From Muricea muricata (Eukaryota; Cnidaria; Anthozoa; Malacalcyonacea; Plexauridae), in the NCBI GenBank assembly GCA_963855995.1, contig OY979730.1, forward strand, positions 6,645,341-6,709,340: 64,000 nt of DNA, given 5' to 3'. A model generated the notes under the pieces. That model worked only from the letters and a program-made list of their open reading frames with translations. It was not told the origin of the DNA and made no database searches. Position numbers and translations under genes: made by a program. This document shows, in pieces, positions 1 to 64,000 of the stretch; the stretch's first letter is position 1; the number at the start of each line of letters is the position of its first letter.

Positions 1-210
1 TGTGGTAGAACACGAGCATAAATAAGGCTTGCCAAGAGAGATTATTGTGTAATCTTACCTGATCTAATCAGCTGAATATATTTTAATGCGTTTTAGACAT
101 GCGATACAAATATGATTGCTTTCCTAGATGAGATATCTTGAGAAATATTGAGCACAAGATCTGTATTTGACACATATCAAGAAATTCTATCCCATTATTA
201 AGACCAGTGG

Positions 211-227
211 AAAAAAAAAATTTTTTT
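211..227. other. A-tract/T-tract (A10T7)
   Basis: Ten A followed by seven T form an intrinsically stiff or bent tract. The same tract with the same length is at 47476-47492 in the second cassette copy. Confidence 0.7.
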
Positions 228-1071
228 CTGCTTTCACAAAGGAAAATCTATTTCTTCAAACTATACTTAAATTTCAATGTTTACTTCCAAAATTAATATT
301 AATTCTAGCGGCATTCGGCATCTTATTGGTATGGTAATGGTAATGGTTTTAATAACATATGACAATAGCTATATACAGCTAAACTATCACATGTTTACAA
401 GTAATATTAGAACAATAATTACCGTTCCGAACTTATATATATATATATTTACATTTTCAATTTTAAATTAGAGTTAAATTTTGACACAGTTTATTTATTT
501 CAAATTTGTTTCTGCTAAAGTTGCATAACCAAACACTATACTGACTCGTGAGGCATATAGCGGCTTGCACAGTGAGTTAAGCATCGTTAGCTGTAAGTCT
601 GCGCGCGCCGCTCGGAATTGCAAAGTACAAGCTTCAGTTTATCGATTAAGGCGGAGTCGATTTGTAAAACTAACGATAAAAGTTTCCAAAAATATCGAAA
701 ATGAAGACCACAGCAAAACAATGTTTTGAATATGCCAAGTTATTTTTATTCTTGCCATAAAACACAAGCATGCTGAACTGATTAAATAGTGATGAACAAA
801 TATTTCAAAAAGGCTGGGATGGTCAGCTCTGTTTTCCGTATTACCAGTGGTTTCATCATTAAGTTGTAATATAGGAGCTTTATGGGGAAGCTGCTGGATT
901 TGTCTGGCCCCATCCAGGTTTCCTGTATCCAGGTTTTTCCCGGCCACCCTGATGATCCAGCTGTAATAAAACCGGTGGTAATGCCTAAGCAGCAAGTCTT
1001 ACCATTTCCTAGCAAAAGCTGTCTTCTATATGACTACAGCTGTTGTGGGAGTTGGTTGTTCGTCTATGGGG

Positions 1072-1090
1072 AATACACATTCTGTGTATT
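1072..1090. repeat. Perfect short inverted repeat
   Basis: AATACACA and TGTGTATT flank a TTC loop, giving an 8 bp perfect stem. The same element is at 48337-48355. Function is unknown and chance occurrence is possible. Confidence 0.5.
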
Positions 1091-1222
1091 TGTGGGGATG
1101 AAACGCTCCTGATTGTCACGTTCAAGCCCATAGACTCACGCTTATTTATTGTAATGATAGATCAGTTGAATCTGAAGAACTGTCCAACTGTGTATAAAGT
1201 TGGTCTGATAGGTATTGAGAGT

Positions 1223-1323
1223 ATAGCTATCTCCTTGGTATGCGCGTGTGCGCATATTTAACGTTCCGTCGCGTGTGCGCTTAACGGAAGGAACTGTGTG
1301 TACAGTTGCATAGCTATCTCCTT
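1223..1323. repeat. 73 bp segment between 14 bp direct repeats
   Basis: ATAGCTATCTCCTT occurs at 1223-1236 and again at 1310-1323. The 73 bp between them hold two copies of a CGCGTGTGCGC-like motif and an imperfect inverted repeat around TTCCGT and ACGGAA. The layout resembles a very small insertion with a target-site duplication. It is conserved in the second cassette copy (48488-48588). Confidence 0.45.
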
Positions 1324-4249
1324 TAATATATAACAATCTAATGAACAATCTAGTATAATGTAACATGAGTCTTTGGGATGACGTTTTTGACCATATTTTG
1401 TAACCAAGACCAAGAGTGTTTCACCCCGAAACCCCTTCTCCCACAAAAGCTTGCGTGTGTGTATTTCTTATGTTATCGCGCAGCATTGCAAGCCTTGACC
1501 ACAGAACAGCTTTAATCATTAACATTACGCTCAACTAGTTCTCTTTTAGCACAGAAAATATCATTTTAAGCTCTAAAACGTTGCCGTGATTGATTTTAAA
1601 CGGCAACCTTTAGTTTGTGATTTGACCATGTTTTTACGCTCAAATCGCTTCTAGAGCGCTTAAAACGCGATTTTGATGATTCTAAGATCGTTTCTTTTAA
1701 GTTTATAAGCTAGTTAAAGGTTTCTCATTTCAACATGTTATTTCACTCTTCTCCATTGTTTGAGCGCCGAAAACTTGATTCCCGACTTGCTAAGTTCTGC
1801 AATTTCAATTTAGAAGGTCTCTTTTAGGTCGGTGATTGCATTATATCATTGCGCTCAACTCGTTCACTTTCATTTTAAGCTCTAAAACGTCGCCGTGATT
1901 GATTTTAGACGGCAATCTTTAGTTTGTAATTTGAGCACGTTTTTGCGCTCAAATCGCTTCTATAGCGCTAAAAACGCGATTTTGGTGATTCTAAGATCGT
2001 TTCTTTTCAGTTTACAAGCTAGTTATAGGTTTCTCAATTCAACATGTTATTTCGCTCATCTCTGCGGTTTGAGCGCCAAAAACTTTATTCCCGACATGCT
2101 AAGTTCTGCAATTTCCATTTAGAAGGTCTCCTTTAGGTCCGTGATTTCATTATATCATTGCGCTCAACTCGTTTACTTTAGCACAGAAAATATCATTTTA
2201 AGCTCTAAAACGTCGCCGTGATTCATTTTAGACGGCAATCTTTAGTTTGTGATTTGAGCATGTTTTTAGCTCAAATCGCTTCTAGAGTGCTAAAAACGCG
2301 ATTTTGATGATTCTAAGATCGTTTCTTTTCAGTTTACAAGCTAGTTCTAGGTTTCATAATTCAACATGTTATTTCCCTCATCTCTGCGGTTTGAGCGCCG
2401 AAAACTTGATCCCCGACTTGCTAAGTTCTGCAATTTCCATTTAGAAGGTCTCTTTTAGGTCCGTGATTGCATTATATTATTGCGCTCAACTCGTTCACTT
2501 TAGCAAAGAAAATATCACTTTAAGCTCTAAAACGTCGCCGTGATTGATTTTAGACGGCCATCTTTAGTTTGTGATTTGAGCATGTTTTTACGCTCAAATC
2601 GCTTCTAGAGCGCTAAAAACGCGATTTTAATGATTCTAAGATCGTTTCTTTTCAGTCTACAAGCTTGTTATAAGTTTCTCAATTCAACATGTTATTTCGC
2701 TCATCTTTGCAGTTTTAGCGCAGAAAACTTGATTCCCGATTTGCTAAGTTCTTTTAAGTCTACAAGCTTTTTATAAGTTTCTCAATTCAACATGTTATTT
2801 CACTCATCTCCATGGTTTTAGCACCGAAAACTTGATTCCCGACTTGCTAAGTTGTGCAGTTTCCATTTCGAAGGTCTCCTTTAAGTCCGTGATTGCAGTA
2901 GATCATAGCGCTCAATTCGTTAACTTTAGCACTGAAAATATCATTTTAAGCTCTAAAACGTCACCGTGAACGATTTAAGACGGGAATCTTTAATTGGTGA
3001 TTTGAGCATGTTTTTACGTTAAAATCACTTCTAGAGCGCTAAAAACGCGATTTTGCTGATTCTAAGATCGTTTCTTTTCAGTTTACAAGCTAGTTATAGG
3101 TTTCTCATTTCAAAATGTTATTTCACTCATCTCCATGGTTTGAGCGCTGAAAACTTTATTCCCGACTTGCTAAGTTCTGCAATTTCCATTTAGAAGGTCT
3201 CATTTAGTTGCGTGATTGCATTATATCATTACGCTCAACTCGTTCTCTTTTAGCACAGAAAATATCATTTTAAGCTCTAAAACGTTGCCGTGATTGATTT
3301 TAAACGGCAACCTTTAGTTTGTGATTTGACCATGTTTTTACGCTCAAATCGCTTCTAGAGCGCTAAAAACGCGATTTTGATGATTCTAAGATTGTTTCTT
3401 TTAAGTTTATAAGCTAGTTAAAGGTTTCTCATTTCAACATGTTATTTCACTCGTCTCCATTGTTTGAGCGCCGAAAACTTGATTCCCGACTTGCAAAGTT
3501 CTGCAATTTCAATTTAGAAGGTCTCTTTTAGGTCGGTGATTGCATTATATCATTGCGCTCAACTCGTTCACTTTCATTTTAAGCTCTAAAACGTCGCCGT
3601 GATTGATTTTAGACAGCAATCTTTAGTTTGTGATTTGAGCACGTTTTTGCGCTCAAATCGCTTCTAGAGCGCTAAAAACGCGATTTTGATGATTCTAAGA
3701 TCGTTTCTTTTCAGTTTACAAGCCATTTATCGGTTTTTCATTTCAACATGTTATTTCACTCATCTCCATGGTTTTAGCACCGAAAACTTGATTCCCGATT
3801 TGCTAAGTTCTGCGATTTTGATGATTCTTAGATCGTTTCTTTTCAGTTTACAAGCCAGTTATCGGTTTTTCATTTCAACATGTTATTTCACTCATCTCCA
3901 TGGTTTTAGCACCAAAAACTTGATTCCCGACTTCCTAAGTTCTGCAATTTCCATTTAGAAGGTCTCTTTTAAGTCCGTGATTGCAGTACATCATAGCGCT
4001 CAATTCGTTAACTTTAACACTGAAAATATCATTTTAAGCTCTAAAACGTCGCCGTGAACGATTTAAGACGCGAATCTTTAGTTGGTGATTTGAGCATGTT
4101 TTTACGCTCAAATCGCTTCTAGAGCGCTAAAACCGCGATTTTGATGATTCTAAGATCGCTTCTTTTCAGTCTACAAGCTTGTTATAAGTTTCTCAATTCA
4201 ACATGTTATTTCGCTCATCTCCATGGTTTAAGCGCCGAAAACTTGATTC

Positions 4250-4494
4250 ATAACTTGCTAAGAAACGATTTAGAAATGACGGCTTTTATTCTTAGTTGTT
4301 TATTGCTTACGCGTAACTTGCGCACGCTATTTAAATTTAAAATTCTTGTACACGTAATTGTATTAACGTATTCTTGTAAGCTTTTCTGCTGAAGATGAAT
4401 CAAATCGATTCGAAATATACAGTTTAAATTAAATTGTGTACTTATTACTATGCACACGTTATTCGGGATAACTCTTGTCTTATAACCTGCTAAG
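4250..4494. mobile_element. 219 bp insertion flanked by 13 bp direct repeats (copy 1)
   Basis: A 219 bp non-satellite segment (4263-4481) interrupts a monomer between ATAACTTGCTAAG at 4250-4262 and its near copy ATAACCTGCTAAG at 4482-4494. The equivalent monomer at 51540-51556 is uninterrupted, which defines the empty site. There are no terminal inverted repeats, no poly-A or simple tail and no promoter boxes that I can see. A 13 bp target duplication fits a short retroelement or a 5'-truncated fragment, but the family is unknown. An 84-codon minus-strand frame across it is partly satellite and has no recognisable domain. Confidence 0.65.
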
Positions 4495-4690
4495 TTCTGC
4501 AATTTTCATTTTAAAGATCTCTTCAAAGTCCGTGATTGCAGTATATCATTACACTCATTTCGTTCACTTTAGCACTGAAAATATCATTTTAAGCTCTAAA
4601 ACGTCGCCGTGATAGATTTTAGACGGCAATTTTTAGTTTGTGATTTGAGCATGTTTTTACGCTCAAATTTCTTCTAGAGCGCTAAAACGC

Positions 4691-7600
4691 GATTTTGATG
4701 GTTCTAAAATCGTTTCTTTTCAGTCTACAAGCTTGTTATAAGTTTCTCAATTCAACATATTATTTCGCTCATCTCTTAAGTTTGAGCGCCGAAAACTTGA
4801 TTCCCGATTTGCTAAGTGCTTCGATTTTGATGATTCTAACATCGTTTCTTTTCAGTTTACAAGCTAGTTATCGGTTTCTCATTTCAACATGTTATTTCAC
4901 TCATCTCCATGGTTTTAGCACCGAAAACTTGATTCCCGACTTCCTAAGTTCTGCAATTTCCATTTAGAAGGTCTCTTTTAAGTCCGTGATTGCAGTACAT
5001 CATAGCGCTCAATTCGTTACCTTTAGCACTGAAAATATAATTTTAAGCTCTAAAACGTCGCCGTGAACGATTTAAAACGCGAATCTTTAGTTGGTGATTT
5101 GAGCATGTTTTTACGCTCAAATTCTTCTAGGGCGCTAAAAACGTGATTTTGCTGATTCTAAGATCGTGTCTTTGCAGTTTACAAGCTATTTATAGGTTTC
5201 TCATTTCAACATGTTATTTCACTCATCTCCATGGTTTAAGCGCCGAAAACTTGATTCATAACTTGCTAGGTTCTGCAATTTTCATTTAAAAGATCTCTTC
5301 AAAGTCCGTGATTGCAGTATATCATTACACTCATTTCGTTCACTTTAGCACCGAAAATATCTTTTTAAGCTCTAAAACGTCGCCGTGATAGATTTTAGAC
5401 GGCAATCTTTAGTTTGTGATTTGAGCATGTTTTTACGCTCGAATTTCTTCTAGAGCGCAAAAACGCAATTTTGATGATTCTAAGATTGTTTCTTTTCAGT
5501 CTACATGCTTGTTATAAGTTTCTCAATTCAACATGTTATTTCGCTCATCTCTGCAGTTTGAGCGCCGAAAACTTGATTCCCGATTTGCTAAGTTCTGCGA
5601 TTTTGATGATTCTAAGATCGCTTCTTTTCAGTTTACAAGCTAGTTATCGGTTTCTCATTTCAACATGTTATTTCACTCATCTCCATGGTTTTAGCACCGA
5701 AAACTTGATTCCCGACTTCCTAAGTTCTGCAATTTCCATTTAGAAGGTCTCTTTTAAGTCCGTGATTGCAGTACATCATAGCGCTCAATTCGTTACCTTT
5801 AGCACTGAAAATATAATTTTAAGCTCTAAAACGTCGCCGTGAACGATTTAAGACGCGAATCTTTAGTTGGTGATTTGAGCATGTTTTTACGCTCAAATTC
5901 TTCTAGGGCGCTAAAAACGTGATTTTGCTGATTCTAAGATCGTGTCTTTGCAGTTTACAAGCTATTTATAGGTTTCTCATTTCAACATGTTATTTCACTC
6001 ATCTCCATGGTTTAAGCGCCGAAAACTTGATTCATAACTTGCTAGGTTCTGCAATTTTCATTTAAAAGATCTCTTCAAAGTCCGTGATTGCAGTAAATCA
6101 TTACACTCATTTCGTTCACTTTAGCACCGAAAATATCTTTTTAAGCTCTAAAACGTCGCCGTGATAGATTTTAGACGGCAATCTTTAGTTTGTGATTTGA
6201 GCATGTTTTTACGATCGAATTTCTTCTAGAGCGCAAAAACGCAATTTTGATTATTCTAAGATTGTTTCTTTTCAGTCTACGTGCTTGTTATAAGTTTCTC
6301 AATTCAACATGTTATTTCGCTCATCTCTGCAGTTTGAGCGCCGAAAACTTGATTCCCGATTTGCTAAGTTCTGCGATTTTGATGATTCTTAGATCGTTTC
6401 TTTTCAGTTTACAAGCTAGTTATCGGTTTCTCCTTTCAACATGTTATTTCACTCATCTCCATGGTTTTAGCACCGAAAAGTTGATTCCCGACTTCCTAAG
6501 TTCTGCAATTTCCATTTACAAGGTCTCTTTTAAGTCCGTGATTGCAGTACATCATAGCGCTCAATTCGTTAACTTTAGCACTGAAAATATCATTTTAAGC
6601 TCTAAAACGTCGCCGTGAACGATTTAAAACGCGAATCTTTAGTTGGTGATTTGAGCATGTTTTTACGCTCAAATTCTTCTAGGGCGCTAAAAACGTGATT
6701 TTGCTGATTCTAAGATCGTGTCTTTGCAGTTTACAAGCTATTTATAGGTTTCTCATTTCAACATGTTATTTCACTCATCTCCATGGTTTAAGCGCCGAAA
6801 ACTTGATTCATAACTTGCTAGGTTCTGCAATTTTCATTTAAAAGATCTCTTCAAAGTCCGTGATTGCAGTATATCATTACACTCATTTCGTTCACTTTAG
6901 CACCGAAAATATCTTTTTAAGCTCTAAAACGTCGCCGTGATAGATTTTAGACGGCAATCTTTAGTTTGTGATTTGAGCATGTTTTTACGCTCGAATTTCT
7001 TCTAGAGCGCAAAAACGCAATTTTGATGAATTTAAGATTGTTTCTTTTCAGTCTACATGCTTGTTATAAGTTTCTCAATTCAACATGTTATTTCGCTCAT
7101 CTCTGCAGTTTGAGCGCCGAAAACTTGATTCCCGATTTGCTAAGTTCTGCGATTTTGATGATTCTAAGATCGCTTCTTTTCAGTTTACAAGCTAGTTATC
7201 GGTTTCTCATTTCAACATGTTATTTCACTCATCTCCATGGTTTTAGCACCGAAAAGTTGATTCCCGACTTCCTAAGTTCTGCAATTTCCATTTACAAGGT
7301 CTCTTTTAAGTCCGTGATTGCAGTACATCATAGCGCTCAATTCGTTAACTTTAGCACTGAAAATATCATTTTAAGCTCTAAAACGTCGCCGTGAACGATT
7401 TAAGACGCGAATCTTTAGTTGGTGATTTGAGCATGTTTTTACGCTTAAATCACTTCTAGAGCGCTAAAAACGTGATTTTGCTGATTCTAAGATCGTGTCT
7501 TTTCAGTTTACAAGCTATTTTTATAGGTTTCTCATTTCAACATGTTATTTCACTCATCTCCATGGTTTAAGCGCCGAAAACTTGATTCATAACTTGCTAA

Positions 7601-8574
7601 GTTCTGCAATTTTCATTTAAAAGATCTCTTCAAAGTCCGTGATTGCAGTGTATCATTACACTCATTTCGTTCACTTTAGCACCGAAAATATCTTTTTAAG
7701 CTCTAAAACGTCGCCGTGATAGATTTTAGACGGCAATCTTTAGTTTGTGATTTGAGCATGTTTTTACGCTCGAATTTCTTCTAGAGCGCAAAAACGCAAT
7801 TTTGATTATTCTAAGATTGTTTCTTTTCAGTCTACGTGCTTGTTATAAGTTTCTCAATTCAACATGTTATTTCGCTCATCTCTGCAGTTTGAGCGCCGAA
7901 AACTTGATTCCCGATTTGCTAAGTTCTGCGATTTTGATGATTCTTAGATCGTTTCTTTTCAGTTTACAAGCTAGTTATCGGTTTCTCCTTTCAACATGTT
8001 ATTTCACTCATCTCCATGGTTTTAGCACCGAAAAGTTGATTCCCGACTTCCTAAGTTCTGCAATTTCCATTTACAAGGTCTCTTTTAAGTCCGTGATTGC
8101 AGTACATCATAGCGCTCAATTCGTTAACTTTAGCACTGAAAATATCATTTTAACCTCTAAAACGTCGCCGTGAACGATTTAAGACGCGAATCTTTAGTTG
8201 GTGATTTGAGAATGTTTTTACGCTTAAATCACTTCTAGAGCGCTAAAAACGTGATTTTGCTGATTCTAAGATCGTGTCTTTTCAGTTTACAAGCTATTTA
8301 TAGGTTTCTCATTTCAACATGTTATTTCACTCATCTCCATGGTTTAAGCGCCGAAAACTTGACTCATAACTTGCTAAGTTCTGCAATTTTCATTTAAAAG
8401 ATCTCTTCAAAGTCCGTGATTGCAGTATATCATTACACTCATTTCGTTCACTTTAGCACTGAAAATATCATTTTAAGCTCTAAAACGTCTCCGTGATAGA
8501 TTTTAGACGGCAATCTTTAGTTTGTGATTTGAGCATGTTTTTCCGCTCAAATTTCTTCTAGAGCGCTAAAACGC
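4691..8574. repeat. Five 776-779 bp dimers (455+321), in copy 1
   Basis: Unit heads fall at 4691, 5467, 6243, 7019 and 7798, giving spacings of 776, 776, 776 and 779. The 779 unit has three extra bases in TATTTTTATAGG. Each unit is one 455 bp composite followed by one monomer of about 321 bp. Units are distinguishable by variants such as CTACATGC versus CTACGTGC and CATTTAGAAGG versus CATTTACAAGG. Confidence 0.8.
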
Positions 8575-11500
8575 GATTTTGATGATTCTAAGATCGTTTC
8601 TTTTCAGTTTATAAGCTAGTTATAGGTTTCGCGTTTCAACATGTTATTTAACTCATCTCCATGGTTTGAGCGCCGAAAACTTGATTCCCGACTTGCTAGG
8701 TTCTGCAATTTCCATTTAGAAGGTCTCATTTAGGTCCGTGACTGCATTATATCATTGCGCTCAACTGGTTCACTTTAGCACAGAAAATATCATTTTAAGC
8801 TCTAAAACGTCGCCGTGATTGATTTTAAACGGCAACCTTTAGTTTGTGATTTGACCAAGTTTTTACGCTCAAATCGCATCTAGAGCGCTAAAAACGCGAT
8901 TTTGATGATTCTAAGATCGTTTCTTTTCAGTTTAAAAGCTAGTTATAGGTTTCTCATTTCAACATGTTATTTCACTCATCTCCATGGTTTGAGCGCCGAA
9001 AACTTGATTCCCGACTTGCTAAGTTTTGCGATTTAAATTTAGAAGGTCTCTTTTAGGTCCGTGATTTCATTATATCATTGCGCTCAACTCGTTTACTTTC
9101 ATTTTAAGCTGTAAAACGTCGCCGTGATTGATTTTAGACGGCAATCTTTAGTTTGTGATTTGAGCACGTTTTTACGCTCAAATCGTTTCTAGAGCGCTAA
9201 AAACGCGATTTTGATTATTCTAAGATCGTTTCTTTTCAGTTTACAAGCTAGTTATAGGTTTCTCAATTCAACATGTTATTTCGCTCATCTCTGCGGTTTG
9301 AGCGCCGAAAACTTTATTCCCGACTTGCTAAGTTCTGCAATTTCCATTTAGAACGTCTCTTTTAGGTCCGTGATTGCATTATATCATTGTGCTCAACTCG
9401 TTCACTTTAGCACAGAAAATATCATTTTAAGCTCTAAAACGTCGCCGTGATTGATTTTAGACGGCAACCTTTAGTTTTTTATTTGAGCATGTTTTTAGCT
9501 CAAATCGCTTCTAGAGTGCTAAAAACGCGATTTTGCTGATTCTAAGATCGTTTCTTTTCAGTTTACAAGCTAGTTATAGGTTTCTCAATTCAACATGTTA
9601 TTTCGCTCATCTCTGCGGTTTGAGCGCCAAAAACTTTATTCCCGACATGCTAAGTTCTGCAATTTCCATTTAGAAGGTCTCCTTTAGGTCCGTGATTTCA
9701 TTATATCATTGCGCTCAACTCGTTTACTTTAGCACAGAAAATATCATTTTAAGCTCTAAAACGTCGCCGTGATTCATTTTAGACGGCAATCTTTAGTTTG
9801 TGATTTGAGCATGTTTTTAGCTCAAATCGCTTCTAGAGTGCTAAAAACGCGATTTTGATGATTCTAAGATCGTTTCTTTTCAGTTTACAAGCTAGTTCTA
9901 GGTTTCATAATTCAACATGTTATTTCCCTCATCTCTGCGGTTTGAGCGCCGAAAACTTGATCCCCGACTTGCTAAGTTCTGCAATTTCCATTTAGAAGGT
10001 CTCTTTTAGGTCCGTGATTGCATTATATTATTGCGCTCAACTCGTTCACTTTAGCAAAGAAAATATCACTTTAAGCTCTAAAACGTCGCCGTGATTGATT
10101 TTAGACGGCCATCTTTAGTTTGTGATTTGAGCATGTTTTTACGCTCAAATCGCTTCTAGAGCGCTAAAAACGCGATTTTAATGATTCTAAGATCGTTTCT
10201 TTTCAGTCTACAAGCTTGTTATAAGTTTCTCAATTCAACATGTTATTTCGCTCATCTTTGCAGTTTTAGCGCAGAAAACTTGATTCCCGATTTGCTAAGT
10301 TCTTTTAAGTCTACAAGCTTTTTATAAGTTTCTCAATTCAACATGTTATTTCACTCATCTCCATGGTTTTAGCACCGAAAACTTGATTCCCGACTTGCTA
10401 AGTTGTGCAGTTTCCATTTCGAAGGTCTCCTTTAAGTCCGTGATTGCAGTAGATCATAGCGCTCAATTCGTTAACTTTAGCACTGAAAATATCATTTTAA
10501 GCTCTAAAACGTCACCGTGAACGATTTAAGACGGGAATCTTTAATTGGTGATTTGAGCATGTTTTTACGTTAAAATCACTTCTAGAGCGCTAAAAACGCG
10601 ATTTTGCTGATTCTAAGATCGTTTCTTTTCAGTTTACAAGCTAGTTATAGGTTTCTCATTTCAAAATGTTATTTCACTCATCTCCATGGTTTGAGCGCTG
10701 AAAACTTTATTCCCGACTTGCTAAGTTCTGCAATTTCCATTTAGAAGGTCTCATTTAGTTGCGTGATTGCATTATATCATTACGCTCAACTCGTTCTCTT
10801 TTAGCACAGAAAATATCATTTTAAGCTCTAAAACGTTGCCGTGATTGATTTTAAACGGCAACCTTTAGTTTGTGATTTGACCATGTTTTTACGCTCAAAT
10901 CGCTTCTAGAGCGCTAAAAACGCGATTTTGATGATTCTAAGATTGTTTCTTTTAAGTTTATAAGCTAGTTAAAGGTTTCTCATTTCAACATGTTATTTCA
11001 CTCGTCTCCATTGTTTGAGCGCCGAAAACTTGATTCCCGACTTGCAAAGTTCTGCAATTTCAATTTAGAAGGTCTCTTTTAGGTCGGTGATTGCATTATA
11101 TCATTGCGCTCAACTCGTTCACTTTCATTTTAAGCTCTAAAACGTCGCCGTGATTGATTTTAGACAGCAATCTTTAGTTTGTGATTTCAGCACGTTTTTG
11201 CGCTCAAATCGCTTCTAGAGCGCTAAAAACGCGATTTTGATGATTCTAAGATCGTTTCTTTTCAGTTTACAAGCCAGTTATCGGTTTTTCATTTCAACAT
11301 GTTATTTCACTCATCTCCATGGTTTTAGCACCGAAAACTTGATTCCCGATTTGCTAAGTTCTGCGATTTTGATGATTCTTAGATCGTTTCTTTTCAGTTT
11401 ACAAGCCAGTTATCGGTTTTTCATTTCAACATGTTATTTCACTCATCTCCATGGTTTTAGCACCAAAAACTTGATTCCCGACTTCCTAAGTTCTGCAATT

Positions 11501-11800
11501 TCCATTTAGAAGGTCTCTTTTAAGTCCGTGATTGCAGTACATCATAGCGCTCAATTCGTTAACTTTAACACTGAAAATATCATTTTAAGCTCTAAAACGT
11601 CGCCGTGAACGATTTAAGACGCGAATCTTTAGTTGGTGATTTGAGCATGTTTTTACGCTCAAATCGCTTCTAGAGCGCTAAAACCGCGATTTTGATGATT
11701 CTAAGATCGCTTCTTTTCAGTCTACAAGCTTGTTATAAGTTTCTCAATTCAACATGTTATTTCGCTCATCTCCATGGTTTAAGCGCCGAAAACTTGATTC

Positions 11801-12045
11801 ATAACTTGCTAAGAAACGATTTAGAAATGACGGCTTTTATTCTTAGTTGTTTATTGCTTACGCGTAACTTGCGCACGCTATTTAAATTTAAAATTCTTGT
11901 ACACGTAATTGTATTAACGTATTCTTGTACGCTTTTCTGCTGAAGATGAATCAAATCGATTCGAAATATACAGTTTAAATTAAATTGTGTACTTATTACT
12001 ATGCACACGTTATTCGGGATAACTCTTGTCTTATAACCTGCTAAG
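11801..12045. mobile_element. 219 bp insertion, copy 2
   Basis: Same insertion as at 4250-4494, carried along by the super-repeat duplication (offset 7551). It differs at a few bases, for example C for A in the CTTGTAC stretch near 11930, which shortens nothing and supports no coding role. The right flank has the same C change in the target repeat as copy 1. Confidence 0.65.
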
Positions 12046-12241
12046 TTCTGCAATTTTCATTTTAAAGATCTCTTCAAAGTCCGTGATTGCAGTATATCAT
12101 TACACTCATTTCGTTCACTTTAGCACTGAAAATATCATTTTAAGCTCTAAAACGTCGCCGTGATAGATTTTAGACGGCAATTTTTAGTTTGTGATTTGAG
12201 CATGTTTTTACGCTCAAATTTCTTCTAGAGCGCTAAAACGC

Positions 12242-14942
12242 GATTTTGATGGTTCTAAAATCGTTTCTTTTCAGTCTACAAGCTTGTTATAAGTTTCTCA
12301 ATTCAACATATTATTTCGCTCATCTCTTAAGTTTGAGCGCCGAAAACTTGATTCCCGATTTGCTAAGTTCTTCGATTTTGATGATTCTAACATCGTTTCT
12401 TTTCAGTTTACAAGCTAGTTATCGGTTTCTCATTTCAACATGTTATTTCACTCATCTCCATGGTTTTAGCACCGAAAACTTGATTCCCGACTTCCTAAGT
12501 TCTGCAATTTCCATTTAGAAGGTCTCTTTTAAGTCCGTGATTGCAGTACATCATAGCGCTCAATTCGTTACCTTTAGCACTGAAAATATAATTTTAAGCT
12601 CTAAAACGTCGCCGTGAACGATTTAAGACGCGAATCTTTAGTTGGTGATTTGAGCATGTTTTTACGCTCAAATTCTTCTAGGGCGCTAAAAACGTGATTT
12701 TGCTGATTCTAAGATCGTGTCTTTGCAGTTTACAAGCTATTTATAGGTTTCTCATTTCAACATGTTATTTCACTCATCTCCATGGTTTAAGCGCCGAAAA
12801 CTTGATTCATAACTTGCTAGGTTCTGCAATTTTCATTTAAAAGATCTCTTCAAAGTCCGTGATTGCAGTATATCATTACACTCATTTCGTTCACTTTAGC
12901 ACCGAAAATATCTTTTTAAGCTCAAAAACGTCGCCGTGATAGATTTTAGACGGCAATCTTTAGTTTGTGATTTGAGCATGTTTTTACGCTCGAATTTCTT
13001 CTAGAGCGCAAAAACGCAATTTTGATGATTCTAAGATTGTTTCTTTTCAGTCTACATGCTTGTTATAAGTTTCTCAATTCAACATGTTATTTCGCTCATC
13101 TCTGCAGTTTGAGCGCCGAAAACTTGATTCCCGATTTGCTAAGTTCTGCGATTTTGATGATTCTAAGATCGCTTCTTTTCAGTTTACAAGCTAGTTATCG
13201 GTTTCTCATTTCAACATGTTATTTCACTCATCTCCATGGTTTTAGCACCGAAAACTTGATTCCCGACTTCCTAAGTTCTGCAATTTCCATTTAGAAGGTC
13301 TCTTTTAAGTCCGTGATTGCAGTACATCATAGCGCTCAATTCGTTACCTTTAGCACTGAAAATATAATTTTAAGCTCTAAAACGTCGCCGTGAACGATTT
13401 AAGACGCGAATCTTTAGTTGGTGATTTGAGCATGTTTTTACGCTCAAATTCTTCTAGGGCTCTAAAAACGTGATTTTGCTGATTCTAAGATCGTGTCTTT
13501 GCAGTTTACAAGCTATTTATAGGTTTCTCATTTCAACATGTTATTTCACTCATCTCCATGGTTTAAGCGCCGAAAACTTGATTCATAACTTGCTAGGTTC
13601 TGCAATTTTCATTTAAAAGATCTCTTCAAAGTCCGTGATTGCAGTATATCATTACACTCATTTCGTTCACTTTAGCACCGAAAATATCTTTTTAAGCTCT
13701 AAAACGTCGCCGTGATAGATTTTAGACGGCAATCTTTAGTTTGTGATTTGAGCATGTTTTTACGCTCGAATTTCTTCTAGAGCGCAAAAACGCAATTTTG
13801 ATTATTCTAAGATTGTTTCTTTTCAGTCTACGTGCTTGTTATAAGTTTCTCAATTCAACATGTTATTTCGCTCATCTCTGCAGTTTGAGCGCCGAAAACT
13901 TGATTCCCGATTTGCTAAGTTCTGCGATTTTGATGATTCTTAGATCGTTTCTTTTCAGTTTACAAGCTAGTTATCGGTTTCTCCTTTCAACATGTTATTT
14001 CACTCATCTCCATGGTTTTTGCACCGAAAAGTTGATTCCCGACTTCCTAAGTTCTGCAATTTCCATTTACAAGGTCTCTTTTAAGTCCGTGATTGCAGTA
14101 CATCATAGCGCTCAATTCGTTAACTTTAGCACTGAAAATATCATTTTAAGCTCTAAAACGTCGCCGTGAACGATTTAAGACGCGAATCTTTAGTTGGTGA
14201 TTTGAGCATGTTTTTACGCTCAAATTCTTCTAGGGCGCTAAAAACGTGATTTTGCTGATTCTAAGATCGTGTCTTTGCAGTTTACAAGCTATTTATAGGT
14301 TTCTCATTTCAACATGTTATTTCACTCATCTCCATGGTTTAAGCGCCGAAAACTTGATTCATAACTTGCTAGGTTCTGCAATTTTCATTTAAAAGATCTC
14401 TTCAAAGTCCGTGATTGCAGTATATCATTACACTCATTTCGTTCACTTTAGCACCGAAAAGATCTTTTTAAGCTCTAAAACGTCGCCGTGATAGATTTTA
14501 GACGGCAATCTTTAGTTTGTGATTTGAGCATGTTTTTACGCTCGAATTTCTTCTAGAGCGCAAAAACGCAATTTTGATGATTCTAAGATTGTTTCTTTTC
14601 AGTCTACATGCTTGTTATAAGTTTCTCAATTCAACATGTTATTTCGCTCATCTCTGCAGTTTGAGCGCCGAAAACTTGATTCCCGATTTGCTAAGTTCTG
14701 CGATTTTGATGATTCTAAGATCGCTTCTTTTCAGTTTACAAGCTAGTTATCGGTTTCTCATTTCAACATGTTATTTCACTCATCTCCATGGTTTTAGCAC
14801 CGAAAAGTTGATTCCCGACTTCCTAAGTTCTGCAATTTCCATTTACAAGGTCTCTTTTAAGTCCGTGATTGCAGTACATCATAGCGCTCAATTCGTTAAC
14901 TTTAGCACTGAAAATATCATTTTAAGCTCTAAAACGTCGCCG
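12242..14942. repeat. 776 bp dimers in copy 2 (three full and one cut)
   Basis: Heads are at 12242, 13018, 13794 and 14570, with exact 776 bp spacing. The last unit is interrupted at about 14943 by the switch into copy 3. Confidence 0.75.
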
Positions 14943-15030
14943 TGATTGATTTTAGACGGCCATCTTTAGTTTGTGATTTGAGCATGTTTTTACGCTCAAA
15001 TCGCTTCTAGAGCGCTAAAAACGCGATTTT

Positions 15031-16530
15031 AATGATTCTAAGATCGTTTCTTTTCAGTCTACAAGCTTGTTATAAGTTTCTCAATTCAACATGTTATTTC
15101 GCTCATCTTTGCAGTTTTAGCGCAGAAAACTTGATTCCCGATTTGCTAAGTTCTTTTAAGTCTACAAGCTTTTTATAAGTTTCTCAATTCAACATGTTAT
15201 TTCACTCATCTCCATGGTTTTAGCACCGAAAACTTGATTCCCGACTTGCTAAGTTGTGCAGTTTCCATTTCGAAGGTCTCCTTTAAGTCCGTGATTGCAG
15301 TAGATCATAGCGCTCAATTCGTTAACTTTAGCACTGAAAATATCATTTTAAGCTCTAAAACGTCACCGTGAACGATTTAAGACGGGAATCTTTAATTGGT
15401 GATTTGAGCATGTTTCTACGTTAAAATCACTTCTAGAGCGCTAAAAACGCGATTTTGCTGATTCTAAGATCGTTTCTTTTCAGTTTACAACCTAGTTATA
15501 GGTTTCTCATTTCAAAATGTTATTTCACTCATCTCCATGGTTTGAGCGCTGAAAACTTTATTCCCGACTTGCTAAGTTCTGCAATTTCCATTTAGAAGGT
15601 CTCATTTAGTTGCGTGATTGCATTATATCATTACGCTCAACTCGTTCTCTTTTAGCACAGAAAATATCATTTTAAGCTCTAAAACGTTGCCGTGATTGAT
15701 TTTAAACGGCAACCTTTAGTTTGTGATTTGACCATGTTTTTACGCTCAAATCGCTTCTAGAGCGCTAAAAACGCGATTTTAATGATTCTAAGATCGTTTC
15801 TTTTCAGTCTACAAGCTTGTTATAAGTTTCTCAATTCAACATGTTATTTCGCTCATCTTTGCAGTTTTAGCGCAGAAAACTTGATTCCCGATTTGCTAAG
15901 TTCTTTTAAGTCTACAAGCTTTTTATAAGTTTCTCAATTCAACATGTTATTTCACTCATCTCCATGGTTTTAGCACCGAAAACTTGATTCCCGACTTGCT
16001 AAGTTGTGCAGTTTCCATTTCGAAGGTCTCCTTTAAGTCCGTGATTGCAGTAGATCATAGCGCTCAATTCGTTAACTTTAGCACTGAAAATATCATTTTA
16101 AGCTCTAAAACGTCACCGTGAACGATTTAAGACGGGAATCTTTAATTGGTGATTTGAGCATGTTTTTACGTTAAAATCACTTCTAGAGCGCTAAAAACGC
16201 GATTTTGCTGATTCTAAGATCGTTTCTTTTCAGTTTACAAGCTAGTTATAGGTTTCTCATTTCAAAATGTTATTTCACTCATCTCCATGGTTTGAGCGCT
16301 GAAAACTTTATTCCCGACTTGCTAAGTTCTGCAATTTCCATTTAGAAGGTCTCATTTAGTTGCGTGATTGCATTATATCATTACGCTCAACTCGTTCTCT
16401 TTTAGCACAGAAAATATCATTTTAAGCTCTAAAACGTTGCCGTGATTGATTTTAAACGGCAACCTTTAGTTTGTGATTTGACCATGTTTTTACGCTCAAA
16501 TCGCTTCTAGAGCGCTAAAAACGCGATTTT
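15031..16530. repeat. 750 bp tandem duplication inside copy 3
   Basis: Sequence from 15031 is repeated from 15781 at an exact 750 bp offset, with few differences such as TTTCTACG versus TTTTTACG. The equivalent region occurs once in copies 1 and 2. The joint falls in a homologous register between two monomer heads, so unequal crossing-over explains it. Confidence 0.75.
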
Positions 16531-17401
16531 GATGATTCTAAGATTGTTTCTTTTAAGTTTATAAGCTAGTTAAAGGTTTCTCATTTCAACATGTTATTTC
16601 ACTCGTCTCCATTGTTTGAGCGCCGAAAATTTGATTCCCGACTTGCAAAGTTCTGCAATTTCAATTTAGAAGGTCTCTTTTAGGTCGGTGATTGCATTAT
16701 ATCATTGCGCTCAACTCGTTCACTTTCATTTTAAGCTCTAAAACGTCGCCGTGATTGATTTTAGACAGCAATCTTTAGTTTGTGATTTGAGCACGTTTTT
16801 GCGCTCAAATCGCTTCTAGAGCGCTAAAAACGCGATTTTGATGATTCTAAGATCGTTTCTTTTCAGTTTACAAGCCAGTTATCGGTTTTTCATTTCAACA
16901 TGTTATTTCACTCATCTCCATGGTTTTAGCACCGAAAACTTGATTCCCGATTTGCTAAGTTCTGCGATTTTGATGATTCTTAGATCGTTTCTTTTCAGTT
17001 TACAAGCCAGTTATCGGTTTTTCATTTCAACATGTTATTTCACTCATCTCCATGGTTTTAGCACCAAAAACTTTATTCCCGACTTCCTAAGTTCTGCAAT
17101 TTCCATTTAGAAGGTCTCTTTTAAGTCCGTGATTGCAGTACATCATAGCGCTCAATTCGTTAACTTTAACACTGAAAATATCATTTTAAGCTCTAAAACG
17201 TCGCCGTGAACGATTTAAGACGCGAATCTTTAGTTGGTGATTTGAGCATGTTTTTACGCTCAAATCGCTTCTAGAGCGCTAAAACCGCGATTTTGATGAT
17301 TCTAAGATCGCTTCTTTTCAGTCTACAAGCTTGTTATAAGTTTCTCAATTCAACATGTTATTTCGCTCATCTCCATGGTTTAAGCGCCGAAAACTTGATT
17401 C

Positions 17402-17646
17402 ATAACTTGCTAAGAAACGATTTAGAAATGACGGCTTTTATTCTTAGTTGTTTATTGCTTACGCGTAACTTGCGCACGCTATTTAAATTTAAAATTCTTG
17501 TACACGTAATTGTATTAACGTATTCTTGTAAGCTTTTCTGCTGAAGATGAATCAAATCGATTCGAAATATACAGTTTAAATTAAATTGTGTACTTATTAC
17601 TATGCACACGTTATTCGGGATAACTCTTGTCTTATAACCTGCTAAG
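17402..17646. mobile_element. 219 bp insertion, copy 3
   Basis: Same insertion at offset 13152 from copy 1. The right target repeat again reads ATAACCTGCTAAG. Confidence 0.65.
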
Positions 17647-17842
17647 TTCTGCAATTTTCATTTTAAAGATCTCTTCAAAGTCCGTGATTGCAGTATATCA
17701 TTACACTCATTTCGTTCACTTTAGCACTGAAAATATCATTTTAAGCTCTAAAACGTCGCCGTGATAGATTTTAGACGGCAATTTTTAGTTTGTGATTTGA
17801 GCATGTTTTTACGCTCAAATTTCTTCTAGAGCGCTAAAACGC

Positions 17843-20800
17843 GATTTTGATGGTTCTAAAATCGTTTCTTTTCAGTCTACAAGCTTGTTATAAGTTTCTC
17901 AATTCAACATATTATTTCGCTCATCTCTTAAGTTTGAGCGCCGAAAACTTGATTCCCGATTTGCTAAGTTCTTCGATTTTGATGATTCTAACATCGTTTC
18001 TTTTCAGTTTACAAGCTAGTTATCGGTTTCTCATTTCAACATGTTATTTCACTCATCTCCATGGTTTTAGCACCGAAAACTTGATTCCCGACTTCCTAAG
18101 TTCTGCAATTTCCATTTAGAAGGTCTCTTTTAAGTCCGTGATTGCAGTACATCATAGCGCTCAATTCGTTACCTTTAGCACTGAAAATATAATTTTAAGC
18201 TCTAAAACGTCGCCGTGAACGATTTAAGACGCGAATCTTTAGTTGGTGATTTGAGCATGTTTTTACGCTCAAATTCTTCTAGGGCGCTAAAAACGTGATT
18301 TTGCTGATTCTAAGATCGTGTCTTTGCAGTTTACAAGCTATTTATAGGTTTCTCATTTCAACATGTTATTTCACTCATCTCCATGGTTTAAGCGTTGAAA
18401 ACTTGATTCATAACTTGCTAGGTTCTGCAATTTTCATTTAAAAGATCTCTTCAAAGTCCGTGATTGCAGTATATCATTACACTCATTTCGTTCACTTTAG
18501 CACCGAAAATATCTTTTTAAGCTCTAAAACGTCGCCGTGATAGATTTTAGACGGCAATCTTTAGTTTGTGATTTGAGCATGTTTTTACGCTCGAATTTCT
18601 TCTAGAGCGCAAAAACGCAATTTTGATGATTCTAAGATTGTTTCTTTTCAGTCTACATGCTTGTTATAAGTTTCTCAATTCAACATGTTATTTCGCTCAT
18701 CTCTGCAGTTTGAGCGCCGAAAACTTGATTCCCGATTTGCTAAGTTCTGCGATTTTGATGATTCTAAGATCGCTTCTTTTCAGTTTACAAGCTAGTTATC
18801 GGTTTCTCATTTCAACATGTTATTTCACTCATCTCCATGGTTTTAGCACCGAAAACTTGATTCCCGACTTCCTAAGTTCTGCAATTTCCATTTAGAAGGT
18901 CTCTTTTAAGTCCGTGATTGCAGTACATCATAGCGCTCAATTCGTTACCTTTAGCACTGAAAATATAATTTTAAGCTCTAAAACGTCGCCGTGAACGATT
19001 TAAGACGCGAATCTTTAGTTGGTGATTTGAGCATGTTTTTACGCTCAAATTCTTCTAGGGCTCTAAAAACGTGATTTTGCTGATTCTAAGATCGTGTCTT
19101 TGCAGTTTACAAGCTATTTATAGGTTTCTCATTTCAACATGTTATTTCACTCATCTCCATGGTTTAAGCGCCGAAAACTTGATTCATAACTTGCTAGGTT
19201 CTGCAATTTTCATTTAAAAGATCTCTTCAAAGTCCGTGATTGCAGTATATCATTACACTCATTTCGTTCACTTTAGCACCGAAAATATCTTTTTAAGCTC
19301 TAAAACGTCGCCGTGATAGATTTTAGACGGCAATCTTTAGTTTGTGATTTGAGCATGTTTTTACGCTCGAATTTCTTCTAGAGCGCAAAAACGCAATTTT
19401 GATTATTCTAAGATTGTTTCTTTTCAGTCTACGTGCTTGTTATAAGTTTCTCAATTCAACATGTTATTTCGCTCATCTCTGCAGTTTGAGCGCCGAAAAC
19501 TTGATTCCCGATTTGCTAAGTTCTGCGATTTTGATGATTCTTAGATCGTTTCTTTTCAGTTTACAAGCTAGTTATCGGTTTCTCCTTTCAACATGTTATT
19601 TCACTCATCTCCATGGTTTTAGCACCGAAAAGTTGATTCCCGACTTCCTAAGTTCTGCAATTTCCATTTACAAGGTCTCTTTTAAGTCCGTGATTGCAGT
19701 ACATCATAGCGCTCAATTCGTTAACTTTAGCACTGAAAATATCATTTTAAGCTCTAAAACGTCGCCGTGAACGATTTAAGACGCGAATCTTTAGTTGGTG
19801 ATTTGAGCATGTTTTTACGCTCAAATTCTTCTAGGGCGCTAAAAACGTGATTTTGCTGATTCTAAGATCGTGTCTTTGCAGTTTACAAGCTATTTATAGG
19901 TTTCTCATTTCAACATGTTATTTCACTCATCTCCATGGTTTAAGCGCCGAAAACTTGATTCATAACTTGCTAGGTTCTGCAATTTTCATTTAAAAGATCT
20001 CTTCAAAGTCCGTGATTGCAGTATATCATTACACTCATTTCGTTCACTTTAGCACCGAAAAGATCTTTTTAAGCTCTAAAACGTCGCCGTGATAGATTTT
20101 AGACGGCAATCTTTAGTTTGTGATTTGAGCATGTTTTTACGCTCGAATTTCTTCTAGAGCGCAAAAACGCAATTTTGATGATTCTAAGATTGTTTCTTTT
20201 CAGTCTACATGCTTCTTATAAGTTTCTCAATTCAACATGTTATTTCGCTCATCTCTGCAGTTTGAGCGCCGAAAACTTGATTCCCGATTTGCTAAGTTCT
20301 GCGATTTTGATGATTCTAAGATCGCTTCTTTTCAGTTTACAAGCTAGTTATCGGTTTCTCATTTCAACATGTTATTTCACTCATCTCCATGGTTTTAGCA
20401 CCGAAAAGTTGATTCCCGACTTCCTAAGTTCTGCAATTTCCATTTACAAGGTCTCTTTTAAGTCCGTGATTGCAGTACATCATAGCGCTCAATTCGTTAA
20501 CTTTAGCACTGAAAATATCATTTTAAGCTCTAAAACGTCGCCGTGAACGATTTAAGACGCGAATCTTTAGTTGGTGATTTGAGCATGTTTTTACGCTTAA
20601 ATCACTTCTAGAGCGCTAAAAACGTGATTTTGCTGATTCTAAGATCGTGTCTTTTCAGTTTACAAGCTATTTTTATAGGTTTCTCATTTCAACATGTTAT
20701 TTCACTCATCTCCATGGTTTAAGCGCCGAAAACTTGATTCATAACTTGCTAAGTTCTGCAATTTTCATTTAAAAGATCTCTTCAAAGTCCGTGATTGCAG

Positions 20801-21726
20801 TATATCATTACACTCATTTCGTTCACTTTAGCACCGAAAATATCTTTTTAAGCTCTAAAACGTCGCCGTGATAGATTTTAGACGGCAATCTTTAGTTTGT
20901 GATTTGAGCATGTTTTTACGCTCGAATTTCTTCTAGAGCGCAAAAACGCAATTTTGATTATTCTAAGATTGTTTCTTTTCAGTCTACGTGCTTGTTATAA
21001 GTTTCTCAATTCAACATGTTATTTCGCTCATCTCTGCAGTTTGAGCGCCGAAAACTTGATTCCCGATTTGCTAAGTTCTGCGATTTTGATGATTCTTAGA
21101 TCGTTTCTTTTCAGTTTACAAGCTAGTTATCGGTTTCTCCTTTCAACATGTTATTTCACTCATCTCCATGGTTTTAGCACCGAAAAGTTGATTCCCGACT
21201 TCCTAAGTTCTGCAATTTCCATTTACAAGGTCTCTTTTAAGTCCGTGATTGCAGTACATCATAGCGCTCAATTCGTTAACTTTAGCACTGAAAATATCAT
21301 TTTAAGCTCTAAAACGTCGCCGTGAACGATTTAAGACGCGAATCTTTAGTTGGTGATTTGAGAATGTTTTTACGCTTAAATCACTTCTAGAGCGCTAAAA
21401 ACGTGATTTTGCTGATTCTAAGATCGTGTCTTTTCAGTTTACAAGCTATTTATAGGTTTCTCATTTCAACATGTTATTTCACTCATCTCCATGGTTTAAG
21501 CGCCGAAAACTTGATTCATAACTTGCTAAGTTCTGCAATTTTCATTTAAAAGATCTCTTCAAAGTCCGTGATTGCAGTACATCATTACACTCATTTCGTT
21601 CACTTTAGCACTGAAAATATCATTTTAAGCTCTAAAACGTCTCCGTGATAGATTTTAGACGGCAATCTTTAGTTTGTGATTTGAGCATGTTTTTCCGCTC
21701 AAATTTCTTCTAGAGCGCTAAAACGC
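17843..21726. repeat. Five 776-779 bp dimers, in copy 3
   Basis: Heads are at 17843, 18619, 19395, 20171 and 20950, matching the unit order and the single 779 bp spacing of copy 1. Confidence 0.8.
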
Positions 21727-23881
21727 GATTTTGATGATTCTAAGATCGTTTCTTTTCAGTTTATAAGCTAGTTATAGGTTTCGCGTTTCAACATGTTATT
21801 TAACTCATCTCCATGGTTTGAGCGCCGAAAACTTGATTCCCGACTTGCTAGGTTCTGCAATTTCCATTTAGAAGGTCTCATTTAGGTCCGTGACTGCATT
21901 ATATCATTGCGCTCAACTGGTTCACTTTAGCACAGAAAATATCATTTTAAGCTCTAAAACGTCGCCGTGATTGATTTTAAACGGCAACCTTTAGTTTGTG
22001 ATTTGACCAAGTTTTTACGCTCAAATCGCATCTAGAGCGCTAAAAACGCGATTTTGATGATTCTAAGATCGTTTCTTTTCAGTTTAAAAGCTAGTTATAG
22101 GTTTCTCATTTCAACATGTTATTTCACTCATCTCCATGGTTTGAGCGCCGAAAACTTGATTCCCGACTTGCTAAGTTTTGCGATTTAAATTTAGAAGGTC
22201 TCTTTTAGGTCCGTGATTTCATTATATCATTGCGCTCAACTCGTTCACTTTCATTTTAAGCTCTAAAACGTCGCCGTGATTGATTTTAGACGGCAATCTT
22301 TAGTTTGTGATTTGAGCACGTTTTTACGCTCAAATCGTTTCTAGAGCGCTAAAAACGCGATTTTGATTATTCTAAGATCGTTTCTTTTCAGTTTACAAGC
22401 TAGTTATAGGTTTCTCAATTCAACATGTTATTTCGCTCATCTCTGCGGTTTGAGCGCCGAAAACTTTATTCCCGACTTGCTAAGTTCTGCAATTTCCATT
22501 TAGAACGTCTCTTTTAGGTCCGTGATTGCATTATATCATTGTGCTCAACTCGTTCACTTTAGCACAGAAAATATCATTTTAAGCTCTAAAACGTCGCCGT
22601 GATTGATTTTAGACGGCAACCTTTAGTTTTTTATTTGAGCATGTTTTTAGCTCAAATCGCTTCTAGAGTGCTAAAAACGCGGTTTTGCTGATTCTAAGAT
22701 CGTTTCTTTTCAGTTTACAAGCTAGTTATAGGTTTCTCATTTCAAAATGTTATTTCACTCATCTCCATGGTTTGAGCGCTGAAAACTTTATTCCCGACTT
22801 GCTAAGTTCTGCAATTTCCATTTAGAAGGTCTCATTTAGTTGCGTGATTGCATTATATCATTACGCTCAACTCGTTCTCTTTTAGCACAGAAAATATCAT
22901 TTTAAGCTCTAAAACGTTGCCGTGATTGATTTTAAACGGCAACCTTTAGTTTGTGATTTGACCATGTTTTTACGCTCAAATCGCTTCTAGAGCGCTAAAA
23001 ACGCGATTTTGATGATTCTAAGATTGTTTCTTTTAAGTTTATAAGCTAGTTAAAGGTTTCTCATTTCAACATGTTATTTCACTCGTCTCCATTGTTTGAG
23101 CGCCGAAAACTTGATTCCCGACTTGCTAAGTTCTGCAATTTCAATTTAGAAGGTCTCTTTTAGGTCGGTGATTGCATTATATCATTGCGCTCAACTCGTT
23201 CACTTTCATTTTAAGCTCTAAAACGTCGCCGTGATTGATTTTAGACAGCAATCTTTAGTTTGTGATTTGAGCACGTTTTTGCGCTCAAATCGCTTCTAGA
23301 GCGCTAAAAACGCGATTTTGATGATTCTAAGATCGTTTCTTTTCAGTTTACAAGCCAGTTATCGGTTTTTCATTTCAACATGTTATTTCACTCATCTCCA
23401 TGGTTTTAGCACCGAAAACTTGATTCCCGATTTGCGAAGTTCTGCGATTTTGATGATTCTAAGATCGTTTCTTTTCAGTTTACAAGCCAGTTATCGGTTT
23501 TTCATTTCAACATGTTATTTCACTCATCTCCATGGTTTTAGCACCAAAAACTTGATTCCCGACTTCCTAAGTTCTGCAATTTCCATTTAGAAGGTCTCTT
23601 TTGAGTCCGTGATTGCAGTACATCATAGCGCTCAATTCGTTAACTTTAACACTGAAAATATCATTTTAAGCTCTAAAACGTCGCCGTGAACGATTTAAGA
23701 CGCGAATCTTTAGTTGGTGATTTGAGCATGTTTTTACGCTCAAATCGCTTCTAGAGCGCTAAAACCGCGATTTTGATGATTCTAAGATCGCTTCTTTTCA
23801 GTCTACAAGCTTGTTATAAGTTTCTCAATTCAACATGTTATTTCGCTCATCTCCATGGTTTAAGCGCCGAAAACTTGATTC

Positions 23882-24126
23882 ATAACTTGCTAAGAAACGA
23901 TTTAGAAATGACGGCTTTTATTCTTAGTTGTTTATTGCTTACGCGTAACTTGCGCACGCTATTTAAATTTAAAATTCTTGTACACGTAATTGTATTAACG
24001 TATTCTTGTAAGCTTTTCTGCTGAAGATGAATCAAATCGATTCGAAATATACAGTTTAAATTAAATTGTGTACTTATTACTATGCACACGTTATTCGGGA
24101 TAACTCTTGTCTTATAACTTGCTAAG
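23882..24126. mobile_element. 219 bp insertion, copy 4 (intact target duplication)
   Basis: Same insertion at offset 19632. Here both flanks read ATAACTTGCTAAG exactly, so this copy preserves the original 13 bp target duplication. Copies 1-3 share the later C change. Confidence 0.65.
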
Positions 24127-24322
24127 TTCTGCAATTTTCATTTTAAAGATCTCTTCAAAGTCCGTGATTGCAGTATATCATTACACTCATTTCGTTCACT
24201 TTAGCACTGAAAATATCATTTTAAGCTCTAAAACGTCGCCGTGATAGATTTTAGACGGCAATTTTTAGTTTCTGATTTGAGCATGTTTTTACGCTCAAAT
24301 TTCTTCTAGAGCGCTAAAACGC

Positions 24323-26654
24323 GATTTTGATGGTTCTAAAATCGTTTCTTTTCAGTCTACAAGCTTGTTATAAGTTTCTCAATTCAACATATTATTTCGC
24401 TCATCTCTTAAGTTTGAGCGCCGAAAACTTGATTCCCGATTTGCTAAGTTCTTCGATTTTGATGATTCTAACATCGTTTCTTTTCAGTTTACAAGCTAGT
24501 TATCGGTTTCTCATTTCAACATGTTATTTCACTCATCTCCATGGTTTTAGCACCGAAAACTTGATTCCCGACTTCCTAAGTTCTGCAATTTCCATTTAGA
24601 AGGTCTCTTTTAAGTCCGTGATTGCAGTACATCATAGCGCTCAATTCGTTACCTTTAGCACTGAAAATATAATTTTAAGCTCTAAAACGTCGCCGTGAAC
24701 GATTTAAGACGCGAATCTTTAGTTGGTGATTTGAGCATGTTTTTACGCTCAAATTCTTCTAGGGCGCTAAAAACGTGATTTTGCTGATTCTAAGATCGTG
24801 TCTTTGCAGTTTACAAGCTATTTATAGGTTTCTCATTTCAACATGTTATTTCACTCATCTCCATGGTTTAAGCGCCGAAAACTTGATTCATAACTTGCTA
24901 GGTTCTGCAATTTTCATTTAAAAGTTCTCTTCAAAGTCCGTGATTGCAGTATATCATTACACTCATTTCGTTCACTTTAGCACCGAAAATATCTTTTTAA
25001 GCTCTAAAACGTCGCCGTGATAGATTTTAGACGGCAATCTTTAGTTTGTGATTTGAGCATGTTTTTACGCTCGAATTTCTTCTAGAGCGCAAAAACGCAA
25101 TTTTGATGATTCTAAGATTGTTTCTTTTCAGTCTACATGCTTGTTATAAGTTTCTCAATTCAACATGTTATTTCGCTCATCTCTGCAGTTTGAGCGCCGA
25201 AAACTTGATTCCCGATTTGCTAAGTTCTGCGATTTTGATGATTCTAAGATCGCTTCTTTTCAGTTTACAAGCTAGTTATCGGTTTCTCATTTCAACATGT
25301 TATTTCACTCATCTCCATGGTTTTAGCACCGAAAAGTTGATTCCCGACTTCCTAAGTTCTGCAATTTCCATTTACAAGGTCTCTTTTAAGTCCGTGATTG
25401 CAGTACATCATAGCGCTCAATTCGTTAACTTTAGCACTGAAAATATCATTTTAAGCTCTAAAACGTCGCCGTGAACGATTTAAGACGCGAATCTTTAGTT
25501 GGTGATTTGAGCATGTTTTTACGCTTAAATCACTTCTAGAGCGCTAAAAACGTGATTTTGCTGATTCTAAGATCGTGTCTTTTCAGTTTACAAGCTATTT
25601 TTATAGGTTTCTCATTTCAACATGTTATTTCACTCATCTCCATGGTTTAAGCGCCGAAAACTTGATTCATAACTTGCTAAGTTCTGCAATTTTCATTTAA
25701 AAGATCTCTTCAAAGTCCGTGATTGCAGTATATCATTACACTCATTTCGTTCACTTTAGCACCGAAAATATCTTTTTAAGCTCTAAAACGTCGCCGTGAT
25801 AGATTTTAGACGGCAATCTTTAGTTTGTGATTTGAGCATGTTTTTACGCTCGAATTTCTTCTAGAGCGCAAAAACGCAATTTTGATTATTCTAAGATTGT
25901 TTCTTTTCAGTCTACGTGCTTGTTATAAGTTTCTCAATTCAACATGTTATTTCGCTCATCTCTGCAGTTTGAGCGCCGAAAACTTGATTCCCGATTTGCT
26001 AAGTTCTGCGATTTTGATGATTCTTAGATCGTTTCTTTTCAGTTTACAAGCTAGTTATCGGTTTCTCCTTTCAACATGTTATTTCACTCATCTCCATGGT
26101 TTTAGCACCGAAAAGTTGATTCCCGACTTCCTAAGTTCTGCAATTTCCATTTACAAGGTCTCTTTTAAGTCCGTGATTGCAGTACATCATAGCGCTCAAT
26201 TCGTTAACTTTAGCACTGAAAATATCATTTTAAGCTCTAAAACGTCGCCGTGAACGATTTAAGACGCGAATCTTTAGTTGGTGATTTGAGAATGTTTTTA
26301 CCCTTAAATCACTTCTAGAGCGCTAAAAACGTGATTTTGCTGATTCTAAGATCGTGTCTTTTCAGTTTACAAGCTATTTATAGGTTTCTCATTTCAACAT
26401 GTTATTTCACTCATCTCCATGGTTTAAGCGCCGAAAACTTGATTCATAACTTGCTAAGTTCTGCAATTTTCATTTAAAAGATCTCTTCAAAGTCCGTGAT
26501 TGCAGTATATCATTACACTCATTTCGTTCACTTTAGCACTGAAAATATCATTTTAAGCTCTAAAACGTCTCCGTGATAGATTTTAGACGGCAATCTTTAG
26601 TTTGTGATTTGAGCATGTTTTTCCGCTCAAATTTCTTCTAGAGCGCTAAAACGC
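24323..26654. repeat. Three 776-779 bp dimers, in copy 4 (one chimeric)
   Basis: Heads are at 24323, 25099 and 25878. The unit at 25099 begins like the second unit of copy 1 (no deviation in the CTACATGC block) and ends like its fourth unit (CATTTACAAGG and the longer spacing). The distance to the last unit is shorter than in copy 3 by exactly 1552 bp, which is two units. Confidence 0.75.
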
Positions 26655-28388
26655 GATTTTGATGATTCTAAGATCGTTTCTTTTCAGTTTATAAGCTAGT
26701 TATAGGTTTCGCGTTTCAACATGTTATTTAACTCATCTCCATGGTTTGAGCGCCGAAAACTTGATTCCCGACTTGCTAGGTTCTGCAATTTCCATTTAGA
26801 AGGTCTCATTTAGGTCCGTGATTGCATTATATCATTGCGCTCAACTCGTTCACTTTAGCACAGAAAATATCATTTTAAGCTCTAAAACGTCGCCGTGATT
26901 GATTTTAAACGGCAACCTTTAGTTTGTGATTTGACCAAGTTTTTACGCTCAAATCGCATCTAGAGCGCTAAAAACGCGATTTTGATGATTCTAAGATCGT
27001 TTCTTTTCAGTTTATAAGCTAGTTATAGGTTTCTCATTTCAACATGTTATTTCACTCATCTCCATGGTTTGAGCGCCGAAAACTTGATTCCCGACTTGCT
27101 AAGTTCTGCAATTTCCATTTAGAACGTCTCTTTTAGGTCCGTGATTGCATTATATCATTGCGCTCAACTCGTTCACTTTAGCACAGAAAATATCATTTTA
27201 AGCTCTAAAACGTCGCCGTGATTGATTTTAGACGGCAACCTTTAGTTTTTTATTTGAGCATGTTTTTACGCTTAAATCGCTTCTAGAACGCTAAAAACGC
27301 GATTTTGATGATTCTAAGATCGTGTCTTTTCAGTTTACAAGCTAGTTACAGGCTTCTCAATTCAACATGTTATTTCGCTCATCTCTGCAGTTTGAGCGCC
27401 GAAAACTTGATTCCCGATTTGCCAAGTTCTACGATTTTGATGATTTTAAGATCGTTTCTTTTCAGTTTACAAGCTAGTTATCGGTTTCTCATTTCAACAA
27501 GTTGTTTCACTCATCTCCATGGTTTTAGCACCGAAAACTTGATTCCCGACTTCCTAAGTTCTGCAATTTCCATTTCGAAGGTCTCTTGTAAGTCCGTGTT
27601 TGCAGTAGATCATAGCGCTCAATTCCTTAACTTTAGCACTGAAAATATCATTTTAAGCTCTAAAACGTCGCCGTGAACGATTTAAGACGCGAATCTTTAA
27701 TTGGTGATTTGAGCATGTTTTTACGTTAAAATCTCTTCTAGAGCGGTAAAAACGCGATTTTGCTGATTCTAAGATCGTTTCTTTTCAGTTTACAAGCTAG
27801 TTATAGGTTTCTCATTTCAAAATGTTATTTCACTCATCTCCATCGTTTGAGCGCTGAAAACTTCATTCCCGACTTGCTAAGTTCTGCAATTTCCATTTAG
27901 AAGGTCTCATTTAGTTGCGTGATTGCATTATATAATTACGCTCAACTCGTTCACTTTTAGCACAGAAAATATCATTTTAAGCTCTAAAACGTTGGCGTGA
28001 TTGATTTTAAACGGCAACCTTTAGTTTGTGATTTGACCATGTTTTTACGCTCAAATCCCTTCTAGAGCGCTAAAAACGCGATTTTGATGATTGTAAGATC
28101 GTTTCTTTTCAGTTTATAAGCTAGTTAAAGGTTTCTCATTTCAACATGTTATTTCACTCATGTCCATGGTTTGAGCGCCAGAAACTTGATTCCCGACTTG
28201 CTAAGTTCTGCAATTTCAATTTAGAAGGTCTCTTTTAGGTCCGTGATTGCATTATATCATTGCGCTCAACTCGTTCACTTTCATTTTAAGCTCTAAAACG
28301 TCGCCGTGATTGATTTTAGACGGCAATCTTTAGTTTGTGATTTGAGCACGTTTTTACGCTCAAATCGCTTCTAGAGCGCTAAAAACGC

Positions 28389-28711
28389 GATTTTGATGAT
28401 TCTTAAATCGTTTCTTTTCAGTTTACAAGCTAGTTATAGGTTTCTCATATCAACATGTTATTACGCTCATCTCTGCAGTTTGAGCGCCAAAAACTTTATT
28501 TCCGACTTGCTAAAATCCACAATTTCCATTTAGAAGGTGTCTTTTAGGTCCGTGATTGCATTATATCATTGCGCTCAACTCGTTCACTTTAGCACAGAAA
28601 ATATCATTTTAAGCTCTAAAACGTCGCCGTGATTGATTTTAGACGGCAATCTTTAGTTTGTGATTTGAGCATGTTTTTACGCTCAAATCGCTTCTAGAGT
28701 GCTAAAAACGC
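28389..28711. repeat. Representative 323 bp satellite monomer (trimer of about 108 bp subunits)
   Basis: This single monomer is measured from one GATTTTGATGATTCT head to the next. It divides into three related subunits: A (28389-28493), B (28494-28601) and C (28602-28711). Aligned landmarks recur in the same order in all three. These are an ATTT start followed by CTAAG or CTAAAA, a TTTAG or TTCAG stretch, a GATT, CATT or ATTT block, then CGCTCAA, CACTCAT or GCTCAAATCG, and finally an AGCRCNGAAAA-like end. The simplest reading is an ancestral subunit of about 108 bp that trimerised and diverged before the 323 bp unit spread. Confidence 0.7.
28662..28689. repeat. Monomer hairpin: 9 bp perfect inverted repeat
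   Basis: GATTTGAGC and GCTCAAATC are perfect reverse complements around a 10-base loop in this monomer. The same stem recurs in many monomers. In the TTTTTAGCTC variants the spacing shortens by one base but both arms survive. In the 39580-39605 variant the stem is 10 bp with a 6-base loop. Other monomer classes (GACCATG or ACGTTAAAATC types) break one arm, so the hairpin is common but not universal. Confidence 0.6.
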
Positions 28712-31092
28712 GATTTTGATGATTCTAAGATCGTTTCTTTACAGTTTACAAGCTAGTTATAGGTTTCTCAATTCAACATGTTATTTCCCTCATCTCTGCG
28801 GTTTGAGCGCCGAAAACTTTATTCCTGACTTGCTAAGTTCTGCAATTTCCATTTAGAACGTCTCTTTTAGGTCCGTGATTGCATTATATCATTGCGCTCA
28901 ACTCGTTCACTTTAGCACAGAAAATATCATTTTAAGCTCTAAAACGTCGCCGTGATTGATTTTAGACGGCAATCTTTAGTTTTTTATTTGAGCATGTTTT
29001 TACGCTCAAATTTCTTCTAGAGCGCTAAAACGCGATTTTGATTATTCTAAGATCGCTTCTTTTCAGTTTATAAGCTAGTTATAGGTTTCTCATTTCAACA
29101 TGTTATTTCACTCATCTCCATGGTTTGAGCGCCAAAAACTTGATTCCCGACTTGCTAGGTTCTGCAATTTCCATTTAGAAGGTCTCATTTAGGTCCGTGA
29201 TTGCATTATATCATTGCGCTCAACTCGTTCACTTTAGCACAGAAAATATCATTTAAGCTCTAAAACGTCGCCGTGATTGATTTTAGACGGCAATCTTTAG
29301 TTTTTTATTTGAGCATGTTTTTACGCTTAAATCGCTTCTAGAACGCTAAAAACGCGATTTTGATGATTCTAAGATCGTGTCTTTTCAGTTTACAAGCTAG
29401 TTACAGGCTTCTCAATTCAACATGTTATTTCGCTCATCTCTGCAGTTTGAGCGCCGAAAACTTGATTCCCGATTTGCCAAGTTCTACGATTTTGATGATT
29501 TTAAGATCGTTTCTTTTCAGTTTACAAGCTAGTTATCGGTTTCTCATTTCAACAAATTATTTTACTCATCTCCATGGTTTTAGCACCGAAAACTTGATTC
29601 CCGACTTCCTAAGTTCTGCAATTTCCATTTCGAAGGTCTCTTTTAAGTCCGTGTTTGCAGTAGATCATAGCGCTCAATTCCTTAACTTTAGCACTGAAAA
29701 TATCATTTTAAGCTCTAAAACGTCGCCGTGAACGATTTAAGACGCGAATCTTTAATTGGTGATTTGAGCATGTTTTTACGTTAAAATCTCTTCTAGAGCG
29801 GTAAAAACGCGATTTTGCTGATTCTAAGATCGTTTCTTTTCAGTTTACAAGCTAGTTATAGATTTCTCAATTCAAAATGTTATTTCACTCATCTCCATCG
29901 TTTGAGCGCTGAAAACTTCATTCCCGACTTGCTAAGTTCTGCAATTTCCATTTAGAAGGTCTCATTTAGTTGCGTGATTGCATTATATCATTACGCTCAA
30001 CTCGTTCACTTTTAGCACAGAAAATATCATTTTAAGCTCTAAAACGTTGGCGTGATTGATTTTAAACGGCAACCTTTAGTTTGTGATTTGACCATGTTTT
30101 TACGCTCAAATCCCTTCTAGAGCGCTAAAAACGCGATTTTGATGATTGTAAGATCGTTTCTTTTCAGTTTATAAGCTAGTTAAAGGTTTCTCATTTCAAC
30201 ATGTTATTTCACTCATCTCCATGGTTTGAGCGCCAAAAACTTTATTCCCGACTTGCTAAGTTCTGCAATTTCCATTTAGAACGTCTCTTTTAGGTCCGTG
30301 ATTGCATTATATCATTGCGCTCAACTCGTTCACTTTAGCACAGAAAATATCATTTTAAGCTCTAAAACGTCGCCGTGATTGATTTTAGACGGCAATCTTT
30401 AGTTTTTTATTTGTGCATGTTTTTACGCTCAAATTTCTTCTAGAGCGCTAAAACGCGATTTTGATTATTCTAAGATCGCTTCTTTTCAGTTTATAAGCTA
30501 GTTAAAGGTTTTTCATTCAACATGTTATTTCACTCGTCTCCATTGTTTGAGCACCGAAAACTTGATTCCCGACTTGCTAAGTTGTGCAATTTCAATTTAG
30601 AAGGTCTCTTTTAGGTCTGTGATTGCATTATATCATTGCGCTCAACCCGTTCACTTTCATTTTAAGCTCTAAAACGTCGCCGTGATTGATTTTAGACGGC
30701 AATCTTTAGTTTGTGATTTGAGCACGTTTTTACGCTCAAATTGATTCTACAGCGCTAAAAACGCGATTTTGATTATTCAAAGATCGTTTCTTTTCAGTTT
30801 ACAAGCTAGTTAAGGTTTCTCAATTCAACATGTTATTTCCCTTATCTCTGCGGTTTGAGCGCCGAAAACTTTATTTCCGACTTGCTAAGTTCTGCAATTT
30901 CCATTTAAAAGGTCTCATTTAGGTCCGTGATTGCATTATATCATTGCGCTCAACTCGTTCACTTTAGCACAGAAAATATCATTTTAAGCTCTAAAACGTC
31001 GCCGTGATTGATTTTAGACGGCAATTTTTAGTTTGTGATTTGAGCATGTTTTTACGCTCAAATCGCTTCTAGAGCGCTAAAAACGCGATTTT

Positions 31093-31164
31093 GATAGTGA
31101 TAGTGATAGTGATAGTGATAGTGATAGTGATAGTGATAGTGATAGTGATAGTGATAGTGATAGT
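31093..31164. repeat. (GATAGT)12 microsatellite, retrotransposon 3' tail
   Basis: Twelve perfect hexamers (72 bp) sit exactly at the boundary between satellite and the retrotransposon 3' end, reading as TATCAC-type repeats on the element strand. A simple-repeat tail instead of poly-A is typical of CR1/L2-like elements. The first unit overlaps the TTGAT of the monomer head. Confidence 0.9.
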
Positions 31165-31197
31165 TCCTTTAATTAAAAATTAACAGTTACAAGCAAT

Positions 31198-31243
31198 CGA
31201 CGCTAGCCTCATCAACAAAAGTTGGTTTCCATGAGGGGCGTCG
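31198..31243 (-). other. 3'-UTR stem-loop of the retrotransposon
   Basis: Three nested pairings are visible: CGACGC (31198-31203) with GCGTCG (31238-31243), CCTCAT (31207-31212) with ATGAGG (31231-31236), and an inner CAAC-AAAA-GTTG. The structure lies about 34 bp before the hexanucleotide tail. In LINE families such as eel UnaL2 and in CR1, a 3'-end stem-loop is recognised by the reverse transcriptase. The same role here is inference. Confidence 0.5.
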
Positions 31244-31330
31244 AATAAAAAAAACAAACAAACTATTTACAAGGTATGTACAAGAAGATAGGTGTGACCC
31301 TCGTTAATACAAAAGACAAACGGTAAAGAT

Positions 31331-34061
31331 CTAATTGAGATTCAATATAAATACATTTTCAGATGTAGCTAATTTTGCTTCAATAGGAAGACTATTCCAA
31401 AGTTTAGCACCACTATACCCAAAGCTATTTTTAAGAAACTCTCTTTTCGGGTTAGGAAGAGCTAGGTCAGTACACCTGCTTCTCAGATCATAATTTGCCT
31501 GTAGTTCATTGTTTTTGGTAAACAAGTCTTTTAAATTTGGTGCTGTGCGATTATTTAAAATTCTGTACATCAAAACTGATTTATTCCGCAAGCGTCTTTT
31601 CTCCAAAGTTTCCCAGCCAAGAGTTTCGAGAACGTCAGCCGAATTAGTTTCATAATTTGCATTTGCAATAATCCTTGCCGCTCGATTTTGAAATCTTTGT
31701 AGTTTTCCTTTTAAATAGGCAGAGCAATTTCCCCATAAAAGGGAGCAGTAATCAAAATATGGCTGTATCATGGCTCGATAAATTGTTTGCAAAGTATCAT
31801 CAGGAACAAAGGGCTTAATTCGTTTCATAACTGCTATGCCGCCTCCAACCTTTTTACACGTTTTTTCAACGTGTAGGTCCCATCTTAGTCTTTCATCAAG
31901 CATAACTCCCAAACACTCAAAGGAATTAGTTCGGGAAATCAATTTTCCATTCAATCTCACTGGAATATCCTGAACTCTATTATTAAGGTTGTAGCTCGAA
32001 CCTATTATCATTACTTTTGTTTTGGTAGGATGGTGTTGTAGTTTATTCTTTGCAAGCCAATGGCTGATTCTATTTAGGTCATGATTTAAGCTATCAATAA
32101 GTTCCCCGTAATCCGCTGAGGAAGCAAATATCTGAGTATCATCAGCGTATAGACAGGGAGTCGTCCTTTGAAGACACTCAGGTAGGTCATTTATATAAAG
32201 TAAGAAAAGAAGTGGCCCGAGAATAGATCCCTGCGGCACCCCCGTTTTAATCTTTTTTGAGGACGAAATACTGCCGTTGATATTACAGACCTGTTCCCTA
32301 TTCGTTAAGTATGACACAAACCAATCAAATTCAATATTTCTGAGGCCAAATTGTGTTTTTATTTTATGCAGTAATATTTGATGGTCTACCGAATCGAATG
32401 CCTTGCGAATGTCTAAAAATACAACACCATTCATTTTACCGTTGTCCATATTTTGATACCATTCATCGCACATGTGTATTAGTGCGGTTAAGGTCGAATT
32501 TTTTGGACGAAATCCAAATTGATGTTTTGATAACAATGAGTTGTCATTGAGAAATTTGTGCAGTTGGTTAAAAACTAATCTCTCCAATATCTTACTTATA
32601 ACAGGTAAAATCGAAATTGGTCTATAATTTTCACAATTGTGTCTATTGCCAGATTTATATATCGGTAAAACCCAAGCCTTTTTCCATTCATCTACAAAGA
32701 TTCCCTTTTTCAATGAAAGATTGAAAATCCAAGTTATGGATGGCGCTATGATATTTGCAGATATTTTAAGAACCCGAGCTGGTATAGTATCAAGTCCTGT
32801 TGATTTTGACACTTTAAGGTTATTCAGCTCGGTTATAACTTCTTGTTCGCAGATTGTTCGAAACTTAAACAATGTATTTAGATGGGAAGTATTATTATCA
32901 GTGTCACTATCAGCATTATTCTCATTCAGCCATTGGGTGTCAATTTCAGAAGCTAATTTAGAGCCGATATCAACAAAGAAGTCATTAAATGTTTCTGCAA
33001 TTGAAGCATCTTCAGAAATAGTGACGTCATCAACACATAGTTCAGTTATGTTATTGGATTTCCTTCTTTTTCCAAGAAGATCATTTATTAAAGACCAACT
33101 TTTTTTAGGGTTATTAGTTTCAGCACATGCATTGATTTTATCACAAAAGTATTTCTTTTTAGCTAAGCGCATTTCCAAATTCAAGTCATTACGAGTCTTT
33201 CTGTACATATTCCAATGAGTTTGGGAGCTATGCTTTACAGCCTGCTTCTTATAGAAATCTCTTAGTCGCATTTGTTCTTTTATTCTTCGATTAATCCAAG
33301 GGTGAGAATTTGTCCGGATTCTTGTGTGCCGAATAGGTGCATGCATGTCCAAAACTTTTACATAAAGCGATTGCCAAATTTTCCAACATACATTAGGGTT
33401 GTCATGGGAAGTTATACAATGCCATGGAATTTGCAAAATATCATTAAGAAAATCGTTTGCTCTGAAATTTTTGAAATTACGAGCAATTTTTACACTTTTG
33501 CGCGATTTTGGAAGACTGAATTTTCTAACAGCGTAAATTAAACTATGATCAGATATTCCAAGATGAACCACGCCCGACTGTAAAATGTTCTCCCTTTTAT
33601 TTGTGAAAAATAGATCGATCAAAGTGGCTGACGCTTTCGTGACCCTCGTGGGTTCATTAATCAGTTGATCGAGCTGATATAATGAGGACAAAAACTGCAA
33701 TCTTCGCGCATTACATTCTAAAGGGAATTTGGAGACATCACAATTTAAGTCTCCCATTATTAAAAGCTCTTGATCAACAAGATCACACTTATGGAGAAAA
33801 GCTTCAAATTTATCAAACAGGTTAATATCCGTACTTGGCGGCCTATACCATGCGCATACAAGAAACGACTTGTTATATGGTTTCTTAATCTCAACACATA
33901 TGATTTCCAATGAATCAGGTACCACGTCCTTCCTTTCTGCGAATGATATAGGTTTTCGGATATACATTAATACTCCACCACCGTTTCTGTTACGATCATT
34001 TCGAATAATGTTATAACCATTAATATGTATTTCATCATCTGAAACAGTATCATCAATTTTG
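31331..34061 (-). CDS. Partial ORF2: endonuclease/reverse transcriptase of a non-LTR retrotransposon
   Basis: About 910 codons are open without frameshift or stop. The frame extends seven codons into flanking satellite to 34081 with only a TTG start, so no real initiator is present. In that 916-residue numbering, the endonuclease (apurinic-like, exonuclease/phosphatase fold) keeps GDLN at about 110-113 and SDHS at about 177-180. It lacks the N-terminal part that normally holds the first catalytic Asn and Glu. The reverse transcriptase runs from about 425. It has STGLDTIPARVLK, then YRPISILPVISK (about 487-498), FLDIRKAFDSVDH with the first catalytic Asp (about 555-567), GVPQGSILGPLL (about 614-625) and LYADD with the catalytic Asp pair (about 644-648). 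The C-terminus has the SGAKLWNSLP motif common in CR1/L2/jockey relatives. The open frame suggests a fairly recent insertion, but the truncation means it cannot be autonomous. Confidence 0.9.
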
Positions 34062-37000
34062 GACCATGTTTTTACGCTCAAGTCGCTTCTAGAGCGCTAA
34101 AAACGCGATTTTGATGATTCTAAGATCGTTTCTTTTCAGTTTATAAGATAGTTATAGGTTTCTCATTTCAACATGTTATTTTACTCATCTCCATGGTTCA
34201 AGCGCCGAAAACTTGATTCATAACTTGCTAAGTTCTGCAATTTCCATTTAGAAGGTCTCTTTTAAGTCCGTCTTTGCATTATACCATTGCGCTAAACTCG
34301 TTCACTTTAGCACAGAAAATATCATTTTAAGCTCTAAAACGTCGCCGTGATTGATTTTAGACGGCAATCTTTAGTTTTTTGTTTGAGCATGTTTTTACTC
34401 TCAAATTTCTTCTAGAGCGCTAAAACGCGATTTTGATGATTCTAAGATCGTTTCTTTACAGTTTACAAGCTAGTTATAGGTTTCCCAATTCAACATGTTA
34501 TTCCCCCCTCCCCTGCGGTTTGAACGCCGAAAACTTTATCCCCGACTTGCTAAGTTCTGTTATTCCCATTTAGAACGTCTCTTTTAGGTCCGTGATTGCA
34601 TTATATCATTGCGCTCAACTCGTTCACTTTAGCACAGAAAATATCATTTTAAGCTCTAAAACGTTGCCGTGATTGATTTTAGACGGATATCTTTAGTTTT
34701 TTGTTTGAGCATGTTTTCACCCTCAAATTTCTTCTAGAGCGCTAAAACGCGATTTTGATGATTCTAAGATCGTTTCTTTTCAGTCTACAAGCTTGTTATA
34801 AATTTCTCAATTCAACATGTTATTTCGCTCATCTGTGCAGTTTGAGCGCCGAAAACTTGATTTCCGATTAGCCAAGTTCTGCGATTTTGCTGATTCTAAG
34901 ATCGTGTCTTTGCAGTTTACAAGCTATTTATAGGTTTCTCATTTCAACATGTTACTTCACTCATCTCCATGGTTGAAGCACCGAAAACTTGATTCATAAC
35001 TTGCTAAGTTCTGCAATTTTCATTTAAAAGATCTCTTCAAAGTCCGTGATTGCAGTATATCATTACATTCATTTCGTTCACCTTAGCACTGAAAATATCA
35101 TTTTAAGCTCTAAAACGTCGCCGTGATAGATTTTAAACGGCAATCTTTAGCATGATTTGAGCATGTTTTTACGTTTAAATTTCTTCTAGAGCGCTAAAAC
35201 GCGATTTTGATGATTCTAAGATCGTTTCTTTTCAGTTTACAAGCTAGTTATCGTATTCTCATTTCAACATGTTATTTCACTCATCTCCATGGTTTTAGCA
35301 CCGAAAAGTTGATCCCCGACTTGCTAAGTTCTGCAATTTCCATTTAGAAGGTCTCTTTCAAGTCCGTGATTGCAGTACATCATAGCGCTCAATTCGTTAA
35401 CTTTAGCACTGAAAATATCATTATAAGCTCTAAAACATCGCCGTGAACGATTTAAGACGCCAATCTTTAGTTGGTGATTTAAGCATGTTTTTACGCTCAA
35501 ATAATTTCTAGAGCGCTAAAAACGTGATTTTGCTGATTGTAAGATCGTGTCTTTTCAGTTTACAAGCTATTTATAGGTTTCTCATTTCAACATGTTATTT
35601 CACTCATCTCCATGGTTTTAGCACCGAAAACTTGAATCCCGACTTGCTAAGTTCTGCAATTTCTATATAGAAGGTCTCTTTTAAGTCCGTGACTGCAGTA
35701 TATCATTACACTCATTTCGTGCTTTTTAGCACTCAAAACATCGTTTTAAGCTCTAAAACGTCGCCGTGATAGATTTTAGACAACAATCTTTAGTTTGTGA
35801 TTTGACCATGTTTTTACGCTCAAATTTCTTCTAGAGCGCTAAAACGCGATCTTGATGATTCTAAGATCGTTTCTTTACAGTTTACAAGCTAGTTATAAGT
35901 TTCTCAATTCAACATGTTATTTCCCTCTTCTCTGCGGTTTGAGCGCCGAAAACTTTATTCCCGACTTGCTAAGTTCTGCCACTTCCATTTAGAACGTCTC
36001 TTTTAGGTCCGTGATTGCAATATATCATTGCGCTCAACTCGTTCACTTTAGCACAGAAAATATCATTTTAAGCTCTAAAACGTTGCCGTGATTGATTTTA
36101 GACGCAATCTTTAGTTTTTTGTTTGAGGATGTTTTCACGCTAAAATTTCTTCTAGAGCGCTAAAACGCGATTTTGATGATTCTAAGATCGTGTCTTTTCA
36201 GTTTACAAGCTAGTTATAGGCTTCTCAATTCAACATGTTATTTCGCTCATCTCTGCAGTTTGAGCGCCGAAAACTTGATTTCCGATTTGCCAAGTTCTGC
36301 GATTTTGATGATTCTAAGATCGTTTCTTTTCAGTTTACAAGCTAGTTATCGGGTTCTCATTTCAACATGTTATTTCACTCATCTTCATGGTTTTGGCACC
36401 GAAAACTTGATTCCCGACTTGCTAAGTTGTGCAATTTCCATTTCGAAGGTCTCTTTTAAGTCCGTGATTGCAGTAGATCATAACGCTCAATTCGTTAACT
36501 TTAGCACTGAAAATATCATTTTAAGCTCTAAAACGTCGCCGAGAAACGATTTAAGACGGGAATCTTTAATTGGGAATTTGAGCATGTTTTTACGTTAAAA
36601 TCACTTCTACAGCGCTAAAAACGCGATTTTGCTGATTCTAAGATCGTTTCTCTTCAGTTTACAAGCTAGTTATAGGTTTCTCATTTCAAAATGTTATTTC
36701 ACTCATCTCCATGGTTTGAGCGCTGAAAACTTTTTTCTCGACTTGCTAAGTTCTGCAATTTCCATTTAGAAGGTCTCATTTAGTTGCCTGATTGCATTAT
36801 ATCATTACGCTCAACTCGTTCTCTTTTAGCACAGAAAATATTATTTTAAGCTCTAAAACGTTGCCGTGATTGATTTTAAACGGCAACCTTTAGTTTGTGA
36901 TTTGACCATGTTTTTACGCTCAAATCGCTTCTAGAGCGCTAAAAATGCGATTTTGATGATTCTAAGATCGTTTCTTTTAAGTTTATAAGCTAGTTAAAGG

Positions 37001-37084
37001 TTTCTCATTCAACATGTTATTTCACTCGTCTCCATTGTTTGAGCGCCGAAAACTTGATTCCCGACTTGCTAAGTTCTGCAATTT

Positions 37085-38215
37085 CAATTTAGAGGGTCTC
37101 TTTTAGGTCGGTGATTGCATTATATCATTGCGCTCAACCCGTTCACTTTCATTTTAAGCTCTAAAACGTCGCCGTGATTTATTTTAGACGGCATCTTTTG
37201 TTTGTGATTTGAGCACGTTTTTACGCTCAAATCGCTTCTAGAGCGCTAAAAACGCGATTTTGATGATTCTAATATCGTTTCTTTTCAGTTTACAAGCTAG
37301 TTATAGGTTTCTCAATTCAACATGTTATTTCGCTCATCTCTGCGGGTTGAGCGCAAAAACTTTATTCCCGACTTGCTAAGTTCTGCAATTTCCATTTAGA
37401 AGGTCTCTTTTAGGTCCGTGATTGCATTATATCATTGCGCTCAACTCGTTTACTTTAGCACAGAAAATATCATTTTAAGCTCTAAAACGTCGCCGTGATT
37501 GATTTTAGACGGCAATTTTTAGTTTGTGATTTGAGCATGTTTTTACGCTCAAATCGCTTCTAGAGCGCTAAAAACGCGATTTTGACGATTCTTAGATCGT
37601 TTCTTTTCAGTTTAAGAGCTAGTTAAAGGTTTCTCAATTCAACATGTTATTTCCCTCATCTCTGCGGTTTGAGCGCCGAAAACTTTATTTCCGACTTGCT
37701 AAGTTCTGCAATTTCCATTTAGAAGGTCTCTTTTAGATCCGTGATTGCATTATATCATTGCGCTCAACTCGTTCGCTTTAGCACAGAAAATATCATTTTA
37801 AGCTCTAAAACGTCGCCGTGATTGATTTTAGACAGCAATTTTTAGTTTACATTTGAGCATGTTTTTACGCTAAATTTCTTCTAGAGCGTTAAAACGCGAT
37901 TTTGATGATTCTAAGATCGTTTCTTTTCAGTCTACAAGCTTGTTATAATTTTCTCAATTCAACATGGTATTTCGCTCATCTCTGAAGTTTGAGCGCCGAA
38001 AACTTGATTCCCGACTTGCTAAGTTCTGCAATTTCAATTTAGATGGTCTCTTTTAGGTCGGTGATTGCATTATATCATTGCGCTCAACCCGTTCACTTTC
38101 ATTTTAAGCTCTAAAACGTCGCCGTGATTTATTTTAGACGGCATCTTTTGTTTGTGATTTGAGCACGTTTTTACGCTCAAATCGCTTCTAGAGCGATAAA
38201 ACGCGATTTTGATGA
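37085..38215. repeat. Local duplication, offset about 950 bp
   Basis: A distinctive variant stretch (GATTTATTTTAGACGGCATC followed by TTTTGTTTGTG) occurs near 37175 and again near 38125. The repeated part is only a few hundred bases and the intervening monomers differ. Confidence 0.5.
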
Positions 38216-39530
38216 TTCTAAGATTCGTTTCTTTTCAGTTTATAAGATAGTTATAGGTTTCTCATTTCAACATGTTATTTCACTCATCTCCTTGGTTTAA
38301 GCGCCGAAAACTTGATTCATAACTTGCTAAGTTCTGCAATTTCCATTTAGAAGGTCTCTTTTAGGTCCGTGTTTGCATTATATCATTGCGCTCAACTCGT
38401 TCACTTCAGCACAAAAAATATCATTTTAAGCTCTAAAACGTCGCCGTGATTGATTTTGGATGGCAATCTTTAGTTTGTGATTTGAGCATGTTTTTACGCT
38501 CAAATCGCTTCTAGAGCGCTAAAAACGCGATTTTGATGATTCTAAGATCGTTTCTTTACAGTTTACAAGCTAGTTATAGGTTTCTCAATTCAACATGTTA
38601 TTTCCCTCATCTCTGCGGTTTGAGCGCCGAAAACTTTATTCCCGACTTGCTAAGTTCTGCAATTTCCATTTAGAACGTCTCTTTTAGGTCCATGATTGCA
38701 TTATATCATTGCGCTCAACTCGTTCATTTTAGCACAGAAAATATCATTTTAAGCTCTAAAACGTTGCCGTGATTGATTTTAAACGGCAATCTTTAGTTTT
38801 TTGTTTGAGCATGTTTTCACGCTCAAATTTCTTCTAGAGCGCTAAAACGCGATTTTGATGATTCTAAGATCGTGTCTTTTCAGTTTATAAGCTAGTTATA
38901 GGCTTCTCAATTCAATATGTTATTTCGCTCATCTCTGCAGTTTGAGCGCCGAAAACTTGATTTCCGATTTGCCAAGTTCTGCGATTTTGATGATTCTAAG
39001 ATCGTTTCTTTTCAGTTTACAAGCTAGTTATCGGGTTCTCATTTCAACATGTTATTTCACTCATCTCCATGGTTTTAGCACCGAAAACTTGATTCCCGAC
39101 TTGCTAAGTTGTGCAATTTCCATTTCGAAGGTCTCTTTTAGGTCCGTGATTGCAGTAGATCATAACGCTCACTTCGTTAACTTTAGCCCTGAAAATATCA
39201 TTTTAAGCTCTAAAACGTCGCCGTGAACGATTTAAGACGGGAATCTTTAATTGGTGATTTGAGCATGTTTTTACGTTAAAATCATTTCTAGAGCGCTAAA
39301 AACGCGATTTTGCTGATTCTAAGATCGTTTCTTTTCAGTTTACAAGCTAGTTATAGGTTTCTCAATTCAACATGTTATTTCCCTCATCTCTGCGGTTTGA
39401 GCACCGAAAACTTTATTTGCGACTTGCTAAGTTCTGCAATTTCCATTTAGAAGGTCTCTTTTAGGTCCGTGATTGCATTATATCATTGCGCTCAACTCCT
39501 TCACTTTAGCACAGAAAATATCATTTTAAG

Positions 39531-40176
39531 CTCTAAAACGTCGCCGTGATTGATTTTAGACGGCAATTTTTAGTTTGTGATTTGAGCATGTTTTTATGCT
39601 CAAATTTCTTTTAGAGCGATAAAACGCGATTTTGATGATTCTAAGATTCGTTTCTTTTCAGTTTATAAGATAGTTATAGGTTTCTCATTTCAACATGTTA
39701 TTTCACTCATCTCCTTGGTTTAAGCGCCGAAAACTTGATTCATAACTTGCTAAGTTCTGCAATTTCCTTTTAGAAGGTCTCTTTTAGGTCCGTGTTTGCA
39801 TTATATCATTGCGCTCAACTCGTTCACTTCAGCACAGAAAATATCATTTTAAGCTCTAAAACGTCGCCGTGATTGATTTTAGACGGCAATTTTTAGTTTG
39901 TGATTTGAGCATGTTTTTATGCTCAAATTTCTTTTAGAGCGATAAAACGCGATTTTGATGATTCTAAGATTCGTTTCTTTTCAGTTTATAAGATAGTTAT
40001 AGGTTTCTCATTTCAACATGTTATTTCACTCATCTCCTTGGTTTAAGCGCCGAAAACTTGATTCATAACTTGCTAAGTTCTGCAATTTCCTTTTAGAAGG
40101 TCTCTTTTAGGTCCGTGTTTGCATTATATCATTGCGCTCAACTCGTTCACTTCAGCACAGAAAATATCATTTTAAG
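39531..40176. repeat. Tandem pair of nearly identical 323 bp monomers
   Basis: Two successive monomers share rare variants: TTTTATGCTCAAATTTC, AGAGCGATAAAACG, AAGATTCGTTTC and AAGATAGTTATAGG. The offset is 323 bp. The same variant monomer also occurs singly near 38190 and 42310, so this pair is a recent local duplication. Confidence 0.7.
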
Positions 40177-41739
40177 CTCTAAAACGTCGCCGTGATTGAT
40201 TTTGGATGGCAATCTTTAGTTTGTGATTTGAGCATGTTTTTACGCTCAAATCGCTTCTAGAGCGCTAAAAACGCGATTTTGATGATTCTAAGATCGTTTC
40301 TTTACAGTTTACAAGCTAGTTATAGGTTTCTCAATTCAACATGTTATTTCCCTCATCTCTGCGGTTTGAGCGCCGAAAACTTTATTCCCGACTTGCTAAG
40401 TTCTGCAATTTCCATTTAGAACCTCTCTTTTAGGTCCGTGATTGCATTATATATTTGCGCTCAACTCGTTCACTTTAGCACAGAAAATATCATTTTAAGC
40501 TCTAAAACGTTGCCGTGATTGATTTTAAACGGCAACCTTTAGTTTGTGATTTGACCATGTTTTTACGCTCAAATCGCTTCTAGAGCGCTAAAAATTCGAT
40601 TTTGATGATTCTAAGATCGTTTCTTTTAAGTTTATAAGCTAGTTAAAGGTTTCTCATTCAACATGTTATTTCACTCGTCTCCATGGTTTGAGCGCCGAAA
40701 ACTTTATTCCCGACTTGCTAAGTTCTGCCATTTCCATTTAGAAGGTCTCTTTTAGGTCCGTGATTGCATTATATCATTGCCCTCAACTCGTTCACTTTAG
40801 CACAGAAAATATCATTTTAAGCTCTAAAACGTTTCCGTGATTGATTTTAGACGCAATCTTTAGTTTTTTTTTTCCGCATGTTTTCACGCTCAAATTTCTT
40901 CTAGAGCGCTAAAACGCGATTTAGATGATTCTCAGATCGTTTCTTTTCAGTTTATAAGCTAGTTATAGGTTTCTCAATTCAACATGTTTTTTTCCTCATC
41001 TCTGCGGTTTGAGCGCCGAAAACTTTATTCCCGACTTGCTAAGTTCTGCAATTTCCATTTAGAACCACTCTTTTAGGTCCGTGATTGCATTATATATTTG
41101 CGCTCAACTCGTTCACTTTAGCACAGAAAATATCATTTTAAGCTCTAAAACGTCGCCGTGATTGATTTTAGACGGGAATCTTTAGTTTTTTGTTTGAGCA
41201 TGTTTTTACTCTCAAATTTCTTCTAGAGCGCTAAAACGCGATTTTGATGATTCTAAGAATGTTTCTTTACAGCTTACAAGCTAGTTATAGGTTTCTCAAT
41301 TCAACATGTTATTTCCCTCTTCTCTGCGGTTTGAGCGCCGAAAACTTGATTTCCGATTTGCCAAGTTCTGCGATTTTGATGATTCTAAGATCGTTTCTTT
41401 TCAGTTTACAAGCTAGTTATCGGGTTCTCATTTCAACATGTTATTTCACTCATCTCCATGGTTTTAGCACCGAAAACTTGATTCCCGACTTGCTAAGTTG
41501 TGCAATTTCCATTTCGAAGGTCTCTTTTAAGTCCGTGATTGCAGTGGATCATAACGCTCACTTCGTTAACTTTAGCCCTGAAAATATCATTTTAAGCTCT
41601 AAAACGTCGCCGTGAACGATTTAAGACGGGAATCTTTAATTGGTGTATTGAGCATGTTTTTACGTTAAAATCACTTCTAGAGCGCTAAAAACGCGATTTT
41701 GCTGATTCTAAGATCGTTTTTTTTCAGTTTACAAGCTAG

Positions 41740-42965
41740 TTATAGGTTTCTCAATTCAACATGTTATTTCGCTCATCTCTGCGGGTTGAGCGCCAAAAAC
41801 TTTATTCCCGACTTGCTAAGTTCTGCAAATTCCATTTAGAAGGTCTCTTTTAGGTCCGTGATTGCATTATATCAGTGCGCTCAACCCGTTCACTTTCATT
41901 TTAAGCTCTAAAACGTCGCCGTGATTGATTTTACACGGCAATCTTTAGTTTGTGATTTGAGCACGTTTTTACGCTCAAATCGCTTCTAGAGCGCTAAAAA
42001 CGCGATTTTGATGATCCTAAGATCGTTTCTTTTCAGTTTACAAGCTAGTTAAAGGTTTCTCACTTCAACATGTTATTTCCCTCATCTCTGCTGTTTGAGC
42101 GCCGAAAACTTTATTTGCGACTTGCTAAGTTCTGCAATTTCCATTTAGAAGGTCTCTTTTAGGTCCGTGATTGCATTATATCATTGCGCTCAACTCCTTC
42201 ACTTTAGCCCAGAAAATATCATTTTAAGCTCTAAAACGTCGCCGTGATTGATTTTAGACGGCAATTTTTAGTTTGTGATTTGAGCATGTTTTTATGCTCA
42301 AATTTCTTTTAGAGCGATAAAACGCGATTTTGATGATTCTAAGATTCGTTTCTTTTCAGTTTATAAGATAGTTATAGGTTTCTCATTTCAACATGTTATT
42401 TCACTCATCTCTGCGGTTTGAGCGCCGAAAACTTTATTCACGACTTGCTAAGTTCTGCAATTTCCATTTAGAACCTCTCTTTTACGTCCGTGATTGCATT
42501 ATATCATTGCGCTCAACTCGTTCACTTTAGCACAGAAAATATCATTTTAAGCTCTAAAACGTTTCCGTGATTGATTTTAGACGCAATCTTTAGTTTTTTG
42601 TTTCCGCATGTTTTCACGCTCAAATTTCTTCTAGAGCGCTAAAACGCGATTTAGATGATTCTCAGATCGTTTCTTTTCAGTTTATAAGCTAGTTATAGGT
42701 TTCTCAAGTCAACATGTTATTTCGCTCATCTCTGCGGGTTGAGCGCCAAAAACTTTATTCCCGACTTGCTAAGTTCTGCAAATTCCATTTAGAAGGTCTC
42801 TTTTAGGTCCGTGATTGCATTATATCATTGCGCTCAACCCGTTCACTTTCATTTTAAGCTCTAAAACGTCGCCGTGATTGATTTTACACGGCAATCTTTA
42901 GTTTGTGATTTGAGCACGTTTTTACGCTCAAATCGCTTCTAGAGCGCTAAAAAGGCGATTTTGAT
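41740..42965. repeat. Local duplication, offset about 953 bp
   Basis: The stretch with TGCGGGTTGAGCGCC, CTGCAAATTCC, GATTTTACACGGC and GATGATCCTAAG occurs at about 41760-42015 and again at about 42712-42970. Confidence 0.55.
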
Positions 42966-45900
42966 GATCCTAAGATCGTTTCTTTTCAGTTTACAAGCTA
43001 GTTATAGGTTTCTCAATTCAACATGTTATTTCGCTCATCTTTGCGGGTTGAGCGCCAAAAACTTTATTCCCGACTTGCTAAGTTCTGCAATTTCCATTAG
43101 AAGGTTTCTTTTAGGTCCGTGATTGCATTATATCATGGCGCTCAACTCGTTCACTTTAGCACAGAAAATATGATTCTAAGCTCTAAAACGTCGCCGTGAT
43201 TGATTTTAGACGGCAATTTTTAGTTTGTGATTTGAGCATGTTTTTACGCTGAAATCGCTTCTAGAGCGCTAAAAACGCGATTTTGATGATTCTTAGATCG
43301 TTTCTTTTCAGTTTACAAGCTAGTTATAGGTTTCTCAATTCAACATGTTGTTTCACCCATCTCCATGGTTTTAGCACCGAAAACTTGATTCCCGACTTCC
43401 TAAGTTCTGCAATTTCCATTTAGAAGGTCTCTTTTAAGTCCGTGATTGCAGTACATCATAGCGCTCAATTTGTTAACTTTAACACTGAAAATATCATTTT
43501 AAGCTCTAAAACGTCGCCTTTAACCATTTAAGACGCAAATCTTTAGTTGGTGATTTGAGCATGTTTTTACGCTCAAATCGCTTCTAGAGCGCTAAAAACG
43601 CGATTTTGATGATTCTAAGATCGTTTCTTTTCAGTTTAAAAGCTAGTTATAGGTTTCTCAATTCAACATGTTATTTCCCTCATCTCTGCGGTTTGAGCGC
43701 CGAAAACTTTATTCCCGACTTGCTAGGTTCTGCAATTTCCATTTAGAAGGTCTCTTTTAGGTCCGTGATTGCATTATGTCATTGCGCTCAACTCGTTCAC
43801 TTTAGCACAGAAAATATGATTTTAAGCTCTAAAACGTCGCCGTGATTGATTTTAGACGGCCATCTTTAGTTTGTGATTTCAACATGTTTTTACGCTCAAA
43901 TCGCTTCTAGAGCGCTAAAAAGGCGATTTTGATGATTCTAAGATCGTTTCTTTTCAGTCTACAAGCTTGTTATAAGTTTCTCAATTCAACATGTTATTTC
44001 GCTAATCTCTGCAGTTTGAGCGCCGAAAACTTGATTCCCGATTTGCTAAGTTCTGCGATTTTGATGATTCTAAGATGGTTTCTTTTCACGTTTCAAGCTA
44101 GTTATCGGTTTCTCATTTCAACATGTTATTTCACTCATCTCCATGGTTTTAGCACCGAAAACTTGATTCCCGACTTCTTAAGTTCTGCAATTTCCATTTA
44201 GAAGGTCTCTTTTAAGTCCGTGATTGCAGTACATCATAGCACTCAATTCGTTACCTTTAGCACTGAAAATATAATTTTAAGCTCTAAAACGTCGCCGTGA
44301 ACGATTTAAGACGCGAATCTTTAGTTGGTGATTTGAGCATGTTTTTATGCTCAAATCACTTCTAGAGCGCTAAAAACGTGATTTTGCTGATTTTAAGAAC
44401 GTGCTTTTGCAGTTTACAAGCTATTTATAGTTTTCTCATTTCAACATGTTATTTCACTCATCTCCATGCTTTAAGCGCCGAAAACTTGATTCACAACTTC
44501 CTAAGTTCTGCAATTTTCATTTAAAAGGTCTCTTCAAAGTCCGTGATTGCAGTATATCATTACACTCATTTCGTTCACTTTAGCACTGAAAATATCATTT
44601 TAAGCTCTAAAACGTCGCCGTGATAGATTTTAAACGGCAATCTTTAGTTTGTGATTTGAGCATGTTTTTACGATCGAATTTCTTCTAGAGCGCTAAAACG
44701 CGATTTTGATGATTCTAAGATCGTTTCTTTTCAGTCTACAAGCTTGTTATAAGTTTCTCAATTCAACATGTTATTTCGCTCATCTCTGCATTTTTAGCGC
44801 CGCAAACTTGATTCCCGATTTGCTAAGTTCTGCGATTTTGATGATTCTAAGATCGTTTCTTTTCAGTTTATAAGCTAGTTATAGGTTTCGCATTTCAACA
44901 TGTTATTCACTCATCTCAATGGTTTGAGCGCCGAAAACTTGATTCCCGACTTGCTAGGTTCTGCAATTTCCATTTAGAAGGTCTCATTTAGGTCCGTGAT
45001 TGCATTATATCATTGCGCTCAACTCGTTCACTTTAGCACAGAAAATATCATTTTAAGCTCTAAAACGTCGCCGTGATTGATTTTAAACGACAACCTCTAG
45101 TTTGTGATTTGACCAAGTTTTTACGCTCAAATCGCTTCTAGAGCGCTAAAAACGCGATTTTGATGATTCTAAGATCGTTTCGTTTCAGTCTACAAGCTTG
45201 TTATAAGTTTCTCAATTCAACATGTTATTTCGCTCATCTCTGCAGTTTGAGCGCCGAAAACTTGATTCCCGATTTGCTAAGTTCTGCGATTTTGAGGATT
45301 CTAAGATCGTTTCTTTTCAGTTTATAAGCTAGTTATAGGTTTCGCATTTCAACATGTTATTTCACTCATCTCCATGGTTTGAGCGCCGAAAACTTAATTC
45401 CCGACTTGCTAGGTTCTGCAATTTCCATTTAGAAGGTCTCATTTAGGTCCGTGATTGCATTATATCATTGCGCTCAACTCGTTCACTTTAGCACAGAAAA
45501 TATCATTTTAAGCTCTAAAACGTCGCCGTGATTGATTTTAAACGGCAACCTTTTGTTTGTGATTTGACCAAGTTTTTACGCTCAAATCGCTTCTAGAGCG
45601 CTAAAAACGCGATTTTGATGATTCTAAGATCGTTTCTTTTCAGTTTATAAGGTAGTCATCGGTTTCTCGTTTCAACATGTTATTTCACTCATCTCCATGG
45701 TTTTAGCACCGAAAACTTGATTCCCGACTTGCTAAGTTGTGCAATTTCCATTTCGAAGGTCTCTTTTAAGTCCGTGATTGCAGTAGATCATAGCGCTCAA
45801 TTTGTTAACTTTGGCACTGAAAATATCATTTTAAGCTCTAAAACGTCGCCGTGAACGATTTAAGACGGGAATCTTTATGTGGTGATTTGAGCATGTTTTT

Positions 45901-46194
45901 ACGTTAAAATCACTTCTAGAGCGCTAAAAACGCGATTTTGCTGATTCTAAGATCGTTTCTTTTCAGTTTACAAGCTAGTTATAGGTTTCTCATTTCAAAA
46001 TGTTATTTCACTCATCTCCATGGTTTGAGCGCTGAAGACTTTATTCCCGACTTGCTAAGTTCTGCAATTTCCATTTAGAAGGTCTCATTTAGTTGCGTGA
46101 TTGCATTATATAGCCAATTTTATTAAGCTGTAAGCTATTAATAAAATGAAGTTAATGAGGAAACGTTCTGATCAGATTACGGTATATAATGTCT

Positions 46195-46211
46195 TGGTTT
46201 TGGCAAAACCA
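46195..46211. repeat. Short inverted repeat in the cassette
   Basis: TGGTTTTGGCAAAACCA is an almost perfect 17-base palindrome with a one-base centre. It vaguely resembles a histone 3' stem-loop in size but lacks the expected UUUC-like loop, so I do not assign that role. Confidence 0.4.
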
Positions 46212-46295
46212 GACATGCATCCTGCATGCGGCACAATTAGGTTGTCATCATGTCAGATATACGCCAGACTCGTTCCAAGGTGCATGATTTAGAGC

Positions 46296-46384
46296 ATGCA
46301 AATGAGTGATGCACGTGAATAACAAATAATTCTCCTCTAGCCAATGAAAACTGTGACTTTGTCAAGCGCAAAACAATAACCAAT
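46296..46384 (+). promoter_or_regulatory. Octamer plus two CCAAT boxes (histone-promoter-like cluster)
   Basis: ATGCAAAT at 46296-46303 is followed by CCAAT at 46341-46345 and 46380-46384. Octamer plus CCAAT is characteristic of metazoan H2A/H2B promoters. I see no TATA box in a proper position and no histone reading frame downstream or upstream within the cassette. The cluster may be a promoter remnant or a chance grouping in AT-rich DNA. Confidence 0.35.
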
Positions 46385-49300
46385 CGCAAGCGAAGCTTAA
46401 CTGAATACAAAGCGAAACGCGCACTGAATTTCATGATATTGCATTTGGGCTCGCTCAAGCCGGTACGCGGCTAAAAGTTTCAACAAAAATCGTTTTTCGT
46501 AAAAACGCCAAACGGATTTCTAACCGCAATAATCGATCTCGATCAACGGCGGCAATAGTGATACGGAGAGTTTACGACGCCAATGTACTGAGAGAGGACT
46601 ACCTAACCATGGACCAAAGAATGCTTTAGTCTCTCGGCTACAACAGCGCGCAACCAGTTCGTCTTCGAGGCCAACGGTAGATGCCGCAGGGAACGAAAAT
46701 TTGCCCTCTACGTCGACATTTGCTTAACGTGACAACCCACAATCTTCGTTATTTACCGAGGACCACTTGGCGCATATAAGATATGATCAATTGTTTCTCG
46801 TAGCGTGGAAGAATCCGTAGCCGTTATAGCAACCAGTGCTGCCCGTGCCGCTGTCGAAGCCATGTCCACGAATCACGATGTCTCAACAAGGTTGTTACAA
46901 CAGCCGTTCTAGACGAGATCGCGGTCAACACGTACGGCAGATTCTTGTCCAAACCCAACGTCGAGCGTCGCGTCTCAGTCCTGTAGAAGGGCTTGTATAG
47001 TGTCTCCAGCATCGTTTCAAGCATGCGTGTATACTAGCTGTTGACGCAGTTTCTTCCCTGCGCTCTGGCGAGTACGGTACAGCAGATATTGCAACAACAC
47101 CAACGTCTGAAGGGGATTGTGGCACCTAGTTCAGTGTCGCATCTGATATTACATTTATCATGATGTGCGCTAGCTGTATATGGTATCGTAAGTATTCAGG
47201 GCATTCCAAAATTTTTGTTGCATATTTTGTTTAAAATCTAATCAAAATGCACACAATTTGTCATTTGTGGTAGAACACGAGCATAAATAAGGCTTGCCAA
47301 GAGAGATTATTGTGTAATCTTACCTGATCTAATCAGCTGAATATATTTTAATGCGTTTTAGACATGCGATACAAATATGATTGCTTTCCTAGATGAGATA
47401 TCTTGAGAAATATTGAGCACAAGATCTGTATTTGACACATATCAAGAAATTCTATCCCATTATTAAGACCAGTGGAAAAAAAAAATTTTTTTCTGCTTTC
47501 ACAAAGGAAAATCTATTTCTTCAAACTATACTTAAATTTCAATGTTTACTTCCAAAATTAATATTAATTCTAGCGGCATTCGGCATCTTATTGGTATGGT
47601 AATGGTAATGGTTTTAATAACATATGACAATAGCTATATACAGCTAAACTATCACATGTTTACAAGTAATATTAGAACAATAATTACCGTTCCGAACTTA
47701 TATATATATATATTTACATTTTCAATTTTAAATTAGAGTTAAATTTTGACACAGTTTATTTATTTCAAATTTGTTTCTGCTAAAGTTGCATAACCAAACA
47801 CTATACTGACTCGTGAGGCATATAGCGGCTTGCACAGTGAGTTAAGCATCGTTAGCTGTAAGTCTGCGCGCGCCGCTCGGAATTGCAAAGTACAAGCTTC
47901 AGTTTATCGATTAAGGCGGAGTCGATTTGTAAAACTAACGATAAAAGTTTCCAAAAATATCGAAAATGAAGACCACAGCAAAACAATGTTTTGAATATGC
48001 CAAGTTATTTTTATTCTTGCCATAAAACACAAGCATGCTGAACTGATTAAATAGTGATGAACAAATATTTCAAAAAGGCTGGGATGGTCAGCTCTGTTTT
48101 CCGTATTACCAGTGGTTTCATCATTAAGTTGTAATATAGGAGCTTTATGGGGAAGCTGCTGGATTTGTCTGGCCCCATCCAGGTTTCCTGTATCCAGGTT
48201 TTTCCCGGCCACCCTGATGATCCAGCTGTAATAAAACCGGTGGTAATGCCTAAGCAGCAAGTCTTACCATTTCCTAGCAAAAGCTGTCTTCTATATGACT
48301 ACAGCTGTTGTGGGAGTTGGTTGTTCGTCTATGGGGAATACACATTCTGTGTATTTGTGGGGATGAAACGCTCCTGATTGTCACGTTCAAGCCCATAGAC
48401 TCACGCTTATTTATTGTAATGATAGATCAGTTGAATCTGAAGAACTGTCCAACTGTGTATAAAGTTGGTCTGATAGGTATTGAGAGTATAGCTATCTCCT
48501 TGGTATGCGCGTGTGCGCATATTTAACGTTCCGTCGCGTGTGCGCTTAACGGAAGGAACTGTGTGTACAGTTGCATAGCTATCTCCTTTAATATATAACA
48601 ATCTAATGAACAATCTAGTATAATGTAACATGAGTCTTTGGGATGACGTTTTTGACCATATTTTGTAACCAAGACCAAGAGTGTTTCACCCCGAAACCCC
48701 TTCTCCCACAAAAGCTTGCGTGCGTGTATTTCTTATGTTATCGCGCAGCATTGCGAGCCTTGACCACAGAACAGCTTTAATCATTAACATTACGCTCAAC
48801 TAGTTCTCTTTTAGCACAGAAAATATCATTTTAAGCTCTAAAACGTTGCCGTGATTGATTTTAAACGGCAACCTTTAGTTTGTGATTTGACCATGTTTTT
48901 ACGCTCAAATCGCTTCTAGAGCGCTTAAAACGCGATTTTGATGATTCTAAGATCGTTTCTTTTAAGTTTATAAGCTAGTTAAAGGTTTCTCATTTCAACA
49001 TGTTATTTCACTCTTCTCCATTGTTTGAGCGCCGAAAACTTGATTCCCGACTTGCTAAGTTCTGCAATTTCAATTTAGAAGGTCTCTTTTAGGTCGGTGA
49101 TTGCATTATATCATTGCGCTCAACTCGTTCACTTTCATTTTAAGCTCTAAAACGTCGCCGTGATTGATTTTAGACGGCAATCTTTAGTTTGTAATTTGAG
49201 CACGTTTTTGCGCTCAAATCGCTTCTAGAGCGCTAAAAACGCGATTTTGGTGATTCTAAGATCGTTTCTTTTCAGTTTACAAGCTAGTTATAGGTTTCTC

Positions 49301-50975
49301 AATTCAACATGTTATTTCGCTCATCTCTGCGGTTTGAGCGCCAAAAACTTTATTCCCGACTTGCTAAGTTCTGCAATTTCCATTTTGAAGGTCTCCTTTA
49401 GGTCCGTGATTTCATTATATCATTGCGCTCAACTCGTTTACTTTAGCACAGAAAATATCATTTTAAGCTCTAAAACGTCGCCGTGATTGATTTTAGACGG
49501 CAATCTTTAGTTTGTGATTTGAGCATGTTTTTAGCTCAAATCGCTTCTAGAGTGCTAAAAACGCGATTTTGATGATTCTAAGATCGTTTCTTTTCAGTTT
49601 ACAAGCTAGTTCTAGGTTTCATAATTCAACATGTTATTTCCCTCATCTCTGCGGTTTGAGCGCCGAAAACTTGATTCCAGACTTGCTAAGTTCTGCAATT
49701 TCCATTTAGAAGGTCTCTTTTAGGTCCGTGATTGCATTATATCATTGCGCTCAACTCGTTCACTTTAGCAAAGAAAATATCACTTTAAGCTCTAAAACGT
49801 CGCCGTGATTGATTTTAGACGGCCATCTTTAGTTTGTGATTTGAGCATGTTTTTACGCTCAAATCGCTTCTAGAGCGCTAAAAACGCGATTTTAATGATT
49901 CTAAGATCGTTTCTTTTCAGTCTACAAGCTTGTTATAAGTTTCTCAATTCAACATGTTATTTCGCTCATCTTTGCAGTTTTAGCGCAGAAAACTTGATTC
50001 CCGATTTGCTAAGTTCTGCGATTTTGATGATTATAAGATCGTTTCTTTTAAGTCTACAAGCTTTTTATAAGTTTCTCAATTCAACATGTTATTTCACTCA
50101 TCTCCATGGTTTTAGCACCGAAAACTTGATTCCCAACTTGCTAAGTTGTGCAGATTCCATTTCGAAGGTCTCTTTTAAGTCCGTGATTGCAGTAGATCAT
50201 AGCGCTCAATTCGTTAACTTTAGCACTGAAAATATCATTTTAAGCTCTAAAACGTCACCGTGAACGATTTAAGACGGGAATCTTTAATTGGTGATTTGAG
50301 CATGTTTTTACGTTAAAATCACTTCTAGAGCGCTAAAAACGCGATTTTGCTGATTCTAACATCGTTTCTTTTCAGTTTACAAGCTAGTTATAGGTTTCTC
50401 ATTTCAAAATGTTATTTCACTCATCTCCATGGTTTGAGCGCTGAAAACTTTATTCCCGACTTGCTAAGTTCTGCAATTTCCATTTAGAAGGTCTCATTTA
50501 GTTGCGTGATTGCATTATATCATTACGCTCAACTCGTTCACTTTTAGCACAGAAAATATCATTTTAAGCTCTAAAACGTTGCCGTGATTGATTTTAAACG
50601 GCAACCTATAGTTTGTGATTTGACCATGTTTTTACGCTCAAATCGCTTCTAGAGCGCTAAAAACGCGATTTTGATGATTCTAAGATTGTTTCTTTTAAGT
50701 TTATAAGCTAGTTAAAGGTTTCTCATTTCAACATGTTATTTCACTCGTCTCCATTGTTTGATTGCCGAAAACTTGATTCCCGACTTGCTAAGTTCTGCAA
50801 TTTCAATTTAGAAGGTCTCTTTTAGGTCGGTGATTGCATTATATCATTGCGCTCAACTCGTTCACTTTCATTTTAAGCTCTAAAACGTCGCCGTGATTGA
50901 TTTTAGACAGCAATCTTTAGTTTGTGATTTGAGCACGTTTTTGCGCTCAAATCGCTTCTAGAGCGCTAAAAACGC

Positions 50976-51430
50976 GATTTTGATGATTCTAAGATCGTTT
51001 CTTTTCAGTTTACAAGCCAGTTATCGGTTTTTCATTTCAACATGTTATTTCACTCATCTCCATGGTTTTAGCACCGAAAACTTGATTCCCGATTTGCTAA
51101 GTTCTGCGATTTTGATGATTCTAAGATCGTTTCTTTTCAGTTTACAAGCTAGTTATCGGTTTCTCATTTCAACATGTTATTTCACTCATCTCCATGGTTT
51201 TAGCACCAAAAACTTGATTCCCGACTTCCTAAGTTCTGCAATTTCCATTTAGAAGGTCTCTTTTAAGTCCGTGATTGCAGTACATCATAGCGCTCAATTC
51301 GTTAACTTTAACACTGAAAATATCATTTTAAGCTCTAAAACGTCGCCGTGAACGATATTAGACGCGAATCTTTAGTTGGTGATTTGAGCATGTTTTTACG
51401 CTCAAATCGCTTCTAGAGCGCTAAAACCGC
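50976..51430. repeat. Representative 455 bp composite monomer
   Basis: A monomer head begins at 50976, repeats 132 bp later at 51108, and the next ordinary head is at 51431. The extra 132 bp consists of subunit A plus the first 26 bases of subunit B. It joins B at TTCTG to A at CGATTTTGATG, a different phase from the A/B alignment of the ancient trimer, so short identity and not subunit homology may have driven the junction. The extra piece is 44 codons long, which keeps the plus-strand frame open. The same composite occurs in every 776 and 1101 bp unit. Confidence 0.75.
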
Positions 51431-51539
51431 GATTTTGATGATTCTAAGATCGCTTCTTTTCAGTCTACAAGCTTGTTATAAGTTTCTCAATTCAACATGT
51501 TATTTCGCTCATCTCCATGGTTTAAGCGCCGAAAACTTG

Positions 51540-51556
51540 ATTCATAACTTGCTAAG
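51540..51556. other. Empty site of the 219 bp insertion
   Basis: The monomer equivalent to 4240-4500 reads straight through ATAACTTGCTAAG into TTCTGC, with one copy of the 13-mer and no inserted DNA. This is the pre-insertion state. Confidence 0.75.
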
Positions 51557-51752
51557 TTCTGCAATTTTCATTTAAAAGATCTCTTCAAAGTCCGTGATTG
51601 CAGTATATCATTACACTCATTTCGTTCACTTTAGCACTGAAAATATCATTTTAAGCTCTAAAACGTCGCCGTGATAGATTTTAGACGGCAATTTTTAGTT
51701 TGTGATTTGAGCATGTTTTTACGCTCAAATTTCTTCTAGAGCGCTAAAACGC

Positions 51753-52707
51753 GATTTTGATGGTTCTAAGATCGTTTCTTTTCAGTCTACAAGCTTGTTA
51801 TAAGTTTCTCAATTCAACATATTATTTCGCTCATCTCTTAAGTTTGAGCGCCGAAAACTTTATTCCCGATTTGCTAAGTTCTTCGATTTTGATGATTCTA
51901 ACATCGTTTCTTTTCAGTTTACAAGCTAGTTATCGGTTTCTCATTTCAACATGTTATTTCACTCATCTCCATGGTTTTAGCACCGAAAACTTGATTCCCG
52001 ACTTCCTAAGTTCTGCAATTTCCATTTAGGAGGTCTCTTTTAAGTCCGTGATTGCAGTACATCATAGCGCTCAATTCGTTACCTTTAGCACTGAAAATAT
52101 AATTTTAAGCTCTAAAACGTCGCCGTGAACGATTTAAGACGCGAATCTTTAGTTGGTGATTTGAGCATGTTTTTACGCTCAAATTCTTCTAGGGCGCTAA
52201 AAACGTGATTTTGCTGATTCTAAGATCGTGTCTTTGCAGTTTACAAGCTATTTATAGGTTTCTCATTTCAACATGTTATTTCACTCATCTCCATGGTTTA
52301 AGCGCCGAAAACTTGATTCATAACTTGCTAGGTTCTGCAATTTTCATTTAAAAGATCTCTTCAAAGTCCGTGATTGCAGTATATCATTACACTCATTTCG
52401 TTCACTTTAGCACCGAAAATATCTTTTTAAGCTCTAAAACGTCGCCGTGATAGATTTTAGACGGCAATCTTTAGTTTGTGATTTGAGCATGTTTTTACGC
52501 TCGAATTTCTTCTAGAGCGCAAAAACGCAAATTTGATGATTCTAAGATTGTTTCTTTTCAGTCTACATGCTTGTTATAAGTTTCTCAATTCAACATGTTA
52601 TTTCGCTCATCTCTGCAGTTTGAGCGCCGAAAACTTGATTCCCGATTTGCTAAGTTCTGCGATTTTGATGATTCTAAGATCGCTTCTTTTCAGTTTACAA
52701 GCTAGTT
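51753..52707. repeat. 776 bp dimer region in block 3 (one full and one partial unit)
   Basis: Dimer heads are at 51753 and 52529, 776 bp apart, matching the first two units of block 1. The second is cut in the GCTAGTTAT stretch, where the sequence changes to the 2055 bp type. Confidence 0.7.
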
Positions 52708-55700
52708 ATAGGTTTCTAATATCAACATGTTATTTCGCTCATCTCTGCAGTTTGAGCGCCAAAAACTTTATTCCCGACTTGCTAAAATCCACAATTTCCA
52801 TTTAGAAGGTGTCTTTTAGGTCCGTGATTGCAGTATATCATTGCGCTCAACTCGTTCACTTTAGCACAGAAAATATCATTTTAAGCTCTAAAACGTCGCC
52901 GTGATCGATTTTACACGACAATCTTTAGTTTGTGATTTGAGCACGTTTTTACGCTCAAATCGCCTCTAGAGCGCTAAAAACGCGATTTTGATGATTCTAA
53001 GATCGTTTCTTTTCAGTTTATAAGCTAGTTATAGGTTTCTCATTTCAACATATTATTTCACTCATCTCCATGGTTTGAGCGCCGAAAACTTGATTCCCGA
53101 CTTGCTAAGTTTTGCAATTTAAATTTAGAAGGTCTTTTTTAGGTCCGTGATTTCATTATATCATTGCGCTCAACTCGTTCACTTTCATTTTAAGCTCTAA
53201 AACGTCGCCGTGATTGATTTTAGACGGCAATCTTTAGTTTGTGATTTGAGCATGTTTTTAATCTCAAATCGCTTCTAGAGTGCTAAAAACGCGATTTTGA
53301 TGATTCTAAGATCGTTTCTTTACAGTTTACAAGCTAGTTATAGGTTTCTCAATTCAACATGTTATTTCCCTCATCTCTGCGGTTTGAGCGCCGAAAACTT
53401 TATTCCTGACTTGCTAAGTTCTGCAATTTCCATTTAGAACGTCTCTTTTAGGTCCGTGATTGCATTATATCATTGCGCTCAACTCGTTCACTTTAGCACA
53501 GAAAATGTCATTTTAAGCTCTAAAACGTCGCCGTGATTGATTTTAGACGGCAATCTTTAGTTTTTTATTTGTGCATGTTTTTACGCTCAAATGTCTTCTA
53601 GAGCGCTAAAACGCGATTTTGATTATTCTAAGATCGCTTCTTTTCAGTTTATAAGCTAGTTATAGGTTTCTAATTTCAACATGTTATTTCACTCATCTCC
53701 ATAGTTTGAGCGCCGAAAACTTGATTCCCGACTTGCTAGGTTCTGCAATTTCCATTTAGAAGGTCTCATTTAGGTCCGTGATTGCATTATATCATTGCGC
53801 TCAACTCGTTCACTTTAGCACAGAAAATATAATTTAAGCTCTAAAACGTCGCCGTGATTGATTTTAGACGGCAATCTTTAGTTTTTTATTTGAGCATGTT
53901 TTTACGCTTAAATCGCTTCTAGAACGCTAAAAACGCGATTTTGATGATTCTAAGATCGTGTCTTTTCAGTTTACAAGCTAGTTACAGGCTTCTCAATTAA
54001 ACATGTTATTTCGCTCATCTCTGCAGTTTGAGCGCCGAAAACTTGATTCCCGATTTGCCAAGTTCTACGATTTTGATGATTTTAAGATCGTTTCTTTTCA
54101 GTTTACAAGCTAATTATCGGTTTCTCATTTCAACAAGTTATTTCACTCATCTCCATGGTTTTAGCACCGAAAACTTGATTCCCGACTTCCTAAGTTCTGC
54201 AATTTCCATTTCGAAGGTCTCTTTTAAGTCCGTGTTTGCAGTAGATCATAGCGCTCAATTCCTTAACTTTAGCACTGAAAATATCATTTTAAGCTCTAAA
54301 ACGTCGCCGTGAACGATTTAAGACGCGAATCTTTAATTGGTGATTTGAGCATGTTTTTACGTTAAAATCTCTTCTAGAGCGGTAAAAATGCGATTTTGCT
54401 GATTCTAAGATCGTTTCTTTTCAGTTTACAAGCTAGTTATAGGTTTCTCATTTCAAAATGTTATTTCACTCATCTCCATCGTTTGAGCGCTGAAAACTTC
54501 ATTCCCGACTTGCTAAGTTCTGCAATTTCCATTTAGAAGGTCTCATTTAGTTGCGTGATTGCATTATATCATTACGCTCAACTCGTTCAGTTTTAGCACA
54601 GAAAATATCATTTTAAGCTCTAAAACGTTGGCCTGATTAATTTTAAACGGCAACCTTTAGTTTGTGATTTGACCATGTTTTTACGCTCAAATTCCTTCTA
54701 GAGCGCTAAAAACGCGATTTTGATGATTGTAAGATCGTTTCTTTTCAGTTTATAAGCTAGTTAAAGGTTTCTCATTTCAACATGTTATTTCACTCATCTC
54801 CATGGTTTGAGCGCCAAAAACTTGATTCCCGACTTGCTAAGTTTTGCAATTTCAATTTAGAAGGTCTCTTTTAGGTCCGTGATTGCATTATATCATTGCG
54901 CTCAACTCGTTCATTTTCATTTTAAGCTCTAAAACGTCGCCGTGATTGATTTTAGACGGCAATCTTTAGTTTGTGATTTGAGCACGTTTTTACGCTCAAA
55001 TCGCTTCTAGAGCGCTAAAAACGCGATTTTGATGATTCTTAGATCGTTTCTTTTCAGTTTACAAGCTAGTTATAGGTTTCTCATATCAACATGTTATTAC
55101 GCTCATCTCTGCAGTTTGAGCGCCAAAAACTTTATTCCCGACTTGCTAAAATCCACAATTTCCATTTAGAAGGTGTCTTTTAGGTCCGTGATTGCATTAT
55201 ATCATTGCGCTCAACTCGTTCACTTTAGCTCAGAAAATATCATTTTAAGCTCTAAAACGTCGCCGTGATTGATTTTAGACGGCAATCTTTAGTTTGTGAT
55301 TTAAGCATGTTTTTACGCTCAAATCGCTTCTAGAGTGCTAAAAACGCGATTTTGATGATTCTAAGATCGTTTCTTTACAGTTTACAAGCTAGTTATAGGT
55401 TTCTCAATTCAACATGTTATTTCCCTCATCTCTGCGGTTTGAGCGCCGAAAACTTTATTCCTGACTTGCTAAGTTCTGCAATTTTCAATTAGAACGTCTC
55501 TTTTAGGTCCGTGATTGCATTATATCATTGCGCTCAACTCGTTCACTTTAGCACAGAAAATATCATTTTAAGCTCTAAAACGTCGCCGTGATTGATTTTA
55601 GACGGCAATCTTTAGTTTTTTATTTGAGCATGTTTTTACGCTCAAATTTCTTCTAGAGCGCTAAAACGCGATTTTGATTATTCTAAGATCGCTTCTTTTC

Positions 55701-56470
55701 TGTTTATAAGTTGTTATAGGTTTTTCATTTCAACATGTTATTTCACTCATCTCCATGGTTTGAGCGCCGAAAACTTGATTCCCGACTTGCTAGGTTCTGC
55801 AATTTCCATTTAGAAGGTCTCTTTTAGGTGCGTGATTGCATTATATCATTGCGCTCAACTCGTTCACTTTAGCACAGAAAATATCATTTTAAGCTCTAAA
55901 ACGTCGCCGTGATTGATTTTAGACGGCAATCTTTAGTTTGTGATTTGAGCACGTTTTTACGCTCAAATCGCTTCTAGAGCGGTAAAAACGCGATTTTGAT
56001 GATTCTTAGATCGTTTCTTTTCAGTTTACAAGCTAGTTATAGGTTTCTCAATTCAACATGTTATTTCCCTCATCTCTGCAGTTTGAGCGCCGAAAACTTG
56101 ATTCCCAATTTGCCAAGTTCTGCGATTTTGATGATTCTAAGATCGTTTCTTTTCAGTTTACAAGCTAGTTATAGGTTTCTCAATTCAACATGTTATTTCC
56201 CTCATCTCTGCGGTTTGAGCGCCGAAAACTTTATTCCCGACTTGCTAAGTTCTGCAATTTCCATTTAGAAGGTCTCTTTTAGGTCCGTGATTGCATTATA
56301 TCATTGCGCTCAACTCGTTCACTTTAGCACAGAAAATATCATTTTAAGCTCTAAAACGTCGCCGTGATTGATTTTAGACGGCAATCTTTAGTTTTTTATT
56401 TGAGCATGTTTTTACGCTCAAATTTCTTCTAGAGCGCTAAAACGCGATTTTGATTATTCTAAGATCGCTT
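52708..56470. repeat. 2055 bp higher-order region, array 3
   Basis: The CTTTACAG variant ends at 53325 and again at 55380, an offset of 2055, and the CTAAAATCCACAATTTCC variant also recurs at that spacing. The same variants and the same period mark 27076-31092, so this higher-order unit predates the divergence of the two macro-copies. Confidence 0.65.
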
Positions 56471-58586
56471 CTTATCAGTTTGTAAGCTAGTTATGGGTAT
56501 CTAATTTGAACATGTTATTTCACTCATCTCCATAGTTTAAGCGCCGAAAACTTGATTCATAACTTGCTAAGTTCTGCAATTTTCATTTAAAAGATCTCTT
56601 CAAAGTCCGTGATTGCAGTATATCATTACACTCATTTCGTTCACTTTAGCACTGAAAATATCATTTTAAGCTCTAAAACGTCTTCGCGATAGATTTTAGA
56701 CGGCAATCTTTAGTTTGTGATTTGAGCATGTTTTTCCGCTCAAATTTCTTCTAGAGCGCTAAAACGCGATTTTGATGATTCTAAGATCGTTTCTTTTCAG
56801 TTTATAAGCTAGTTATAGGTTTCGCGTTTCAACATGTTATTTAACTCATCTCCATGGTTTGAGCGCCGAAAACTTGATTCATGATTTGCTAGGTTCTGCA
56901 ATTTCCATTTAGAAGGTCTCATTTAGGTCCGTGATTGCATTATATCATTGCGCTCAACTCGTTCACTTTAGCACAGAAAATATCATTTTAAGCTCTAAAA
57001 CGTCGCCGTGATTGATTTTAAACGGCAACCTTTAGTTTGTGATTTGACCAAGTTTTTACGCTCAAATCGCCTCTAGAGCGCTAAAAACGCGATTTTGATG
57101 ATTCTAAGATCGTTTCTTTTCAGTTTATAAGCTAGTTATAGGTTTCTCATTTCAACATGTTATTTCACTCATCTCCATGGTTTGAGCGCCGAGAACTTGA
57201 TTCCCGACTTGCTAAGTTTTGCAATTTAAATTTAGAAGGTCTCTTTTAGGTCCGTGATTTCATTATATCATTGCGCTCAACTCGTTCACTTTCATTTTAA
57301 GCTTTAAAACGTCGCCGTGATTGATTTTAGACGGCAATCTTTAGTTTGTGATTTGAGCATGTTTTTACGCTCAAATCGTTTCTAGAGCGCTAAAAACGCG
57401 ATTTTGATTATTCTAAGATCGTTTCTTTTCAGTTTAAAAGCTAGTTATAGGTTTCTCAATTCAACATGTTATTTCGCTCATCTCTGCGGTTTGAGCGCCG
57501 AAAACTTTATTCCCGACTTGCTAAGTTCTGCAATTTCCATTTAGAACGTCTCTTTTAGGTCCGTGATTGCATTATATCATTGCGCTCAACTCGTTCACTT
57601 TCATTTTAAGCTCTAAAACGTCGCCGTGATTGATTTTAGACGGCAATCTTTAGTTTGTGATTTGAGCATGTTTTTACGCTCAAATCGTTTCTAGAGCGCT
57701 AAAAACGCGATTTTGATTATTCTAAGATCGTTTCTTTTCAGTTTACAAGCTAGTTATCGGTTTCTCCTTTCAACATGTTATTTCACTCATCTCCATGGTT
57801 TTAGCACAGAAAAGTTGATTCCCGACTTCCTAAGTTCTGCAATTTCCATTTACAAGGTCTCTTTTAAGTCCGTGATTGCAGTACATCATAGCGCTCAATT
57901 CGTTAACTTTAGCACTGAAAATATCATTTTAAGCTCTAAAACGTCGCCGTGAACGATTTAAGACGCGAATCTTTAGTTGGTGATTTGAGAATGTTTTTAC
58001 GCTTAAATCACTTCTAGAGCGCTAAAAACGTGATTTTGCTGATTCTAAGATCGTGTCTTTTCAGTTTACAAGCTATTTATAGGTTTCTCATTTCAACATG
58101 TTATTTCACTCATCTCCATGGTTTGAGCGCCGAAAATTTGATTCCCGACTTGCTAGGTTCTGCAATTTCCATTTAGAAGGTCTCATTTAGGTCCGTGATT
58201 GCATTATATCATTGCGCTCAACTCGTTCACTTTAGCACAGAAAATATCATTTTAAGCTCTAAAACGTCGCCGTGATTGATTTTAGACGGCAATCTTTAGT
58301 TTTTTATTTGAGCATGTTTTTATGCTTAAATCGCTTCTAGAACGCTAAAAACGCGATTTTGATGATTCTAAGATCGTGTCTTTTCAGTTTACAAGCTAGT
58401 TATAGGTTTCTAAATTCAACATGTTATTTCGCTCATCTCTGCAGTTTGAGCGCCGAAAACTTGATTCCCAATTTGCCAAGTTCTGCGATTTTGATGATTC
58501 TAAGATCGTTTCTTTTCAGTTTACAAGCTAGTTAAAGGTTTCTCAATTCAACATGTTATTTCGCTCATCTCTGCGGCTTGAGCGCG

Positions 58587-61393
58587 GAAAACTTTATTCC
58601 CGACTTGCTAAGTTCTGCAATTTCCATTTAGAAGGTCTCTTTTAGGTGCGTGATTGCATTATATCATTGCGCTCAACTCGTTCACTTTAGCACAGAAAAT
58701 ATCATTTTAAGCTCTAAAACGTCGCCGTGATTGATTTTAGACGGCAATCTTTAGTTTGTGATTTGAGCACGTTTTTACGCTCAAATCGCTTCTAGAGCGC
58801 TAAAAACGCGATTTTGATGATTCTTAGATCGTTTCTTTTCATTTTACAAGCTTTTTATAAGTTTCTCAATTCAACATGTTATTTCACTCATCTCCATGGT
58901 TTTAGCACCGAAAATTTGATTCCCGACTTGCTAAGTTGTGCAGTTTCCATTTCGAAGGTCTCTTTTAAGTCCGTGATTGCAGTAGATCATAGCGCTCAAT
59001 TCGTTAACTTTAGCACTGAAAATATCATTTTAAGCTATAAAACGTCACCGTGAACGATTTAAGACGGGAATCTTTAATTGGTGATTTGAGCATGTTTTTA
59101 CGTTAAAATCACTTCTAGAGCGCTAAAAACGCGATTTTGCTGATTCTAAGGTCGTTTCTTTTCAGTTTACAAGCTAGTTATAGGTTTCTCAATTCAACAT
59201 GTTATTTCACTCATCTCTGCGGTTTGAGCGCCGAAAACTTTATTCCCGACTTGCTAAGTTCTGCAATTTCCATTTAGAAGGTCTCTTTTAGGTGCGTGAT
59301 TGCATTATATCATTGCGCTCAACTCGTTCACTTTAGCACAGAAAATATCATTTTAAGCTCTAAAACGTCGCCGTGATTGATTTTAGACGGCAATCTTTAG
59401 TTTTTTATTTGAGCATGTTTTTATGCTTAAATCGCTTCTAGAACGCTAAAAACGCGATTTTGATGATTCTAAGATCGTGTCTTTTCAGTTTACAAGCTAG
59501 TTATAGATTTCTCAATTCAACATGTTATTTCGCTCATCTCTGCAGTTTGAGCGCCGAAAACTTGATTCCCAATTTGCCAAGTTCTGCGATTTTGATGATT
59601 CTAAGATCGTTTCTTTTCAGTTTACAAGCTAGTTATAGGTTTCTCAATTCAACATGTTAATTCACTCATCTCTGCGGTTTGAGCGCCGAAAACTTTATTC
59701 CCGACTTGCTAAGTTCTGCAATTTCCATTTAGAAGGTCTCTTTTAGGTGCGTGATTGCATTATATCATTGCGCTCAACTCGTTCACTTTAGCACAGAAAA
59801 TATCATTTTAAGCTCTAAAACGTCGCCGTGATTGATTTTAGACGGCAATCTTTAGTTTGTGATTTGAGCACGTTTTTACGCTCAAATCGCTTCTAGAGCG
59901 CTAAAAACGCGATTTTGATGATTCTTAGATCGTTTCTTTTCATTTTACAAGCTTTTTATAAGTTTCTCAATTCAACATGTTATTTCACTCATCTCCATGG
60001 TTTTAGCACCGAAAATTTGATTCCCGACTTGCTAAGTTGTGCAGTTTCCATTTCGAAGGTCTCTTTTAAGTCCGTGATTGCAGTAGATCATAGCGCTCAA
60101 TTCGTTAACTTTAGCACTGAAAATATCATTTTAAGCTATAAAACGTCACCGTGAACGATTTAAGACGGGAATCTTTAATTGGTGATTTGAGCATGTTTTT
60201 ACGTTAAAATCACTTCTAGAGCGCTAAAAACGCGATTTTGCTGATTCTAAGGTCGTTTCTTTTCAGTTTACAAGCTAGTTATAGGTTTCTCAATTCAACA
60301 TGTTATTTCACTCATCTCTGCGGTTTGAGCGCCGAAAACTTTATTCCCGACTTGCTAAGTTCTGCAATTTCCATTTAGAAGGTCTCTTTTAGGTGCGTGA
60401 TTGCATTATATCATTGCGCTCAACTCGTTCACTTTAGCACAGAAAATATCATTTTAAGCTCTAAAACGTCGCCGTGATTGATTTTAGACGGCAATCTTTA
60501 GTTTTTTATTTGAGCATGTTTTTATGCTTAAATCGCTTCTAGAACGCTAAAAACGCGATTTTGATGATTCTAAGATCGTGTCTTTTCAGTTTACAAGCTA
60601 GTTATAGATTTCTCAATTCAACATGTTATTTCGCTCATCTCTGCAGTTTGAGCGCCGAAAACTTGATTCCCAATTTGCCAAGTTCTGCGATTTTGATGAT
60701 TCTAAGATCGTTTCTTTTCAGTTTACAAGCTAGTTATAGGTTTCTCAATTCAACATGTTAATTCACTCATCTCTGCGGTTTGAGCGCCGAAAACTTTATT
60801 CCCGACTTGCTAAGTTCTGCAATTTCCATTTAGAAGGTCTCTTTTAGGTGCGTGATTGCATTATATCATTGCGCTCAACTCGTTCACTTTAGCACAGAAA
60901 ATATAATTTTAAGCTCTAAAACGTCGCCGTGATTGATTTTAGACGGCAATCTTTAGTTTGTGATTTGAGCACGTTTTTACGCTCAAATCGCTTCTAGAGC
61001 GCTAAAAACGCGATTTTGATGATTCTTAGATCGTTTCTTTTCATTTTACAAGCTTTTTATAAGTTTCTCAATTCAACATGTTATTTCACTCATCTCCATG
61101 GTTTTAGCACCGAAAATTTGATTCCCGACTTGCTAAGTTGTGCAGTTTCCATTTCGAAGGTCTCTTTTAAGTCCGTGATTGCAGTAGATCATAGCGCTCA
61201 ATTCGTTAACTTTAGCACTGAAAATATCATTTTAAGCTATAAAACGTCACCGTGAACGATTTAAGACGGGAATCTTTAATTGGTGATTTGAGCATGTTTT
61301 TACGTTAAAATAACTTCTAGAGCGCTAAAAACGCGATTTTGCTGATTCTAAGGTCGTTTCTTTTCAGTTTACAAGCTAGTTATAGGTTTCTCA
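58587..61393. repeat. 1101 bp higher-order repeat, about 2.5 units
   Basis: Units start at about 58587, 59688 and 60789. Each is one 455 bp composite plus two 323 bp monomers. The units are nearly identical. Differences noticed include A for C at 60905 and TAACTT for CACTT near 61311. The third unit is left at about 61393, where TCAATTCAACATG becomes TCATTTCAAAATG. High identity implies very recent amplification or gene-conversion-like homogenisation. Confidence 0.8.
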
Positions 61394-64000
61394 TTTCAAA
61401 ATGTTATTTCACTCATCTCCATGGTTTTAGCGCTGAAAACTTTATTCCCGACTTCCTAAGTTCTGCAATTTCCATTTAGAAGGTCTCATTTAGTTGCGTG
61501 ATTGCATTATATCATTACGCTCAACTCGTTCTCTTTTAGCACAGAAAATATCATTTTAAGCTCTAAAACGTTGCCGTGATTGATTTTAAACGGCAACCTT
61601 TAGTTTGTGATTTGACCATGTTTTTACGCTCAAATCGCTTCTAGAGCGCTAAAAACGCAATTTTGATGATTCTAAGATCATGTCTTTTCAGTTTACAAGC
61701 TAGTTTTAGGTTTCTCATTTCAACATGTTATTTCACTCGTCTCCATTGTTTGAGCGCCGAAAACTTGATTCCCGACTTGCTAAGTTCTGCAATTTCAATT
61801 TAGAAGGTCTCTTTTAGGTCGGTGATTGCATTATATCATTGCGCTCAACTCGTTCACTTTCATTTTAAGCTCTAAAACGTCGCCGTGATTGATTTTAGAC
61901 AGCAATCTTTAGTTTGTGATTTGAGCACGTTTTTGCGCTCAAATCGCTTCTAGAGCGCTAAAAACGCGATTTTGATGATTCTAAGATCGTTTCTTTTCAG
62001 TTTACAAGCTAGTTATAGGTTTCTCAATTCAACATGTTATTTCGCTCATCTCTGCAGTTTCAGCGCCGAAAACTTGATTCCCAATTTGCCAAGTTCTGCG
62101 ATTTTGATGATTCTAAGATCGTTTCTTTTCAGTTTACAAGCTAGTTAAAGGTTTCTCAATTCAACATGTTATTTCGCTCATCTCTGCGGTTTGAGCGCGG
62201 AAAACTTTATTCCCGACTTGCTAAGTTCTGCAAATTCCATTTAGAAGGTCTCTTTTAGGTGCGTGATTGCATTATATCATTGCGCTCAACTCGTTCACTT
62301 TAGCACAGAAAATATCATTTTAAGCTCTAAAACGTCGCCGTGATTGATTTTAGACGGCAATCTTTAGTTTGTGATTTGAGCACGTTTTTACGCTCAAATC
62401 GCTTCTAGAGTGCTAAAAACAAGATTTTGATGATTCTTAGATGGTTTCTTTTCAGTTTACAAGCTAGTTATAGGTTTCTCAATTCAACATGTTATTTCCC
62501 TCATCTCTGCGGTTTGAGCGCCGAAAACTTTATTCCCGACTTGCTAAGTTCTGCAATTTCCATTTAGAACGTCTCTTTTAGGTCCGTGATTGCATTATAT
62601 CATTGCGCTCAACTCGTTCACTTTAGCACAGAAAATATCATTTTAAGCTCTAAAACGTCGCCGTGATTGATTTTAGACGGCAATCTTTAGTTTTTTATTT
62701 GAGCATGTTTTTACGCTCAAATTTCTTCTAGAGCGCTAAAACGCGATTTTGATTATTCTAAGATCGCTTCTTTTCAGTTTATAAGCTAGTTATAGGTTTC
62801 TCATTTCAACATGTTATTTCACTCATCTCCATGGTTTGAGCACCGAAAACTTGATTCCCGACTTGCTAGGTTCTGCAATTTCCATTTAGAAGGTCTCATT
62901 TAGGTCCGTGATTGCATTATATCATTGCGCTCAACTCGTTCACTTTAGCACAGAAAATATCATTTTAAGCTCTAAAACGTCGCCGTGATTGATTTTAGAC
63001 GGCAATCTTTAGTTTTTTATTTGAGCATGTTTTTATGCTTAAATCGCTTCTAGAACGCTAAAAACGCGATTTTGATGATTCTAAGATCGTGTCTTTTCAG
63101 TTTACAAGCTAGTTATAGATTTCTCAATTTAACATGTTATTTCGCTCATCTCTGCAGTTTGAGCGCCGAAAACTTGATTCCCAATTTGCCAAGTTCTGCG
63201 ATTTTGATGATTCTAAGATCGTTTCTTTTCAGTTTACAAGTTAGTTATAGGTTTCTCATTTCAAAATGTTATTTCACTCATCTCCATGGTTTTAGCGCTG
63301 AAAATTTTATTCCCGACTTCCTAAGTTCTGCAATTTCCATTTAGAAGGTCTCATTTAGTTGCGTGATTGCATTATATCATTACGCTCAACTCGTTCTCTT
63401 TTAGCACAGAAAATATCATTTTAAGCTCTAAAACGTTGCCGTGATTGATTTTAAACGGCAACCTTTAGTTTGTGATTTGACCATGTTTTTACGCTCAAAT
63501 CGCTTCTAGAGCGCTAAAAACGCGATTTTGATGATTCTAAGATTGTTTTTTTTAAGTTTATAAGCTAGTTAAAGGTTTCTCATTTCAACATGTTATTTCA
63601 CTCGTCTCCATTGTTTGAGCGCCGAAAACTTGATTCCCGACTTGCTAAGTTCTGCAATTTCAATTTAGAAGGTCTCTTTTAGGTCGGTGATTGCATTATA
63701 TCATTGCGCTCAACTCGTTCACTTTCATTTTAAGCTCTAAAACGTCGCCGTGATTGATTTTAGACAGCAATCTTTAGTTTGTGATTTGAGCACGTTTTTG
63801 CGCTCAAATCGCTTCTAGAGCGCTAAAAACATGATTTTGATGATTCTAAGATCGTTTCTTTTCAGTTTACAAGCCAAATATCGGTTTTTCATTTCAACAT
63901 GTTATTTCACTCATCTCCATGGTTTTAGCACCGAAAACTTGATTCCCGATTTGCTAAATTCTGCGATTTTGATGATTCTAAGATCGTTTCTTTTCAGTTT

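What the first reader, a model, noticed from the sequence alone, without database searches (positions are those of the whole stretch)
1523..64000. Satellite with at least five nested repeat scales
Periods of about 108, 323, 455, 776, 1101, 2055, 5600-7550 and 47265 bp are all readable in one window. The larger periods are sums of 323-type and 455-type monomers (455+321=776 and 455+323+323=1101). Such depth of hierarchy is best known from primate alpha satellite. An independent case in what looks like an invertebrate would be useful for studying how higher-order repeats arise.
Basis: partly seen in the sequence, partly recalled or inferred. Interest (0 to 1): 0.7.

Follow-up and report, generated by a model that had tools for sequence, protein, structure and literature searches.

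The report
TE-tagged nested satellite array, probable centromere
This is part of a long tandem-repeat array inside an animal chromosome, in which repeats are built into larger repeats at about five nested scales and copies of jumping genes have been carried along; it resembles human centromere DNA in organisation, but centromere function has not been tested.

Summary
The window (C15:6645341-6709340 of a 453-Mb genome) lies inside a satellite array that fills all 270 kb fetched, inserts apart, and continues beyond. The 323-bp monomer is an old triplication of ~108 bp. Adjacent monomers are 90% identical, like random pairs, yet 498 of 556 plus-arm monomers have a twin of 98% or more. The scales are nested: 38 of 39 776-bp units match another run better than their own (99.4% against 97.1%), and 5.6-7.55-kb blocks come in types that are 99.9-100% alike across 43-49-kb super-units. 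Super-units carry amplified insertions: a dispersed 2.67-kb element (6 copies), a 5'-truncated non-LTR retrotransposon (3) and a ~0.22-kb insert (11). 455 and 2055 are spacings, not homogenised levels. Related arrays lie internally on C3, C4, C5 and C15 and at a contig end on C14; none was listed on C1 or C2. Most likely this is centromeric or pericentromeric DNA grown by repeated unequal exchange plus conversion. The mitochondrial code suggests a non-bilaterian animal. Higher-order repeats are a known kind; this is a deep new example.

The parts
1..1516 (+). right-hand part of a dispersed 2.67-kb element (TE-M), matching 47266-48785
1517..31091 (+). satellite: 323-bp monomers with 132-bp partial units (s), ~309-bp units with a 14-bp deletion (D) and 426-bp units (F)
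4262..4485 (+). ~0.22-kb insert (INT) with a 13-bp flank duplication (1 mismatch); distance to the next INT 7551 bp
11813..12036 (+). INT copy 2 (5601 bp to the next)
17414..17637 (+). INT copy 3 (6480 bp to the next)
23894..24117 (+). INT copy 4
4689..7795 (+). run of four 776-779-bp units (s+L+L)
12240..14567 (+). run of three 776-bp units
17841..20947 (+). run of four 776-779-bp units
24321..25875 (+). run of two 776-779-bp units
31092..31164 (-). (TGATAG)n tail of the retrotransposon, 12.2 copies, 100%
31164..34064 (-). 5'-truncated non-LTR retrotransposon; 3 copies in the fetched array, the other two differing from this one by 1 and 2 bases in 2901; related copies elsewhere in the genome
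31331..34081 (-). open frame of 916 aa in that element (first 17 bases in satellite): endonuclease PF03372, its first 63 profile positions missing, and reverse transcriptase PF00078
34058..46111 (+). satellite, second part of super-unit U4
46112..48785 (+). TE-M, full copy in the array; border of super-units U4 and U5
48786..64000 (+). satellite of super-unit U5 (no retrotransposon or INT found in it); its first 2.7 kb match the start of U4 at 99%, the rest at about 94% or less
57398..61795 (+). 1101-bp units (s+L+L+L), 96.8% at an offset of about 1.09 kb

Best explanation
The window is a piece of a long centromeric or pericentromeric satellite array, probably of a non-bilaterian animal. Shown: a 323-bp monomer made of three ~108-bp sub-repeats; monomers about 90% alike; recurring marker units (132-bp and 103-bp partial duplications, a 14-bp deletion); copies of groups of monomers as 776- or 1101-bp units, of these in 5.6-7.5-kb blocks, and of blocks in 43-49-kb super-units, broadly more alike at the larger scales; and mobile elements copied along inside the super-units. 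Inferred: each larger scale was copied more recently, by unequal exchange between sister chromatids or break-induced replication; markers arose by rare out-of-register joins; shorter conversion patches (about 1-4 kb) spread insertions into otherwise diverged parts and into the inverted arm; and the array serves as the centromere of this chromosome.
For: Plus arm, 556 monomers: neighbours 0.899, all pairs 0.901, best match 0.994; 498 of 556 have a match of 0.98 or more, 362 an identical one. Collinear >0.98 pairs 1347, permuted at most 66 of 300. Nesting: 38 of 39 776-bp units match another run better than their own (means 0.994, 0.971); of 11 INT-started stretches, 10 in U2-U4 fall into four types, 0.999-1.000 within a type across super-units and 0.963-0.985 between types, except one pair of types at 0.996-0.997. 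Inserts sit at one monomer position and orientation: TE-M 6, INT 11, retrotransposon 3. U2-U4 align at 98.3-99.5% over stretches of 15-22 kb. Patches: INT in U1 has 0.99-1.0 identity to U4 from -600 to +600 and mostly 0.83-0.95 outside; TE-M of the inverted arm lies in a 4.4-kb stretch of 98%. Sub-repeat: cyclic identity 0.461 at 108, mean 0.272, sd 0.033. Place: C15 5.92-5.95 (listed copies) and 6.48-6.80 of 12.57 Mb; C3 29.26-29.47 of 60.66; C4 11.04-11.91 of 19.16, all 21 listed copies in that one zone; C5 from 10.92 of 18.58 Mb.
Against: No kinetochore, methylation or chromatin data. C14's exact copies lie mostly at the contig end. C1 and C2, the two largest contigs, showed none in the listings of two degenerate motifs, so the family may not mark every centromere. 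No CENP-B box: best matches have 3 of 9 fixed positions wrong. Nesting is not perfect: U2 holds two INT stretches of the same type at 1.000, and U4 two types at 0.996. U1 is only 88-91% like U2-U4 in the four longest pieces listed per pair. Number and order of super-units rest on one assembly without reads. The inversion arms are about 95% alike beside the junction; its origin is unexplained.
Confidence: 0.75

Rival explanations
1. A non-centromeric heterochromatic satellite block that has grown by the same unequal exchange, with the centromere elsewhere or not sequence-defined.
For: No functional data; no copy listed on C1 and C2 for two degenerate motifs; C14 copies mostly at a contig end; both orientations on C15 and C4.
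Against: One internal zone each, between 47% and 62% of the contig length, on C3, C4, C5 and C15 as far as listed; 32,552 motif copies genome-wide; repeat units that differ between chromosomes. Lowered from 0.3.
Confidence: 0.25
2. The largest scale is an assembly artefact: haplotypes or misjoined reads placed in tandem.
For: Exact direct repeats of 8 kb exist, e.g. at the 47265 offset; no reads to check.
Against: Super-units differ in length, block order and content (U2, U3, U4 carry INT blocks in different combinations; the retrotransposon was found in U2-U4 only) and by 0.5-1.8% in their longest shared stretches; no exact direct repeat of 10 kb in 270 kb.
Confidence: 0.08
3. Transposons drove the amplification: recombination between inserted copies made the super-units, rather than the elements riding along.
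For: TE-M copies are 99.3-100% alike and could serve as exchange sites; I delimited super-units by TE-M, so this is not independent.
Against: 776- and 1101-bp units need no insert; long high-identity stretches run through the inserts and many start or end away from TE-M; C3 shows a ~20.6-kb and C4 a 5593-bp recurring spacing of other motif sets, where inserts were not examined.
Confidence: 0.12

Closest known systems
Primate alpha-satellite higher-order repeats, including cascading HORs (human chromosome 15, PMC11050224, abstract seen; orangutan 59-mer, PMC11276891, title and start of abstract seen in a listing)
   Same: Tandem monomers diverged within a unit and near-identical between units; units of units; internal arrays
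   Different: Unrelated 323-bp monomer with ~108-bp sub-repeats instead of 171 bp (recalled); no CENP-B box; unit lengths vary; young mobile-element copies amplified inside the super-unit
Tribolium castaneum TCAST higher-order repeats (PMC7598501, passages seen; the original paper PMC5737470 is not held)
   Same: Invertebrate centromeric satellite with HORs combined with extraneous sequence elements
   Different: Here one continuous internal array shows several nested levels; the passage reports Tribolium's from unplaced scaffolds and singletons only
Arabidopsis centromere arrays with ATHILA insertions (recalled; only the listing seen)
   Same: Satellite array invaded by retrotransposons, with later copying of inserted elements (recalled)
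   Different: Here a non-LTR element and two unclassified inserts, copied inside nested units

Membership tests
Higher-order repeat (general) | Monomers inside a unit clearly diverged, units nearly identical | tested here: met
   neighbours 0.899; best matches 0.994; block types 0.999-1.000
Higher-order repeat (general) | Units repeated head to tail | tested here: met
   776-bp runs of 2-4 units; INT blocks; super-units U2-U4 in a row; regularity at the top level is imperfect
Nested HOR | Lower units match counterparts in other higher units better than neighbours | tested here: met
   38 of 39 776-bp units; INT-block matrix, with two exceptions named in the Against line
Primate alpha satellite | ~171-bp monomer (recalled) | tested here: not met
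   323-bp consensus
Primate alpha satellite | CENP-B box (motif recalled) | tested here: not met
   no match in the consensus with fewer than 3 of 9 positions wrong, both strands
Centromere | CENP-A nucleosomes and kinetochore | not testable with these tools
   no chromatin data
Centromere | One array per chromosome at the constriction | tested here: inconclusive
   internal zone on C3, C4, C5, C15; contig end on C14; none listed on C1 and C2; C6-C13 and C16 not resolved by the capped listings
Non-LTR retrotransposon (31164-34064) | Endonuclease and reverse transcriptase in one frame | tested here: met
   PF03372 and PF00078 over their cut-offs
CR1/L2-type clade | Clade assignment by phylogeny | not tested
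   suggested only by the short-repeat tail and recall

The most novel reading that the evidence does not exclude
Centromeres of a non-bilaterian animal carry chromosome-specific, deeply nested higher-order repeats (five scales here, up to ~49 kb; recurring spacings of ~20.6 kb on C3 and 5.6 kb on C4), so the alpha-satellite style of growth arose independently, and transposon insertions record the order of the rounds.
Probability: 0.55. Interest if true: 0.7.

Novelty: new member of a known kind. Interest (0 to 1): 0.5.

Why it matters
How higher-order repeats grow is argued mostly from primates (recalled). Here three insertions, found in 3, 6 and 11 copies, act as built-in time marks in one continuous assembly, so the order of amplification rounds and the size of conversion patches can be read directly. 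If the array is the centromere, it offers an independent animal case for testing whether nesting follows from recombination alone.

Tried and rejected
Rejected as levels: 455 (no excess identity) and 2055 (weak). 13152 was set aside as the sum 5601+7551. Fixed lags in monomer counts do not beat permutation inside the window alone. Of 824 units, 651 (L and D) entered the identity counts; 173 (144 s, 8 F, 11 I, 6 M, 3 R, 1 other) were left out. Rfam: no match at gathering scores. Phage collection: no match to 1441 bases of the array. The 123-aa frames are repeat translations; the one tested has no Pfam match. TE-M: no clear terminal inverted repeat, no frame over 118 aa; class left open. An empty site for the retrotransposon was sought by its flanks apart: the ten adjacent pairs printed are 87-93% alike, no close one. 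The first satellite search listed C15 only, which looked like chromosome specificity; motif searches corrected this. Listings are capped at 100 places and their order is not documented: one search leaves out a reverse copy at C15:6512834 that one search finds, so 'none listed on C1 and C2' is weaker for (all listed places forward) than for (both strands listed). Species not identified.
Full report
Where it lies. The window is G000:C15:6645341-6709340, in a genome of 453,007,491 bases and 74 contigs. C1-C16 are 11.6-124 Mb; C17-C21, the only later ones sampled apart from C74, are 11-221 kb; C74 is 19.3 kb. The COX1 frame on C74 (532 codons) has no TGA, 15 TGG, 7 AGA/AGG and 18 ATA; AGA/AGG stand where I recall arginine in other COX1 proteins, and ATA where isoleucine fits. 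That suits a sponge- or cnidarian-like mitochondrial code rather than a bilaterian one. It is an indication; the species was not identified. TTAGGG arrays are listed at the start of C1.

Extent. All 270 kb fetched (C15:6480001-6750000) are satellite apart from inserts: minus orientation up to 6514363, plus after it. The s-junction mark is listed to 6798448, and exact motif copies also at 5920304-5953325; the stretch between 5.953 and 6.480 Mb was not examined.

Monomer. 824 units were cut; 651 full monomers (with or without the 14-bp deletion) gave a 323-bp consensus, mean identity to it 0.938. Its thirds align with each other above 300 shuffles each (scores 65, 62, 50.5 against maxima of 50.5, 51, 50; the last only just), and cyclic identity at 108 is 0.461 against a mean of 0.272, sd 0.033. 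CpG is not depleted: 15 against 11.3 expected. Marker units are s (132 bp, 144 in 270 kb), D (14-bp deletion, columns 204-217, 86 units), F (426 bp, 8) and I, M, R, which carry inserts.

Hierarchy. In the plus arm neighbouring monomers are no more alike than any two (0.899 and 0.901), but the best match averages 0.994 with a median of 1.0; 498 of 556 reach 0.98. Of the window's 146 monomers, 106 have such a match inside the window and 139 in the 270 kb. High-identity pairs form collinear runs: 1347 of 2548 pairs in the plus arm (permuted at most 66), 61 of 107 in the minus arm (at most 9), 136 of 282 in the window (at most 16), 300 permutations each. Of 46 776-bp units 39 are in runs of two or more, and 38 of these match a unit of another run better than any of their own; 25 adjacent pairs average 0.972, range 0.893-0.986. 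Eleven INT-started stretches of 3.6 kb: the ten in U2-U4 form four types. Within a type, across super-units, they are 0.999-1.000; between types 0.963-0.985, except two types at 0.996-0.997 that both occur in U4. U2 holds one type twice (1.000), so a sister pair can be as alike as counterparts. U1's copy is 0.914-0.952 to all others. TE-M to TE-M distances are 32,754, 49,277, 42,872 and 47,265 bp. U2, U3 and U4 share stretches of 15-22 kb at 98.3-99.5%; in the four longest pieces listed per pair U1 is 88-91% like them; U5 matches U4 at 99% over its first 5.4 kb, then about 94%. So the top level is solid for three super-units and partial for U1 and U5.

Insertions as clocks. TE-M: six copies, 99.3-100% of the window's, at one monomer position, one in the inverted arm. 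A search with 1141 of its 2674 bases scored 40 places: these six and 34 elsewhere, 11 of the latter at 99%. Retrotransposon: three copies, in U2-U4; the two others differ from the window's by 1 and 2 bases; a search with 1031 bases found related copies elsewhere at up to 99%. It is cut at its 5' end: the endonuclease match starts at profile position 64. A 51-bp duplication with one mismatch flanks it, which could be a target-site duplication or simply neighbouring monomers. INT: eleven copies, one difference in all. The likely order is TE-M and INT before the last super-unit copying, the retrotransposon late. INT in U1 and TE-M in the inverted arm lie in short near-identical patches within diverged satellite, which looks like conversion or short transfers.

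Genome-wide. The 33-mer with up to three mismatches occurs 32,552 times (reversed control 0); the fetched 270 kb hold 793. The 100 places listed are exact: 14 on C14 (13 of them within 26 kb of the contig end) and 86 on C15. A degenerate form occurs 9,179 times; the 100 listed are all on C3 at 29.26-29.47 Mb, where a spacing of 20,623 recurs 10 times among the first 35 positions. That length equals 64 monomers but contains out-of-register steps. A second degenerate motif occurs 15,176 times (control 0); the 100 listed are 1 on C3 (inside the same array), 21 on C4, all between 11.04 and 11.91 Mb and in both orientations, with three successive steps of 5593 bp, and 78 on C5 from 10.917 Mb, mostly one monomer apart. 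The exact s-junction occurs 147 times, 73 in the fetched stretch; the 100 listed are all on C15. The C14 piece is 89% like the consensus (290 of 325 aligned bases) with a 9-bp gap. Hence one family, with variants and larger units that differ between chromosomes. C1 and C2 appear in none of these listings; C6-C13 and C16 are not resolved, because listings are capped.

Function. One internal zone each on C3, C4, C5 and C15 (between 47% and 62% of the contig, as far as listed) and chromosome-specific large units suggest centromere or pericentromere; this is inference. Literature: the listings of nine searches showed no title or abstract start reporting nested higher-order repeats in a sponge or cnidarian; this says nothing about papers outside those listings.

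Noticed in passing
G000:C15:6514363/6514364: The array changes orientation; arms next to the junction are only about 95% alike, and the minus arm further out is mostly plain 322-bp monomers with a weak 15-monomer period.
   Followed up: partly
G000:C3:29262583-29469606: Another array of the family near the middle of the contig with a recurring 20.6-kb spacing.
   Followed up: partly
G000:C4:11043794-11905596 and C5:10917336-10945455: Further internal zones of the family; C4 shows steps of 5593 bp and both orientations, C5 looks like plain monomers.
   Followed up: no
G000:C14:12855331-12880864: Exact motif copies within 26 kb of the contig end: an end-placed array or an assembly that stopped inside it.
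   Followed up: no
G000:C15:6729695 onward: A further insert of about 3.6 kb in the array; one frame of 125 aa, none longer, in the part looked at.
   Followed up: partly
G000:C1:38414782-38416095: A second COX1-like stretch with one stop, perhaps a nuclear copy of mitochondrial DNA.
   Followed up: no
G000 C1-C16: Three very large contigs (124, 72, 61 Mb) beside thirteen of 11.6-19.2 Mb: a strikingly uneven karyotype, perhaps by fusion.
   Followed up: no
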